From Erysipelothrix anatis (GTDB lineage: Bacteria > Bacillota_I > Bacilli_A > Erysipelotrichales > Erysipelotrichaceae), in contig NZ_WTSX01000001.1 of the NCBI RefSeq assembly GCF_009828745.1, positions 186,001 to 250,000 of the forward strand: a DNA stretch of 64,000 nt, given 5' to 3'. A program made the position numbers and the translations under genes. The notes below the pieces were generated by a model. The model was not told where the DNA came from, ran no database searches, and saw nothing but the letters and a program-made list of their open reading frames with translations. Positions 1-64,000 of the stretch are shown here, piece after piece; position 1 is the first letter of the stretch, and every line of letters starts with the position of its first letter.

Positions 1-414
1 CGTCTCAAGCGGAAGTTTACCGAATTTTTGAGATAAAGCCACCCATCCACTGGGAATCCCTGGTACCGTCACTGGATCCAAGCCAAATAATGTAATTGCT
101 TCATCCCCTTTCGCAGTGATGGCATCTTTCGTCATCAGTCCAGGAGCTGCACCACTTGCATTCAGTCCATACATCTGACCTTCATGCCATACAATAGCAA
201 AACAATCACCGCCCAAACCATTACCACTAGGCTCAACTACAGTTAGTGCCGCAGCAGTCGCAATCGCTGCATCTATCGCATTCCCTCCGAGCTTAAGAAT
301 TTCTAAACCAATTTGTGACGCTAACGGACTTGCCGTTCCAACCATTCCCTTGCGCCCATAAATTAGATTACGACGCGATGGATAACGATGCATATATGGA
401 TCAAAGTTAATCAT
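1..414 (-). CDS. ggt: Gamma-glutamyltransferase, N-terminal part (cut by window edge)
   Basis: The first 138 residues are visible; the rest lies left of the window. The protein starts MINFDPYMHRYPSRR and contains the N-terminal Ntn-hydrolase pattern MVGTASPLASQIGLEILKLG followed by GGNAIDAAIATAAALTVVEP and GLGGDCFAIVW, typical of gamma-glutamyltranspeptidases. These transfer or hydrolyse the gamma-glutamyl group of glutathione or poly-gamma-glutamate. No signal peptide is seen, so this looks like the cytoplasmic YwrD-like subgroup. AGGAGG sits 6 bases before the ATG. The stop codon of the upstream transporter lies 11 bases before the start, so the two are probably co-transcribed. The catalytic Thr is outside the window. 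Confidence 0.9.
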   Translation of the reverse strand, partial: MINFDPYMHRYPSRRNLIYGRKGMVGTASPLASQIGLEILKLGGNAIDAAIATAAALTVVEPSGNGLGGDCFAIVWHEGQMYGLNASGAAPGLMTKDAITAKGDEAITLFGLDPVTVPGIPSGWVALSQKFGKLPLET

Positions 415-425
415 AATGTTTCCTC

Positions 426-1619
426 CTATAAGAATGCGACAAAGATTCCCGCAACAACAATTGAAAGTGTCGTTACAGTTGTCATTCCCGCTACCACATA
501 ACTTGGCATGATGTGGTCAAAGACAATTTGCTGTTCTATTTCATCATCAGTAATTGCTTTTGAAATTTCTTGTGAGACCAGGTATGTTGCTGGAAATCCA
601 AGATACTGTGCTAAAGCAACACCAAAAGCTAGATGTTTAGATTTTAGTAGTTTCCATCCCGGTAAAATAGCAAATACGACATATAGAACCGCAATGGTTA
701 CACCTAACGTCACAACGATATTCATGCCCAACGCCATAAGATCTGTAAATGTTACTTTTCCCAAAGATGGAATAATGGTGACATAAACGAGCATTGAGAA
801 GACACCTGATGCTTTTCCTTTTTCAAGAATACGTGTTGGTACAACATCGTAATAACCTAGAATCGCTCCAAATAACAATGACCAAATTGAATAGTTAATA
901 CTTGGTATAAGTTTCCCTAGCGAAACTGCAATCCAAGCAAAGCAAACTGCAATCATCAAACATACAAAATCTGTAAAATATTTAGTGTGCTTGGTTGCAA
1001 GTCCTTTTCGCTTCTTATCAGCACCTTGCGTTTGTTTAGATTCATAGGTTCCATCACGATATGCCGCTAGAACTGTTTTCGCTTCTTGCATACCGACATA
1101 CGATGCTGGATATGATCCTGCAAATTTTTTGACTGCATAGAGGATGGCTGCGAAAGCGGCAGGAACTACGAGTCCCAATTCTGCAGCTTTGCTACTCATA
1201 ATTTGTGTTGAGATAATTCCCCCATTTAGAACAGGAATGGCGACAATCGCATTTTCTTTTCCAATGATGGGTATTAAGATGAAGCACGTCACAATTACAA
1301 CGATCATTGACGCGACGGCTGTAACCACTGTTTTCCATTCGTCACGCAGTTGTTTTAAGTTAATCATTGTTCCCATATGGAAAATTAAGATTGCTGCTGA
1401 CATTGATGCAAACTGTGTCAAAAACGCTTGCTCAACGATGTCGGTTGGAAATACTCCCGTCATAAATCCAACCAAGAAAACAACCATAACAACGAAGACT
1501 GAGGATACCTTAGCCTTCGTAAAAACGCCCATAAAATCGGCGAACCCAAACACTAGCATTATTATAAAAAAATAGAATAAGCTATTGTTTTCTGTAAAGC
1601 TACTTATAATCTGTTGCAT
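426..1619 (-). CDS. Multi-pass membrane transporter, possibly GltS/ESS-like
   Basis: A 397-residue, very hydrophobic protein with about ten membrane segments in two halves, split by a charged loop near residues 190-220 (KQTQGADKKRKG). The first half has the glycine-rich stretch IPVLNGGIISTQIMSSKAAE and the second has LAQYLGFPATYLVSQEI, which recalls the inverted-repeat layout of sodium/glutamate symporters. I do not firmly recognise the family. The start MQQIISSF was chosen because AAAGGAG lies just before this ATG; an upstream in-frame start would lack such a site. It is immediately upstream of the gamma-glutamyltransferase, so import of glutamate or a gamma-glutamyl compound is a reasonable guess from context. 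Confidence 0.6.
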   Translation of the reverse strand: MQQIISSFTENNSLFYFFIIMLVFGFADFMGVFTKAKVSSVFVVMVVFLVGFMTGVFPTDIVEQAFLTQFASMSAAILIFHMGTMINLKQLRDEWKTVVTAVASMIVVIVTCFILIPIIGKENAIVAIPVLNGGIISTQIMSSKAAELGLVVPAAFAAILYAVKKFAGSYPASYVGMQEAKTVLAAYRDGTYESKQTQGADKKRKGLATKHTKYFTDFVCLMIAVCFAWIAVSLGKLIPSINYSIWSLLFGAILGYYDVVPTRILEKGKASGVFSMLVYVTIIPSLGKVTFTDLMALGMNIVVTLGVTIAVLYVVFAILPGWKLLKSKHLAFGVALAQYLGFPATYLVSQEISKAITDDEIEQQIVFDHIMPSYVVAGMTTVTTLSIVVAGIFVAFL

Positions 1620-1745
1620 ACACTTTCTCCTTTGTAATGTGTATGATTGTAACATAGTTTCACACATTATGTAACTATTTACAGGAACTAATTGAAAATG
1701 TTTCTGCCCGACTGTTTTATATGAAGACTATTTAAAATTACGCAT

Positions 1746-1775
1746 AAAAAAACATCACTTTTTAAGTGATGTTTT
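1746..1775 (-). terminator. Rho-independent terminator after the WcaJ-like transferase
   Basis: A 10-12 bp perfect stem (AACATCACTT / AAGTGATGTT, loop TTT at 1761-1763) is followed on the minus strand by a run of T. It lies directly after the stop codon of the gene at 1779-3122. Confidence 0.85.
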
Positions 1776-1778
1776 AAG

Positions 1779-3122
1779 CTAATCGTTACTTTCAAAACCT
1801 TCTGTGCTATCTGATTTGAAGAGAACAATGACTGTTCTTAAAATGAGGCGAATGTCAGACCAAACGCTGTAGTTTTCAATATATACGAGATCCATAAGTA
1901 ATTTATCATAAGGACTTGTATTATACTTACCTTCAATTTGTGCTATACCTGTAAGTCCAGCTTTAACACGAAGACGGTAACGGAATTCAGGTAATTCTGA
2001 TTCATACTTATCTACGTTTTCCGTCATTTCAGGACGAGGACCAACGAGACTCATGTCACCATTAAGAATGTTGATTAGTTGTGGCAGTTCGTCCATACGG
2101 ATTTTACGTAGAACACGTCCAACCTTAGTGATTCGATCATCATTTTCTGTGGAAGAGAAATTCTCCACATTTTCTTTCATTGTTCTAAATTTATAAACTT
2201 TAAAGATCTTGCCATCAATGGTATATCGATCTTGCGTAAACAGTACTTTTCCACCATCACCCAGCTTAATTGCAATCGCTGATACAATCCAAATTGGTGA
2301 TGAAATGACAATACCCGCGAGCGCTGCAACAATATCAAGAACTCGTTTGAAGAAACGTTGCTCCATAGTAAGCCCTGATACATTAACGTCTACCATTGGT
2401 TTATCATCAAAGGTAATATGTTCTCCACTTAATTGAATAACATCTGTAATTGATGGCGCAAAGGTAAAATTAATTGCATGCTCGTAGCAAACATCCACTA
2501 ATGGTTTACGCACTGACTCTTGTAAATCCGAAAAAATAACATAGTCCACTTTATCCACATATTTGCTTAAATCGCATTGTGAAGCATCAATTGTGTCAAT
2601 CACTCGATATTGAAGTTTGAAGCGTGAAATATAGCGTTGAATTTTTCGTACACTTACCTCAGGGTGATTCCCATCATAAATGATTAGTGCATTCACTGGA
2701 TCATTAATTTTGAAGTAAATCCAGTTTCCTAAATAAGCAAAGATGATTATCGCAATAATTTGAATCAATAGTACAATCAATAAGAGATCGAGTTGTTCCA
2801 ACCGGAATGAATGATTGTTGTTGGGATTCGTGTTCATAATCATAAGTTGTAAGTATGAGACAAAGTCAGTAAACATTACAGCAACAGTTGTTGAGAAAAT
2901 AATGGGTTTACTTTTCTTTTTTCCAATCTCAAAGTTACCATATACTGTGAGCATCAAGGTTCCAACTACAGCAAACGTCATCATTGTTGTCCCTAATGTT
3001 CGTGAGATATAATTCAGTCCGACATTTTGAAGTGCGAACACTTCAAAAAATGTATATCCTAACAAGACATACAATACTGCTTTTAATCCTACAATTATCA
3101 ATTTATTAATATTTGATTTCAT
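1779..3122 (-). CDS. Polyprenyl-phosphate sugar-1-phosphate transferase (WcaJ/CpsE-like)
   Basis: A 447-residue membrane enzyme predicted to start exopolysaccharide repeat-unit synthesis by moving a sugar-1-phosphate from a UDP-sugar to undecaprenyl phosphate. It has four N-terminal membrane segments (about residues 8-140), a Rossmann-like middle domain (about 145-240), a membrane entry helix (RVLDIVAALAGIVISSPIW) and a C-terminal bacterial sugar transferase domain with KFRTM (about 311), DELPQL (about 345) and GPRPE (about 360). The RBS GGAAGGA precedes the ATG. It has its own promoter and terminator, so it is separate from the operon at 3477-10005, which carries a second, shorter initiating transferase. 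The sugar cannot be told from sequence. Confidence 0.9.
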   Translation of the reverse strand: MKSNINKLIIVGLKAVLYVLLGYTFFEVFALQNVGLNYISRTLGTTMMTFAVVGTLMLTVYGNFEIGKKKSKPIIFSTTVAVMFTDFVSYLQLMIMNTNPNNNHSFRLEQLDLLLIVLLIQIIAIIIFAYLGNWIYFKINDPVNALIIYDGNHPEVSVRKIQRYISRFKLQYRVIDTIDASQCDLSKYVDKVDYVIFSDLQESVRKPLVDVCYEHAINFTFAPSITDVIQLSGEHITFDDKPMVDVNVSGLTMEQRFFKRVLDIVAALAGIVISSPIWIVSAIAIKLGDGGKVLFTQDRYTIDGKIFKVYKFRTMKENVENFSSTENDDRITKVGRVLRKIRMDELPQLINILNGDMSLVGPRPEMTENVDKYESELPEFRYRLRVKAGLTGIAQIEGKYNTSPYDKLLMDLVYIENYSVWSDIRLILRTVIVLFKSDSTEGFESND

Positions 3123-3166
3123 AAATAATCCTTCCGGGTTTGTTACATTACGTTTTATATTCTACG

Positions 3167-3185
3167 TTGTAGATGGGTTCTACAA
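3167..3185 (-). promoter_or_regulatory. Inverted repeat at the start of the WcaJ-like transcript
   Basis: TTGTAGA-TGGGT-TCTACAA is a perfect 7-bp inverted repeat just downstream of the predicted -10 box, at about +1 to +20. It could be an operator or a small RNA hairpin. No known regulator is recognised. Confidence 0.35.
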
Positions 3186-3187
3186 TC

Positions 3188-3216
3188 ATTCTATATTTTA
3201 CCATACTTTATATCAA
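3188..3216 (-). promoter_or_regulatory. Predicted sigma-A promoter for the WcaJ-like gene
   Basis: On the minus strand, TTGATA and TAGAAT are separated by exactly 17 bases, about 70 bases upstream of the ATG at 3122. Confidence 0.5.
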
Positions 3217-3426
3217 TATAGAAATTATGTGTGGATTAACATTAAATAGTTTTCAATTACAGATATGTAGAAATAGCGTCTAGTATCTCCTGACGATTCT
3301 ATCAGCGGATTAACAAATAGAACTTGATTCATTTTCTTCCTACTAAGAAAAGATTATCTGATTTGTCAATTATCTAGACCAACCTTGTGTACTTAAAGTT
3401 CTTTATAGCATATAAGTTCAATATAT
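3217..3426. other. Intergenic stretch with no recognised feature
   Basis: Between the promoter of the WcaJ-like gene and the terminator of the pyruvyltransferase operon I see AT-rich DNA with no open frame carrying an RBS and no strong inverted repeat. Confidence 0.5.
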
Positions 3427-3467
3427 AAAAAAAATCGGTATTTGTTAAAAACTATCAACAAATACCG
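3427..3467 (-). terminator. Rho-independent terminator of the exopolysaccharide operon
   Basis: An 11-bp perfect stem CGGTATTTGTT / AACAAATACCG (3436-3446 and 3457-3467) is followed on the minus strand by A then eight T. It ends the operon after the pyruvyltransferase gene. Confidence 0.85.
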
Positions 3468-3476
3468 TCGGATGTA

Positions 3477-4538
3477 TCATTTGTTTTTTATTGCATTTTC
3501 GAGTGTAGAGTAATCAAATTCAATATTTGAAGTATCTGCAACTCCCATCAGACTATCAATTAAGAGCTTGACTTGATGAACATTAAAATCATCAACAAAT
3601 TTTATGTTAGTGGATCTAGATAACCAATCATTGAAAGTTCCAGAAATTTTGTGATTTGTATTTGGTAGCACTACACAAGGTGTTCCAACCAAATATGCAA
3701 ATATCATGCCGTGTAATCTATCTGTAACTATAACCTTACTTTCACTTGCCATTTTCATATGCTCTTTCATATACATATCATTGTTTTCATATTTGTAAAT
3801 CTCAGCACTTACTGTGCTATCTTTATCAATTGTCGTAAGTCCTTCACTACGAACAAGTTCCTTCAAGGACGCAATCTTATCATTCGAAATTTTCTTTTCA
3901 TCATCCTCTCGAATCGTAAACATAACATCATATTTTTTTACATTTACGTCAAGGTTGAAATATTTATCTATTTTATTTTTATAGAAGAAAACTATATCAG
4001 GATTATTTAGTACATTGTTTTTTTCAAACAAAGTTTTCATCTCCAAGTAGCTTTTCGATTCTCTACCTGACATAGTAAGATCTTTATGTTCACCCAGAAT
4101 AGAAATTGATTTATTCAATAATGTACTTCCATAATCAGTATCTGTAAAGATTAATGATTGAGGAAATTGAACAATTTTGTGATTACTAAAGTATTTAACT
4201 AAAAAATTTCTACCAAAGTAAGCTTTAGGATAAAGGTCACCAAAACTACCTCCACCAACTAGACAGATAACATCAGTTTCTTTTAGTTGTTTTTTTATCG
4301 ATTTCAAATAGGTATAAGTTTCAGATACTCTAATCTGAATAACATTGACTTTGTCGTCGTATATTTCCTTTATGAAATCTACCTCTGCAGATTGAATCAT
4401 CTGATCACCTATATTTCCATAGTCGGGAGCTAGAAATAAAATAATATTAGGTACCTTTGAGGATAAGGTCAGTTTTTTTCTAGATGTTGCCGTTTTAGTA
4501 ACCTCGTAGAGTGGTATAAGTTTGTGTTTTAAATTCAT
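3477..4538 (-). CDS. Polysaccharide pyruvyltransferase family protein
   Basis: A 353-residue soluble protein of the CsaB/EpsO-type pyruvyltransferase family, which adds a pyruvate ketal from phosphoenolpyruvate to a sugar of a growing polysaccharide and gives it negative charge. Family signatures seen are PDYGNIGDQMIQSAE (about residues 38-52), the glycine-rich CLVGGGSFGDLYP, and the C-terminal DRLHGMIFAYLVGTPCVVLP (about 272-291). AAAGGAG lies 6 bases before the ATG. It is the last gene of the operon, directly before a terminator. Its DNA and that of its neighbours down to about 8500 look more AT-rich than the LCP and PTS genes, which fits an acquired polysaccharide cassette; I did not compute this. 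Confidence 0.85.
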   Translation of the reverse strand: MNLKHKLIPLYEVTKTATSRKKLTLSSKVPNIILFLAPDYGNIGDQMIQSAEVDFIKEIYDDKVNVIQIRVSETYTYLKSIKKQLKETDVICLVGGGSFGDLYPKAYFGRNFLVKYFSNHKIVQFPQSLIFTDTDYGSTLLNKSISILGEHKDLTMSGRESKSYLEMKTLFEKNNVLNNPDIVFFYKNKIDKYFNLDVNVKKYDVMFTIREDDEKKISNDKIASLKELVRSEGLTTIDKDSTVSAEIYKYENNDMYMKEHMKMASESKVIVTDRLHGMIFAYLVGTPCVVLPNTNHKISGTFNDWLSRSTNIKFVDDFNVHQVKLLIDSLMGVADTSNIEFDYSTLENAIKNK

Positions 4539-4559
4539 ATTATCTCCTTTAAAAATTAT

Positions 4560-5528
4560 TTATTTTGCTTTTATCCTATATCCAATTATTCCTAGCTTGG
4601 GACTTATTAGAGAAACCATCGCGATTAGCCTTTGTTTTTTTGTTGCGCTACTATCTTTATAAACTACTTTTGCGGTCCATTCAATTACGTTTTCCACTTC
4701 TTTTCTCACATCATCGAATTCATTTTTTGGTAATTGAATCGCAATATAGAACGCTTCCATCATCAATCGATTTACCGCAGCATCAGATAATGCTGGAAAA
4801 TTAATATTGATAAAATCAAGCTGCTTTTTTGCAAAATCCAAAGCTTCAAATCTTTTCATATTGAATTTAGATCTAATAATACTTCCTTCACGTTGCTGAT
4901 AAAACAAATATACATTTGGGGACACTGCAACATGTTTTGATTTAGAGAATAACCTGTAAGTGACATCTAGGTCCTCGCAAATTGCTCCATACGGATATTG
5001 TATATCTGTGAAAAGACTCGACTCATAGAGTTTCCCCCACGCACTTGTTGTCACTCCCTTTTGATATAGTAATTTTTCCAATGCATCTTCAGTTTCATAC
5101 ACCTGATAGTCTAAACCGGGGTTATTGTCAAAAACTGATATGCCCTGCTCCCCATAATGATTTACATAGTTACCAACAACTATTTGTGCATTTGATTTCT
5201 TATATATGTCGTACAAGTCTTCTAAAGTAGTGGGAGCAATAAAATCATCACTATCCAAAAGAAATAGTAAACTACCTTTAATCCTGCTAATTCCATAGTT
5301 CCTCGCATCAGAAAGACCACCATTTTCTTTATCAAAAACCTTAATCCTATCATCAATTTGTTCGTATTTTTTTGCAATGTCTCGACTATTGTCAAGTGAA
5401 CCATCATTAATAACCAATATTTCGAGATTTTCATATGTTTGTTTAACTACTGATTCTAAACAACGATCTAAATACCCTTCAACATTATAAACTGGAATAA
5501 CTATACTTATTAAAACTTTTTCCGACAT
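4560..5528 (-). CDS. Glycosyltransferase family 2
   Basis: A 322-residue GT-A glycosyltransferase that probably adds one sugar from a nucleotide sugar to the lipid-linked repeat unit. The N-terminal fold signature ISIVIPVYNVEGYLDRCLES, the ENGGLSDARNYGI motif and the metal-binding LLDSDD (about residue 87) are all present, as is the acceptor-side ICEDLDVTYRLF. The start MSEKVLIS was chosen because GGAGG lies 8 bases before this ATG, although earlier in-frame starts exist. It overlaps the end of the upstream polymerase gene by 44 bases, which suggests translational coupling. Donor and acceptor are unknown. Confidence 0.88.
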   Translation of the reverse strand: MSEKVLISIVIPVYNVEGYLDRCLESVVKQTYENLEILVINDGSLDNSRDIAKKYEQIDDRIKVFDKENGGLSDARNYGISRIKGSLLFLLDSDDFIAPTTLEDLYDIYKKSNAQIVVGNYVNHYGEQGISVFDNNPGLDYQVYETEDALEKLLYQKGVTTSAWGKLYESSLFTDIQYPYGAICEDLDVTYRLFSKSKHVAVSPNVYLFYQQREGSIIRSKFNMKRFEALDFAKKQLDFININFPALSDAAVNRLMMEAFYIAIQLPKNEFDDVRKEVENVIEWTAKVVYKDSSATKKQRLIAMVSLISPKLGIIGYRIKAK

Positions 5529-6780
5529 TTTCATTACCTCCGTCACCAATGATATCAGAAATCACAATTATAGACTGAATGAGCAAACCACTTCTCATCA
5601 CTTCACCCTTTCCATTAGCCACTAACAATATCAAAATAAAAGCAATTGCCAAAATTCGATTATTAATACCTAGTCTATTTATAATCACATAGAAACTTCC
5701 TATGTAAAGAACTGAGACATAGATTAACCCACCCATATACAAATCATTAACGAATCCAATATCTGATTGAGGTAGGCCATGAGATGTAGCCAATGCAATA
5801 CCGTAGACTCTGTGACCAGCACCGAAGATTAAATCTAACCCCTTTGGAAAGTGTATCATTTCATTAATAAGTACACCTATCGATCCACCTGTTGTTTCAG
5901 CATTTCCAGTAAAAACAGATATTACTTCTTTAAAACCAAAATATATCCACCTTAATGTATATGGACTTAAAAAATATAACACTATTGTGATACACAATAA
6001 AAACAAGACACTGTAAATCAAAAAGAGCAAGAAAATTTTATACTTTTTATTCTTAATAACGTAGTACAACCCTACAACGCTTGACCCGAGTAGAGCGATT
6101 ATTAATCCGAATCTACCGTTCGTTAAGATTGATGTTAGCAGAAATATAACAAGTGCACCAAAAGTCGCCAACGTAAATCTGCTTTTGAAAATATACAGAA
6201 ATGTAGCCAGAGTAACTAACATACCATGGTAAATTGGTGTAAAAAAGGTGTAGTCCCCACTTACTCCATATATTCTTGATCTAGAAATATATTGGTTTTC
6301 TGGGCCTCCTAAATAGTATAAATCCAACGCGAATCTATGAGCACTAGGACTAATTAACGTTATTAGAACAAACACAAACTGAAGGGTTGCGGTAATAAAG
6401 AAAATATCGAGAGTCTCTACACCGGATTTTCCACTAATTTCACCGTATAATTTAACTACTAAAAGTAAATTAGATACTTTAATGAGTATGAATACATTTT
6501 GAACAATTCTTAGCGGATTATCTGACAATAACGCAATAACTGTAAAATACATGCTCGCAAATATAACAACCAGAAAATAAATAAGTATTGATCTAGATAC
6601 TTTAATTTTTTTTACGAATAGTGTGTATAAAATTAAACAGACGAAAATTATTGCCTCGAATAACTCCGTAGGTATGTTAAAAAAAAGTTCGCTAAACCTA
6701 GGCGTATATATCACGAAGAATGCTAAAAAAACAACAAATAGTTTTTTTAGAGTTGATTTATTTAACATGAAATTTCTCAT
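5485..6780 (-). CDS. Wzy-like polysaccharide polymerase (O-antigen ligase/polymerase type)
   Basis: A 431-residue integral membrane protein with about ten to twelve hydrophobic segments and a large extracytoplasmic loop around residues 290-350 (GGSIGVLINEMIHFPKG, IFGAGHRVYGIALATSHG). Topology and position among glycosyltransferases point to a Wzy polymerase, which joins lipid-linked repeat units outside the membrane. Such proteins share little sequence, so the call rests on topology and context. GGGAG precedes the ATG. It overlaps the upstream glycosyltransferase by 4 bases (ATGA) and the downstream one by 44. Confidence 0.75.
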   Translation of the reverse strand: MRNFMLNKSTLKKLFVVFLAFFVIYTPRFSELFFNIPTELFEAIIFVCLILYTLFVKKIKVSRSILIYFLVVIFASMYFTVIALLSDNPLRIVQNVFILIKVSNLLLVVKLYGEISGKSGVETLDIFFITATLQFVFVLITLISPSAHRFALDLYYLGGPENQYISRSRIYGVSGDYTFFTPIYHGMLVTLATFLYIFKSRFTLATFGALVIFLLTSILTNGRFGLIIALLGSSVVGLYYVIKNKKYKIFLLFLIYSVLFLLCITIVLYFLSPYTLRWIYFGFKEVISVFTGNAETTGGSIGVLINEMIHFPKGLDLIFGAGHRVYGIALATSHGLPQSDIGFVNDLYMGGLIYVSVLYIGSFYVIINRLGINNRILAIAFILILLVANGKGEVMRSGLLIQSIIVISDIIGDGGNENVGKSFNKYSYSSL

Positions 6781-7823
6781 AATTTACTCCCAATTACATT
6801 TAAATATAAAGATTGCATTTCTTCGCCAATATTTTTCCCACTTAGTTTTTGATAATTCTTCTTTGACGCAGCAAGCATTTCGTTATAAGTGCTCTCATCC
6901 TCTAGAATTCTAACTACACTCTTGACAAAATCTTCTTTCGTACTTATTAAATAACTTTTATCATCTATAAACTCTATAAATCCGACATTCTCGGTGGTTA
7001 CTATTGGGACTGCTAGAACCGCAAATTCTGCAGCAGCTAGACCGAATCCTTCATAATCAGATGTTACACAAGCGACTTTAGTTTGACTCATTAAATAATA
7101 CGGATTTTCTAAATAACCTAGTAAAGAAACATTAGAAGTTAAATCTAGTTTACTAATGCGTTTTCTCATTTCTTCCTCTAAAGAACCCGAACCGATCATT
7201 GCTGCCTTTACATCTGGATCAATTTTTTTGAGCTCATTCACAACATCAATAAACAGAAAGGGATCTTTCTCTCTTTCGAATCGACCAACAAACATGCAAT
7301 CATAGACCTTTTCAGTATTTTCGTCCCGCTGAAAATATTCAAATAATTCTGGACGAAGTGGATTTGAAATGACTTTTACTTTTGGTGTTTTCTTTAGAAA
7401 TTTAGAACCCCTTATTACTGCATTGGAAACAACAAGAGTTAGATCGATTTTTTTTAAAAATATACTATGTAGTATTGATTTAAAATTGACGGTTTGTAAC
7501 CATTTCGGGTTTTGATGAAGATGGCTAACAATTCTAAACTTGTGAAATACCGATACTAATGTAGCCATGATACTAGCACTAAAATCATGGGCATGTACGA
7601 TATCAGGTTTAAAATCACTTATGATAGAATTGACTTCACTAAGCGTAAATTTATTAATTTGCAAATACTTAATGTTTCTATTTACTAGAACAGATTTAAT
7701 TGCACCATTTGGTGAGCAGTACACAACATCATTTCCGCGTTTCACCGATTCATCAATTAGTGTTAGTGCGACTTGCTCTGCGCCAGCATACTCGTTTGAC
7801 TTTAATAAATGTAGAATTTTCAA
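6777..7823 (-). CDS. Glycosyltransferase family 4 (GT-B fold), TTG start
   Basis: A 348-residue retaining glycosyltransferase. The N-terminal MKILHLLKSNEYAGAEQVAL is the typical acceptor-domain opening and VHAHDFSASIMA follows near residue 75. The donor domain has MFVGRFEREKDP (about 174) and the E-x7-E region YEGFGLAAAEFAVLAVPIV (about 257). The start codon is TTG with AAAGAGGT 6 bases before it, and no better start exists. It is 27 bases after the initiating transferase and overlaps the polymerase by 4 bases. It probably adds the second or third sugar of the repeat unit. Confidence 0.87.
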   Translation of the reverse strand: MKILHLLKSNEYAGAEQVALTLIDESVKRGNDVVYCSPNGAIKSVLVNRNIKYLQINKFTLSEVNSIISDFKPDIVHAHDFSASIMATLVSVFHKFRIVSHLHQNPKWLQTVNFKSILHSIFLKKIDLTLVVSNAVIRGSKFLKKTPKVKVISNPLRPELFEYFQRDENTEKVYDCMFVGRFEREKDPFLFIDVVNELKKIDPDVKAAMIGSGSLEEEMRKRISKLDLTSNVSLLGYLENPYYLMSQTKVACVTSDYEGFGLAAAEFAVLAVPIVTTENVGFIEFIDDKSYLISTKEDFVKSVVRILEDESTYNEMLAASKKNYQKLSGKNIGEEMQSLYLNVIGSKL

Positions 7824-7850
7824 ACTAAAACCTCTTTAACTACTGGCATA

Positions 7851-8513
7851 TTAACGAGCTCCTTCTCCTGTAACTAGTACCCCTAGCGTTTTAACAACTA
7901 TTTTTATGTCTGTCCAAAACGATAAAGTATCTATATACTCTAAGTCATACACTAATTTTTCGTTCGGTTTATTATCATATCCCCCAGTTACTTGGGCTAG
8001 TCCCGTAATACCAGGACGAACTTCAAGCCTTTCTTTGAATCCCGGGAACGTTTTCTCAAATTCTTCAATTAATTCAGGGCGTTCTGGTCTTGGACCAATA
8101 ATACTCATATCTCCTTTGATTACATTTAGAAACTGCGGTAATTCATCAATGCGTACTTTTCTTATAAATTTACCCACTCGCGTTATCCTCGGATCATTAA
8201 CTTCTGCCCACACCATACCCGTGGCCATTTCAGCATCTGTATACATGGATCTCAGCTTGTATATCTTGAATTCTTTCCCATTTTTCCCACTTCTGGTTTG
8301 CGTATAAAATGGTGATCCACTTGAATCTAACCTCACAATAATAGCAAATATAATAATTATTGCTAAAATTATCGGGCTGAATAGAATAGTGACTACAAAA
8401 TCTAATACTGGTTTAATAAACGAGTACAAGTTTTTTTCCTTAACTCTATTTTTATTCAGTTTTGAAATTTCCTCATTTGTGCTCGTTAGTTCTTGTTTAT
8501 TACCCATCAACAT
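7851..8513 (-). CDS. Initiating undecaprenyl-phosphate sugar transferase (short PglC/EpsL type)
   Basis: A 220-residue protein with one membrane segment (about residues 33-60, FVVTILFSPIILAIIIIFAI) and a C-terminal bacterial sugar transferase domain: KIYKLRSMYTDAE, RVGKFIRKVRIDELPQFLNV, SIIGPRPERPEL (about 139) and GLAQVTGGYDNKP. It starts lipid-linked repeat-unit assembly. It lacks the multi-pass and Rossmann part found in the 447-residue enzyme at 1779-3122, so the locus holds two different initiating enzymes. AGAGGAG lies 5 bases before the ATG. It is the second gene of the operon behind LCP2. Confidence 0.9.
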   Translation of the reverse strand: MLMGNKQELTSTNEEISKLNKNRVKEKNLYSFIKPVLDFVVTILFSPIILAIIIIFAIIVRLDSSGSPFYTQTRSGKNGKEFKIYKLRSMYTDAEMATGMVWAEVNDPRITRVGKFIRKVRIDELPQFLNVIKGDMSIIGPRPERPELIEEFEKTFPGFKERLEVRPGITGLAQVTGGYDNKPNEKLVYDLEYIDTLSFWTDIKIVVKTLGVLVTGEGAR

Positions 8514-8553
8514 AAATCTCCTCTTCTGTTCCCCCTATTTTCCCCTATCCATT

Positions 8554-10005
8554 TTACTGCATGCTTATACGTTCATTTTTTTCCATTGAATCAATCATGC
8601 CACTTGCTTTATTTACAGTATCGTAGTTTGGATTCATAACATATAGGTCCCAACCAGGCATTGAATATGTCGAGTTACTTGTTCCTCCATATCCCTCGAG
8701 TTGATACTGTAGCACTTCCCATGAATTTCCAGTATCCAACTGATTTCTAATCAATGCTTTGAACTCCTTGTCGGACATACTCATCTGCATACTGTCACCA
8801 ACAGAAGCTAGTATTGAATCAAAATTGATTAAAATTGAAGGAGAAAGTGCACGATTCAGAAGTCCTTTTACTAATTCTTGTTGATTCCTTACTCTACCAT
8901 TATCTCCATCACTTAGATTATATCTTTCTCTTACAAACGATAACGCCTCGGCACCATCTAGTGTGTTTTGGCCCTGATTTATGTAAGGGAATGGCTTAGT
9001 TGTGGTTTTGAATGATTGATTTGAGTAAACTTCGACCCCTCCCATGGCATCTACAATTTTTTCTACAGAGCTAAAGTTTACTTTAAGATAATAGTCAATT
9101 TGAATATCCAACAATTTCTCTAACGTAGCAACTGATTCACCTACACCATAAATTCCAGCATGGGTTAGTTTATCCATAGCACCTATAGTTCCCAATTCAA
9201 CGTGATAATCTCTAGGTACTCCGGTTAACAATATTTGATTTGTATTTGGATTTACCGTCATTATCATATTTACGTCTGATCTAGAAACTGATGACACGGG
9301 ACCATATGTATCAATACCAGTTAGGTAGATAGAGAAAGTTTCATTTAGCACATCTACGTTAGCTTTTTGGACAGTCGACTCAACTTCATAAGTAACATAA
9401 CCTACAACTCTAGTTTGACTTGTAAAATCTTTGTTAATTTCTTCAACTAAACTTCTATGAGATTCGCTAAGTAAAATTGCATCTAAATCATTAGAAATTA
9501 AATCTTTTTGAAGAGAATCATACATAGTATAATTTTCAAGAGAATCAAGATTTAGATTTTTTTCTAAAAATAGAGCTTTGGATTTTTCTATATTTTTGGA
9601 ATCCATTTGTGTATTTGCCCCTATTTTTTTACCCGCTAATTCAGTGAGTGAATTATATGGACTATCTTTTTCTACAACTACTGAGATTACATGCGTGTCT
9701 TTATTCGCACCTGTAATTAGATTTACAAAGTTACCTCCTTTCATCAAATAACGGCTTCCTAGCACCAATGACAAGCTTAGTACCAGACTAAGTATTTTCG
9801 AAAAAACTTGAAGTTTTCCTTTAGTCTTATAAACCAGTATTGACATAAATAGAAATAATACCAATAACGACGCTGTTATTGGTATAAAGAACTTCATAGG
9901 TAATAAACCAATAGTATAAATAAAATATACAGTGACCGCAGTCGCAACAAACTGAACCAAGAGAATGAACCACTTTCGACTCAAAATGAATTCTTTGTTT
10001 TTCAT
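8554..10005 (-). CDS. LCP (LytR-CpsA-Psr) family polymer transferase, copy 2
   Basis: A 483-residue membrane protein with three N-terminal membrane segments, an extracellular middle domain (about residues 105-200, resembling a periplasmic-binding fold) and the LCP catalytic domain. Visible LCP motifs are SRSDVNMIMTV (about 238), VPRDYHV (about 265), KLTHAGIYG, and the arginine cluster LSFVRERYN and RVRNQQELV (about 355-370). LCP enzymes move polysaccharide from undecaprenyl pyrophosphate to peptidoglycan. The start MKNKEFIL was chosen because GAGAGGT precedes it; ten more in-frame codons lie upstream without a site. It is the first gene behind the twin-palindrome promoter. It is clearly paralogous to the LCP gene at 11509-12978. 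Confidence 0.9.
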   Translation of the reverse strand: MKNKEFILSRKWFILLVQFVATAVTVYFIYTIGLLPMKFFIPITASLLVLFLFMSILVYKTKGKLQVFSKILSLVLSLSLVLGSRYLMKGGNFVNLITGANKDTHVISVVVEKDSPYNSLTELAGKKIGANTQMDSKNIEKSKALFLEKNLNLDSLENYTMYDSLQKDLISNDLDAILLSESHRSLVEEINKDFTSQTRVVGYVTYEVESTVQKANVDVLNETFSIYLTGIDTYGPVSSVSRSDVNMIMTVNPNTNQILLTGVPRDYHVELGTIGAMDKLTHAGIYGVGESVATLEKLLDIQIDYYLKVNFSSVEKIVDAMGGVEVYSNQSFKTTTKPFPYINQGQNTLDGAEALSFVRERYNLSDGDNGRVRNQQELVKGLLNRALSPSILINFDSILASVGDSMQMSMSDKEFKALIRNQLDTGNSWEVLQYQLEGYGGTSNSTYSMPGWDLYVMNPNYDTVNKASGMIDSMEKNERISMQ

Positions 10006-10031
10006 AAAATTAAATACCTCTCTATTACAAT

Positions 10032-10043
10032 GCAAATATTTGC
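10032..10043. promoter_or_regulatory. Palindromic operator candidate, proximal copy
   Basis: GCAAATATTTGC is a perfect 12-bp palindrome inside the 17-base sequence AATGCAAATATTTGCTT (10029-10045). The identical 17-mer recurs at 10074-10090, exactly 45 bases away. This copy lies in the 5' leader of the LCP2 operon. Confidence 0.6.
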
Positions 10044-10061
10044 TTTAAATTAGCTCTAATA

Positions 10062-10070
10062 ATAATACCA
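10062..10070 (-). promoter_or_regulatory. Extended -10 promoter of the LCP2/exopolysaccharide operon
   Basis: On the minus strand TGG-TATTAT matches an extended -10 element; no good -35 is seen at 17 bases. The distal palindrome covers the -35 position and the proximal palindrome lies just past the start of transcription. Confidence 0.45.
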
Positions 10071-10076
10071 TAAAAT

Positions 10077-10088
10077 GCAAATATTTGC
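10077..10088. promoter_or_regulatory. Palindromic operator candidate, distal copy
   Basis: Second perfect copy of GCAAATATTTGC, over the -35 region of the LCP2 promoter. It is followed directly by a tandem repeat of CTTGCGTGA (10088-10105) and by TCGCACGCA, which can pair with TGCGTG, so several regulatory sites may be packed here. Confidence 0.6.
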
Positions 10089-10298
10089 TTGCGTGACTTG
10101 CGTGATAGATTCGCACGCACATATTACGCATGTATTTCATTTCCGTTATACAAAATCAAAAACTTACGTACATACAATATTACTACTCTGTCAGCTAGAT
10201 CCAACCCATATTATTAAAAATACTACTTCAATTCTAGACACAATTTCAGGGGAAACAAGCACTCGGATAAACCCATTTCAATATCATTCTATTTTGTC

Positions 10299-11348
10299 TT
10301 ACTGAATCCTATTTCTTTCATTAATTGTAGATAACCGCTTTATGACTAAATCTATAATTAAGGCTGATACAAGTGAGAGTGAGAATACTAATAATGTCGT
10401 TATTGGAAACCACATGTATTTTTGATTTACATTCGTTACAACACTATTGAGTTGCGTATAAACGAGTTTATCAAACATGTATGAAATTAGATACGCCCCC
10501 AATGATGCGTTACTTAGCATTCTTAAAATATTTTTAAATCTTTGTGACAATCCTGAACTGTCAATATTGAGTAGCAGAACAAATAAAAAATAAGCAATTA
10601 GAATATACTGAATGGAGCCCCATCCTTGATACTGACCATTACTAAATGCGCCCCCAAAACTTCTATAATAACCAATTGCTCCTGCTGCTAGAGTAGCAAG
10701 AATTAGGAGCATGATGTTTGTACTTCTTTTAATTTTTGGTTGGTACTCGCAGATATACGCTCCAATAAAGTAGTATGTTAGTGGGTAAAGAATTTCCCAA
10801 AATTGAGGAACAATTTTATCATAGTCATAAGATTTAGCGGGTTGTAGCCACCAACTCCAATTTCTGTATTCATTATAATTAAGCAATAACGGAAGTGCTG
10901 TTAATGCGATAAATGTTAAAATCAAGATTTGCTTATGTTTCTTACTTTCAAGTCCGTGGTACATCAGGTTAATAAATGGAATAAGTAAGAATAATCCGAG
11001 GTACATCTCGATGTACCAACTATAATTTGCTGCTGAGAAATCTAATATTTTGAAAAAACCATCTTCAATTGAATAATTCGTTTTGAAGTAAATATTGGAG
11101 AATATTAGTAAGATTATCGAAATTACGACGTATGTAATATAAGTATGAATGATACCTTTGTAATATTTCCGACTGAGTGTCTTTTTATTCATCAAGTAAC
11201 CCGTGATCATTATGAACAATGGAACACAGTACATAAAAAACGATCTAACTGTAATTGCAAAGAATAACTTTGCACCCGAAACTTGGATTTCATAAAACCC
11301 AGTATTTAGGAAAAAATGCACACCTACGACTCCAAATAAAGCTACCAA
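10299..11348 (-). CDS. Acyltransferase 3 family membrane protein; true start probably frameshifted
   Basis: At least 349 residues with about ten membrane segments, of the acyltransferase-3 (OafA/WecH-like) family that O-acetylates or O-acylates surface sugars. The open frame shown begins at a TTG with no RBS and misses the family's N-terminal Ile-Asp-x-x-Arg motif. In-frame codons upstream encode KKRNSSIDIIRLVALFGVVG, so the motif exists. A GTG at 11384-11386 with GGGAG 6 bases before it is one base out of frame, across a run of five A on the minus strand; six A would join them as MRKKRNSSIDIIRL. The gene may be off, phase-variable or mis-sequenced. Seen: frame, RBS and motif. Inferred: cause. 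Confidence 0.75.
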   Translation of the reverse strand: MVALFGVVGVHFFLNTGFYEIQVSGAKLFFAITVRSFFMYCVPLFIMITGYLMNKKTLSRKYYKGIIHTYITYVVISIILLIFSNIYFKTNYSIEDGFFKILDFSAANYSWYIEMYLGLFLLIPFINLMYHGLESKKHKQILILTFIALTALPLLLNYNEYRNWSWWLQPAKSYDYDKIVPQFWEILYPLTYYFIGAYICEYQPKIKRSTNIMLLILATLAAGAIGYYRSFGGAFSNGQYQGWGSIQYILIAYFLFVLLLNIDSSGLSQRFKNILRMLSNASLGAYLISYMFDKLVYTQLNSVVTNVNQKYMWFPITTLLVFSLSLVSALIIDLVIKRLSTINERNRIQ

Positions 11349-11414
11349 TCGAATGATATCGATTGAACTGTTTCTCTTTTTCTCACTTAATTCTCCCTGT
11401 ATCTATCCACAGTA

Positions 11415-11453
11415 AATACTCGCCTAATTTGCAAGCCAAACCAGGCGAGTATT
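11415..11453. repeat. 11-bp inverted repeat between LCP1 and the acyltransferase
   Basis: AATACTCGCCT (11415-11425) and AGGCGAGTATT (11443-11453) form a perfect stem with a 17-base loop. No T run follows on the minus strand, so it is not a typical terminator. It could limit read-through or protect the mRNA end. Confidence 0.5.
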
Positions 11454-11508
11454 ACTGCATTAATTGATTTGTTAGTATCTTACATCACTTTGATTGATGC
11501 GAATTAAT

Positions 11509-12978
11509 TTATCGTTTTACTTCTATTTTTTTGTGCGCTTCCATATCTTCAATATATTTTTTCGCTTGAGCGACTGATTCTGGAATTGGTTCAAATACAT
11601 ATTGGTTCCAACCTGTCATGGAATGTGTCGTCATACTGTATGCTTCCGTTCCAACTAGCTGATTTTGTTGAATGTCCCATGATGGGTTCTTGTCGATTTG
11701 CATTCGGATTAAACGTGTGAGGTCATCGTCACTCATATTTGTTTCTATGCTATCCCCAATTGTTGATAATACCTGAGTATAGTTCAATAAAAATGATGGC
11801 GACGTTAATGAATTAATAATTCCTTTCATCAATTCTTGTTGGTGCACGACACGATCCTCATCTCCTCGCGGGAAGGCTTTTCTCTCACGCGCAAACATTA
11901 ACGCTTCATAGCCGTTTAAGTCATTTTTCCCAACATTGTAGTGCAGTGATGGATCCACGGTAGAATTGAAGTTGAATTTAGATTCAACCGTAACCCCACC
12001 GAGTGCGTCCACAACCGTCTCAACCGAACTGAAGTTTACTCTGACATAGAAGTCAACATCGATGTCCAATAATTTCTCGACAGTCGTCACGGTCTCATTA
12101 ATACCATATATTCCTGAATATGTGAGTTTATCCATCTCTCCAATTGTTCCTAACTCAACATGATAATCACGTGGAATACTTGTTAGCAGAATTTGATTTG
12201 TTTTTGGATCAACTGTAACTAACATATTTACGTCAGAACTCGCGACGGTTGATACTGGTCCGTACGTATCAATTCCTGAGATTAGAATCGTAAACGTATC
12301 TTTTAAAACATTCGCGCCCGTATTTCGTACATTTGTTTTTTGTGTATAACTTACCTGTTCGATAATGCGTGTTTGTTTACTAAACTCAGGATTCACTTGT
12401 TCAACCATCATTCGATGGTTCTCACTGAGAAGCATAACTTGTGTCGTTCCATTTAATAAGTCTCTTTGTAGTCCTTCGTAGGTTTCATAAGGATCAATAG
12501 ACGGCGTGAACTTGTGTTCTTTTTCGAATAGTTCGACCGCTTTATCCACATTGACTTTATCTTGAGATGTATTTGCACTGAATGGAAATGCTTTAACGTC
12601 TTCAAGCTTCATATATTGACTGTTCGCATCAACAATCACTGATACCACGTGCGTTTCATATTCAGCTCCGGTAATTGCATCTATGAATGACACACCTTTA
12701 CTTGCATAGAAACAGCCAATGACCAGAACTAAACTTAGCGCCATATTCATGATCTTCACGAAATTATTAAACCAACCACGTGACTTGAATAGCACAACAC
12801 CACTGATTGCGATTGCACCTAAAAGTATTACTGCAATTATGATATTGTATTTTAGTGGCAATAGGCCTGTGTAATAAATATAGCCAACAGTAAATAAACC
12901 AACAATAAGCTGAATTGTAAATATCGTTTTATTGCGGGTTATAATAGACTCTTTTGTTTTTTTTGTTTTGCTTTTCAT
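11509..12978 (-). CDS. LCP (LytR-CpsA-Psr) family polymer transferase, copy 1
   Basis: A 489-residue membrane protein with the same layout as copy 2: three N-terminal membrane segments (about residues 18-100), an extracellular middle region, then the LCP catalytic domain with ASSDVNMLVTV, IPRDYHVELG, KLTYSGIYG, LMFARERKAFPRGDEDRVVH and IDVDFYVRVNFSSVE. It should attach a polysaccharide to the cell wall. GAGGT lies 6 bases before the ATG. About 160 bases separate it from the acyltransferase. The pairwise match to copy 2 along the whole length implies an old tandem duplication with the acyltransferase now between them. Confidence 0.9.
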   Translation of the reverse strand: MKSKTKKTKESIITRNKTIFTIQLIVGLFTVGYIYYTGLLPLKYNIIIAVILLGAIAISGVVLFKSRGWFNNFVKIMNMALSLVLVIGCFYASKGVSFIDAITGAEYETHVVSVIVDANSQYMKLEDVKAFPFSANTSQDKVNVDKAVELFEKEHKFTPSIDPYETYEGLQRDLLNGTTQVMLLSENHRMMVEQVNPEFSKQTRIIEQVSYTQKTNVRNTGANVLKDTFTILISGIDTYGPVSTVASSDVNMLVTVDPKTNQILLTSIPRDYHVELGTIGEMDKLTYSGIYGINETVTTVEKLLDIDVDFYVRVNFSSVETVVDALGGVTVESKFNFNSTVDPSLHYNVGKNDLNGYEALMFARERKAFPRGDEDRVVHQQELMKGIINSLTSPSFLLNYTQVLSTIGDSIETNMSDDDLTRLIRMQIDKNPSWDIQQNQLVGTEAYSMTTHSMTGWNQYVFEPIPESVAQAKKYIEDMEAHKKIEVKR

Positions 12979-13134
12979 AGGTTACCTCGTAACTTTAACC
13001 TTAATTTTACCATGAATACGTGTCACAACATTAGTTTCAAAAAGTTTTTCCGATAATTTCACAATCTTTAATTTCACATTAGACAAAGATTAGCGTAAAT
13101 TGTGAATGGATCTACGTTTGGTACGAATTCGATA

Positions 13135-13169
13135 CATATAAAAAGAACGGTCATCTTGGACCGTTCTTT
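13135..13169 (-). terminator. Terminator overlapping the end of the HxlR gene
   Basis: AAAGAACGGTC (13142-13152) and GACCGTTCTTT (13159-13169) form an 11-bp stem followed by T on the minus strand. The HxlR stop codon (13151-13153) lies inside the hairpin. Confidence 0.8.
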
Positions 13170-13483
13170 ACATGATTGATTCCCCATTCGTGTAACTGGG
13201 ACAAAATAGGTTCGATTGTCATTCCATATGGTGTCATCGAATAAACAACTTTAGGTGGAATTTCTGGAAATTCCTCCCTCAAAATGAGCCCCTCATCTTC
13301 AAGTTCCTTGAGTTGACTGGATAGCATTTTAGGCGTGATGCCAACAAGTTCACGTTTTAATTCGCCATAACGCATCGAACCCTTCGAAATTAACGTCAAT
13401 AAAATGGCTGGCTTCCATTTACCACTAATAATTGATAAAGCATCATCAACTTTACAAAAAACAACATTTTCAATTTTCGACAT
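13151..13483 (-). CDS. HxlR-family winged-helix transcriptional regulator
   Basis: A 110-residue DNA-binding protein. It has the conserved N-terminal cysteine (Cys10 in VVFCKVDDALSIISGKWKPA), the winged-helix core MRYGELKRELVGITPKMLSS and the wing SQLKELEDEGLILREEF. HxlR proteins such as YodB and HypR sense quinones, aldehydes or disulfide stress through this cysteine and repress nearby oxidoreductases. The start MSKIEN was chosen because GAGGG lies 7 bases before this ATG. It is divergent from the monooxygenase/FMN reductase pair, its likely target. Repeats in the shared promoter region are listed separately. Confidence 0.9.
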   Translation of the reverse strand: MSKIENVVFCKVDDALSIISGKWKPAILLTLISKGSMRYGELKRELVGITPKMLSSQLKELEDEGLILREEFPEIPPKVVYSMTPYGMTIEPILSQLHEWGINHVKNGPR

Positions 13484-13502
13484 ATTCGCCCTCACTCCAC
13501 TT

Positions 13503-13540
13503 AATAGTATCTTTTTTGATACCGTCAATAGTATCTTTTT
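13503..13540. promoter_or_regulatory. Candidate HxlR operators in the divergent promoter region
   Basis: AATAGTATCTTTTT occurs at 13503-13516 and again at 13527-13540 (24-base period). The first copy pairs with GATAC (13518-13522) as GTATC-N6-GATAC. A further inverted repeat, GCACTT-AA-AAGTGC, lies at 13551-13564. Confidence 0.45.
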
Positions 13541-13625
13541 GGGAACTAGTGCACTTAAAAGTGCCTACTTCACAAGCTAAAAATATTATAGCATACTTGT
13601 CTTATCAGAAAGGTGGTTCTACACT

Positions 13626-14681
13626 ATGAAGAAATTTGAAATTGGCATTTACTCACTTGGAGATTATCTATCAGATCCTGCTACAGGTTCGATTGTATCG
13701 GAGCAACAACGCATCGAAGAAATTATCCAAGCAGCTAAACTTGCTGACGAATTAGGACTCGATGTATTTGCATTAGGTGAATCACATCAAGAACATTTTA
13801 TATCACAAGCTCACGCTGTTATTCTTGGAGGTATAGCGCGCGAAACAAAGAACATAACAATCTCCAGTTCTGCAACAATCGTTTCAACATCTGACCCAGT
13901 ACGGGTATACGAAAACTTTTCCACAATTGATTTAATGTCTAACGGACGTGCCGAAATTGTCGGTGGACGTGCATCAAGAATCGGACTCTTTAGTCTCTTA
14001 GGTTACAACGTTCGTGATTACGAAGCATTGTTTGAAGAAAAATTCGAAATGTTATTACAACTAAATAAAGAAAGTGTTGTTAATTGGAGTGGCCGTTTCC
14101 GTGCACCCTTAGAAAATGCAGTTTTATATCCAAAACCACTTAAAGGTCGTTTACCAATTTGGCGTGCAGTCGGTGGTCCTCCATACAGTGCCGTCTTAGC
14201 AGGACAACAAGGCGTTCCAATGATGCTTGCGACCTTAGGAGGTCCAGCAACGCTCTTTAATCACTCTGTGCGCACATACCGCGATAACTATATCGCAGCA
14301 GGTCATGACCCTGAAAATATGATTGTTGGTGTTACAAATCTATTCCATACAGCAGAAACTGATCAAGAAGCGTTTAAGAACTTCTATAAATACATCAACC
14401 ACACATTCTTAAGTGCAAATGGTCACGGATTTAACCGCGAAGCATATGTTGATGCATTAGATAAACGTAATGTAATGTTAGTTGGAAGCCCTGAAACCAT
14501 TATTGAAAAAATACTGTACCAATACGACGTTTATAACAACGATCGAATCATGTTACAACTTGATCTTGGGGGCATGCCTTGGGAACAAGTAAAATACAAC
14601 ATTGAAGTGATTGGTAATGTCATTGCACCTCGTGTACGTGAAGAAATTGCCAAACGTCAATTAGCGAAAGTAGAGGCTTAA
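13626..14681 (+). CDS. LLM-class flavin-dependent oxidoreductase (luciferase-like)
   Basis: A 351-residue TIM-barrel protein of the bacterial luciferase-like monooxygenase family, using reduced FMN and oxygen. It shows the family opening FEIGIYSLGD, the DVFALGESHQEHF segment, SSSATIVSTSDPVRVYENFS and GRAEIVGGRASRIG. AGAAAGGTGG precedes the ATG. The next gene, overlapping its stop codon, is an NADPH-dependent FMN reductase that could supply reduced flavin, making a two-component monooxygenase. The divergent HxlR regulator suggests induction by electrophiles or quinones. The natural substrate is not known. Confidence 0.88.
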   Translation: MKKFEIGIYSLGDYLSDPATGSIVSEQQRIEEIIQAAKLADELGLDVFALGESHQEHFISQAHAVILGGIARETKNITISSSATIVSTSDPVRVYENFSTIDLMSNGRAEIVGGRASRIGLFSLLGYNVRDYEALFEEKFEMLLQLNKESVVNWSGRFRAPLENAVLYPKPLKGRLPIWRAVGGPPYSAVLAGQQGVPMMLATLGGPATLFNHSVRTYRDNYIAAGHDPENMIVGVTNLFHTAETDQEAFKNFYKYINHTFLSANGHGFNREAYVDALDKRNVMLVGSPETIIEKILYQYDVYNNDRIMLQLDLGGMPWEQVKYNIEVIGNVIAPRVREEIAKRQLAKVEA

Positions 14682-15226
14682 TGATGAAAGTTTTAGGTAT
14701 TTTCGGTTCTGTATTCGGAACCAAAACGCGCATCGCTATGCAAAATATCAAATTTAGTGATGGTGTTGATTATGAAATTGTTGACTTGAGTGAATTGGAC
14801 ATCATGTTTGCAGATGGACGTGACTTTCGAGATTTTGAAGGAGATACGCGAACATTAGTTGAGAAAATTATTGCTGCGGACGCAATTATCGTGGGAACAC
14901 CAGTCTTCCAAGCATCTATCCCTGGGGCTTTAAAAAACGTATTTGATCTTTTACCCGTCGATTCGATTAAAGACAAAGTTGTCGGAATCGTCGTAACTGC
15001 TGGTTCTCCACGCCACTATCTTGTTGCAGAATATCAACTCAAACCAGTCTTAACATACATGAAGGCTGCGTTGTTGGAAAAATATGTATTCATCGAAGGA
15101 CGTGATTTCCTCAAAGAAGATATAATTGAAGACGATGTTCATTTCCGCCTTCGCAATCTTGCACGTCAAGTTGAGAATCGTGTTGACCAAATAAAAAAAG
15201 AATATGAGGCGCGCTACGACTTCTAG
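14681..15226 (+). CDS. NADPH-dependent FMN reductase (flavodoxin-like)
   Basis: A 181-residue flavodoxin-fold protein. It has the phosphate-binding opening VLGIFGSVFGTKTRIAM, the ADAIIVGTPVFQASIPGALK segment that contacts flavin in this family, and IVVTAGSPRHYL. It should reduce FMN with NAD(P)H for the monooxygenase upstream. The first ATG overlaps the TAA of that gene (TAATG); a second ATG three bases on has better spacing from GAGG, so the start may be 14684. The operon ends at the terminator at 15356-15393. Confidence 0.87.
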   Translation: MMKVLGIFGSVFGTKTRIAMQNIKFSDGVDYEIVDLSELDIMFADGRDFRDFEGDTRTLVEKIIAADAIIVGTPVFQASIPGALKNVFDLLPVDSIKDKVVGIVVTAGSPRHYLVAEYQLKPVLTYMKAALLEKYVFIEGRDFLKEDIIEDDVHFRLRNLARQVENRVDQIKKEYEARYDF

Positions 15227-15355
15227 CGGTGATTACAACTACCAACCTCCTGGTATGTTTTCCCGAATTAATTCTTATGATCCCTTGAATTAGTATAGAA
15301 AAACAGCCGTTGAATCGCTAGCGCGTTGATGGTTCGATGCGGCTCAATCCATCTA

Positions 15356-15393
15356 AGAGATGAACGTTCAGTACAAACGTTCATCTCTTTTTA
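15356..15393 (+). terminator. Strong terminator after the FMN reductase gene
   Basis: A 13-bp perfect stem, AGAGATGAACGTT (15356-15368) and AACGTTCATCTCT (15376-15388), is followed by TTTTT. It lies 130 bases after the reductase stop and 53 bases before the LicT-like start, so it could also attenuate that gene if a promoter lies between 15227 and 15355. Confidence 0.88.
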
Positions 15394-15446
15394 GTTTCAT
15401 CATTGCTTAATTTAATGTATCATAACTTTAAACATGAGGAGGAAAC

Positions 15447-16280
15447 ATGAAGACCGAAAAAAATTATACAATCGTGAAGGTATTAAATAATAGTTCTGTT
15501 ATCGTCAAGGATTTGTTCTTTGAAGTCATCTTCATGGGACGGGGGATTGGTTTTGGTCAAAAACCAGGAGAATTACTAGTTAAAGGTACTGAATACGATA
15601 AATCGTACAAATTAACCATTCACAAGAATGAGTTCCATAGAATTATTAGTGGCTATAGTGACGATATTGTTGTCATGGTCATGGAAACAATTCGGCAGAT
15701 TACCAAACATGACTTTGGAAGTTTTGGAACTGAAGAATTGATTACGTTAGCAGATCATCTTGCTGCAATGTTTCAACGCATTGAAAGTGGTGTTGCTGTA
15801 ACTACTTATTTTTCGCACGAAACCAAAGCACTTTATCCACAATCATTTGCACATGCACAGCAGCTCTGCGAAGTCATCTTAAGAAATTATCGCGTAGAAA
15901 TTCCCGATGCGGAAATTGCCTATATTGCACTTTATATCCAAAATCTACGAAATGCCGGAGCAAAACGACAATTAGAGCAACTGCATGTCGTCGTTATTGA
16001 ACTCGAGCAATACTTGATTGAGCATGGACATGAACTGAACAAAGATTCTATTCATTATGCCCGTCTTCTAACTCATATTCGCTTTATCGTGGAGTCAACA
16101 TTATCTAACAAGAAAGCATTGAACCAAGTTGTCAGCACAACAATTGTTGAAACGTATCCTGTTTATGCCGACTATGCACGAGATATCATCGCAATCATTG
16201 AAAAAGAAATTGGAGTTGGACTTGCTGAGGATGAGTTAGCATATCTTGTAATACACCTTGTTAATGTCTTAGAGAATTAA
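15447..16280 (+). CDS. BglG/LicT-family transcriptional antiterminator
   Basis: A 277-residue RNA-binding regulator with an N-terminal CAT domain (VLNNSSVIVKDLFFEVIFMG, RGIGFGQKPGELL), PRD1 (about residues 70-170, with ELITLADHLAAMF and FSHETKALYP) and PRD2 (about 175-277, with SIHYARLLTHIRF and DELAYLVIHLVN). Phosphorylation of PRD histidines by PTS proteins controls its binding to a RAT hairpin, which prevents termination. The target is visible 60-120 bases downstream, before the PTS gene. GAGGAGGAAAC precedes the ATG. Confidence 0.92.
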   Translation: MKTEKNYTIVKVLNNSSVIVKDLFFEVIFMGRGIGFGQKPGELLVKGTEYDKSYKLTIHKNEFHRIISGYSDDIVVMVMETIRQITKHDFGSFGTEELITLADHLAAMFQRIESGVAVTTYFSHETKALYPQSFAHAQQLCEVILRNYRVEIPDAEIAYIALYIQNLRNAGAKRQLEQLHVVVIELEQYLIEHGHELNKDSIHYARLLTHIRFIVESTLSNKKALNQVVSTTIVETYPVYADYARDIIAIIEKEIGVGLAEDELAYLVIHLVNVLEN

Positions 16281-16290
16281 TATTTCGTTT

Positions 16291-16304
16291 TTTAAGCGTT
16301 TACA
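16291..16304. promoter_or_regulatory. Catabolite response element (cre) candidate
   Basis: TTTAAGCGTTTACA differs at one base from TGTAAGCGTTTACA, a good match to CcpA cre sites. It directly abuts the -35 box of the PTS promoter, a position expected to repress. Confidence 0.5.
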
Positions 16305-16332
16305 TTGACATTATATTTCAACGTGGTATATT
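16305..16332 (+). promoter_or_regulatory. Promoter of the PTS gene
   Basis: TTGACA (16305-16310) and TATATT (16327-16332) are separated by 16 bases, with TGG directly before the -10 box (extended -10). Confidence 0.7.
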
Positions 16333-16337
16333 TGTAT

Positions 16338-16403
16338 TAGGCGTGCAATCTAACGGAGCAAGAGCCAAAGCAACATTTTTTGATGTCGCTTTGGCTCTTT
16401 TTC
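16338..16403 (+). promoter_or_regulatory. RAT antiterminator target overlapping a Rho-independent terminator
   Basis: A RAT-like element, GGCGTGCAATCTAACGGAGC followed by AAGAGCC (16340-16366), overlaps the left arm of a terminator hairpin AGAGCCAAAGC (16361-16371) / GCTTTGGCTCT (16388-16398) ending in TTTTT. Binding of the LicT-type protein to the RAT would block the hairpin. This is the classic bgl/sac layout. Confidence 0.8.
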
Positions 16404-16427
16404 TTTTGCACAGAAGGAGGAAGCAAT

Positions 16428-17837
16428 ATGAATAACAATGGTCTCGCTAAGAATATCATTGATCTCGTGGGCGGTACCGACAATATCGGACGTGCAGCTC
16501 ACTGTATGACACGTTTACGTCTTAACATTAAAGACGCAGACAAAGTTGAAATTGACGCTCTCAAAGGGGTAGAAGGCGTCATGGGAGTCGTAGAAAGTGA
16601 CACATTGCAAATTGTTGTAGGTCCTGGACGCGCAAAGAAAGTCTATGACATTGTCGTTGAAGACTTTGGTGTAACTGTTGGTGGCGATGTTTCTTCATGG
16701 GAAGATAACAAAGCAACCTTGAAATCAGGCCAAAAAGAATCAAAACTTAAAACTGGCTTAAAGACAATCTCAAATATCTTTATTCCATTGATTCCAGCAA
16801 TCATCGCTGCAGGTCTTTTCTCAGGTCTTGCAAGTTTAATTGGTCAAACAATCGCTCCTACTGAGGGATTCTGGTTCTTAATTCTAAAAATGTTCCAACT
16901 TTTCAGTGGTGCATTCTTATCCTACTTTGCAATCTTTACAGGTATCAACTCTGCTAAAGTGTTCGGTGGTACCGAAGCCCTTGGTGGTATGATTGGTGCA
17001 ATGAGCATCATGCCTTTAATTGTTGATATCTCAACATTCTTCGGATTATACAATGCAGATGTTCCTTTGAATTCTGTTCTTACTACAGGTAAAGGTGGAA
17101 TCATCGGTGTTATCTTCGGAGTTTGGATTATGTCAATGATTGAGCGTCGTGTCCGTAAAATGGTCCCTGATGTTCTTGACTTAATTGTTACACCACTTGT
17201 AACACTAACACTTACAGGAATTATCTTTGTTCTTGGTGTTATGCCAATTGCTGGATTCTTATCAGATGGACTTGTAAGCTTCTTAAATATCTTTATTAGC
17301 TCAACAAACCCAGTTGTAAGTATCTTATCTGGATTCATCTTATCTGCACTCTTCTTACCAATGGTATTACTTGGATTACACCACGGATTAATTCCTATCT
17401 ACGCTGTTCAACTAGAACAACTTGGTGGTGTTTCACTATTCCCAGTACTTGCTATGGCTGGTGCCGGACAAGTTGGAGCTGCTATCGCACTTTACATCAA
17501 AGCAAAACGTCGTAAAAACGAACGTCTTCAAAAGACAATCATCGGTGCCCTTCCTGCGGGATTCTTGGGTGTTGGTGAGCCATTAATCTACGGGGTAACA
17601 TTACCTCTTGGTAAACCATTTATCACAGCTGGTATTGGTGCTGGATTTGGTGGAGCTTGGGTTATGTTAACAGGTGTTATGGCTGGAGCATGGGGTCCTT
17701 CAGGACTTGTTGCTATCCCATTAATGCAATCTCCTCAAATGATGTTAAACTTCTTCATCGGACTTGTTATTTCATATGTAGCAGGTTTCATTATCACAAT
17801 GATCTTTATCAAAGACGACTTAGTAGAAAACAATTAA
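16428..17837 (+). CDS. PTS EIIBC permease, glucoside/sucrose/MurNAc superfamily
   Basis: A 469-residue sugar transporter that phosphorylates its substrate during uptake. The EIIB domain (about residues 1-85) carries the phosphorylated Cys26 in RAAHCMTRLRL and ESDTLQIVVGPG. The EIIC domain (about 115-460) has about ten membrane segments and the motif GVGEPLIYGVTLPLGKP. There is no EIIA domain, so EIIA must come from another gene, as for MurP-type permeases. AGGAGG lies 7 bases before the ATG; an in-frame start further up would lie inside the terminator. No hydrolase follows, so the sugar stays open. Regulation is by cre, LicT-like antitermination, or both. Confidence 0.9.
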   Translation: MNNNGLAKNIIDLVGGTDNIGRAAHCMTRLRLNIKDADKVEIDALKGVEGVMGVVESDTLQIVVGPGRAKKVYDIVVEDFGVTVGGDVSSWEDNKATLKSGQKESKLKTGLKTISNIFIPLIPAIIAAGLFSGLASLIGQTIAPTEGFWFLILKMFQLFSGAFLSYFAIFTGINSAKVFGGTEALGGMIGAMSIMPLIVDISTFFGLYNADVPLNSVLTTGKGGIIGVIFGVWIMSMIERRVRKMVPDVLDLIVTPLVTLTLTGIIFVLGVMPIAGFLSDGLVSFLNIFISSTNPVVSILSGFILSALFLPMVLLGLHHGLIPIYAVQLEQLGGVSLFPVLAMAGAGQVGAAIALYIKAKRRKNERLQKTIIGALPAGFLGVGEPLIYGVTLPLGKPFITAGIGAGFGGAWVMLTGVMAGAWGPSGLVAIPLMQSPQMMLNFFIGLVISYVAGFIITMIFIKDDLVENN

Positions 17838-17871
17838 ATTCCAAACAACTCTTCTTAATACATTTATAAAC

Positions 17872-17906
17872 AAAAAACACAACCGCGTCTCACGGTTGTG
17901 TTTTTT
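17872..17906. terminator. Bidirectional terminator between convergent genes
   Basis: AAAAAACACAACCG (17872-17885) and CGGTTGTGTTTTTT (17893-17906) form a 14-bp stem with A and T runs on both sides. It serves the PTS gene on plus and the glycosyltransferase on minus; the latter's stop codon overlaps it. Confidence 0.9.
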
Positions 17907-19032
17907 ACTTTTCTGAATAGATGTTTTGCATCTTTTTTAGTACGCTGTTCAGTGAATATTTCTTTGACATCAAATTACTTTGTTGTCCCATTCTTAACCT
18001 CATTTCTTTATCAGTTATCAACTCATAGATTGCATTTTCAAGCTCAGAAACATCATGATTGATCAGGAATCCATTTTCCCCATTCACGACCAACTCTTCT
18101 ATGCCTCGTGTTTTACAGCCAACAATAGGTAGCCCTGCCATCATGCTTTCTACGATGTTAATCGGGAGTCCCTCACGTTTACTTGTAGATATAGCTATAT
18201 TGGATACTGCCAAATATTTCGCAACATCCGTAACATACCCAGTCAATTCAACGTGATCAGTTAAATCTAATGAAATACATAAGCTTTCTATATAACAATA
18301 TGTTTTTCCTTCACCAATCAGAATCAACTTTATTTTCCCAAGCATCTCTTTTCTATTTTTTAACAAATTACTGAATGACCTTAGTAAAAGCTCTTGATTT
18401 TTATTGGTATTGAATTCTGCAATGTAAGTAAGAACAATCGTATCGTCACTGATGTCAAGCTCTTTTCTCAACATTTGTTTCTCGAACGATTTATTTTCAA
18501 ACATAATTGGATTAACTCCAACACCCTCTACATAATGAGTGCGTTTTGCATGCATCTTTTTTACAGATAGATTATAGTCCTGTTGGTTAATCAGTATTAG
18601 ATCATCCGTAAATCTCGAATAGTACTTCTCAACAAAGTAATATTTAATCCAATCTGTTTTGGGGCCTCCTTTATAAAAATGGAATCCATGAGCTGTATAG
18701 ATAACTCTAGGTCTTTTTTTCATTTTTTTCACAACTTGTCTTACGAGTACACTTGCTACAGCAGTATGCGTATGAATAATTTCGTACTCATTTTCTGCGA
18801 TAATCTTAGACAGTTTTAACCTGTTTCTTTTCACTTCTTTGCTGAACGGATTTGTTCCAAATACAACATCATGCTTTTCATCGACGAAAGGTATTATATC
18901 ATTACCTTCACTCGCTACATGAACTTCGTAATTATTGGATTTGAACCATTCTAGGTATGGTAAGTGGAAGTGTCTAATATGGGAATCCACTTTCGCGACA
19001 AACAAGACTTTCTTTGCATTTTTTTTACTCAT
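17905..19032 (-). CDS. Glycosyltransferase family 4 (Cps/EpsD-like), orphan
   Basis: A 375-residue GT-B glycosyltransferase. The N-terminal part has VLFVAKVDSHIRHFHLPYLE and IHTHTAVASVLVRQVVK, and RVIYTAHGFHFYKGGP is the helix-loop typical of capsule and EPS enzymes. The donor domain carries SKREGLPINIVESMMAGLPI (about residue 287). AAAGGTG lies 6 bases before the chosen ATG; a GTG three codons upstream is possible. It stands alone, some 5 kb from the exopolysaccharide locus, next to the giant-fibre operon but separated by that operon's terminator. It may serve the polysaccharide locus or glycosylate surface proteins; sequence does not decide. Confidence 0.85.
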   Translation of the reverse strand: MSKKNAKKVLFVAKVDSHIRHFHLPYLEWFKSNNYEVHVASEGNDIIPFVDEKHDVVFGTNPFSKEVKRNRLKLSKIIAENEYEIIHTHTAVASVLVRQVVKKMKKRPRVIYTAHGFHFYKGGPKTDWIKYYFVEKYYSRFTDDLILINQQDYNLSVKKMHAKRTHYVEGVGVNPIMFENKSFEKQMLRKELDISDDTIVLTYIAEFNTNKNQELLLRSFSNLLKNRKEMLGKIKLILIGEGKTYCYIESLCISLDLTDHVELTGYVTDVAKYLAVSNIAISTSKREGLPINIVESMMAGLPIVGCKTRGIEELVVNGENGFLINHDVSELENAIYELITDKEMRLRMGQQSNLMSKKYSLNSVLKKMQNIYSEK

Positions 19033-19214
19033 GTATTTCACCTTTCGTATTAATTTATTGACATTTATATCTTAATGCATCATCTGATCTTAAACAAGCG
19101 ACTGTTTTTACATCTATTAGTTTACTATTTGAGAAGATACCTTACTTCTCAATCTCGAACCATTTGTGCTTTATTAACTCACTTAACATTGGATAATAGG
19201 AATATATTTGACTT

Positions 19215-19248
19215 ATCATAAAAAAACTAATGGTCTCCATTAGTTTTT
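19215..19248 (-). terminator. Terminator of the giant surface-fibre operon
   Basis: AAAAACTAATGG (19222-19233) and CCATTAGTTTTT (19237-19248) form a 12-bp stem with a 3-base loop, followed by T on the minus strand. It is 6 bases after the last gene of the operon. Confidence 0.88.
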
Positions 19249-19254
19249 CTTTAC

Positions 19255-19743
19255 TTAATTAGTAACTGCTTCCTCAAATCCACAATCCAATTCAGCTCTA
19301 ACTTCAAAATCAGTTTTGCCAAATGGTGCTTTCGGTAAGATAACAGCACGTGTATTATTTACATCACAAATAGTATCTGTTTTATTGTTCTTGAAACCTG
19401 CAATAACAGCTTCATTTTGGGAGTCATTGTAACGACCCAAGTTATCTAAATTAATCTTAATTCCAGTTTCTTGAAATTTTTCAAGAAACGTTGTTTTTTC
19501 TTCATCGGTTTTGCCGTCCGTGACATTATCATAATAGAATGATTCATAGAAATCTGATCCCATTTTGATTAGATCCGCTTCAAGCGCATCCTTCCCTTTG
19601 GCTTGTTTGCCCATAAATTTGTAGATGGAAAAACCTCCAACTACGAGAAGTAGTACTGCAATTACAGTGATTGCAATTTTCTGAAACTTGTTACTCTTTT
19701 TGCTCATTTCAATTTTATTCTCATTGCTATTTTCGTTACTCAT
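19255..19743 (-). CDS. Small membrane-anchored protein of the fibre operon (unknown function)
   Basis: A 162-residue protein with a short Asn/Glu-rich cytoplasmic start, one membrane segment (about residues 22-44, IAITVIAVLLLVVGGFSIY) and an outside domain of about 115 residues. That domain has two cysteines (in DTICDVNN and ELDCGFEE) that could form a disulfide. I do not recognise the family. It follows the 823-residue anchor gene by 9 bases and ends the operon at a terminator, so it is probably co-expressed with the fibre proteins. It could help fold, export or hold the anchor. That role is only inference from position. Confidence 0.75.
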   Translation of the reverse strand: MSNENSNENKIEMSKKSNKFQKIAITVIAVLLLVVGGFSIYKFMGKQAKGKDALEADLIKMGSDFYESFYYDNVTDGKTDEEKTTFLEKFQETGIKINLDNLGRYNDSQNEAVIAGFKNNKTDTICDVNNTRAVILPKAPFGKTDFEVRAELDCGFEEAVTN

Positions 19744-19752
19744 TGTATTCTC

Positions 19753-22224
19753 CTATTGTTTTGAATTACTAGCACCTGGATTCGAACTGTTGTAATATTC
19801 TCTCTTTCGCGTAACTACCAATATAATAATTACAGAAATGAGGACTACAATTCCTGAACCTAACCAAATAAATGCTGGGTGTATTGATATATTTGATGAC
19901 GGAGACGCCTCACGATTTACCTCCACAACATAGGTGCTCATCACACCATCTGCACCAGTCGCATGAACTTTAATATAATTCATACCTGGATACAGTTTTT
20001 GGTTTCCAGATATATTTACACTTGTATTTCCAAATTTTGGTGTTGCCGTTACTGCTAGGCTTGTAACGGAGTTTTCAACACTCATCGTGTAGTATAACAC
20101 ATCTTCTTGGAATCCAGGATTGATTGCGTAAGCTCCTACACTTAAAGCAGAAAGTTTACCACTAGTTTCTGCGGTTCCCTTCATGACATCAATTGAAATT
20201 GAGCGCTCTGACTGATCTGCTGCAATCACTTTTATAGTTACGATATTATGACCAGGTTTTAAATTATTTGCACCTTCGATTACAATTCTTGAATTTGGAT
20301 CTTCACTAATGACATTTAGATTCAAGTTAACGATTTCTTTTCCAACAGTTGCTTGATAGTGTGTCACATCACGACTAAACGCAGGCACTAAATTAAGACC
20401 TTCTATAGCACTAATATGATTGTTTGTAGAAACATTTACAGTGTTGTTAGCTCCTGGAGTACCATTTCCTGAATTACCATTATTTCCGGCATTACCACTG
20501 TTGTTGCCAGGGTTGGAACCGTTATTACCGTTGTTGCCGGTGTTACCACCATTGCTACCGGTACTACCGCTGTTGTTTCCAGTGTTGCCAGTATTGCCTC
20601 CGTTGTTTCCAGTGTTGCCACCATTGTTACCAGTATTACCACCGTTGTTTCCAGTGTTACCACCATTGTTTCCAGTGTTACCACCATTGTTTCCAGTGTT
20701 GCCACCATTATTTCCAGTATTGCCACCATTGTTTCCAGTGTTGCCACCATTGTTTCCAGTGTTGCCTCCGTTGTTGCCGTTGTTTCCATCAGTTCCTGGG
20801 TCACCTTTGACTTCTCGATTAACAACAATAGTGTAGGTATCTCGAACACCTTCTTTTGAAAGAATCTCTACGGTAATGGTATTCTTTCCTTCTTTTAACA
20901 CTTGAACCCCTTCACCTGAGATAATTCTACTTTCTTTATCTGCAAGGGTTGGTAATATCGTCACAATCTCAACCGATTTATCAACATTGACAGTATACGA
21001 TTTTATATCGGATTTAAAAATTGGATTAAGCGGTAACGCTGCGTCGGCATTAAATACTTCAAGATTGATGAGTGCGTCTTTTTTAATCGGATTTGTTGGG
21101 TCAGTTGGCTTCTCTTTTGTAATTTCAACTGTATAAGTTCGACGCGTACCATCTTCTGCTTCTACAATCACTTTGATCAAGTTTATACCTTCTTTAAGAT
21201 CATGTGTGCCATTTCCAGAAATAAGTTTTGCTTTAGCATCTACGGGGACTGCTTTAATATCTACAGTCGACGTCGTTGCAGAGACCGTTGCTTTGTAGTC
21301 AAAGACATCTGACTTAAAAGTTGGGGTTAAAACGACAGGTTTTTGATTGTCTGTGACCAGTAGTGACGACAGTTGAATGTTCGATGATTTATCATTTGGA
21401 TTTTTCCCTTTGATAATTTTCACTGTATACGTTGAAGTGGAATCATCTTCTGCTTTGACAACAATATCAATCAGATTTTCTCCATCTTTGAGTTGATGAT
21501 TACCTGTTCCAGATAAGATTGTTCCGTTTGCATCATCTACAAGCGCCGAAATATCAATGGTATCAACATCTTGGCCAACCGTAATCGTGTATTCTTTATG
21601 TTTCGGATCAAAAGCTGGATTAAGTGGAATTACGGATTCCCCATTCTTAATTTCTAACCGCGCCAAACTACTGTTATTAGATTGTTCGCTTGGAACTTCA
21701 GGGTCTCCAATTGTCAGGGTTGCACCTTCAACCATTGCATTTTGCTCGTTAAAGTTAGCGTCTGCAACGGATGCATTTTCCAGTGTTACAGCAGTATCGC
21801 CGTCTGGAGCACCTGCGAGGACTTCAAAAGCAACCTCAAATAAAACTACATCACTTTTTTGTGCGAGCGACGGTGGAGTATCATCGTAGCCTACAAAACG
21901 CAATGTACCTGCTGAAGGTGTGCTTGAAAACGCCCAACCTTTAATGCTATTCTTCGATTCAACATACGATAATACGGATGGATCATATTTTAGTGTTCCA
22001 GAGTAGCCATCAACACCGCTTTTGAGTAATTCCGTATGATTGACTTGAATCTCAACTGTAATCTGCTGACCCCGACTTACCTTCTGTGTCGAAGGTAAGA
22101 CAGTCAACTTAGGACTATTAGCAGATAATGGCATGACCAAATGCATGGTTATCATGGTCACTACCATGAATAGAACGGCAATGACCTTAATTTTTTTTCT
22201 AAACATTGTTGCTATTTTTCTCAT
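19753..22224 (-). CDS. Membrane-anchored cohesin protein with cadherin-like repeats (fibre anchor)
   Basis: An 823-residue surface protein. Order: signal peptide (1-35); cohesin domain (about 36-175) with VSRGQQITVEIQVNHTELL, GYSGTLKYDPSVLSYVESKN and VVLFEVAFEVLAGAPDGDTA; three cadherin-like beta-sandwich repeats (about 180-475); an Asn/Gly linker built on GNNGGNT units (about 475-595); two more repeats (about 600-775); and a C-terminal membrane helix (SGIVVLISVIIILVV) with a short charged tail. There is no LPxTG motif, so anchoring is by the membrane helix. GAGGAT precedes the ATG, which overlaps the upstream stop (ATGA). Cohesins bind dockerins, and the two upstream genes each end in one, so it probably holds the fibre at the cell. 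Binding is inferred. Confidence 0.88.
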   Translation of the reverse strand: MRKIATMFRKKIKVIAVLFMVVTMITMHLVMPLSANSPKLTVLPSTQKVSRGQQITVEIQVNHTELLKSGVDGYSGTLKYDPSVLSYVESKNSIKGWAFSSTPSAGTLRFVGYDDTPPSLAQKSDVVLFEVAFEVLAGAPDGDTAVTLENASVADANFNEQNAMVEGATLTIGDPEVPSEQSNNSSLARLEIKNGESVIPLNPAFDPKHKEYTITVGQDVDTIDISALVDDANGTILSGTGNHQLKDGENLIDIVVKAEDDSTSTYTVKIIKGKNPNDKSSNIQLSSLLVTDNQKPVVLTPTFKSDVFDYKATVSATTSTVDIKAVPVDAKAKLISGNGTHDLKEGINLIKVIVEAEDGTRRTYTVEITKEKPTDPTNPIKKDALINLEVFNADAALPLNPIFKSDIKSYTVNVDKSVEIVTILPTLADKESRIISGEGVQVLKEGKNTITVEILSKEGVRDTYTIVVNREVKGDPGTDGNNGNNGGNTGNNGGNTGNNGGNTGNNGGNTGNNGGNTGNNGGNTGNNGGNTGNNGGNTGNNGGNTGNTGNNSGSTGSNGGNTGNNGNNGSNPGNNSGNAGNNGNSGNGTPGANNTVNVSTNNHISAIEGLNLVPAFSRDVTHYQATVGKEIVNLNLNVISEDPNSRIVIEGANNLKPGHNIVTIKVIAADQSERSISIDVMKGTAETSGKLSALSVGAYAINPGFQEDVLYYTMSVENSVTSLAVTATPKFGNTSVNISGNQKLYPGMNYIKVHATGADGVMSTYVVEVNREASPSSNISIHPAFIWLGSGIVVLISVIIILVVTRKREYYNSSNPGASNSKQ
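20443..20805. repeat. Asn/Gly-coding tandem repeat (linker minisatellite)
   Basis: About 120 codons of Gly, Asn, Thr and Ser. Within 20580-20780 there are about nine near-identical 21-base units (minus strand GGAAACAATGGTGGCAACAC and close variants), coding GNNGGNT. Such arrays change copy number by slippage and recombination. Confidence 0.85.
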
Positions 22225-25200
22225 TGTTCATCCTCGTTCTTTTCAAATATATTTTTACTTCCGAGAATATGACTTCGGATACCAATTAAATCAGCGACAC
22301 CAACTTTTTGATCATTGTTGACATCTGCTGCCAGTAATTGCCAATCGGTAAGTGTTCCGCCAAGAACATAGCTACGGACGCTAATAATATCAGCAACTCC
22401 AATACGTCCGTCACCGTTCACATCCCCTTTAACAATAATTGTTTTCTCATCGTACTCTTGATTGTCCACAACTAGTTTGATAATAACGCCACTTCCAACT
22501 AAATCTGTATCTTCAAGTTTTGCACCATTGCGATAGAAGACCAAGTGTTCTTGAGGATTCGTCATCTGTTGTTTCACATCGAGAACCGATTGGTTATCAT
22601 GAATTGTTTGAATATGCTTGGGTTCAACTGTATGAATATCGGACTTAAGTTTCATTTCTAGAATTGTTACAGCAATCGTGTAAATTCTGTCTTCCATATC
22701 TTCACGATGAACTGTAATTGAAATGGTATGGTCACCAGCGGGCAAGTTCTCGTTGCCTGAAATTGAGACCTTCGCCATTGGGTCCTCAGATATTGCCACA
22801 ACAGGTAGCGTTAATGGTTCATTATTGATGATTGATGTTGTGTAATTTTGAGTCATCTTATCGAATGGTTGATCCATTGTATGCCCCTCTAATTGAAGGT
22901 ATGAAAGATGATTACTTGACGTATTTCCACGATTAACAACAACGAAATATGTTGCATTCTCGTTTCGTTCACGTGTTACATGAATTTCGAAAATGTTAAC
23001 ACCTAACTTCAGTGTTTTAGTTCCCGTTCCTTCAACCGAAGCTCCCTCAAAGGCTGATGTAGCATTAATCTCTAAAGTATCGACACTGCCATCAACATCG
23101 ACATAGTACTGGCGGACACCTGTGCTGAATGATGGAGACAATGTTCCCTCATTTACAGTTAAGGTATCTAAACCAAAATTTGAACTTTGTGCTCTGTTTA
23201 CAAACAGTGTGTAAGTTACCTTTGTTCCATCTTCAGCAACTACTTCAACTTCAATTGTGTTACGCCCTGGTTTAAGAGAGTGTTTTCCAAGATTTTTAAT
23301 AACTTGCTTCTCGTCTGTTTTTGTACCGAATACTTCGATAGTTTCTACACTTTCATCAACATCGAGGTTGTACGCAGTTTTGTTAATGTCAAAGACTGGA
23401 TCTAATTTACCAACATCTGTCCATAGATTACTGATTGCAGTATTTGACGAAGCTTTTTTATGAAACATGATTGTATAGATTCGTGGCAAGTTGTCTTTTC
23501 CTACGACACGAATTTCATGTGAGTATGGGAATGATACAACTGGGATTGTCCCAAGACCGGTTATAGTTGCATTGTTCGTGGCTGTTGCTTCGAATGTAAA
23601 CTCACTATCACCATCTTGAACATCAATCAGATATGTATTTCCGAACTTTGAAAATTGTGGTGAGAGATTGTACGTGCCGTGATTGTTGCCACTTACAAGC
23701 AGCGATTCGAGATAATTTTGAGATGGTGCTTGACGGTTAACATGAATGCGGTACGTATTTTTGTCACCATTTTGCGCGGTCACGATAACGTTTACTACAT
23801 GATTGTTTCCGACTTCAATATTTGACTGATTTTCCACACTCACATGACTATTTACAGGATTCGTATAAAGCGGTGTTACTTGATTAATTTCATTTGGAAT
23901 CGTCAAGTAATAATCTGTTTGGAGGGGATTAAATTTAGGACTAATGACCCCTTCTTGAACACTTAAACTATCCAGGAGCGCAGTATTATCTGCATCACGT
24001 GCGAGTGTTATCGTATATGTTTGCTGATTTCCTTGTGATGCGGTGACGGTAATTGTAATAACGTCCTTATCAGCAAATGATTTTGGATAGGTAATTTCAA
24101 CGCGTGCATTGTTATCTTCTGGGATCGCTGTAACATTTGCTGTATCACGGTTTATCGTGTAAGCATAAGAGAGGGTTTCTTTATTGAACCCTACAACATC
24201 AATACCATCGACTTGAAGCAATTTTAAATTCGCGTTTTCGGATAATGATTTGTCCACAGCGACATTGTAAGTCTTTGTAATATTGAAAGAATCCGTTACT
24301 TTGATGATGAAGCGTTTGATTGCACCATCATCGACAGGATTGCTTACTTCGTACGTTGCCTCCTGATCTTGTGGTTTAGCCGCAATCATGATAGCTTCAA
24401 GATCTATCGATGCAGGCACAGTGTACTCATACTGTTGGGTTTGTTCATTCCACAATGCTTTCCAACGTTGACTTCCATATACAACTTCAACTGTGTCTAG
24501 GGCTGTCTTGTCTTTCACTTTGTGGACACGAACGATGTAGTCCGTTTTGTAGTTTCCATTAGTAACTGTAATTTTTATTGGGGTTATGCCATCTAATAGT
24601 GCAACATCTTTATAAGTCCCACTTAGTGTGGCTTTAGGGTCCTCTGTCGTTGGATTCAGTGAAATGGTATGTGTTGTTTGTGGAACATAAACATCGTATT
24701 CAAGAGTACCCGGTTCGAATGGTGGTAGAATGTCAGCACTATCGGATGTAAGTGATGCCAATCTTGAGGATAAACCTCGATCAACATCTATTTGATAAGT
24801 ACGACGGTCTCCGTTTTTAGCCTTAACCTTGATATCGACAGTACGTGGAAGACTCGAAACTGGAATAGATTCCAACTCACTTGCATTTTCCACAGTCGCA
24901 CCAAAGCGTTCATCAAGTGTGTAGTAAACTCTGAAGGTTTCCACTCCTGGGAAAATAGAAGCTTGATACGTCATCACTTCTGGATTAAATTCTGGTTCGA
25001 TGAGTCCTTGATTTTGCCCAATATGCAAGTCACTTAGGAAATTGTAACTTTCCTTTCGTATCTTGAATGTGTAGGTTAGTGTTGCTTTCGTTTCGGATTC
25101 CGTTTGAATTTCATAAAGAACTTCGTCATAACCTTCGATTTTTACGATTCCATTTGGTTTAACTCGTGTTTTAGGATGCATAGCTTCCACTTTAAAATCA

Positions 25201-28200
25201 CTTAAATCCCAGAAATCTTTAGAGCTTGGAATATCGATGATATATTCATAAATATCTGGATTGAATGCAGGCTCAATTTTATTTTTTGCATCATTGAGAT
25301 TCAATGTTTTTAATCGTGCATCGATAGATGGTGTTCGGGTGTACTCAATGTGGTACTGTTGCTTCGTAATTCCATCTTGAGCTTTAGCCTCGAACGAAAT
25401 ACGGTGCGTCCCAGGTTCGAGCTCATACGTACGATTAATATTACCGCTGAGCGTAACTGAGGCGTGATTTGGCGTCGCCTTGAGTTCATGCGTAAAATCT
25501 ATCGCATCAAAAGGTTCACTAATTCTGTAAACTTGACTTCCGTCCCAATCAGTACTTGGTTTGGATAAATCAATAACATGTGATCCTACCTTTAAATCAA
25601 GCAATCCCAGTTTTCGTATTACAACGATTTGATACTGCTGCACAGGTACCGATTGATCTTCTGCCTGAACTTGAATACTGAATACATTTTTACCTGGTTT
25701 AAGTTCAAATTCACCGAGTCCTTGTTGGACTTGTGCATTTGCATTTGTTGGAGTCGCGTGAATTGTAATTGTATCTACATCCGCTGGCACATCTAAAACT
25801 TCAAAGAGGTCGTACGGTTCATCATGAATCGAATGATTGAGTTTTAATGGTAGCGTTTCTCCATTAGATTTATATCCGTCAATTGTTAATGATTCCAACG
25901 ATACGTCTTTTGACAACGAACGCGTAAAGGTAAACTGATATGTATTCACCAATGTCGTTACAGAGTCAGTCAACGTGATTGGTAATTGCTTAGTAGCAAT
26001 ACCTTTCATTGTAAATGTATACTCAAGTGGCTCAGCAATATTTGTTGCAACATCCGGTACAATTTCAAAGGTTATAGATGTATCTTGATGTGCAAGATAA
26101 TCATCGAGATTAATCGTAAATGCAGTCTCTCCTGCGTAAGCTGGAACCGTTTTTCCATTAATCTTAAGTGATTCAATTTGAGGTGGCATCACATCTGGAT
26201 AAACAACGCGGATATGATAGGTACCTGCCAGTTCTCCGCTCTGTGTTGAAACATCAAACGTGTAGATATTGTCTTGGGTTCGCGAAAGTTTGAGGGGATC
26301 GTTATGATAGTTTGAAATCACATACCCGCTCTCGATTGCAATTGGGGCCAACGAAATATCTTTCTTACTGAATTCTTTCATATTGATTGGAACATGTACG
26401 ACATAATAGTAGTTTCCAGGAATCGGATTCGTAATACTATCATCGTTCTCAATGCGTTCAACTTTATCCCCAGGAACGAAGCCATCAACGCCAATGTCCA
26501 TCACTTTTCGAGATACCTCAAGTGTGTAAACTTTAGTTGTTTTACCATCATGTGCTGTGACAGTAACTGTAATGTAGTTTTTACCAACCTTTAGATTTGA
26601 TGTTCCATCAATTTGTACTGTTGCATTTGCATTTTCTGCAAGTGCAGCTACATTTAAGTGCGTCACTCCATTCTCAACATCTTCAAGAGTATAGCTAAGT
26701 ACATCCTTATCCAAGCCTTTAAAATCTTCATTATTGATTGTGAGAGACTTCAGGTTTGCATTATGATCTAATGTCCTTGTGATTGTCAGGGTGTACGTTT
26801 GTTTCTTTCCTGACTCAGAGACTACGTCAACTAGTATCGTATTCACACCATAGTCTAAGACAACATCTTTCTGGTTAACGACTTCTCCATTGATTAGAAG
26901 TATTGCACCATCATGTTGCTTTTCGGCGAAGATATTTAGCGATTCTTGAGATGTATCCACAGTTTGCGTATACACATTGTCTTTAATGCTCTTCAAAATG
27001 TCCTTACCATCTATTTGAAGCGCCGTTAGATCATTGGCATCGGATTTAGCTCGATTAATGATTATTGTATAAACTTGCTGTGACGTTCCATCTTCTGAAG
27101 AAACCGTAATAGTTGCTTGGGTTGCTTCCTTCTCGACATTTACTGTATGCGGAATCGTTTCTAGAATCACACCATTAGCCTTGGCTGTTGCGTCAAAGAT
27201 GACTGCATTAATATCCGCACCAACATTTAATGTATATGCGTTTGTATGTTCAGAAAATTCGGGAGTCAATGTTCCAACATTACTTGATAAAGTTTTGAGT
27301 GCTGCTTCTGAAGATTTTGCCCGTATCACTGAAAAGATATACTGCGATTGTAAACTACCCTCAACATTGGAAACTATCTTAAAAGTAAATGTATTTAAAC
27401 CCGTACTCAAATCGATGGCATCCCCACCTTCAATTCGCGCATTTTCAGGTATTGTAAAATCCATGTTATCGAGACCGAATGTTGTGACTGCGTTGGGCAC
27501 GTGAACTGTATATCGGTATATCGCAGTATTATCGCTAATAATCTTATCTTTGGCGATACCGTCACCTTGACCATCCGGATCTAAAGGTTTATTATCCGGC
27601 CCCATTGAATCAGGTTTTATCGTTTCAATACCGCTATCTGGTTTAGGAGTGAAAGGATTGTCTGTTCCGCCCGTTTCATCTGTAATCTCCGTGGCAGTGT
27701 TTGCTTCCATAGTGACCTGAATTGTGTATGTTTTAATACTTTCATTCTCTGCTACAACTTGTATTTCAAACGAATTCAGTCCAGTAACTAATGCATGTGT
27801 TCCGAGCATGCTTTGATTTACAATTTGGGAAGCATTATCTGGATTTACTGATGCTGTGATTGTGATGGTCTCATTCTTACTATACGGAACTGAACCTAAA
27901 TCATAATACGTCGTATTTGCATCAAAAGCAGTAATCATCTCCATATTCTTAATAAGTGCATTCAGCGAATGTAAATCATTGTTCTTTTTTCTATCTCGGA
28001 TTACCGTAATCGTATATTTGGCAGGAGTTCCGTCTTGAGCACGTACTTCCAGGGTTGTTTTATTTGAACCTGGTATCAGCTCCAGTAATCCCGAAAATGT
28101 ATTAAGGTTTTCGCTTGTGTTTTTGAGTGTATCACTGTAGACACGAGCAGCATCAAAGTTAGTCGTAGCTTCAATTAAAACTTCTGACACTGCATTATCA

Positions 28201-29549
28201 ACTGTAATCGTATAATCACGCACGCCCTCTTCCAATACAATTGGCTGATTTCCAACAATTAATTTAGACAATGTCACATCACTAGAGTTTCGGTTGAATG
28301 TATACTCATGTTTTTTCTGTGACCCTTTATTTCCAAATACTTTTGCGTACTGCGGTTGTGATGACTGTGCCATAACATTCATACTCAATTGCGTTTTTTG
28401 AACATTACTTGGATTAAGTGTCAATATGTTTCCTTCTACAGGAATTTCCGACAAATAACTAATGCTTCCATTTGGATCATTCAATACTGTATTGAGCATC
28501 ACCGTTTTAGTGCTTTGTTTAACGTTTGTTGAATTAGTATTATCGAATGTTAATACACTACCATCATCCGTCATCGCTGTCGTAGATTTAATGGACACAT
28601 CATCAGAAAGTCTGAGAATGTTAACGCCATAACTTTTTAGCGTATTTCCATTGTGCTTGATAACGACTTCAAATTTATTATTTCCAAGTTCAAGACTTCG
28701 ATCATTAATATTTCCTTGTTTTCCAAGGACCATCGATATTCCACTTGGTGCCCCTTCTTTCAAGGTGATGTCACCACGAATTTTTGAAACTTGACTTGGG
28801 ACAACTAAATCAAAACTATCGTTCTCTACCTTAAAAGATGTCTCCATGTAATCATGTCCATCTACATCTGAACCATCTGCATAAATATTTACCGATTGGA
28901 GTGTAGCACCCAAATCGGGTGCTTCTCCAGCTACGGTTAGCTTTAATGTTGGGTCGAGTGTTCTTGGAACGACACTTTGATTCGAAAAGTTATTAGCTAA
29001 AATCAAATCGTTAAGCTTAAAATTTATTTCTTTTCCAGCTTCAGCATCTGCTTTAACTTTGAAATACATGGTCATCATTGACCCACTTGCTTTTAATGCA
29101 CGATCTGGGTACTGAACTGTTTGACCAGTATACTGGACCGTACTATCAATAATATTATGATTAACTACCCAACCAAGAATTTCGTTTCGACCTTGACGGA
29201 TTGTTGTAAAGGCACCACCTTCAATATCAAGCGGGTAGATAACTTCTTGGTTATCGATGACAATTGGCTCGACCAATTTATCATCATAAACGATTTCATA
29301 TTGAAACATGGCAATATTATTATCACCATTCGTTTCAATATTAACGTCAAATCGGAAAACATCTCCAGGTTTAACTGTAGACCCAGCCGGTAACGGCTTG
29401 GAATCTTGGATATTTTCATATGGATAAGTTTGTTCATCATAGGTTCTGAGACTGACTTTGTTAGGTGTTGCTGCTGAGACGGTATAGTTTTCCGCGAACA
29501 TCGTTCCAAAAAGCAACAAGACCATTATCAGTTTAAATACTTTTTTCAT
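22221..29549 (-). CDS. 2442-residue cohesin/dockerin adaptor protein with cadherin-like repeats
   Basis: A secreted giant. Order: signal peptide (1-27, LIMVLLLFGTMFAENYTVSAA); cohesin-like domain (about 28-215) with VKPGDVFRFDVNIETN, FQYEIVYDDKLVEP and MMTMYFKVKADAEAGKEINF; then about 21 cadherin-like beta-sandwich repeats of roughly 90 residues (to about 2310), each ending in a strand like YTLxVNR. A small beta domain follows (about 2315-2375, LVFYRNGAKLEDTDLVGSGV), then a type-I dockerin (about 2376-2442) with two calcium loops, GDVNGDGRIGVADI and ADVNNDQKVGVADL. AGGAGG precedes the ATG, one base after the upstream stop. Carrying both a cohesin and a dockerin, it is predicted to link the giant subunit to the anchor. 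No catalytic domain or cell-wall anchor is seen. Confidence 0.88.
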   Translation of the reverse strand: MKKVFKLIMVLLLFGTMFAENYTVSAATPNKVSLRTYDEQTYPYENIQDSKPLPAGSTVKPGDVFRFDVNIETNGDNNIAMFQYEIVYDDKLVEPIVIDNQEVIYPLDIEGGAFTTIRQGRNEILGWVVNHNIIDSTVQYTGQTVQYPDRALKASGSMMTMYFKVKADAEAGKEINFKLNDLILANNFSNQSVVPRTLDPTLKLTVAGEAPDLGATLQSVNIYADGSDVDGHDYMETSFKVENDSFDLVVPSQVSKIRGDITLKEGAPSGISMVLGKQGNINDRSLELGNNKFEVVIKHNGNTLKSYGVNILRLSDDVSIKSTTAMTDDGSVLTFDNTNSTNVKQSTKTVMLNTVLNDPNGSISYLSEIPVEGNILTLNPSNVQKTQLSMNVMAQSSQPQYAKVFGNKGSQKKHEYTFNRNSSDVTLSKLIVGNQPIVLEEGVRDYTITVDNAVSEVLIEATTNFDAARVYSDTLKNTSENLNTFSGLLELIPGSNKTTLEVRAQDGTPAKYTITVIRDRKKNNDLHSLNALIKNMEMITAFDANTTYYDLGSVPYSKNETITITASVNPDNASQIVNQSMLGTHALVTGLNSFEIQVVAENESIKTYTIQVTMEANTATEITDETGGTDNPFTPKPDSGIETIKPDSMGPDNKPLDPDGQGDGIAKDKIISDNTAIYRYTVHVPNAVTTFGLDNMDFTIPENARIEGGDAIDLSTGLNTFTFKIVSNVEGSLQSQYIFSVIRAKSSEAALKTLSSNVGTLTPEFSEHTNAYTLNVGADINAVIFDATAKANGVILETIPHTVNVEKEATQATITVSSEDGTSQQVYTIIINRAKSDANDLTALQIDGKDILKSIKDNVYTQTVDTSQESLNIFAEKQHDGAILLINGEVVNQKDVVLDYGVNTILVDVVSESGKKQTYTLTITRTLDHNANLKSLTINNEDFKGLDKDVLSYTLEDVENGVTHLNVAALAENANATVQIDGTSNLKVGKNYITVTVTAHDGKTTKVYTLEVSRKVMDIGVDGFVPGDKVERIENDDSITNPIPGNYYYVVHVPINMKEFSKKDISLAPIAIESGYVISNYHNDPLKLSRTQDNIYTFDVSTQSGELAGTYHIRVVYPDVMPPQIESLKINGKTVPAYAGETAFTINLDDYLAHQDTSITFEIVPDVATNIAEPLEYTFTMKGIATKQLPITLTDSVTTLVNTYQFTFTRSLSKDVSLESLTIDGYKSNGETLPLKLNHSIHDEPYDLFEVLDVPADVDTITIHATPTNANAQVQQGLGEFELKPGKNVFSIQVQAEDQSVPVQQYQIVVIRKLGLLDLKVGSHVIDLSKPSTDWDGSQVYRISEPFDAIDFTHELKATPNHASVTLSGNINRTYELEPGTHRISFEAKAQDGITKQQYHIEYTRTPSIDARLKTLNLNDAKNKIEPAFNPDIYEYIIDIPSSKDFWDLSDFKVEAMHPKTRVKPNGIVKIEGYDEVLYEIQTESETKATLTYTFKIRKESYNFLSDLHIGQNQGLIEPEFNPEVMTYQASIFPGVETFRVYYTLDERFGATVENASELESIPVSSLPRTVDIKVKAKNGDRRTYQIDVDRGLSSRLASLTSDSADILPPFEPGTLEYDVYVPQTTHTISLNPTTEDPKATLSGTYKDVALLDGITPIKITVTNGNYKTDYIVRVHKVKDKTALDTVEVVYGSQRWKALWNEQTQQYEYTVPASIDLEAIMIAAKPQDQEATYEVSNPVDDGAIKRFIIKVTDSFNITKTYNVAVDKSLSENANLKLLQVDGIDVVGFNKETLSYAYTINRDTANVTAIPEDNNARVEITYPKSFADKDVITITVTASQGNQQTYTITLARDADNTALLDSLSVQEGVISPKFNPLQTDYYLTIPNEINQVTPLYTNPVNSHVSVENQSNIEVGNNHVVNVIVTAQNGDKNTYRIHVNRQAPSQNYLESLLVSGNNHGTYNLSPQFSKFGNTYLIDVQDGDSEFTFEATATNNATITGLGTIPVVSFPYSHEIRVVGKDNLPRIYTIMFHKKASSNTAISNLWTDVGKLDPVFDINKTAYNLDVDESVETIEVFGTKTDEKQVIKNLGKHSLKPGRNTIEVEVVAEDGTKVTYTLFVNRAQSSNFGLDTLTVNEGTLSPSFSTGVRQYYVDVDGSVDTLEINATSAFEGASVEGTGTKTLKLGVNIFEIHVTRERNENATYFVVVNRGNTSSNHLSYLQLEGHTMDQPFDKMTQNYTTSIINNEPLTLPVVAISEDPMAKVSISGNENLPAGDHTISITVHREDMEDRIYTIAVTILEMKLKSDIHTVEPKHIQTIHDNQSVLDVKQQMTNPQEHLVFYRNGAKLEDTDLVGSGVIIKLVVDNQEYDEKTIIVKGDVNGDGRIGVADIISVRSYVLGGTLTDWQLLAADVNNDQKVGVADLIGIRSHILGSKNIFEKNEDEQ

Positions 29550-29550
29550 C

Positions 29551-32500
29551 TTATCCTCCTATTCCATTTAATGTACTTATTTTCTTTAAAATATAGTTGG
29601 TGATATATCCTTGATCAAGAACGTTTACGACTTCATCATGATTGATGTTTGCTGCTATGCCTTGGTAATCATCAAATGTTACAATCTTCAGAATAGAGTT
29701 CATAATATCACCCTCATCTAAAACGTTAACAATACCATCGCCATTCGCATCACCCATCACTACAATGACAAGTTGATCGTACACGGTTTCTCCATATTCA
29801 AGTTTTAATACCATACCCGTACCCACCAATTGACTGTCATCAGTAAGTTCAATACCGTTTTTGTCATAGACTTTTAAGGCATCTTGCTCATTAATAAACA
29901 TCTGTTTGTATGATTCAACCGTAGTTGATGGTTCCGAACCGACAACGAAATCTTTAAGTGTTTCTACAGGCGATTCCATTGCATCTATACGTTTAACATC
30001 TAGCGAATCACTGGATAAAGTTAAATTCATCACCGTTACGCCAATGCGTGTTTTAATACCAGGATTTTTTTCACTGCTTATTTCAATCATTGCACCACCT
30101 GGCTTAAGTGCAGTAACAACGCCGCTTTGATCAATACTCAAGACCTCCGGATCCGATACTTTCCACACCAATCCTTGATGTGTTGCATCTTCTGGGTTTA
30201 CAGTTGCCTTGATTCCTTTGACTTCACCAACATTAAGAATTAAAGTTGCTGACTCAACATCAATAGATCGAATATCACGCTCTCGGACAACAACAATCGT
30301 ATACGACTCTTGAGTAATCCCATTCTCTGCTGTCGCAACGACGGTGAAGCTAGTTTCTCCGTACGGTATGGTACGGACTTCATGACCTGTTACCGTTGTT
30401 TGCGCATTTGATGTTTCGACATCGAACCCCATCTCCATAATTGAATCAGGAACAGTAACATAGTATGTTCTTATGTCTGCAGCAAAATTTGGAGAAAGCA
30501 CACCAGTTTGAGGTATGATGTTCGTAATTGATGCATCATGAGCGACAGGTCGCTTAATGACAAACTCATAATGACGTTCGTTTCCGTCTTGACTAGTGAC
30601 CGTAATTCTATGTTTTGTTTCACCAGCACTAATTTCTACGATGCCATCTCCAACAACTGTTGCTCCTTCAGGTAAGACTGTTTTAAATTCAACAGTCGCA
30701 CGACCTTCAGCAACTGTAACCACGTAAGGACCTATATTTTGTGGATCAAATGGTTGTCCAAGCGTCCCGCCCTCCACGATCAGTTCATGAAGTGTATTGT
30801 CACTATTAGGTAGGCGGTTAATACGAACAATATAAGTTCGCGAAACATTTTCCGATGATGTTACGACAATCTTATGGACATTCACGCCAACTTCTAAATC
30901 ACGCACTGTTCCGGTTCCACTTATCATGGATTTCGCATCTTCAGGGGTTGCTATTAAATCCATTTCATGAACCTCAAAAGGTACTGTAATATCATAATTG
31001 TTGATGTATTTATCAAAACTTGGTGAGACATGACCTTTATTGGTCGTTAAGTTTTTCAAGAAATTACTACTAAAAATCTGACGATTAACCGTAAACACAT
31101 AAACTGTATCCGGAATGTTCTCGCTGTTTTTGACAACAACCTTAACCGTATTATCACCAACTTTTAAGTTCGTATTTCCAAATATTTCGTAAGTACTTCG
31201 CGTTGGATCTTCAAGAATCACAGTATCCAGATTTAATTTGGTTACTTCGTTGGGAACCGTTAGTGCATAATTTTCGATTTCTTTGTCGAAGTTTGGATTT
31301 TCGATTAGAGCCTCTTTGAAGCGGATTAACGTTGCTTTTGAACTGATTTCCGCCTCACGAGTAATATCAACATCATAGATTCCCACGTCACCATTACTAC
31401 TTGTCACAACGACATCAAACTCGTTGAGGCCAACGGCAACTTCCTTGATGCCTGCTCCCGAGATGATCGCTTCTGGATCTTCGGATTTTGCACTTATTTC
31501 AACACGTTCTTGTTCATGACTAATGTTTGCAACATATGCCGAACGTAAAGGACTGAATTGAGGTTCGAGTTTACCTGGTTGAATTGCCATAAACGACAAG
31601 CGAGCATTGTTACGTGGTGCCTTTACAATTTTCACTGTATAGGTCATTGAAGCACCCGACTTACCGGTTACTACAATATCGACATTCTTTCCAGCACTGT
31701 CCGAAACATCGACTATTCCAACACCTTCAATAGAGGCAATAGCATGTTCATCTTCTGGCTTCGCACCAATCATGACACTTTTCACGTTTGGATCAACCAT
31801 AAGTGTATAGGGTCCGCCATTTGTTTTATCGAACGGTTCTTTGAAGGTTCCAACGTTAGCTGTAATTGCATCGAGATAAATACTCGATTGTGAAGATTTA
31901 TATACTTTTACTGTATAGGTATCTGTACTCTTACCATTCGCAGCAGTTGTAGTAATAGTCACAGTATTGTTGTCATCACCAAGTGGTGCATCAATACCGT
32001 TTCCCGTGATGACCCATTTTGTCCCTAATGCACTTGGAGTAATTGATGGGGTCAATGTACTAACACCATTTGCTACATATAATGCATACTCTTTTCTCCC
32101 TTTTGAGAAGATAGGTGTTAAGAGCCCTTCTTCGAAACTGAGTTTACTTAGCGTCGCATCTCCTGATAATGCTTGATTAATAATAATTTCGTAGGTTCGT
32201 AAAAGACCATCTTTACTTTGAACAACTACCTTGTATGAGTTTCTTCCTGATGCAACTGGGAATGTTCCAAGTCCTGAAATGATTGTCGCATCATCACTTT
32301 CTTTTGTAGCGTCAATCGTAACTTCAGTAGTTGATGTGTCCACATTTACAACATAACGCGTCGTATCCGGTTTGAAACTTGGAGCAATACCTTTACTTGG
32401 CGTTACTGACAAGGACTTCAAACGATTGCTAAACATTGATGATTCTTGTTGAATAACGTTTAAGGTATAATCACGTGCATCGCCGTTTTCAGCGGTGACA

Positions 32501-35500
32501 CGAATTGTTAAATGATTTTCACCATGTTTAACACCAGAGACAACTAAATTACCTTCATCATCTTGTACACTTGGATATCCAAGAACTTCATACGTTGCTT
32601 TCGCATCTTCTGGAGTCACAGTTAATGTCACAACATCGTGAATGTCAGAAATATAGGTCGTATAATCTGTACGATTTTTATCGAACTCTGGACTCAGTAA
32701 TCCTTCACTGAGTGCGAGCGCAGACAAGTAGTTGTTGTAGGACGCTGAACGCATAACTTTAACTGTATAAATTCGTGACGACCCGTCGGGTGATGCAACT
32801 GTGAGCGGAATTGAATTTTCACCTAGCGCGAGATCAATCCATCCCCCTCCGGTCACCTTCGCGACTGGACGATTTAATGCCACACCCTTAACGGAAATCC
32901 GTTCGACATTTTCCGGAACCCAAACGGTGTATTCAGTCGTTTCCATATCAAATTGAGGCATGAGTTCACCATGACTTAGTTGAATCGTTTGCATTCGATT
33001 ATCGTATGCACGATGAATCGTGACAGTCCGTTTCTCAATGTCACCATTTTGTGCTGTAACACTGATATCAAAGACATTTGCACCAAAATCAAGTGCATAC
33101 TCACCGATTCCCTCAACATTTGCTAAAGGATCCATTGATGTCGCCTTTAGGTTTATATGGTCAACCCCCATGTCGACCGTGTAGGATAGATTTTTCTCTG
33201 TCAGATCAAATGTATGACTTATATCGCCATGCTCCGCACTTAATGAAGCAAGTGATGTATCGTTCGATAACTTTTTGTCCACACTGACATAGTAGGTTTT
33301 AGTCTTCGTTCGATCTTCACTCGTAACGACGATCGTTACCATATTCTTTCCATTCAGTAACGGATCATTACCGCGAATAACGACACGAGCATTCGGAGAA
33401 ACTGGTGTAGCATTGATACCCAGTTTAGAATCATGTTCCCCAACACTGATAGAATAGTGTTGCTTTTGTGGATCAAATGAACCCTCATTGAAATTCAGAT
33501 TTTCAGGCCCTGAAGGTGTTTCTCTAAACGGTATTAGACCAATTAGGGACGCATCATCTGACATTTCTTTAAAAATTGAAATCGTATAAATTGCGACATT
33601 TCCTTCTTGTGCTTCAGTTGCCATCAGTTTAACTGTATTCATACCCGGTTTGAGTTTTACTTCGACACCATTTGTTGCCTTATTACCAGTATCGTTGGGT
33701 GATGATCCTGCTACTAAGGTTGTTTCAACTTGGGGTACACCTTGAACCAATACTTTATCCGTAGCAGACGATACTTTAACGGTGTAGTTCATCATTGCGC
33801 GATTAAATTTAGGTGAAAAATCTTCGCCTTTACTGATAATGACCCCATCTTCACTCACGGTAATTGTCTGAAGATAATTGTTGTAACGCGGCTCACGTAA
33901 AACATGGATGACGTAATCTTTAGTCTCCCCATTTTCCGCAATCCCACGAACAATTACGTCATTATTTCCTTCAGTAAGATAATCATTGTTAAGTACCTCA
34001 TAACGCGCTTTGGGATCCGTTGTTTCTGCTTCAATACCCAATTTGTCAAACTCTGATGCAACGGTTGTGCGATACGTTGTTACGTCTGATTCGAATGGGA
34101 GCTCGATACTTGGATTTGTTATCTTTAAGGATTTGAGACTTGCATCATCACTGCCTGCACGCATTATTTTAATGTTAAAGATACGAGACGTTCCGAAAGG
34201 TGAAACAACTTCAACTTGTATGTCATTACGTCCGATTTTAAGCGGAATGTTATTTATATCAAGAGGATTGTTGAATCGATCATATACGTTAATAGTTTGA
34301 GATTCATGGCCTTTCTTAACAACAAGTCCCACGCGATCTGTTTCGCGAGCAACCTGTCCTTCAAATTGAATGGCAGCATTGTTATAAGATGGATCTAAGG
34401 CACCATTTTGTGAGTCAGTTAGTGTTACATCTTCAAGATCAAGTGTGCGCGATAAGTTACGTTTAATAATAAGCGTATAATTACGTACATCACCATTCTC
34501 AGCCTCGACACCAATTGTCACCTTCGTTGCATCTCCGATCAACTCTCTATCTCCAATCGATGAAAGAATTTTCGCTTTAGGATCTTGTGTAAATGCACGA
34601 ATAACAACAGACGTTGTTCCCGCTTCTACTCCAACCTCGTACTCAGAGACATCTGGGTTAAACGGAATTTTAAAGATACTTCCGTCAACTTCAATCGAAG
34701 ATAACTTGTTATTACGGGAACGAACATAAGTCACATTAAAGGTGTATGTAGTGCTTGTTGTTCCATCCTCACTTGTAACTTTTATTTTAAATGGTTTCAC
34801 AGTTCCAACTTCGAGGTTGATTGCTTCTTTTGGCTCATAGCTTACGACTGCTTTATCATCAGCTGTAACAAGTTTCTTGATATAAGTGTGGTCAAATGTT
34901 TTCACATCACCACTCATCTCCAAGTCATAAGTGAATACGTTTGGATTGAACGATCGATTCAAGGTTCCCGACTCAAACTGTAATTCTTTAATCGTAGAAT
35001 CATTCCCGGAACTTCGGTCAATCAGGATACGATAAGTTTCAATCGTATAACCGTCTACTGCCCGTACCCTTAACTCATATATATTTTCATTTGTAGTACT
35101 CAACACTAAATCCCCACTCGTCTCAACACGAGCATTAGGGTCTACTGTTTCAAATTTAATATCACTTGCATAGAGTACTTTTTTACTGTTTGGAACCTTG
35201 AGATGGTATGTAAAAATCGATGCGTCAAAGTTCTCTTCGAATTCATAGCCAGTAACAGCGAGTTTTTTTAATCTCGTTTCGTCTGTTTGTGGTCTTGTAA
35301 CATTAATTGTGTACGTCTTCGTTTCACCATTCTCTGCAGTTACTACAATTTCACGAACATTTTTTCCAGGTTCCAACAATTGACGTGTATGACCTGTAAC
35401 CTTGGCATTACGATCTTCTGTATTCACATTAAAGGATAAGTAGTTCGTCGTACTTTCGGTCGTTAAGTTGTAGACGTCTTTGGTGTAATTAAAGTTCGGT

Positions 35501-38500
35501 ATTAGCGAACCATTACTTGGCGTAATGTTTGTAAGTGCATTATTCGTTGAGGCCGGTCGATTCACGACAACCGTATATGTTTTCTGAATACCAGAATCAC
35601 TAGTTACAACGATTGGTAGTCTATTTTCTCCTACATGAAGTTTTTGTTGACCATCACCTGTAACAGTTGCGGTTTTACTTGTCGCCGAAATATTGATACT
35701 TTCAGTTCCTACAGGAACCTCTTCATTCACGGTATAAACGTCAGTTTGGGGATCAAATGTCGGCGAATATGCCATATTTTCACCCTTGAGCTGAATCGAC
35801 AAGTCCGTGAGTTGGTTATCATTTGAATGAGCACGATTCACAACAACGTGATATTTTCGCTCAATCTTGGTTCGTGAACTAACTGTAATTACAAAGCGAT
35901 TTTCCCCATACATAAGTCCGAATTTTTCGAGACCAGACACGGTTGATGTTGATAACGTTGCTTCGCCATCAAATGTAATTGTTTCTTGATCATAAGGAAC
36001 TTCAACACGATATTCCATGATGCCTTTGTAGAATTGTGGAGTTATCAACTCAGCATCAACCGATAGATACTCAAGGAAGTTATTGGCATAGATTTGACGA
36101 TACACTTCCAATACATACGTTTCGACTTTATCTTTAGCACTTGAAGTTACTTCTATTTCAACAACATTACGTCCTTCAATAAAGTTTTCATTACCACGGA
36201 CCACAACTTTCGCCTTTGGATCAATTTTCTCAAAATCCATTTGTAAGGATGTCATTTCATTATCCACAGTCAACATGTAATGGGTTCTCGCTGGATCAAA
36301 TCCATTTTCAAATGGGTAATTTTGAACCTTAAGTTGTTTCAGTTTTGCACTGTTAATTGGATCACGTGTCACTGAATACTTAAACGTCACAACTTCTCCA
36401 TTCTCTGCTGTGACATTCATGATGATTGTATTTTCACCAACCGTTAACGGGTATTCTTTAAGACCAGAAACCGTTGCTTTTTCATGATTTGCATGAGCGT
36501 CCAATTTAAACGTCTCTACTTCATAAGGGAAACGGTATGTATAACTACGGACGTCATTTGAGAAATCCTCCTGATGTTGATCATTCACAAATACATCTGT
36601 CAATGTATTGTCATCTGCGCCTTCTCGATGAATGACTACTGTGTATGTTTTTCGTAGACCAGACTCGCTGGCCACATTGATATCTACGTAGTTGTCACCA
36701 ACATTGAGTGTTTGAACTTGTCCATACTGAGCTGTAGCATTTAGATCAGATGTGATTGCGTCAACATTAACTTGCGTTACGTCATGTCCAACATTCGCCT
36801 TATAAACTGTTTGATTGCCAGAGAAACTAGGATTCAAACGAACACCACTAATTGTTAAGCTACGAAGATTTGCATTTTTTGACGGTTCTTTATTGATTGT
36901 CAACGTGTAATCTTCCACTGTAATACGGTCTTCCGCTGTTACACGAACGATGACCACATTTTTAGTACCAAATACAAAACTGTGGTTACCAATAATTTCG
37001 ACTGTCGCTTTATTGTGTGTCGGTGTTGCACTGATTCCTAACTGGGTATTTTCAGTCGTTCCGGTGTAAGTGAATATATTCGGTTTAAAATTGATGTTGT
37101 TGTTCTTTAATCCTGACACATTCAGTCGACTCAATGTGGCATCACTGGATGGTGCACGATAAACCAAAATCTGCGTATCTCGTATAATATTGTTTTTTGC
37201 TGTTGCACGGATATTGATTAAATTATTACCAACTTCTAATGGATGACTCCCAACACCCGAAAGTACGACATCTGCTGTTTTTGTTTTTGCATTAACGTTG
37301 AATGTCGCGATGTCATTGCCAACATGAACACGATAAAATTGGGTATCCGGACTAAATCCAGGTATCAATTTTCCAGATGATACCGTCAAATCTGATAAAT
37401 GAATTGTTTCGCTTGGTGCATCTTGTACATATACATTTAACGTATAGTCTTTAAAAGTATCTTTTGCCTCCGAGTGAACTCGTACCGTTACTTTATTTGC
37501 CCCTGTTTTCAGTGCCTCATTTCCTAAAACACTGACCTGTGCCTCGGGGTGTTGTGTTGCTGTTTCTAGGTTAATTCGCGATGTCCCTTTTGGTACCATG
37601 ACATCATACTCAATGACATCTGGTTTAAACCCGCGGTTTAAAGATCCCTCATGAACAATCAAAGTTTCTAAATCAGCATTTGTAGAAGCATCCCGAACAA
37701 CATTTAGAACGTAAGCTACACTTGCGCCACTATCTGCAGTAGATTGAATCGTAATTGTATTCGATCCAACTTCTAATTGCGTCTCACCAGTTCCCTGAAT
37801 CGTAGTCGAGGTAACCTTCGGACTTGCATTGACTGTAATCGTTTCTACCTCATTACCAACATTAATCTTATATGCTGTCGTTTGAGCATCGAATGACGGA
37901 TCAAATGTTGCAGCAGGTGTTGTTGTAATTGAGGATAGTGATGGATCACTGTTTTTCGCCATATTGACATGAACTGTATATGTTTTAGGTTCATAGTTTT
38001 CAGCTGTTGCAACGATGCTGATGGTGTTATCACCTGGAACCAAATAAACTTTACCTACTCCACTTACACGTGTGAGTGGGTGTTGTGCTGTAGCGGCAAG
38101 GTTGAGAGCTTCTTCTGTATACGGTACATCCACAGAATAGGTTTCTACCTCTGGATCAAATGCTTCAATTTCAAACATACTGCTCGTGATACTACTTAGA
38201 TTATTGTTTGTCGCGAATGGTTTTGTAACTGTAATTACATATTGGCTAATACTTCCATCTTCTGCTGTTACCCGGACATTCACGGTATTGTCTCCTGGAT
38301 AAAAACGAGACGTATTTCCAGTTATAGAATATGAGGCAAATTCACTTTGAAGTTTTACCTCAATTTCCGGCTTCACAACGGTATCTGTAACACTAAGTGT
38401 TTGACGAAGTGCGTCCGATGAAAACTCGGTCATCTCAACACCAGAAATTTTAAGACTCGCTATTTTCGAATTACTTGATTGTTTTCGAACGACATTAAGA

Positions 38501-41500
38501 GTGTAAGTTTGTACAGTTCCATCTTGGGCTTTTGTTTGAATGTTGATAACATTTGAGCCTACACTTAAGGTATGCTTTCCTGCTCCAGAAACTGTCGTTT
38601 CTTCGGCTTCGGCTAATGCCTCAATTTCGACAAAATCGATAGCATTATCAACTGTTACCACATAATTTGAAATTACTTTTTGGAAAGACGGGGACAATGG
38701 CAGGATTGTATCGTTATGCTTCACAGTTAACTGTTTTAAGAAGGTATTTGCATTATCCTCACGGTAAATATTTAAAGTATAATCTTTCGTCTCCCCATTA
38801 TTTGCTGTTACCCGATAAATAACTTTATTTAACCCTAAATCTAAATCATCTTTATCTTTTAAAATGGTAACTTTAGCTTCTGGATCCATCGTTTGATAGT
38901 GGACATCGATTTCCGAGAATTTTGTGTACTCATGAGGTACTGAGACGTAGTACTCAGTGATGTCTGGGTTAAACTCTAAATCCCGTTTCGGCGCGTTAAG
39001 TGCAAAGGCTTCAAAATCTGCATTACCTGTCATATCACGATCAATGGCGAACGTATATGCATGGTAGCTTGACCCATCCTCACTTAAAACATCAATGTAT
39101 TGCGTGTTGTCAGGGCCTGGTTGTAATTCTAATACCCCTTCTCCTGTAACGACTTGGTATGCATGATCCTTTATGACCGAAAACTCAAGTGAACGAATAC
39201 GAGATGGTACGATCATCGTATAATGACCACCGTCCGAATTTAAATCATTATGTGGATCAAATGTTGGTGATAACTTACAGTACTCGTCAGATACACCACA
39301 AAGTGAAGGTATTAACCCATTAATCACAACATCTTTGGGAAGTGAATTTTCAGACGCATCACGATTCACTTTAATAGTCGTAATCCGGATTGTTCCATCT
39401 TCAGCTGTTACTGGAATTTTGAAAGTCGACGTTCCCGCAGGAATGTCAAATGTTCCATTTCCGGATACTGATGCATATGGATCCATCGGAATTCCTTTAA
39501 TCGTTAGTTCTGTGTCATCTTTACCTAATTGAAGCGTGTAGTCTGTCTCTTCTGTTACAAATGTAGGACTTAATGTTCCTTTGCTTACTTCTAGACGCGA
39601 TAGATGATTATCTTCCGAAGCTTTTTTAAGTGCCGTTACGCGAACAAATCCATTGCCTTTATTACCTTGTGTAAATCCACTTTCTTTATTCGGCATATTT
39701 TGATTTCCACTTAGCAATACCGTATCTTTTAGCATGAATCGTGTTGCAGGTGCATAACCGGACGGTTTGTATGATTTATCAGTATAAACATAGCCCGATC
39801 CACCACCACCTCCACGATCATCATCACGTGAATAATCCGGATAGACACCACCACCGCCGTACCAGCCGCCACCGCCGGCACCACCACGACCATCTTTGTA
39901 GTAACTACCCGCTCCACCGACACCAAAACTTGCATAGTTTCCAGCACTAGATTGGGTTCCGCCTTGACCACCCGAACCATATGATTCTGTTCGAGATACG
40001 CCGTTGATACCACCTCCGGCACCTCCTGGTTTGTTACTTGCACCAACAGACCCACCGCCACCGGCAACTAAAATACGATTAAAGAGTGAATCTGATTCTA
40101 CACGAATATCAGATGCACCACCACCATAGACATTAGACGTCCCTGATGATGCACCACCATTCCATCCCCGCGCTAGCGAATTTCCTGCACCACCAACGTA
40201 GATTATGACTTCTTCACCTTTTTTTAGAGGTACGATACCCGTTGCATATCCGCCCAGTCCACCTGAACTTCCGCCTCGGTTTCCACCTTCAGCTCCCCAA
40301 GCTTCTAGTTGATAGTTTCCTGTATAAGGGGCTGTAAAATATTGGGCTTTACCTGTATAAACAAAATCTGTAGCAATGCTTTGGGCGCCATCTCCAGCAT
40401 CACCGCGGTTAACGTTCAAGGTGTAAACCTGTTGCCCAATATTTGGTTCGTCAACAGTAATTAGTACTGTATTTTTTCCTTTACGCAAATACCCATTACC
40501 GCTGATGCTCACCGTTGCCTCATGATCAAATGGAATTGCTGTGATATTCAGCGAAACGGTAGCATTCGGAATTTGCACATCGTAGTTGAAAACTTCCGGA
40601 TTAAATTCAAACGTTAGTTCATCTAACTCAAGTGTTTTAAGTCGGTTTGAATCTTCAATTTTTGGTGTAATTCGATATACGTTTTGTTTGTTCCCGTCCT
40701 CAGATGTAACATTAATTTCTAGTGTTTTGCCGTTTTCAATAATGTGATCACCCAATCCCGTTATAGTTTGTTTGGGACGATTTGTGGTTGCCGTAATTGC
40801 AACAGCACGATCTGCATCATAGGGAAGTTCTAAGACATAGTCGTAGATATTTTCTTTGAAGCCTTCTAGTACTACATCGTTAACTGATATAGCATATGCA
40901 TCCGCATTATTTGATGGGTTTCTTTGTACATTAAACGTATAGACATTCAAGGTTCCATCCTGACCTGTTACCGTAATTGGGTATGCTGTAGTTCCTGGTT
41001 GAATCGTAATCTCTTGATCATTATCCCAATTATGAACAGCATTTCGATCTGTTGTTGTTGCTGCGATTTTTACTTTGGTCGTATCAGCATCAATCGCAAC
41101 ATTGTAATTTTTAATTGAGGGTGTGAACGGCACATCAAAAGTACCCTCACTGAAGGTCACAGAACTGAGAGTCGCATCTGATGAGTATTTATTCAATAAA
41201 GAAATCCGTACAAATCCGTCTCCTTCATTTCCTTCGATTGTATGCCCTTCATGACCTGGCATTGATTGGGTTCCATCGAGTAGTTTATCATTATGCATCA
41301 TGTATTTTTGAGAAGGTCGATAGTTAGTTGGCTTATATGACTTTTCACTGTATACATAACCAGATCCACCAGCACCAGATCCTGTCGAATTGCGATAGTT
41401 AGCAGCGGCACCGCCACCATACCAACCGCCACCACCAGCTCCGGCGCCATAATCTATTGAGCTACCGCTTCCAATTCCACCGCCAGCACCCGTTCCAAAG

Positions 41501-43434
41501 TTTCCAGACATTCCACCGCCACCAGATGCACTTTGACTTGCACCCGTTCCGAATTGTCCAGTAGAGCCAGTTCCATTAATTCCAACTAAGCCACCTCCGG
41601 CGCCACCAGTGTATCCCCTAACACTTGATCCACCACCACCAGCAACTAGAATACGGTTGAAAAGACCGGTTCCGCCGACACGAATGTCAGAAGCCCCGCC
41701 TCCGTACGATCCACCACTAACGTTGGTCCATGCACTTCCACCACCATTGTATCCGCGACTTGTAGCATTGCCAGCACCACCAACGGTGACATACATCTCA
41801 GTTCCCGCTTCAAGGAAAACATCTCCAACAGCGTAACCACCTTTACCACCAGTACCATTTTTCTGGTCGGTGCCACCTTCACCACCCCACGCTTCAAATT
41901 TATACACACCGGTATAAGGAACTTTGAAACGTTGAATATTACCAGTATAACTAAACTCCATATCACGATTTCGTGTTGCTTTTATAATATAGACTGTGCT
42001 TTCAAGACCTGGTTTTGAAACAGTAATGCGAATTGTATTTTCACCCGGCAACAGTTCTTCTTCTGCAGCCCCTTCGATTTTGACAGATGCTTCTGAATCA
42101 AAAGTTTGAAACTTAAAATTAATCCCACCATACAAGTACGACTTAAACTCATATTCATACACATTAGGCTTAAATGCTTCCGTAAATGCATGAGTGTACT
42201 CATCACTATAAAGGCTATATAGTTTAGTACTTCCAGAACGTTGGAAGTTCAGCGTATATTCTTGGGTATGCGTTCCATCAGCTGAAATGACGGTAACCTT
42301 ATGTTGTAAGTTGTGATATTTAAGTTCGACGTTTCCGTCGCCCACAATTTTTTGATTGTTGTGACGTTTATCAACTGTAATTTCATCTTTCGCTATGTAT
42401 TCGCTGGCAATTGGAATTGTATACTCTGTTACCTCCGGATCAAAGCCATCAATGACTTTTCCATTAATACGAATCCCTTCAAGATTCGCTGATGATTGGG
42501 TATTTTCTCCAAAGTAAGTGATTCGTGCATATCCCGAATTTGAATGTCCTATTTCACGAACACCATCGGGTCCAAAGAAACTCACATTTCCTGATAAGAG
42601 TTCAGTATTCGTGAATTCATATTTAGCATCGGGGGCATAGTTTGTTGGACGGTATGACTTATTGATTTTGATACCATCTTTAATCGTATCACCAGTTAAG
42701 ACATAACCTGACCCACCAGCTCCAGATCCTGTCGAATTGCGATAGTTGGAAGCACTTCCGCCACCAAACCAGCCACCACCACCGGCACCGGCTCCATAAT
42801 CTACAGTGCTGCCAGTAGATTGGCCTCCACTTGCACCAGCTCCAAAGCTTCCGGATAATCCACCGCCACCAGATGCGCTTTGACTTGCACCTGTTCCGAA
42901 TTGTCCAGTAGCACCCGTTCCACTAGCACCAATGACGCCACCTCCGTAGCCACCAGTATAGTTGCGGACACTTGATCCTCCGCCACCAGCAACTAGAATA
43001 CGGTTAAAATAGCCCGTTCCACCGACTCGAATATCGGTAGCACCGCCACCGTAAGATCCACCACTAACGTTGGTCCAGGCTTTTCCACCACCATTGTAAC
43101 CTTGGGCGATACTGTCACCAAAACCACCAACCGTCACAAAAAGTTCTTCACCGGCTTCGAGATAGACTTCACCAGATGTATAGCCACCTTTTCCACCCGA
43201 TCCTTGATGGCTGTCGGTACCTCCTTCGGCACCCCAAGCTTCAATTTTATACTTCCCTGCTTTTGGAACCTTAAAGGTTTCCATAGTACCAGTGAAATCG
43301 AAATTATATATATTTTGATTTCCTACAGCAAAAACCTGCCATACCGTAAAGATACTTAAAGTAGTCAGTACGAGTGCCGCAGTTAAAAGAATGATTCTAT
43401 TCCGCGGTTTATTCTTATATTGTGTCATATTCAT
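29551..43434 (-). CDS. 4627-residue giant dockerin protein with glycine-rich heads and 39 cadherin-like repeats
   Basis: One uninterrupted frame of 13.9 kb. Order: signal peptide (about 1-36, LLTAALVLTTLSIFTVWQVFA); glycine-rich domain 1 (about 43-305); two cadherin-like beta-sandwich repeats; glycine-rich domain 2 (about 490-750); three repeats; glycine-rich domain 3 (about 1020-1270); 34 more repeats (about 1275-4385); a bacterial Ig-like (Big_2) domain (about 4388-4470, LILNVGEVKGIKATVNPEDA); a small beta domain (about 4480-4555); and a type-I dockerin (about 4556-4623) with loops GDANGDGIVNVLDE and ANINHDEVVNVLDQ. The first position of the second loop is Asn, not Asp. The glycine-rich domains have the pattern YKIEAWGAEGG, ATDIRVGG, RILVAGGGGS. 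GAGGG precedes the ATG; a second ATG two codons later is possible. It is probably the distal fibre subunit. Confidence 0.88.
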   Translation of the reverse strand: MNMTQYKNKPRNRIILLTAALVLTTLSIFTVWQVFAVGNQNIYNFDFTGTMETFKVPKAGKYKIEAWGAEGGTDSHQGSGGKGGYTSGEVYLEAGEELFVTVGGFGDSIAQGYNGGGKAWTNVSGGSYGGGATDIRVGGTGYFNRILVAGGGGSSVRNYTGGYGGGVIGASGTGATGQFGTGASQSASGGGGLSGSFGAGASGGQSTGSTVDYGAGAGGGGWFGGGSASNYRNSTGSGAGGSGYVLTGDTIKDGIKINKSYRPTNYAPDAKYEFTNTELLSGNVSFFGPDGVREIGHSNSGYARITYFGENTQSSANLEGIRINGKVIDGFDPEVTEYTIPIASEYIAKDEITVDKRHNNQKIVGDGNVELKYHNLQHKVTVISADGTHTQEYTLNFQRSGSTKLYSLYSDEYTHAFTEAFKPNVYEYEFKSYLYGGINFKFQTFDSEASVKIEGAAEEELLPGENTIRITVSKPGLESTVYIIKATRNRDMEFSYTGNIQRFKVPYTGVYKFEAWGGEGGTDQKNGTGGKGGYAVGDVFLEAGTEMYVTVGGAGNATSRGYNGGGSAWTNVSGGSYGGGASDIRVGGTGLFNRILVAGGGGSSVRGYTGGAGGGLVGINGTGSTGQFGTGASQSASGGGGMSGNFGTGAGGGIGSGSSIDYGAGAGGGGWYGGGAAANYRNSTGSGAGGSGYVYSEKSYKPTNYRPSQKYMMHNDKLLDGTQSMPGHEGHTIEGNEGDGFVRISLLNKYSSDATLSSVTFSEGTFDVPFTPSIKNYNVAIDADTTKVKIAATTTDRNAVHNWDNDQEITIQPGTTAYPITVTGQDGTLNVYTFNVQRNPSNNADAYAISVNDVVLEGFKENIYDYVLELPYDADRAVAITATTNRPKQTITGLGDHIIENGKTLEINVTSEDGNKQNVYRITPKIEDSNRLKTLELDELTFEFNPEVFNYDVQIPNATVSLNITAIPFDHEATVSISGNGYLRKGKNTVLITVDEPNIGQQVYTLNVNRGDAGDGAQSIATDFVYTGKAQYFTAPYTGNYQLEAWGAEGGNRGGSSGGLGGYATGIVPLKKGEEVIIYVGGAGNSLARGWNGGASSGTSNVYGGGASDIRVESDSLFNRILVAGGGGSVGASNKPGGAGGGINGVSRTESYGSGGQGGTQSSAGNYASFGVGGAGSYYKDGRGGAGGGGWYGGGGVYPDYSRDDDRGGGGGSGYVYTDKSYKPSGYAPATRFMLKDTVLLSGNQNMPNKESGFTQGNKGNGFVRVTALKKASEDNHLSRLEVSKGTLSPTFVTEETDYTLQLGKDDTELTIKGIPMDPYASVSGNGTFDIPAGTSTFKIPVTAEDGTIRITTIKVNRDASENSLPKDVVINGLIPSLCGVSDEYCKLSPTFDPHNDLNSDGGHYTMIVPSRIRSLEFSVIKDHAYQVVTGEGVLELQPGPDNTQYIDVLSEDGSSYHAYTFAIDRDMTGNADFEAFALNAPKRDLEFNPDITEYYVSVPHEYTKFSEIDVHYQTMDPEAKVTILKDKDDLDLGLNKVIYRVTANNGETKDYTLNIYREDNANTFLKQLTVKHNDTILPLSPSFQKVISNYVVTVDNAIDFVEIEALAEAEETTVSGAGKHTLSVGSNVINIQTKAQDGTVQTYTLNVVRKQSSNSKIASLKISGVEMTEFSSDALRQTLSVTDTVVKPEIEVKLQSEFASYSITGNTSRFYPGDNTVNVRVTAEDGSISQYVITVTKPFATNNNLSSITSSMFEIEAFDPEVETYSVDVPYTEEALNLAATAQHPLTRVSGVGKVYLVPGDNTISIVATAENYEPKTYTVHVNMAKNSDPSLSSITTTPAATFDPSFDAQTTAYKINVGNEVETITVNASPKVTSTTIQGTGETQLEVGSNTITIQSTADSGASVAYVLNVVRDASTNADLETLIVHEGSLNRGFKPDVIEYDVMVPKGTSRINLETATQHPEAQVSVLGNEALKTGANKVTVRVHSEAKDTFKDYTLNVYVQDAPSETIHLSDLTVSSGKLIPGFSPDTQFYRVHVGNDIATFNVNAKTKTADVVLSGVGSHPLEVGNNLINIRATAKNNIIRDTQILVYRAPSSDATLSRLNVSGLKNNNINFKPNIFTYTGTTENTQLGISATPTHNKATVEIIGNHSFVFGTKNVVIVRVTAEDRITVEDYTLTINKEPSKNANLRSLTISGVRLNPSFSGNQTVYKANVGHDVTQVNVDAITSDLNATAQYGQVQTLNVGDNYVDINVASESGLRKTYTVVIHREGADDNTLTDVFVNDQHQEDFSNDVRSYTYRFPYEVETFKLDAHANHEKATVSGLKEYPLTVGENTIIMNVTAENGEVVTFKYSVTRDPINSAKLKQLKVQNYPFENGFDPARTHYMLTVDNEMTSLQMDFEKIDPKAKVVVRGNENFIEGRNVVEIEVTSSAKDKVETYVLEVYRQIYANNFLEYLSVDAELITPQFYKGIMEYRVEVPYDQETITFDGEATLSTSTVSGLEKFGLMYGENRFVITVSSRTKIERKYHVVVNRAHSNDNQLTDLSIQLKGENMAYSPTFDPQTDVYTVNEEVPVGTESINISATSKTATVTGDGQQKLHVGENRLPIVVTSDSGIQKTYTVVVNRPASTNNALTNITPSNGSLIPNFNYTKDVYNLTTESTTNYLSFNVNTEDRNAKVTGHTRQLLEPGKNVREIVVTAENGETKTYTINVTRPQTDETRLKKLAVTGYEFEENFDASIFTYHLKVPNSKKVLYASDIKFETVDPNARVETSGDLVLSTTNENIYELRVRAVDGYTIETYRILIDRSSGNDSTIKELQFESGTLNRSFNPNVFTYDLEMSGDVKTFDHTYIKKLVTADDKAVVSYEPKEAINLEVGTVKPFKIKVTSEDGTTSTTYTFNVTYVRSRNNKLSSIEVDGSIFKIPFNPDVSEYEVGVEAGTTSVVIRAFTQDPKAKILSSIGDRELIGDATKVTIGVEAENGDVRNYTLIIKRNLSRTLDLEDVTLTDSQNGALDPSYNNAAIQFEGQVARETDRVGLVVKKGHESQTINVYDRFNNPLDINNIPLKIGRNDIQVEVVSPFGTSRIFNIKIMRAGSDDASLKSLKITNPSIELPFESDVTTYRTTVASEFDKLGIEAETTDPKARYEVLNNDYLTEGNNDVIVRGIAENGETKDYVIHVLREPRYNNYLQTITVSEDGVIISKGEDFSPKFNRAMMNYTVKVSSATDKVLVQGVPQVETTLVAGSSPNDTGNKATNGVEVKLKPGMNTVKLMATEAQEGNVAIYTISIFKEMSDDASLIGLIPFRETPSGPENLNFNEGSFDPQKQHYSISVGEHDSKLGINATPVSPNARVVIRGNDPLLNGKNMVTIVVTSEDRTKTKTYYVSVDKKLSNDTSLASLSAEHGDISHTFDLTEKNLSYTVDMGVDHINLKATSMDPLANVEGIGEYALDFGANVFDISVTAQNGDIEKRTVTIHRAYDNRMQTIQLSHGELMPQFDMETTEYTVWVPENVERISVKGVALNRPVAKVTGGGWIDLALGENSIPLTVASPDGSSRIYTVKVMRSASYNNYLSALALSEGLLSPEFDKNRTDYTTYISDIHDVVTLTVTPEDAKATYEVLGYPSVQDDEGNLVVSGVKHGENHLTIRVTAENGDARDYTLNVIQQESSMFSNRLKSLSVTPSKGIAPSFKPDTTRYVVNVDTSTTEVTIDATKESDDATIISGLGTFPVASGRNSYKVVVQSKDGLLRTYEIIINQALSGDATLSKLSFEEGLLTPIFSKGRKEYALYVANGVSTLTPSITPSALGTKWVITGNGIDAPLGDDNNTVTITTTAANGKSTDTYTVKVYKSSQSSIYLDAITANVGTFKEPFDKTNGGPYTLMVDPNVKSVMIGAKPEDEHAIASIEGVGIVDVSDSAGKNVDIVVTGKSGASMTYTVKIVKAPRNNARLSFMAIQPGKLEPQFSPLRSAYVANISHEQERVEISAKSEDPEAIISGAGIKEVAVGLNEFDVVVTSSNGDVGIYDVDITREAEISSKATLIRFKEALIENPNFDKEIENYALTVPNEVTKLNLDTVILEDPTRSTYEIFGNTNLKVGDNTVKVVVKNSENIPDTVYVFTVNRQIFSSNFLKNLTTNKGHVSPSFDKYINNYDITVPFEVHEMDLIATPEDAKSMISGTGTVRDLEVGVNVHKIVVTSSENVSRTYIVRINRLPNSDNTLHELIVEGGTLGQPFDPQNIGPYVVTVAEGRATVEFKTVLPEGATVVGDGIVEISAGETKHRITVTSQDGNERHYEFVIKRPVAHDASITNIIPQTGVLSPNFAADIRTYYVTVPDSIMEMGFDVETSNAQTTVTGHEVRTIPYGETSFTVVATAENGITQESYTIVVVRERDIRSIDVESATLILNVGEVKGIKATVNPEDATHQGLVWKVSDPEVLSIDQSGVVTALKPGGAMIEISSEKNPGIKTRIGVTVMNLTLSSDSLDVKRIDAMESPVETLKDFVVGSEPSTTVESYKQMFINEQDALKVYDKNGIELTDDSQLVGTGMVLKLEYGETVYDQLVIVVMGDANGDGIVNVLDEGDIMNSILKIVTFDDYQGIAANINHDEVVNVLDQGYITNYILKKISTLNGIGG
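39625..40370 (-). other. Glycine-rich domain 3 coding region
   Basis: This third copy is more diverged than copies 1 and 2. It shares YQLEAWGAEGGNRGG, the DIRV-RILVAGGGGS core and the closing YKPSGYAPATRFMLKDTVLL with them. Confidence 0.7.
41190..41960 (-). repeat. Glycine-rich domain 2 coding region (recent duplicate of domain 1)
   Basis: Long stretches match 42515-43308 almost base for base, for example CAGATCCTGTCGAATTGCGA occurs near 41380 and again near 42725. The proteins share TGQFGTGASQSASGGGG and NYRNSTGSGAGGSGYV. Confidence 0.8.
42515..43308 (-). repeat. Glycine-rich domain 1 coding region
   Basis: First of three glycine-rich (PF12810-like) domains of the giant protein and near-duplicate of domain 2. 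These domains resemble the poly-glycine-helix domain of ALK-type receptors by composition and the conserved ATDIRVGG and RILVAGGGGS core. Confidence 0.75.
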
Positions 43435-43660
43435 CTTCCCTCAAAGTTAAAATACGTTTATAATGTGTTTAAATTTTATATATTGTATGAAATTGTGATA
43501 TTCCAATGAACATTATATGACTATACTTAATATATATCTATGTTATTATGCAAATAGTTAAGTTTATTTATATAAATGTGGTAGAATATTTGCTTTTTGA
43601 GGGTATACTTGAATAAATTAGCTTAAATCATCTGTAATATCACGTTGCAAGGATGTAACT
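43435..43660. other. Leader and promoter region of the giant-fibre operon
   Basis: Very AT-rich. A minus-strand TATAAT (within CATATAATG, about 43510-43525) may be a -10 box, but no good -35 box is placed 16-18 bases from it. Half-sites GCAAATA (43550-43556) and TATTTGC (43587-43593) face each other and match the arms of the palindrome at the LCP2 promoter. Confidence 0.35.
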
Positions 43661-43693
43661 AAAAAAAAGGTGTTGATTAGATCAACACCTTTT
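43661..43693 (-). terminator. Terminator of the metal ABC transporter operon
   Basis: AAAAGGTGTTGAT (43665-43677) and ATCAACACCTTTT (43681-43693) form a 13-bp stem followed by T on the minus strand, 6 bases after the substrate-binding protein gene. Confidence 0.9.
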
Positions 43694-43698
43694 CATAA

Positions 43699-44610
43699 TT
43701 ATTGACTGAGTCCTTCAACAACATGATCCACATTCCATTTAATCATGTCAATGTAGTTGTCTCCCTGTTCACCTTTTTTTGCAAGTGAATCGGTAAAGAC
43801 ATTTGAATAAATTTCTACACCTGTTTCACGCGATACCGTTTCCATTGTTTTTGGGCTTACACTTGTTTCAACAAATAGTGCCGGTACTTTTTCATCGTTA
43901 ATAATTTGGATAATACGTGATAATTGTTCAGGTGTTCCTTGATTATCAGTATTTATTTCCCAAATATATGCAGCGTGTAAGTCATATGCTTTTGAGAAGT
44001 ACTTGAACGCACCTTCACTGGTTACCAATGTGCGATTATCTACAGGTAATGTAGCAATTTGATCTTTTGCATACGTATCCAATGCCTCTAGTTCCTTTAC
44101 ATAAGCTGCATGATTAACTTCATATGTCTCTTTATTTGCTGGATCAGCATTAATGAGTTGCTCTGCAATCACGTTTGTGTATTTAATCGCGTTTTGGACA
44201 TCAAACCATGCATGAGGATCTTCTTCAGTTTCTTTTCCTTTTTCTGAAAGGTACATTGGTTGTACATCACGAGTCACTGCAAAGGCTTTATCTTCTTTGT
44301 TTGTAACTTTTAATAGGTCATTAAACCAACCTTTTCCAGTTTCAAGATTTAAACCATTATAGAACACTAAGTCTGCTTTAGATACTTTATCTGTATCTTT
44401 TGGAAGGGGATCGTACATATGCGGATCTGTTCCGATTGGTACCATACTGTAGACATCTGCCTTATCACCAGCGATATTCTCTACCATATCTGCGATAATT
44501 GAATATGTTGCTACAACTTGTAATTTATCACTTTTTTCAATGCCAGATGCTTGTTGGCATCCAGTTAGCACCACCAGTGCTAGAACTAAACTCACTAATA
44601 TTTTTTTCAT
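43699..44610 (-). CDS. mntC: Manganese-type ABC transporter substrate-binding lipoprotein (PsaA/MntC-like)
   Basis: A 303-residue lipoprotein: signal peptide with lipobox LTGC (Cys18), then the cluster A-I metal-binding fold. The four predicted metal ligands are His64 (TDPHMYDP), His133 (EDPHAWFD), Glu199 (TSEGAFKYF) and Asp274 (NVFTDSLAKKG). The His-His-Glu-Asp set and the FTDSLAKKGEQGDNY segment match manganese binders such as PsaA; zinc binders usually have a third His and a His-rich loop, which is absent. It overlaps the permease by 4 bases. The MntR-like operator upstream of the operon supports manganese, though iron or zinc cannot be excluded. Confidence 0.9.
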   Translation of the reverse strand: MKKILVSLVLALVVLTGCQQASGIEKSDKLQVVATYSIIADMVENIAGDKADVYSMVPIGTDPHMYDPLPKDTDKVSKADLVFYNGLNLETGKGWFNDLLKVTNKEDKAFAVTRDVQPMYLSEKGKETEEDPHAWFDVQNAIKYTNVIAEQLINADPANKETYEVNHAAYVKELEALDTYAKDQIATLPVDNRTLVTSEGAFKYFSKAYDLHAAYIWEINTDNQGTPEQLSRIIQIINDEKVPALFVETSVSPKTMETVSRETGVEIYSNVFTDSLAKKGEQGDNYIDMIKWNVDHVVEGLSQ

Positions 44611-45446
44611 GCTTTTACGCCTCTCTTTATGAAGTTATTTTTAGGGGATGTTAAAAACGCTAGGGCAAACAAAGTCGCTCCCACAAGGACGATTGTTGCT
44701 GATGTAGGAAGGTTATAGTTGAAACTAATGTATGTTCCAACAATTCCGATAATTGCTCCAATAACTGATGCTGAAACAATCATATGCGACAGTTTATTTG
44801 TCCACAAGTATGCTGTTGCTGCTGGAATAACCAACATCGCAATAACAAGTACTACACCAACTTGTGATAGGGAGGACACTGTTACGATTGATAATAGGAA
44901 CATTAATAGGTAGTGGTAGAATGTTGTATTTAATCCATATGCTTTTGAAACAATTGGATCAAATGAGCTAATCAACAATTCTTTATAGAACATGACCACA
45001 ATCACAATGACGCCGACCATGACCCAAAAAGATTGCATCAGTTCTGAACTAGGTACTGCAAGAATGTTCCCAAAGAGAACATGGTTCAAGTCAATACCAC
45101 TTTGTGCACGTGTAATCAAGATGATTCCTAGTGCAAAGAATGTACTTAAGATTATCCCAATCGATGTATCACTTTTTAATGTACTTCGTGCCGAGATAAA
45201 TTGGATTAAGATTGCTGCAATTAATCCAAATATGGATGCTCCAACGAGCATGTTGATACCAAGCATGTATGAGATGGCAACACCGGGTAAAACTGCATGG
45301 GAAAGGGCATCTCCCATTAATGCCATTTTTCGTAAAACAATAAAACTACCAATTATTCCGGATACAACACCTAAAATAATCGCTGAAAGTCCAGCATTTA
45401 AGATATAGATTGGAATATTGGTTAATTGCGATAGATATTCAATCAT
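44607..45446 (-). CDS. mntB: Metal ABC transporter permease (ABC-3 family)
   Basis: A 279-residue membrane protein with about eight or nine segments. It shows the ABC-3 features SGIIGSFIVLRKMALMGDALSH and VLPGVAISYMLG near the start and LVIAMLVIPAATAYLWT in the second half. It forms the channel for the metal taken up by the lipoprotein encoded downstream. It overlaps both neighbours by 4 bases (ATGA), which indicates translational coupling. Confidence 0.92.
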   Translation of the reverse strand: MIEYLSQLTNIPIYILNAGLSAIILGVVSGIIGSFIVLRKMALMGDALSHAVLPGVAISYMLGINMLVGASIFGLIAAILIQFISARSTLKSDTSIGIILSTFFALGIILITRAQSGIDLNHVLFGNILAVPSSELMQSFWVMVGVIVIVVMFYKELLISSFDPIVSKAYGLNTTFYHYLLMFLLSIVTVSSLSQVGVVLVIAMLVIPAATAYLWTNKLSHMIVSASVIGAIIGIVGTYISFNYNLPTSATIVLVGATLFALAFLTSPKNNFIKRGVKA

Positions 45447-46183
45447 AATGTATCACCTAAACCTTTTATTTCGATACGTCCCAGTGATGAGCCGTATGCT
45501 TTCTGAATATTTTCTGTATTAAAGACATCTTTGACATCACCAAATGCTACGAGTTCTTTATTGAGAATCATCAGTTTGTCAAAATATGCTTCGACTTCGT
45601 GCAAATCATGGTGAACAACAACCACTGTTTTTCCTTCTGCCCGAAGTTCTTTGAGAAGATCCACAATAATCGTTTCACTGACTAAGTCAATTCCGACGAA
45701 AGGTTCATCAAGGAAGAATACATCTGCTTGTTGCGCGAGTGCTCGTGCAATGAACACACGTTGTAATTGTCCTCCGGACAAATTACTAATTTGACGTTTT
45801 GCTAAATTGGTTATATCGACCATTTCCATGGCTGTCTTTACGATTTCTCGTTCTTTCTTACCAGGGCGTCTGAATAGTTTAATATTTGGGTATGTTCCCG
45901 TTAAGACCGTATCTTCGACAGTAATTGGGAAACTAAGGTCCACATCACTTTTTTGTGGAACGTATGCAATTTTGGATTGTTTGTTTTTGATTGGTTCTCC
46001 ATCAACCGTAACCTCTCCAGAACTTGCTTTCACGATATTTAGAAGTGCTTTGATAAATGTTGATTTACCGGCACCGTTTGGTCCAATAATTCCTACAGAA
46101 TATCCAAATGGTATCTCTACTGAAACATTGGAGAGTGCGGGGTTTCCGAAATAATCAACATTCAAATCTTTAATTTTTATCAT
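45443..46183 (-). CDS. mntA: Metal ABC transporter ATP-binding protein
   Basis: A 246-residue ABC ATPase with Walker A GPNGAGKST, Q-loop YVPQKSDVD, signature NLSGGQLQRVFIARAL, Walker B VFFLDEPFVGID and the switch histidine in VVVHHDLHEV. It powers the uptake system and is the first gene of the operon. The order ATPase, permease, binding protein is that of staphylococcal mntABC. AAAGGAGAGAGA precedes the ATG. Confidence 0.93.
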   Translation of the reverse strand: MIKIKDLNVDYFGNPALSNVSVEIPFGYSVGIIGPNGAGKSTFIKALLNIVKASSGEVTVDGEPIKNKQSKIAYVPQKSDVDLSFPITVEDTVLTGTYPNIKLFRRPGKKEREIVKTAMEMVDITNLAKRQISNLSGGQLQRVFIARALAQQADVFFLDEPFVGIDLVSETIIVDLLKELRAEGKTVVVVHHDLHEVEAYFDKLMILNKELVAFGDVKDVFNTENIQKAYGSSLGRIEIKGLGDTL

Positions 46184-46205
46184 AATCTCTCTCCTTTGTA
46201 GTTAT

Positions 46206-46234
46206 ACAATACCACTTTGTTAAGCGCAATTCAA
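46206..46234 (-). promoter_or_regulatory. Promoter of the metal transporter operon
   Basis: On the minus strand TTGAAT and TATTGT are 17 bases apart, with TGG before the -10 box. It lies just downstream of the TTAGGTATACCTAA palindrome. Confidence 0.5.
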
Positions 46235-46241
46235 TATAAAA

Positions 46242-46255
46242 TTAGGTATACCTAA
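46242..46255. promoter_or_regulatory. DtxR/MntR-family operator
   Basis: TTAGGTATACCTAA is a perfect 14-bp palindrome of the kind bound by DtxR, SirR, TroR and MntR-like metal repressors. It lies 7 bases upstream of the -35 box, or across the spacer of an alternative promoter. Confidence 0.75.
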
Positions 46256-46362
46256 CAAAATATATTATCGCACCTTTGTTGATAGCGTTATCATCGTTTC
46301 AAAACCGCTCTATTTAAGCATTTTATACTTTTCAACAATTGTTTTTAAATAATCAATTTTGC

Positions 46363-46387
46363 GAAAAAAAAGACCCTTTCGGGTCCT

Positions 46388-46388
<1 letters not shown>
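46363..46388 (-). terminator. Terminator of the pyr operon
   Basis: GACCC-TTTC-GGGTC hairpin (46372-46385; GAAA tetraloop on the minus strand) followed by eight T. Confidence 0.85.
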
Positions 46389-48053
<1,665 letters not shown>

Positions 48054-48063
<10 letters not shown>

Positions 48064-51000
48064 CTTCGTTCTCCTAATTCCCAAGGCGTTACTATCTTTG
48101 AAGCAATGACTTGTAGCATTGCCTGAGATGTATCCAATGATGTGAAAAGTGGAATTCCTTGCTCCGTTGCAACACGACGGATAAGGAAACCGTCGGTGAT
48201 TGTTTGTGACTCTCCGCTTACGGTATTAATAACCATTTGAATTTCTTTATTGCGAATTGCTGCAAGGATTCCCTTATCAGAGGTCTCGGATATTTTAGCA
48301 ATGCTTTTTGCACAGACTTTGTTCTCATTGAAGTACTTCGCTGTACTTTCTGTTGCAATGATTTTGTAACCACGTTGTTGGAGAAAACGTGCTTGTGATA
48401 GTGCCTCTTGCTTATCTGCATCAGCAACAGTTATTAAGACCGTTCCACGTAATGGAATTGTGTGTCCACTTGCAACAAAAGCTTTATAGAGGGCTTGTGA
48501 TAGTTCGAAATCCGATCCCATTACTTCCCCAGTTGATTTCATCTCAGGACTTAAAACAGTATCCACACTCCGTAGTTTCGCAAACGAGAATACCGGTGCT
48601 TTAACATGAACACCCGCAACTTCTTTTTGATATCCATAGGGTTCTGGAAGCATTTTCCCAAGCATTGCTTCACTAGCAAGTCGCGTCATTGGAATACCAG
48701 TGACTTTACTTAAGAACGGCACGGTTCGAGATGCACGTGGATTTGCTTCAATGACATAGACTGTTTCATCTTGAACAATAAACTGAATATTTATCAACCC
48801 AATCGTCTCAAGTCCTAATGCGAGTCGTGTTGTAATATCAATAATATTTTCTTTAAGTTTTTGACTGAGTGATTGTGGTGGGTATACTGCCATTGAATCC
48901 CCTGAGTGAACGCCCGATTTCTCAATGTGCTCCATCATGCCGGGAATTATGACATGAGTTCCATCTGAAATGGCATCAACTTCAATTTCAGTACCATAGA
49001 TGTATCGATCAATAAGAATGGGTGATTTAAAGCTTAGAGTATCGATATGTTCTATAAGCGCAGTTTCTGTATGAACAACTTTCATTGATTGACCCCCAAG
49101 CACAAAACTTGGTCTGACCAACACTGGGTAGCCGATTTCTTGGGCAATTGCGATGAGTCGTTCTTTAGTCTGAGCACTGGATCCAAGCGGTTGGGCAATG
49201 TTTAGTTTTTTGAGTAATTGTTCAAATTGGTGGCGATCTTCGGCTGCATCAATTGCTCGGACTGGTGTTCCTAGAATTCTGACGCCAGCACGCTCAAGTT
49301 GACCGGCGAGATTGACTGCTGTTTGTCCACCAAATTGGACAATGACTCCCTCAGGTTTTTCAAACTCGATGACAGCCATTACATCCTCAAATGTCAGTGG
49401 TTCGAAATAAAGCTTGTCTGCTAACTCAAAATCGGTGGATACCGTTTCAGGATTATTATTGATGACAATCGCCTCGTAACCATTTGCTTGGATGGCTTTG
49501 ACACAATGAACAGTTGCATAGTCAAACTCTACCCCTTGACCAATTCGAATTGGTCCAGATCCTAAGACGACGATGGATGGCCTTGAACTCACCACGCTAT
49601 CGTTTTGATGTTCATACGTGCTATAGAAGTATGGTGCAGTTGTTTCTGATTTCCCACCATTACTATCAATCGCTTTAAAGACAGGTTTATGAGCATGATC
49701 TTTGACGACTGTATCGCTAAAACCATAACGTTTTTGTTGAAGGGTATCTTCGCTTGCTTCAAGTGCAACAATATGTGCCACTTTATTCAGAAAGAAGCGA
49801 TCAATGCGTGTCATTTCGTAAATTGTCTCAATGCTGATTGCTCGTCGTAGTAACTCTGCAATATAGAAAATGCGCTCATCCGTTTGAGCGGATAGACCAT
49901 CATAAAGTGATTTTGTATCTACATCTTCAAGCTTGTCGAGTTTAATATGGTGAATGCCAAGTTCGAGTGAGCGGATTGCTTTCAGTAGGGCACTTTCAAG
50001 ATTACGTCCTAGAGCCATAACTTCACCCGTTGCTTTCATTTGGGTTCCCAGTTTACGGTTTCCACTTAGGAACTTATCAAATGGCCAACGTGGTACTTTT
50101 GCGACGACATAGTCAACGATCGGTTCGTGGAATGCCGTCGTGTTTTCGAGAATGGGATGTTCAATTTCAGGTAGTGTCAGTCCTACTGCTATCTTCGCAG
50201 TCATTTTCGCAATTGGATAACCTGTTGCTTTGCTTGCAAGTGCAGAAGATCGTGACACACGTGGATTCACTTCAATCACATAGTATTGTTTGGAGAATGG
50301 ATCTAAAGCAAATTGTACATTGCAGCCGCCTTCTATTTTCAAGGCTTTAAGGATTGAAAATGCTGAGTTGCGAAGCATATCAAGTTCGTCACCGGACAAT
50401 GTTTGGGCAGGGGCAAAGACAATTGAATCTCCAGTATGAATTCCCACAGGGTCAAAATTTTCCATGGTGCAAATCACCATACAGTTATCATCTTTATCTC
50501 GAAGCACTTCATATTCAATCTCTTTGAATCCCGAAATATCTTGTTCAATCAAACATTGATTTACAGGTGAGAGCAAGAGACCTTGGGTCACAACATCTAC
50601 TAATGCTGCTTCATCCTCACACCGTCCACCACCACTACCGCCCATTGTAAAGGCTGGTCTAACAATAATTGGATAACCGATACGTTGTGCAGCTTGTATT
50701 GCTTCGTCCACTTTGTGGACAATCTCACTGGGCGCAATCGGTTCGTCAAGTTCTAGCATCAACTGTTTGAATAGGTCACGATCTTCAGCTTGTTCAATCG
50801 CCTCGACCTTTGTTCCTAAAAGTGTTATACCGAATTGTTCTAGGGTTCCTGCTTTATATAAGGATACCGCTAAATTCAAGCCAGTTTGCCCTCCTAAATT
50901 TGGAAGTATTGCATCAATTGCTTCATGTTCTAATATCCGCGTTAGAAATTCCACAGTCAGTGGTTCAATATACACTTTGTCCGCAACATCTGCATCCGTC

Positions 51001-51146
51001 ATGATTGTAGCAGGATTTGAATTAACCAAAACAACTTCATATCCCAGTTCTTTTAAAGCTAAACACGCTTGTGTTCCTGCATAGTCAAATTCTGCTGCTT
51101 GCCCAATTACAATGGGTCCTGATCCTATAACTAAGATTCGTTTCAT
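48054..51146 (-). CDS. carB: Carbamoyl-phosphate synthase large subunit
   Basis: A 1030-residue enzyme with two ATP-grasp halves: the first begins [20 protein letters not shown] and the second [21 protein letters not shown] near residue 530. An MGS-like allosteric domain follows at the C-terminus (about 905-1030). Both halves keep nucleotide and carboxy-phosphate motifs such as [20 protein letters not shown] and [18 protein letters not shown]. It is a little shorter than the usual 1060-1073 residues. The usual partner CarA is here reduced to its N-terminal domain, so the nitrogen source may be ammonia. The start overlaps carA' by 4 bases. Confidence 0.95.
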
Positions 51147-51544
51147 TCCTGGCCCTCTTTCATAACAATACGTAATGATTTATTCTTGTGTTTTTCAATA
51201 TGTCGAACCAATGCGCGGGTATCCACGCCTCGAACACCAATAACTTGATACCTATCACAATATGATTCTAATGAAGTTGTTGCCTCGTAGTGTGCACTAT
51301 CGGCACTTAACTCAGAAACAATAATTGCGCGGTATGGACTTATGCCTTTTTGGAGCTTTGATTCATTAACTCCTTGAATTCCAATTTCAGGATACGTAAA
51401 GATAGTTATGTCGTTTTCTAGCATTGATGCGTTATACGAATACGCATTTTGGTCAATCATGAACGTTCCGGATACATCTCCGCGTGAACCAAAGCCAAAT
51501 CCGATAAATTCTGTATTATCATCAAGTATAATTATGCGTTCCAT
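51143..51544 (-). CDS. carA: CarA N-terminal domain only; glutamine amidotransferase domain absent
   Basis: A 133-residue protein matching only the first domain of the carbamoyl-phosphate synthase small subunit: [47 protein letters not shown] and the closing [20 protein letters not shown]. Normal CarA is about 350-380 residues and continues into a class-I amidotransferase domain with a Cys-His-Glu triad. Here the gene stops at that point and carB starts in a 4-base overlap, so there is no room for a lost domain and no frameshift remnant. GGAGGAG lies 7 bases before the ATG. In CarAB this domain forms the contact with CarB. The enzyme may use ammonia, or a separate glutaminase elsewhere. Confidence 0.88.
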
Positions 51545-52788
51545 ACGCGTTCTCCTCCAACATAGGTTTGTGTACACATTCCGGTCACACGTGCTCCAAG
51601 AAATGGCGTATTCTGCGACTTCGATTGAATGTGTTCAGGTCCCAGTGTTACCGTATCGTTTATATTAAAGACTGCAAGATCAGCAACATCACCGACTCTT
51701 AACTGACATCCTGGTAACCTAAAGATTTCTTGAGGTCGAATGCTCATCCAGTTTTTTAAATCTTCGTAAGTCGCTTTCCCCGTCTTTACAAAATGTGTGA
51801 CCATAAGAGGGAATGCAAATTCACTTCCAATAATGCCAAACGGTGCGTTTCTAAACCCTCCCGCTTTTTCATCGGATGCATGCGGTGCATGGTCTGTCGC
51901 AATCATATCAAGGGTTCCATTATGAAGTGCTTCTAAGAGATTTATTTGATCTCTCTCAGATCGTAATGGAGGGTTCATTTTGTAATTCGCATTATCTTCT
52001 GTGATGTGCATTTCGTTAAGAATTAAGTGATGTGGAGTAACTTCCGCAGTGACATGTGCACCCATTCGTTTCCCAAACGCAATTGCCTCTAAACTTAAGG
52101 TGTCCGAAACATGACAGACATGATATCGTGCACCCGTATGTTTCGCAATCACCACGTCACGCGCAATTTGCGTTGATTCACTCAAACTACTCATACCCGG
52201 TAGTTTCAATGCTTTGTTTCGGACTCCTTCATGCATAACGCCGCCATGAAGCACGGATTCATCTTCAGTATGTGCAACAATGAGCGCATCTTGTTCTGAT
52301 GCAACTTTCATTGCCTGGTACATCGTATCTGCAGTTTGAACCCCAATACCATCATTGGTATAAGCAATAGCATTGATTGCTCCAAAATCAATGAGCGTTT
52401 CGCTCTTTAATCCAGTTGTTATGGGTGCATAGGGATACACATTAACAACAGCATCGCGCGCAATAATCTCACAGACTTGATTCATCACTTCAACAGTATC
52501 GGGAACTGGATTTGTATTTGGCATTGCACAAATACTTGTAAAACCACCTGATGCCGCAGCCATGCTTCCACTTTTAATCGTTTCCTTATGTGTAAATCCC
52601 GGTTCTCGAAGGTGTACATGGACATCAACTAAACCCGGCATGACAAGTTGACCGTTTAAATCTGTTTCTACATCCCCGTGTAAATCAGTACCTATTTCGT
52701 GAATTTTGCCATTTTCAATCGCAATATCGCGGCGTTCGCCCTCATTACCTTTTGTGATTATCCATGCATTTTTTAATATGTGTCTCAT
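51532..52788 (-). CDS. pyrC: Dihydroorotase
   Basis: A 418-residue amidohydrolase that closes carbamoyl-aspartate to dihydroorotate. Zinc-site motifs are DVHVHLREPGFTHKE near residue 56 and DMIATDHAPHASDEKAGGFR near residue 300, and AHTEDES and HVCHVSD supply further ligands. The start lies 1 base after the pyrB stop, with GGAGGGG as RBS inside the end of pyrB. Its 3' end overlaps carA' by 13 bases. Type I (B. subtilis-like) dihydroorotase by length and motif. Confidence 0.95.
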   Translation of the reverse strand: MRHILKNAWIITKGNEGERRDIAIENGKIHEIGTDLHGDVETDLNGQLVMPGLVDVHVHLREPGFTHKETIKSGSMAAASGGFTSICAMPNTNPVPDTVEVMNQVCEIIARDAVVNVYPYAPITTGLKSETLIDFGAINAIAYTNDGIGVQTADTMYQAMKVASEQDALIVAHTEDESVLHGGVMHEGVRNKALKLPGMSSLSESTQIARDVVIAKHTGARYHVCHVSDTLSLEAIAFGKRMGAHVTAEVTPHHLILNEMHITEDNANYKMNPPLRSERDQINLLEALHNGTLDMIATDHAPHASDEKAGGFRNAPFGIIGSEFAFPLMVTHFVKTGKATYEDLKNWMSIRPQEIFRLPGCQLRVGDVADLAVFNINDTVTLGPEHIQSKSQNTPFLGARVTGMCTQTYVGGERVWNA

Positions 52789-53664
52789 TTACCCCTCCAT
52801 CACTGATTCTAAGATTGCCATGCGCATATAAACACCATTTTCCATCTGTCGCACAATTCGTGATTGCGAACATTCAACCAATGCATCTGCGATTTCTACA
52901 TTTCGATTTACAGGTGCTGGATGCATAATAATTGCATGTGGTTTCATTCGTTTTTGTCGTTCAAGACTTAAACCATAACTTTCATGATACCCTTCTGCCG
53001 ACATGAGCATCACATCATCATGACGTTCGAGTTGTACGCGAAGCATCATCACAACATCTGAAATTTCAATCGCAGTCTCAATATCTACATATTCGCCCCA
53101 TTGCAACATGCGCTCGTTGAAATACCATTTAGGACCTACCAGCAATACACGCGCTCCCAACGCTTTTAAGAGTTGCATGTTTGAATGAGCAACCCGTGAG
53201 TGCACTAAATCACCAATAATCGCTACAGTTAGCGTTTCAAAGTTCCCAAATTCTTCGTAAATCGTCATCATATCTAAAAGCGATTGTGATGGGTGTGATC
53301 CACAACCAGATCCGGCATTCACAATATTTATGCCAAGGTTCATAAGGGGTTCATAGTAGTTATCATCAAAGTGACGAATAACCGCTGTATCAACACCTAA
53401 TGCTTTCATCGTCAACAACGAATCGTATAAGGATTCGCCCTTTTGTACTGAACTCGTTTGAACTTCGAAGTTAATGATGTGCATACCTAAGCGGTACTGT
53501 GCCATCTCAAAACTATGTTTAGTTCGAGTACTGTTTTCATAGAACATGTTCACAACATGACCGGTGACATGTTTCACTTCACCTTTTTTGTAGGCGATAG
53601 CGCGATCAATTAAATGCATAACTTGGTTGGAAGATAAATCTTCCACATTGACAAAATGTCCCAT
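52789..53664 (-). CDS. pyrB: Aspartate carbamoyltransferase catalytic chain
   Basis: A 291-residue enzyme that joins carbamoyl phosphate and aspartate. Motifs seen are the carbamoyl-phosphate loop FYENSTRTKHSFEMAQ, the site region VNAGSGCGSHPSQSLLDMMT, a slight variant of the common HPTQ form, and VVMMLRVQLERH. No regulatory chain pyrI is present, as usual in Bacillota. The start was placed at MGHFVN because GGAGGG lies 4 bases before this ATG; the earlier in-frame ATG is part of that RBS. It is the first enzyme gene of the operon, directly behind attenuator 2. Confidence 0.94.
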   Translation of the reverse strand: MGHFVNVEDLSSNQVMHLIDRAIAYKKGEVKHVTGHVVNMFYENSTRTKHSFEMAQYRLGMHIINFEVQTSSVQKGESLYDSLLTMKALGVDTAVIRHFDDNYYEPLMNLGINIVNAGSGCGSHPSQSLLDMMTIYEEFGNFETLTVAIIGDLVHSRVAHSNMQLLKALGARVLLVGPKWYFNERMLQWGEYVDIETAIEISDVVMMLRVQLERHDDVMLMSAEGYHESYGLSLERQKRMKPHAIIMHPAPVNRNVEIADALVECSQSRIVRQMENGVYMRMAILESVMEG

Positions 53665-53684
53665 TCGTCCCTCCATAAAAAAAG

Positions 53685-53755
53685 CTTGATCGTATGACCA
53701 AGCAAGATGACTTAAAGAAGTGTTCTCGCTTTTGGTCTCTCTGGATCCAATTAAA
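53685..53755 (-). promoter_or_regulatory. PyrR-dependent attenuator 2 (before pyrB)
   Basis: On the minus strand, GGATCCAGAGAGACC (53734-53748) matches the PyrR binding-loop consensus. It is followed by a terminator hairpin, GCTTGGTCATACGATCAAGC then TTTTTTT (about 53686-53712), that ends just before the pyrB RBS. With UMP, PyrR binding would favour termination. Confidence 0.85.
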
Positions 53756-53761
53756 GTGAAA

Positions 53762-53857
53762 TCACCTGATATATTCTCTATTGTGGAATAAAAATGTCTT
53801 CTTTATTCGCATTTGATTTTTTAGATTGATATCAACTGTCTCTAAGCGATGCATCAT
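53762..53857 (-). CDS. Putative 31-residue leader peptide between the two PyrR attenuators
   Basis: ATGATGCATCGC... encodes 31 residues beginning MMHRLETVDINLKNQ and ending TGA. GGAGG lies 6 bases before the ATG, an ideal RBS. It occupies the place where pyrR or pyrP lies in Bacillus-type operons but resembles neither. It may be a remnant, a real small protein, or a translated spacer that stops Rho action between attenuators. No homology is claimed. Confidence 0.5.
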   Translation of the reverse strand: MMHRLETVDINLKNQMRIKKTFLFHNREYIR

Positions 53858-53872
53858 CTTAAGCCTCCATCT

Positions 53873-53970
53873 TTACAAAAAAGAGCCTCTTTCGTGCAAG
53901 GAAAGAGACTCATCGTGTGATGTTTCTTAAAGTCTTTCCTTGAATGCCTCTCTGGACATTACTTAAAGGA
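53873..53970 (-). promoter_or_regulatory. PyrR-dependent attenuator 1
   Basis: On the minus strand, ATGTCCAGAGAGGCATTC (within 53942-53962) fits the PyrR binding loop. It is followed by a terminator, GAGTCTCTTTC / GAAAGAGGCTC then TTTTTT (about 53880-53915). A second attenuator of the same design follows. Confidence 0.85.
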
Positions 53971-53985
53971 TTTTCTGTTAGGAAT

Positions 53986-54014
53986 ATCGTAATTTATTTG
54001 AAGCATTAAGTCAA
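53986..54014 (-). promoter_or_regulatory. Promoter of the pyr operon
   Basis: On the minus strand TTGACT and TACGAT are 17 bases apart. Transcription would start near 53979, just before attenuator 1. Confidence 0.75.
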
Positions 54015-54051
54015 GCAATCACAAGCAAAGGTTTGCATAAAAATGTACAAA

Positions 54052-54192
54052 TTAAAACGCTTGGTATCGCGTACGATGTTCTGGATATAAATCTTCAAAA
54101 TTTCTAACGAGATACTGGAAAGAAATATTATCATACCAAAATTTATGGACTCGCTGTGTAGATATTTCCGGTTTAGTTAGAGACTCAAGCGT
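54052..54192 (-). pseudogene. In-frame 46-codon open extension after the membrane-protein stop
   Basis: Directly after the TAG of the gene at 54193-54612 the same frame stays open for 46 codons (TLESLTKPEISTQRVHKFWY onward) and ends at TAA. No start codon or RBS is seen for it. It could be a former C-terminal part cut off by a nonsense mutation, a read-through product, or chance. The aromatic- and charge-balanced composition looks protein-like. Confidence 0.25.
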
Positions 54193-54612
54193 CTAACGAT
54201 GTTGTTTTAAAAAATAAATAAGCACTGAAGGAACCACAATCATACAGACGTAGATTGCTATTGTCGCAACAATACTTGACTGAGCTTGCATCCATAACGG
54301 TTCAACAACACGCTCATTCGTATACCGCTTGTAGAATCCAATAGTCATATGTAGCACGAAGGCAATGCCATTTATCCATCGAATATTGTTGAGCCATTGG
54401 ATGCTATCCATGCGATTTTCTGGCGGTTCGTGGATCCTGTCTACATACGCAAACATGACGATCACAAAAAGATTAACATAGATTGGCACAAACCATGCGG
54501 TTGATAAATCTAGATTGGGAAAAAGGCTAAAAATAGCCAGAGCAGATCCGAGTAGCACACACCAATCCAATAGTGTGCGCCATCCTGTATGTTTACTGAA
54601 GAATTTGTACAT
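54193..54612 (-). CDS. Small four-helix membrane protein of unknown function
   Basis: A 139-residue protein with about four membrane segments: LLDWCVLLGSALAIFSLF (14-31), AWFVPIYVNLFVIVMFAYVD (39-58), INGIAFVLHMTIGFY (80-94) and VATIAIYVCMIVVPSVLIYF (115-134). A polar loop, RIHEPPENRMDSIQWLNN, lies between helices two and three. I do not recognise the family. It stands alone between the pyr promoter and the methyltransferase gene, with no clear operon partner. Confidence 0.65.
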   Translation of the reverse strand: MYKFFSKHTGWRTLLDWCVLLGSALAIFSLFPNLDLSTAWFVPIYVNLFVIVMFAYVDRIHEPPENRMDSIQWLNNIRWINGIAFVLHMTIGFYKRYTNERVVEPLWMQAQSSIVATIAIYVCMIVVPSVLIYFLKQHR

Positions 54613-54663
54613 AGTATCACCTTTTTAATAATTATAGCATACACACATCAGTCATTTTTTCCG

Positions 54664-54690
54664 TAAAAAAAGATCGCTATTTAGCGAGCC
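54664..54690 (-). terminator. Terminator overlapping the methyltransferase gene end
   Basis: GATCGCT (54672-54678) and AGCGAGC (54683-54689) form a stem (with a G-T pair) followed by T on the minus strand. The stop codon at 54681 is inside it. Confidence 0.75.
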
Positions 54691-55235
54691 TTTATTATTA
54701 GCGGCTTATATGCATCTATAATAATAGACGCCATCCCTATTTTTTCATGACTGTTGCGACTATCAAAGCGCAAAGAACGCCCAATCATTCCATCGTCAGG
54801 GTTCCAATAACTAAAGTGAAAATCACCATTTTCATCACAATATTCTAAGAGATTGACACTAAATCCTGCGCGTTCAAAAACAGCGATAAGTTGCTTATAA
54901 GTATATAGAATTTTATGGGTATATGCCGGATGATCTTGGGGACCCGGACCGCCGACCCCAACGAGTTTTAGAAACGATGCATCTTGCAAATTCCCGTCTG
55001 GTACTGCTACGCGAATGTACCCACCTGGTTGTAAATACTCATAGCAAAGCCTTGCAGCACAAATCCCTTCTGCTTCGGTAAAATGTTCCCAAACATGCTC
55101 AGCCAGAAATGCTTGAGCCTTTTCATTTGAAAAATAAGCGTGCATACTGTCCGATGATAGCACATCTAAGTCTTCGTGATTCGTTGCAATCCATCCAGGA
55201 TAATCGGTTGTTCCAGCGCCAATGATTACCTTCAC
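54681..55235 (-). CDS. Predicted SAM-dependent methyltransferase-like protein
   Basis: A 184-residue protein resembling the short class-I methyltransferase-like group (COG4627 type). It has AEHVWEHFTEAEG followed by YLQPGGYIRVAVPDGNLQD, the usual end of the SAM fold, but the N-terminal glycine loop is short (VIIGAGTTDYPGWI). Members often lie in sugar-modification loci; the true substrate is unknown. It overlaps the peptidase-E-like gene by 4 bases, so the two are coupled. Its C-terminal part has a conserved-looking HFSYWNPDDGMIGRSLRFD. Confidence 0.75.
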   Translation of the reverse strand: MKVIIGAGTTDYPGWIATNHEDLDVLSSDSMHAYFSNEKAQAFLAEHVWEHFTEAEGICAARLCYEYLQPGGYIRVAVPDGNLQDASFLKLVGVGGPGPQDHPAYTHKILYTYKQLIAVFERAGFSVNLLEYCDENGDFHFSYWNPDDGMIGRSLRFDSRNSHEKIGMASIIIDAYKPLIIKAR

Positions 55236-55864
55236 TTTGGAACACCGGCCGTAATAATATTCAATTCATCATTAATCACCACAACTGCTTGTTGGTCATC
55301 AATAACACATAAATTATAAGTGTCACTGTATGTTTCAATAATCTCATCGACTTCGGCATCAAAATATTCATTCCCTTGATGCGGAACGATATGAATATCA
55401 ACCAAGTTTAAGCCGCGATGACTCGTTAGCGTTGTTGCCGCAGCTTCATTATCCATGAGCGTTATGTAGCCAATGTTCGGTGTACATACAATTGATCCTG
55501 CCGACTCACCAATGTACCATTTCCCACGTGCAACATGATTTTCAATCGCCTTATCGATATTTTTCTTACGTAATTCCTGAAGTAAGTAAAATGTATTTCC
55601 TCCTGATACATAAATGATATCACTTGCCTCAATGATGGACGTAATCTCAGCTTCCTGTAAGGCACCTATTTCAAGATTCGTGAGTGTCATATTATGCGAC
55701 TCAAACCATTGTCTTGCGTCATCGACGTAGAAGTCTACGGTCTCCACATACGAGGCCGTTGGAATAAAGGCAACACGTAAGGGCCTGTCTCCACTCTTAA
55801 TTCCCAGTTTTTCTAATTCTGGGGCAAAATCTATAAATGATGACGTGAGTACTAAGTTTTTCAT
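55232..55864 (-). CDS. Peptidase E-like protein (class-I amidotransferase fold, family S51)
   Basis: A 210-residue cytoplasmic hydrolase. The nucleophile elbow GESAGSIVC (about residue 118) has Ser, as in dipeptidase E, and not the Cys of glutaminases. VSGGNTFYLLQELRK and the histidine in IVPHQGNEYF also fit family S51, which cleaves Asp-X dipeptides. GGAGATC precedes the ATG. It is first of a two-gene unit with the methyltransferase-like gene. Though near carA', its serine makes it an unlikely replacement for the lost glutaminase. Confidence 0.85.
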   Translation of the reverse strand: MKNLVLTSSFIDFAPELEKLGIKSGDRPLRVAFIPTASYVETVDFYVDDARQWFESHNMTLTNLEIGALQEAEITSIIEASDIIYVSGGNTFYLLQELRKKNIDKAIENHVARGKWYIGESAGSIVCTPNIGYITLMDNEAAATTLTSHRGLNLVDIHIVPHQGNEYFDAEVDEIIETYSDTYNLCVIDDQQAVVVINDELNIITAGVPK

Positions 55865-55900
55865 GCGATCTCCTTTAAACGGTGTTAGTCCTATTATACC

Positions 55901-57196
55901 TTAAACTTTTTGCGTGTATTGAATTAGCCGGAATATATTTTGGATATCACGATCATTCGGTAAATCTGAGATAGGATACAACTTCTTGATTACAGGTGTA
56001 CCTTCGAAAATACGACTTGTCGTCGACAATACGAGGTCAAAGTCTTTGTGTGGGTCAAATTCAAAGAAGTGTTGTGTGTTAAAATACTTTGTCAAGAATG
56101 CAATAATCGCTTGGGTATGGTGCGAACCCAAATCACTGTAAATCGCAATGTCCAAACGCTTGTAGTTGCGCAGATGAGGAATGTTGTTGTAGATGTGGAA
56201 AACCATGTCATCCACAAATGGTAGCAAATCGATACCTAAATCTTCTCCTAACGATTGGGTTCCTAATTCAACATAATTAGCATAGTAGGAATTTTGACGT
56301 TTAAATTCTTTGTAAAAAATTGCATGTCGACTCATGATCGTATCGATTTTCACAGGGAAAGTACGTGCCCAAATAACTAGAATATAGAGGGTCTCGAGGA
56401 ATGTTTCGTACGAATCCGCATCAATTTTTGAACGATCAAATAAGGCATCAAAGTTACGTTGGACTGAGGCAACATAATCACGGTGGAACGTTTCATGATC
56501 AATGGCTAAAACTGTATTACGGAATTGATCAATAATTGCAGCCTCGGTTGTTTGATGTGTTTGAATGCGATACATCGCAACGCGAATAATCATTTCAATA
56601 TTATCAACAATGTGTACTGCCTCTACATTTTTATAGGTCGAAACGTAGTTTAGGACTTCCGCAAAAGCTTTTCGATCAACTGCAGGAAGCGTCGGTTCTA
56701 AATCCGAAAATTTGATGATCTCTGCGATGGCATAGTTAAGATGCCCTTCGCTCGTTGTCGTGTAGACGAGGGCATTGTTTTGATTATAAACCACTTCACT
56801 TTTAAACTGTTTCATGAACTTGTTGATTTCAATCACAATTTTTCGCAAATGTGATTCACTGTAGGACAAATCAAGGGCATGATCGACAATTGTATGCGTT
56901 GGATTTTCAAAAATGTTGAGCAAAAAACGAATTCCGATTTCATTACGGAACAGTTCCTTTCGCACCTCAATAAAATCCTGCATTGCATTGTTCGTTATGA
57001 AAATATTATTTTTATTAATGCGAATGTCTAGAAACTCGCCCCATTGCTCACGCATGAATTCCAAATCGGCATACACTGTATTTTTACTAGAACTATTGAC
57101 AGTTTGAATCATATCGAAGGTCACAACACCGGTCTCGCGTGTGATGTCGATAATCTTAAGATAACGTAATGTTTTTGCACTTAACAAATTCTTCAT
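55901..57196 (-). CDS. Mga-like helix-turn-helix transcriptional regulator
   Basis: A 431-residue protein with an N-terminal HTH (TLRYLKIIDITRETGVVTFD, SSSKNTVYADLEFMREQ), a second Mga-type HTH (LDLSYSESHLRKIVIEINKF, about residues 110-130), a long helical PRD-like middle part and a C-terminal region from about 350 that looks like an EIIB-type fold (LDIAIYSDLGSHHTQAI). This is the layout of the Mga/AtxA virulence and carbon regulators of Bacillota. GGGGGTAGGAAC precedes the ATG. It is transcribed alone from the promoter at 57235-57263. Its targets cannot be told. Confidence 0.78.
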   Translation of the reverse strand: MKNLLSAKTLRYLKIIDITRETGVVTFDMIQTVNSSSKNTVYADLEFMREQWGEFLDIRINKNNIFITNNAMQDFIEVRKELFRNEIGIRFLLNIFENPTHTIVDHALDLSYSESHLRKIVIEINKFMKQFKSEVVYNQNNALVYTTTSEGHLNYAIAEIIKFSDLEPTLPAVDRKAFAEVLNYVSTYKNVEAVHIVDNIEMIIRVAMYRIQTHQTTEAAIIDQFRNTVLAIDHETFHRDYVASVQRNFDALFDRSKIDADSYETFLETLYILVIWARTFPVKIDTIMSRHAIFYKEFKRQNSYYANYVELGTQSLGEDLGIDLLPFVDDMVFHIYNNIPHLRNYKRLDIAIYSDLGSHHTQAIIAFLTKYFNTQHFFEFDPHKDFDLVLSTTSRIFEGTPVIKKLYPISDLPNDRDIQNIFRLIQYTQKV

Positions 57197-57234
57197 GTTC
57201 CTACCCCCTAGTTACATGATATACATATACTTTC

Positions 57235-57263
57235 ATTTTAATTCATGTTACGTTGTCTTTCAA
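57235..57263 (-). promoter_or_regulatory. Promoter of the Mga-like regulator
   Basis: On the minus strand TTGAAA and TAAAAT are exactly 17 bases apart, about 40 bases before the ATG. Confidence 0.6.
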
Positions 57264-57413
57264 ACCAAATGTGATGATAAATGCATAATTTACACATAAA
57301 ACTCATATTTTCACAAGCATTTAAGAATATTTGTCCATTTAGACATCAATACATACAACTTAGACATAATAAAAGAAGATGCACACATTGTACACCTTTT
57401 CGAACTCTATAAA

Positions 57414-58925
57414 TTATTCGCGAATGAGTGCATCAAAAGCCCCCAATGCAGCAGTGGCACCAGACCCCATCGCGATGATGATTTGCTTGTAAGAGCTATC
57501 GGTACAGTCCCCAGCTGCAAAGATTCCAGGAACACTTGTTGCACCATGTTTATCTACAATAATTTCACCTTGTTTTGTCTTTTCAACAAAATCGCCCAAC
57601 CATTCTGTATTCGGTACTAGCCCAATTTGGACAAATACGCCCTCAAGATCAACATGACTTTCCACGTCTGTATCTCGATTTTTATAACGTAAGCCGTTGA
57701 CACTATCCGCACCCTCAATCGACATTGTTTGAGCATTGGTCACAACGGTTACATTTTCAAGTGTTGCAAGACGTTTTTGAAGCACTTCATCAGCTTTCAA
57801 TTCAGGCATAAATTCAACAACAGTTACATGTTTGGTAATTCCTGCCAAATCAATTGCTGCTTCAATTCCTGAATTTCCACCTCCGATAACGGCGACACGT
57901 TTGCCCTCAAAAAGAGGTCCATCACAGTGTGGGCAATAAGCAACCCCTTTATTTTTAAATGCTTGTTCACCTGGGACATTTACATTGCGCCAACGCGCAC
58001 CTGTCGCAAGGATAACCATTTTACTTCGTATTTCGGTACCATCTTCTAACGTTGCGACTGAAAGGTCGTCTTTACGAAGGGACGCAACCGTCCGGGATTT
58101 GATAATGTCGATTGGATACTCATTAACGTGAGCTTCTAAAGCCATTGCTAATTTGGGTCCTTCAGTTTGTGGAACACTGATTAAGTTTTCGATGGAGAGC
58201 GTCTCTAAGACTTGACCACCCATCCGGTCCGTAATCATTCCAACACGAAGTCCTTTACGTGCTGCATAAATAGCAGAGCTACTTCCGGCTGGACCACCAC
58301 CAATCACAAGAATATCGTAAGGCTTCGATAAATCTGCAGTAATTGCAGCTTTTCCGCCTACTTTGTCCACAATTTCTTCTAAAGTAATACGACCACCAGA
58401 GAATTCTTCACCATTCAACATGACAGTTGGTACAGCCATGATGTTATGCGCTTCAATTTCTGATTTGAAGATACCACCGTCAATCATTGTATGACTAATA
58501 TTCGGATTGAGTACTGCCATAATATTGAGCGCTTGAACAACATCTGGGCAAATATGACACGATAAACTAACATACGTTTCAAAATGTAATGAATCTGTAA
58601 TACCTTGAATTCTTTGAATCAGACTTGCATCAACTTTGGGAGCACGTCCACTAGCTTGAATTAATGCCAAGACAAACGATGACAATTCATGACCTAATGG
58701 AATTGCAGCAAAGACAATACCTGTATCACCAATCGCAAAACTTGGGGTTCGCGATAAAGTATCAGAAACTACCGAAATTCGTGGTGATAATGCAGCAACT
58801 TCTTCCACAAATGATTTTAATTTGAGAGACGTTTCATCACTACCAACACTGAGGGTTAAGACAACATCACCTTCAAGTAAGGCAACATAACTTTCAAGTT
58901 GCTTAACGATTGTGGCATCAAGCAT
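57414..58925 (-). CDS. ahpF: Alkyl hydroperoxide reductase subunit F
   Basis: A 503-residue flavoprotein that passes electrons from NADH to AhpC. The N-terminal double-thioredoxin part has the CHIC disulfide (about residue 121). The FAD site [20 protein letters not shown] lies at about 204, the reducing CPHC disulfide in [14 protein letters not shown] at about 332, and [14 protein letters not shown] near the C-terminus. It starts 2 bases after the ahpC stop, so the pair is one operon. No clear terminator was found after it. Confidence 0.95.
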
Positions 58926-58927
58926 GA

Positions 58928-59491
58928 TTAAATTTTCCCTACAAGGTCAAGTCCTGGAGTTAACGTTTCTTCTCCTTCTTTCCATTTTGCTGGGCAAACT
59001 TCACCAGGATTTTTGCGAACATATTGTGCGGCTTTAATTTTATCAATGAGTGTACTTGCATCACGGCCAATACCATCGGCATTGATTTCCATTGCTTGAA
59101 CGACACCATCTGGATCGATAATAAAGGTACCACGTTGCGCTGTTCCTTCTTCTTCATTAAGGACATCAAAGAATCGAGAAATACGATGTGATGGATCACC
59201 AATCATAATATATTCAATCGTACTGATTACTTCTGAATGATCATGCCATGCTTTGTGTGTAAAGTGTGTATCAGTAGATACTGAGTACACTTCAACACCC
59301 AATTTTTTAAGCGTTTCATATTGATCTTGAAGGTCTGCTAGTTCCGTTGGACATACAAATGTGAAGTCCGCTGGGTAGAAGCATACAACGCTCCATTGCC
59401 CTTTAAAGTTTTCATCACTGACACTGATGAATTCTTCGTTATGATATGCATTCGCTGTGAATGGTTCAATTGTTTTTCCAATTAATGACAT
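58928..59491 (-). CDS. ahpC: Alkyl hydroperoxide reductase subunit C (2-Cys peroxiredoxin)
   Basis: A 187-residue peroxiredoxin that reduces hydrogen peroxide, organic peroxides and peroxynitrite. The peroxidatic Cys47 is in [18 protein letters not shown] and the resolving Cys166 in [23 protein letters not shown] precedes the ATG. It is expressed from a promoter whose -35 box overlaps a Fur/PerR-type palindrome, so induction by peroxide or metal shortage is likely. Confidence 0.96.
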
Positions 59492-59524
59492 ACTTTATCC
59501 TCCTTGGGTTTCCCCGCTACAAAC

Positions 59525-59553
59525 ATTGTCTCGCGTTCGTTAGTCAAAGTCAA
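59525..59553 (-). promoter_or_regulatory. Promoter of ahpCF
   Basis: On the minus strand TTGACT and GACAAT are 17 bases apart. The -35 box overlaps the edge of the Fur/PerR palindrome. Confidence 0.65.
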
Positions 59554-59578
59554 TGATAATAGTTATCATTATCATTGA
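59550..59578. promoter_or_regulatory. Fur/PerR-family operator upstream of ahpC
   Basis: TCAATGATAA and TTATCATTGA form a perfect 10-bp inverted repeat. Inside is TGATAAT-A-GTTATCA, one base from the 7-1-7 Fur consensus. Fur, PerR and Zur boxes are alike, so the regulator is not decided; PerR is the usual one for ahpCF. Confidence 0.75.
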
Positions 59579-59630
59579 ATACTCACATTTTGTAAGATTC
59601 GTAGAAAATATCATGGATTTCCTTGCAAAC

Positions 59631-59659
59631 AAAAAAAGATTGCTATTAAACAATCTTTT
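59631..59659 (-). terminator. Terminator downstream of the DUF1801 gene
   Basis: AAAGATTG (59635-59642) and CAATCTTT (59651-59658) form a stem followed by seven T on the minus strand. It lies about 150 bases after the DUF1801 stop. Confidence 0.75.
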
Positions 59660-59812
59660 CGAACCACACGCAGAATTGAGAACAAGGAAGAGAAACAATG
59701 ATTCGTGTGGTATGATCCCAGAATAATGTGTAGTGTTCATCCCTACCTTGAAAGTATAGATAATTATTGTTTTCGTGACATCATTTTTGTGTAAATGCTT
59801 TGTTAAGAAAAT
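59660..59812 (-). other. Untranslated tail with a long-range hairpin
   Basis: ACCACACG (59663-59670) and CGTGTGGT (59704-59711) can pair, directly upstream of the terminator. It may be the 3' tail of the DUF1801 mRNA or a small RNA. No credible ORF is present. Confidence 0.3.
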
Positions 59813-60175
59813 CTAGCGCCAAAATGATGTTACGGTTGCTTTATCTTCGATGTTAAATGTAATAATCTCTTCAAGTAAATCCCATGCAATCGCATCATTC
59901 CATTTAATTCGGAAGAGATTGCTTGTTGCCTTATACCCTGCCTCTTTAATGGAGAGTTCAAATTGCTTCATCGCTATGACTTCTGGTGCAACAGCAATGT
60001 GTTGTTTTGACACACTAAAAGCGATGATAAATGTTCCATGATCTAAAAACATGGGTTGGTTCCATTTAACAACTGCTTCGAGTTGTGGATAACGGGTTTG
60101 AATCCATGTCAGAATTGACGCCAGTTTCTCCCGTTGATGTACATCTTCCATTGTTGCTAAAAATTCATCATGCAT
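59813..60175 (-). CDS. DUF1801 family protein (YdhG/Fra-like)
   Basis: A 120-residue soluble protein with the family pattern LEAVVKWNQPMFLDHGTFIIAF and HIAVAPEVIAMKQFELSIKEAGYKATSNLFRIKW. Bacillus relatives (Fra) are described as iron chaperones, while others have no known role. AAGGAGATCACCCT precedes the ATG. It is a single gene between kdpC and ahpC with its own extended -10 promoter. The neighbouring ahpC Fur/PerR box faces the other way, so shared control is not shown. Confidence 0.8.
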   Translation of the reverse strand: MHDEFLATMEDVHQREKLASILTWIQTRYPQLEAVVKWNQPMFLDHGTFIIAFSVSKQHIAVAPEVIAMKQFELSIKEAGYKATSNLFRIKWNDAIAWDLLEEIITFNIEDKATVTSFWR

Positions 60176-60219
60176 AGGGTGATCTCCTTATAAAGGCTTA
60201 CGCCTAAATCTATAGTCCA

Positions 60220-60228
60220 ATTATACCA
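60220..60228 (-). promoter_or_regulatory. Extended -10 promoter of the DUF1801 gene
   Basis: On the minus strand TGG-TATAAT about 45 bases before the ATG. No -35 match is seen. Confidence 0.5.
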
Positions 60229-60289
60229 TGCCCCTAGAATACGGTACCACTTCGATACTTTAAAGCCCATTGAAATAGTACCATGTTTA

Positions 60290-60829
60290 TTATTTTTGCA
60301 GTTCGTATAGAGCCCGATTGAGCGCCAGTACATGCGTAAGCTTGTGATTATCCGTATGTGTATCGATTAATTCAAGAAGATCCGTTTCTGATAAACCCGT
60401 TGCCGCGCTCACCCGAGTTACTTGAAAGCGTGCAGCCTCATAACTAATATGTGGATCTAATCCAGATCCCGATTCTGTGACCAAATCCGTCGGCACCAAT
60501 TTTTCTGGTGATAAAGCTACCAGACGCGTTTCAATGCGCTCTTTCAGTTCCGAATCGGTAACACTGTAGTTATTCGATCCCGACCCAAAATCATTGCCCT
60601 GCATATTGTAGAAGACGCGGGATGGTCGTCCCCAAAAATACGTTGATTCTTCAAAATTCTGCCCAACTAATTCTGATCCGACAATGACACCATCCTCATA
60701 CATAAGACTACCATTCGCTTGATGCGACATTGTAAGTTGCGCAACACCAGTAAGTGCTAAGGGAAAGATACCCCCACACATGAGTGTAAGTACGATGACA
60801 AAGATCCAATTTTTTATTATTTTTTTCAT
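60290..60829 (-). CDS. kdpC: Potassium-transporting ATPase subunit C
   Basis: A 179-residue protein with one N-terminal membrane segment (IFVIVLTLMCGGIFPLALTG) and an outside domain. Family motifs are LVGQNFEESTYFWGRPS, SGSGLDPHISYEAARFQVTRV and THVLALNRALYELQ. KdpC stabilises the KdpFABC complex and raises its affinity. GGAGGGT precedes the ATG. It starts 9 bases after kdpB. Confidence 0.95.
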   Translation of the reverse strand: MKKIIKNWIFVIVLTLMCGGIFPLALTGVAQLTMSHQANGSLMYEDGVIVGSELVGQNFEESTYFWGRPSRVFYNMQGNDFGSGSNNYSVTDSELKERIETRLVALSPEKLVPTDLVTESGSGLDPHISYEAARFQVTRVSAATGLSETDLLELIDTHTDNHKLTHVLALNRALYELQK

Positions 60830-60838
60830 ACAACCCTC

Positions 60839-62866
60839 CTAGATTCCCATTATTAAGAGTATGGGTGCAATAATTACGTCAATAAGTTTAATGGCAACAA
60901 AAGGTGTAATGATGCCGCCTAATCCAAAGACTATAAGGTTTCGTGTGAGTAAAGCATCTGAACTCGTTGGTCGGTACTTTACACCTTTCATCGCAATAGG
61001 TACTAATGCTGGAATAATTAAAGCATTGAAAATGAGAGCACTAAGAATTGCGGAAGTCGCTGAGTTTAAATGCATGATATTTAAGACTTCCAACGCTGGC
61101 ACTGAGGCCACAAAAAGAGCTGGTAAAACCGCGAAGTATTTGGCAATATCATTCGCAATACTAAACGTAGTTAAAGCACCACGCGTCATGAGTAGTTGTT
61201 TCCCGATCTCAACAATATCTAAAATTTTGGTAGGATCAGAATCTAAATCAACCATGTTCGCTGCTTCTTTCGCTGCAATCGTACCGCTATTCATAGCGAT
61301 TCCAACATCAGCTTGGGCAAGTGCTGGCGCATCATTGGTGCCATCACCCATCATCGCAACTACTTTGCCTTGTGCTTGTTCTTGCTTGATCACATCAATT
61401 TTGTCTTCCGGTTTACATTCTGCGAGAAAACCATCTACACCTGCTTCTTGAGCAATTGTTGCTGCCGTTAATGGATTATCACCAGTACACATAATAGTCT
61501 TTATACCCATGGCTCTTAAACGTGCAAACCGTTCGACAAGCCCTTCTTTAATTGTATCTTTGAGATAGACGACACCCAGAATTTCATTATTTTTAATAAC
61601 TACTAAAGGCGTACCGCCAAGTTTTGAGATAGCGTTAACGTGTTCATCTAAATCTTGAGGTATTGTTTGACCACGGTTGAGAGCATACGTTTTAATTGCA
61701 TCTGCTGCTCCTTTCATGACTGTAAGATCATCCCGCTCATAACCACTCATACGAGTTTGGGCCGTAAATTCTTGAAATGTAGCACCTTCACGTAAAGTCG
61801 AATCATTGTGAATACCTTGTGCAGAAGCAAGTGCAACTATCGATTTTCCTTCAGGCGTATTATCATCCATTGATGCAATCATCGCATATTCAGCAAGTGT
61901 CTTAGCGGAAACACCTGCCACAGGTAAAAACTCATGTGCCATCCGATTTCCATAGGTAATTGTTCCGGTTTTGTCCAAAATCATGACATCAACATCACCC
62001 GAAGCTTCAACCGCTTTGCCTGACATTGCGATGACATTAAAGCGTGTCACACGATCCATTCCGGCAATACCAATTGCAGACAACAGCCCACCAATCGTCG
62101 TTGGAATAAGACAGACACTCAAAGCAATAAGAATTGACGTAGGAATGGTGATACCTACATACATTGCTAATGGCTTCAAGCTCACAATCACAATCACAAA
62201 GATAAGTGTCAGAGAAACCAAAAGTGTACTTAATGCAATCTCATTCGGTGTTTTCTTTCGAGATGCACCCTCAACCATCGCAATCATTTTATCGAGAAAT
62301 GATGCTCCTGGTTCTGACGTAATTTCAATAATCAAGGCATCACTTGTAACCGTTGTCCCTCCAGTCACAGAGCAAAAATCACCGCCTGGTTCCTTTACGA
62401 CAGGTGCAGATTCTCCGGTAATTGCAGATTCATCTACCGTTGCTACACCTTCAATCACTTCACCGTCATTCGGTATCGTTTCACCAGCAACGACACGGAC
62501 ACGATCACCTCGTTGCAACATCGCTGCAGCAACTTGCTCAATTGATCCGTCAGACATAATGCGATTTGCCATCATATCTTTCTTCGTTTGACGAAGCGTG
62601 TTAGCTTGTGCTTTTCCACGTCCTTCAGCCAACGATTCCGCAAAGTTGGCAAATAGCAATGTCAACAGTAATATAAACGCAACAATCGCATTAATTGTTT
62701 GCATCGATGCGTCTGGATCGCCAAACGCTGTCGGTGCAACCGTTAAAATAACACTTAAAAAGAAACCAATCTCAACCACAAACATAACTGGGTTTTTAAT
62801 CATGTAGCGAACATCCAATTTTTTAAAACTATCCAGGATTCCTCGTTTGATTATATTTTTATTCAT
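60839..62866 (-). CDS. kdpB: Potassium-transporting ATPase ATP-binding subunit
   Basis: A 675-residue P-type ATPase that powers high-affinity K+ uptake. It has the phosphorylated Asp in [13 protein letters not shown] (about residue 296), the actuator motif TGESAPV, the regulatory-serine region of KdpB in the same domain, the hinge [20 protein letters not shown] and about seven membrane segments. Length is normal. It is preceded by kdpA and followed by kdpC, as in classic kdp operons. The sensor kinase KdpD and KdpE are not in the window. Confidence 0.97.
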
Positions 62867-62875
62867 ATGATACCT

Positions 62876-64000
62876 CTATAATCCCATACTAACCGCTTCG
62901 GCGATGGGTCCTAAAATAAGAGCTGGGAAGAATGTAAGTGCAGAAATTAAGACAATAATTACAATTAATGCAATCGTGAACAGGGGTGTATTCGTGTTTA
63001 GTGTTCCAATCGATTCACTCATACTTTGTTTTTTCAACATAAGCCCTGCAATACTTAACTGCAAGTACATCGTGACATAACGGCCAACAAGCATGACGAA
63101 ACTTGTCGATAGATTCCAAAAGACAGTATTGTCAGCCAAGCCTTCGAAACCAGATCCATTGTTCGCAGCAGCAGATGTAAATTCATACAAGGCTTGTGAC
63201 AAGCTATGGTGTGTACTCGAACCTTGCATAAGCATCACTGCAAGTGCAGTAAACCCGAGAATCAGTAAGGGATGAATCACAATGACCATCGCAACACGTT
63301 TCATCTCTTGACTCTCAATTTTTTTACCAAGATAAGACGGCGATCGACCAATCATCAAACCACACATAAAGACCGTTAGGAACACATACATCATCACATT
63401 CATGAGACCAACACCAGACCCTCCAAACACTACATTAAGCATCATGAGAACCATTGGTACCATTCCACCTAACGGAGTCATGGAGTCCAACATACTATTT
63501 ACTGAACCTGTTGTAAATGCTGATGATACAGTTGTGAAGAGCGCTGACTGCACAATTCCAAAACGCATTTCTTTACCTTCGAAATTCATGGTACTGTCTA
63601 ACCCTAAGTGCGCAAACAATGGATTACCGCGATACTCAGCATAGACCAACAGGACAAATGCGAGCATGAAGAATACAAATGATGCAATCAAAATCGGTGT
63701 GCTTTCAAGCCAACCTTTTTTACCGTGTTGTTTACGGACATTAAAACCAAAAGCTAATAACATGCCACCTGGAACCAATGTCATCGTTACCATATTGATG
63801 AGATTGCTGATGAGGGTTGGGTTCTCAAACGGTACAGCTGAACCAGCGGCAAAGAAACCACCTCCATTGGTTCCCAAATGCTTGATGGCTTCAAATGCAG
63901 CCACTGGACCAAGATACAATGTTTGAGTTTGGCCATTTATTGTATGGACTGTTTGGCTTGCAATCAGGGTTTGTGGTACCCCTTGCCAAACCAACAATAA
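62876..64000 (-). CDS. kdpA: Potassium-transporting ATPase subunit A (C-terminal two thirds, cut by window edge)
   Basis: The last 374 residues are visible; the N-terminus lies beyond the window. KdpA is the K+ channel-like subunit. It shows the second-pore filter region EAIKHLGTNGGGFFAAGSAV and PFENPTLISN, SAFTTGSVNSMLDSMTPLGG and the fourth-repeat FTSAAANNGSGFEGLADN. These are the selectivity-filter-like loops of KdpA. About nine membrane segments are seen. kdpF, if present, would lie outside. Confidence 0.95.
   Translation of the reverse strand, partial: LLLVWQGVPQTLIASQTVHTINGQTQTLYLGPVAAFEAIKHLGTNGGGFFAAGSAVPFENPTLISNLINMVTMTLVPGGMLLAFGFNVRKQHGKKGWLESTPILIASFVFFMLAFVLLVYAEYRGNPLFAHLGLDSTMNFEGKEMRFGIVQSALFTTVSSAFTTGSVNSMLDSMTPLGGMVPMVLMMLNVVFGGSGVGLMNVMMYVFLTVFMCGLMIGRSPSYLGKKIESQEMKRVAMVIVIHPLLILGFTALAVMLMQGSSTHHSLSQALYEFTSAAANNGSGFEGLADNTVFWNLSTSFVMLVGRYVTMYLQLSIAGLMLKKQSMSESIGTLNTNTPLFTIALIVIIVLISALTFFPALILGPIAEAVSMGL

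Follow-up and report, generated by a model that had tools for sequence, protein, structure and literature searches.

A candidate enzyme-free cohesin-dockerin surface fibre encoded by a conserved operon in Erysipelothrix

Organization of the operon and its products

The window, that is, the whole 64,000-nucleotide stretch of DNA analysed here, comes from contig 11 of a 2.19-Mb Erysipelothrix genome (G000) that is close to E. aquatica, with the best segment of one of the proteins described below, the anchor, showing 88% identity to E. aquatica contig NZ_WTSY02000022. It contains three large ORFs arranged head to tail on the minus strand, which encode proteins hereafter referred to as the giant, the adaptor and the anchor, with a fourth, small gene coming last in order (Table 1). 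The giant and adaptor genes are separated by a single nucleotide, and the terminal giant codons, GGA GGA, form the Shine-Dalgarno sequence of the adaptor gene (GGAGGATAAGATG); the adaptor and anchor genes overlap in ATGA. The three genes are thus adjacent and translationally coupled, as stated in a preliminary description of this DNA, and such coupling would favour matched output of the subunits. The same description assigned three genes to a 24-kb operon at 19255-43434; the three are as described, but this range also holds the fourth conserved gene.

Upstream of the operon lie zinc-transport genes (ZnuA, ABC-3 and an ATPase) that end in an intrinsic terminator, and given the position of this terminator, the operon probably constitutes a separate transcription unit. 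The other neighbours are housekeeping genes, namely, those for pyrimidine synthesis, a glycosyltransferase, PTS and LytR-type genes. Base composition carries no signal of horizontal transfer, the G+C content of the operon (0.39-0.42) being similar to that of the genes that follow. No enzymes were found inside the operon or beside it, so that the earlier statement that no glycoside hydrolase is present holds for the operon and its neighbours, but not for the genome, which encodes a GH31 protein and a glucosaminidase, both dockerin-bearing, on other contigs.

The giant consists of a signal sequence, three glycine-rich domains, 39 cadherin-like repeats, a Big_2 domain, an X-like module and a dockerin. 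The glycine-rich domains, which are of the ALK/LTK type, span residues about 40-310, 490-745 and 1037-1269 (the borders of the first two were read by eye) and are interleaved with repeats 1-5. Hence, the glycine-rich heads that had been placed outermost indeed occupy the N-terminal region, but they are not all at the tip. The single sequence of this head yielded no match among solved structures. The adaptor, the only operon protein to combine a cohesin with a dockerin, comprises a signal sequence, a cohesin, 21 cadherin-like repeats, an X-like module and a dockerin; the X-like module preceding the dockerin in both the giant and the adaptor was read by eye. The anchor combines a signal sequence, a cohesin, five repeats split by an Asn/Gly-rich linker, a C-terminal membrane helix (residues about 779-809) and a short tail. 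No LPXTG-type sorting signal was found in these proteins: the giant and the adaptor terminate in dockerins and the anchor in its helix and tail.

The Pfam Cadherin-like model alone recognizes 35, 15 and 5 stretches in the giant, adaptor and anchor, respectively, and a model trained on these repeats recognizes 39, 21 (19 strong and 2 weak) and 5, exactly the numbers (39, about 21 and 5) at which the preliminary description had arrived independently. All 51 Cadherin-like matches detected genome-wide fall within these three proteins.

The fourth protein, conserved alongside the other three genes, has a single membrane helix, at its N-terminus, and a small domain with two cysteines, and no relative was found among solved structures. 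Assignment to FliL was rejected, the NCBIfam match being far under the cut-off and limited to the membrane helix. In other genera of the order, relatives of this gene adjoin other giant surface-protein genes, which encode RCC1/DUF11 or L-type-lectin proteins. The recurrence beside unrelated giant surface-protein genes suggests a helper function, and maybe the family is a common export or assembly helper for such proteins, a role that the fourth protein would probably play here.

Table 1. Coordinates of the operon features in the window and of related loci elsewhere
Feature	Positions or locus	Strand	Evidence or remark
Intrinsic terminator of zinc-transport genes	43664..43694	minus	14-bp stem + T-run; 2 found versus 0.1 expected
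Promoter-like site TAGATA-17-TATAAT	43512..43540	minus	upstream of giant; count of such sites not above chance
Giant gene	29551..43434	minus	4627 aa
Giant, region of three ALK_LTK_GRD glycine-rich domains	39628..43317	minus	Pfam PF12810, 3 stretches, E 1.2e-107
Giant, third ALK_LTK_GRD domain	39628-40326	minus
Giant, 39 cadherin-like beta-sandwich repeats	30283..42483	minus	own repeat model, 39/39 with i-E < 1e-3; PF12733
Giant, Big_2 domain	30067..30270	minus	Pfam 8e-7; PDB profile matches
Giant, C-terminal dockerin	29587..29754	minus	recognition letters VL / xN / K, both halves
Adaptor gene	22221..29549	minus	2442 aa
Adaptor, N-terminal cohesin	28854..29471	minus	Pfam 26.0 bits; AF2 model, Foldseek, VIA Z 11.4
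Adaptor, C-terminal dockerin	22287..22430	minus	recognition letters VA / RS / G, both halves
Anchor gene	19753..22224	minus	823 aa
Anchor, N-terminal cohesin	21739..22092	minus	Pfam 2e-8; PDB 1g1k 4.3e-5
Fourth operon gene	19255..19743	minus	162 aa
Fourth-gene family	L105; L110:2061-2450; L111:2816-3214; L112:9881-10399
Glucosaminidase/membrane-protein pair	L001:1-3165 (G000:C5, about 53-57 kb); L059-L065, L067, L070
GH31 protein	L047:12046-19230 (G000:C10)		~2395 aa
Prophage membrane proteins	L002, L003, L087-L089		104/102 aa
Phage tail proteins	L006:1249-3135; L098

Cohesin and dockerin modules

The N-terminal domain of the anchor is clearly a cohesin by sequence, scoring 35.0 bits against PF00963 (cut-off 24.1), and its profile matches the solved cohesins 1g1k and 2vn5, the best being 1g1k from C. 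cellulolyticum. The N-terminal domain of the adaptor passes the same cut-off when scanned alone and goes unreported in a scan of the whole protein. Its orthologues match PF00963 in four of four cases (best 1e-8), and its profile finds 1aoh at 3e-4. Although the AlphaFold2 model of this domain is of low confidence (mean pLDDT 54, pTM 0.58), all 50 Foldseek matches listed for it are cohesins or cohesin-bearing chains (E 1e-5), and the VIA comparison gives Z 11.4 (rmsd 2.6 over 133 aligned positions), with pilin and antigen I/II domains, whose sandwich is related, close behind at Z 10-11. Sequence and the consistent fold match of the predicted model together identify this domain as a cohesin. The domains that the preliminary description took for cohesin folds are therefore recovered in both proteins by sequence and, for the adaptor, also by predicted fold, as is the combination in the anchor of a cohesin with a C-terminal membrane anchor. 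No further cohesin was detected in the genome, and each of the two proteins carries one.

The giant and adaptor dockerins both consist of tandem 22-residue calcium-loop/helix repeats with the pattern DxNxDGxxxxxD (PF00404, type I). The adaptor dockerin is recognized by Pfam (4e-7), and its profile matches adaptor-scaffoldin and xylanase dockerins at 3e-8. For the giant dockerin, Pfam alone gives a weak match (0.02) and the profile matches solved C. thermocellum dockerins of that same group at 1e-6; thus, the dockerins previously assigned to the ends of both proteins were recovered. The two are dissimilar, with 35% identity here and 33-38% in each of the operon-bearing species, and the adaptor and anchor cohesins are only 17-23% identical within each operon-bearing genome. 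Furthermore, the dockerins differ at what we take to be the classical recognition positions of type I dockerins (10-11, 17-18 and 22, with numbering that starts at the first calcium-loop residue; Table 1). In the diverged operon of another genome, G008, the corresponding letters are LN, xD and Y in the giant dockerin and IA/IN, QS and G/E in the adaptor dockerin. Dual-mode dockerins rest on internal symmetry (PMC5429695), and two dissimilar dockerins, each with identical letters in both halves, fit two separate specificities with dual-mode binding.

Distribution of the operon and other dockerins of the genus

Comparison of the window genome with 12 further Erysipelothrix genomes showed that the four genes occur in this order in 4 of the 13, namely, the window genome, E. 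aquatica (G007), G012 and G008, with the latter three copies being complete or contig-broken. Among these genomes, the cohesins have diverged to 24-33% identity. Every element is kept in G008, where dockerins and cohesins are down to 48-24% identity; a frame change near the end of its giant may be a draft-assembly error. In G012, the giant is encoded by an open frame of 5495 aa and bears no fewer than four glycine-rich domains, and the anchor has three or five repeats depending on the species. Such variation in the numbers of glycine-rich domains and anchor repeats (L031, L033, L034) was observed between species, and the length of the predicted fibre seems to vary as well. The giant dockerin and adaptor cohesin show 53 and 53% identity in G012 and 31 and 24% in G008, and the anchor cohesin drifts as much; over four species, this covariation of the cohesin-dockerin pair is suggestive only.

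The adaptor cohesin profile found no match outside the four operon-bearing genomes among 272 genomes of the family, and no further genus emerged from 392 genomes of the phylum and viral contigs. Cohesins of neighbouring genera (G014, G018 and G035), considered as candidates for further fibre operons, were rejected, as they sit in subtilases, GH31 and BspA-type proteins. In G012, the operon adjoins a gene that we take, from reading it, to be pnp, and the closest counterpart of the window's zinc-transport gene lies far away. From this different setting, we infer that the operon moved or was acquired more than once. In the window genome, it is the GH31 gene that adjoins pnp, the place held by the fibre operon in G012. 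Beyond unrelated mentions, we found no literature on dockerins in Erysipelothrix.

Seven dockerins were detected in the window genome, five of them outside the operon: in the GH31 protein, which also carries F5/8 domains, in a wall glucosaminidase, in two 104-aa membrane proteins of prophage regions and in a phage tail protein (Table 1). In the GH31 protein, a stretch that looks cohesin-like by eye follows the F5/8, fn3 and dockerin domains. The glucosaminidase, with its C-terminal dockerin, is the first gene of a pair found nearly throughout the genus, the second encoding a membrane protein with a variable 95-aa beta (Ig-like) N-domain. Between sister species, the dockerin and the beta domain have been replaced together, with the remainder staying 82-97% identical. 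For instance, identity between the window genome and E. aquatica is 93% for the hydrolase and 97% for the neighbour outside its beta domain, compared to 48% for the dockerin and 29% for the beta domain; between G006 and G002/G009, the respective values are 89 and 84-86%, compared to 39-41 and 29%. Across ten species, the identities of the two domains are correlated after removal of the hydrolase background (partial Mantel r 0.77, permutation p 0.0002, with shared ancestry not fully corrected), and we consider the two swaps between close relatives stronger evidence than the permutation test. The coordinated replacement suggests that the hydrolase dockerin has a partner of its own and need not use the operon cohesins, this partner likely being the receptor-like domain of the neighbour. 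This domain is modelled with very high confidence (pLDDT 96) as an Ig-like fold that resembles cohesins, but not them alone: at Z 10-12, PKD and transglutaminase domains score level with C. perfringens cohesins.

In the prophage membrane proteins, encoded beside late genes, the dockerin is the sole outer part. Its first half belongs to the KSHLxGVR class of the host wall-hydrolase dockerin. Proteins of this kind are encoded by two of this genome's prophages and by a further viral record; such a dockerin could occupy the host receptor. The phage tail proteins are antireceptor-like and carry a dockerin-like insert, which may be only a calcium-binding structural insert. The tail protein N-terminus shares 61% identity with its counterpart in Erysipelothrix phage SE-1, and the same two phage records hold the membrane dockerin. 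It is tempting, if rather doubtful at present, to regard the cohesin-dockerin pairs of Erysipelothrix as a general non-cellulosomal surface code, which would encompass the giant fibre, a hydrolase-receptor cassette swapped between species and its exploitation by prophages through membrane-bound and tail-borne dockerins, for receptor binding and exclusion of rivals.

A proposed surface fibre and related systems

We propose, with a probability of roughly two in three, that the products of the operon assemble into a non-enzymatic surface fibre rooted in the membrane, a chain running from the anchor through the adaptor to the giant. The C-terminal helix of the anchor would fix it in the membrane, with five beta-sandwiches and a flexible linker carrying its cohesin. 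This cohesin would hold the C-terminal dockerin of the adaptor, which would extend 21 beta-sandwiches outward and, through its own, different cohesin, hold the C-terminal dockerin of the giant. The latter would add 39 more sandwiches and end in the region of three ALK-type domains, the likely contact end. The resulting 1:1:1 chain would comprise about 65 sandwiches and, at ~4 nm each, measure roughly 250 nm. Cohesin-dockerin binding would be calcium-dependent, and an adhesive or matrix role is suggested by the glycine-rich domains and the lack of enzymes. Two dockerin codes and two dissimilar cohesins make this pairing the most economical reading of the modules, and the labels 'giant' and 'three-tier' of the preliminary description stand.

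Three other readings were weighed. Being alone in the operon in having both a cohesin and a dockerin, the adaptor could grow head to tail, its cohesin binding the dockerin of another adaptor in a filament of variable length, with the giant docked on the anchor or capping the filament. We consider such a homopolymer unlikely, since two dockerin classes and two dissimilar cohesins most simply match one to one; the giant dockerin and the adaptor cohesin also diverge at similar rates, although divergence is just as large in the anchor cohesin. That the modules are only spacers, calcium-stabilized caps or glycan binders of three independent surface proteins is very improbable: cohesin- and dockerin-like modules do occur outside cellulosomes in many bacteria and archaea, according to the part of PMC9012536 that cites Peer et al. 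(2009), but complementary modules are joined here in one operon and have all been kept through strong divergence in four species.

The dockerin-bearing glucosaminidase and GH31 protein raise the question of whether the operon cohesins serve as a general landing platform for these dockerin proteins, amounting to a small enzyme-display system. This seems quite unlikely, considering that no enzyme is encoded in the operon or adjoining it, that the hydrolase dockerin is present in nearly all Erysipelothrix, including those with no detectable cohesins, and covaries with an N-domain encoded right beside it, and that a dockerin protein of the size of the GH31 protein is also found in G003, a species without the operon. 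The likely separate partner of the wall-hydrolase dockerin further counts in favour of the proposed anchor-adaptor-giant fibre.

Cohesin-dockerin joints are among the strongest known non-covalent protein joints and, to our knowledge, are almost always discussed as parts of enzyme assemblies. If the proposed fibre is real, an enzyme-free, three-level system with a giant repeat cargo would show that such joints evolved into a structural fibre, and would provide a natural case of orthogonal pairs under mechanical load, as well as a surface structure for research on the lesser-known relatives of E. rhusiopathiae. If its partners are as suggested, the exchanged hydrolase cassette would offer a rare experiment of nature in which both members of such a pair change specificity together.

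The closest parallels to the predicted fibre are the anchoring and adaptor scaffoldins of cellulosomes, which likewise form a tiered, cell-bound chain with orthogonal cohesin-dockerin pairs and a monovalent adaptor, binding in the present case being predicted; the X-like module before the dockerin is another shared trait. Monovalent adaptor scaffoldins occur in nature (PMC4959524), and in the XDoc:Coh anchor of R. champanellensis, the joint carries mechanical load (PMC7456326). Unlike cellulosomes, the operon encodes no multi-cohesin scaffoldin (the two cohesins detected in the genome are on separate proteins) and no catalytic or cellulose-binding module, its cargo being a giant repeat protein; Pfam reported no carbohydrate-binding module in the giant, adaptor or anchor. 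As for dockerin-bearing polysaccharide enzymes that might dock on the scaffold, none is encoded in the operon; the GH31 protein and the glucosaminidase are encoded elsewhere in the genome. The amylosome of R. bromii and the mucinolysome of Limousia, both cohesin-dockerin enzyme complexes (PMC12997984), also reach beyond cellulose degradation, but both are enzymatic, whereas the operon fibre would lack enzymes. Anaerobic methanotrophic archaea encode extracellular, non-cellulolytic cohesin-dockerin proteins for which a possible contribution to cell-cell association has been considered (PMC9012536); these differ in their domains and partners and are scaffoldin-like, with up to five cohesins, and archaeal. 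In its long tandem beta-sandwich chain extending from the cell, the proposed fibre resembles RTX adhesins (PMC7493085) and sortase-built pili. However, RTX adhesins are single polypeptides and sortase pili are covalent polymers, whereas the Erysipelothrix structure would consist of three polypeptides connected by predicted non-covalent joints and rooted by a membrane helix.
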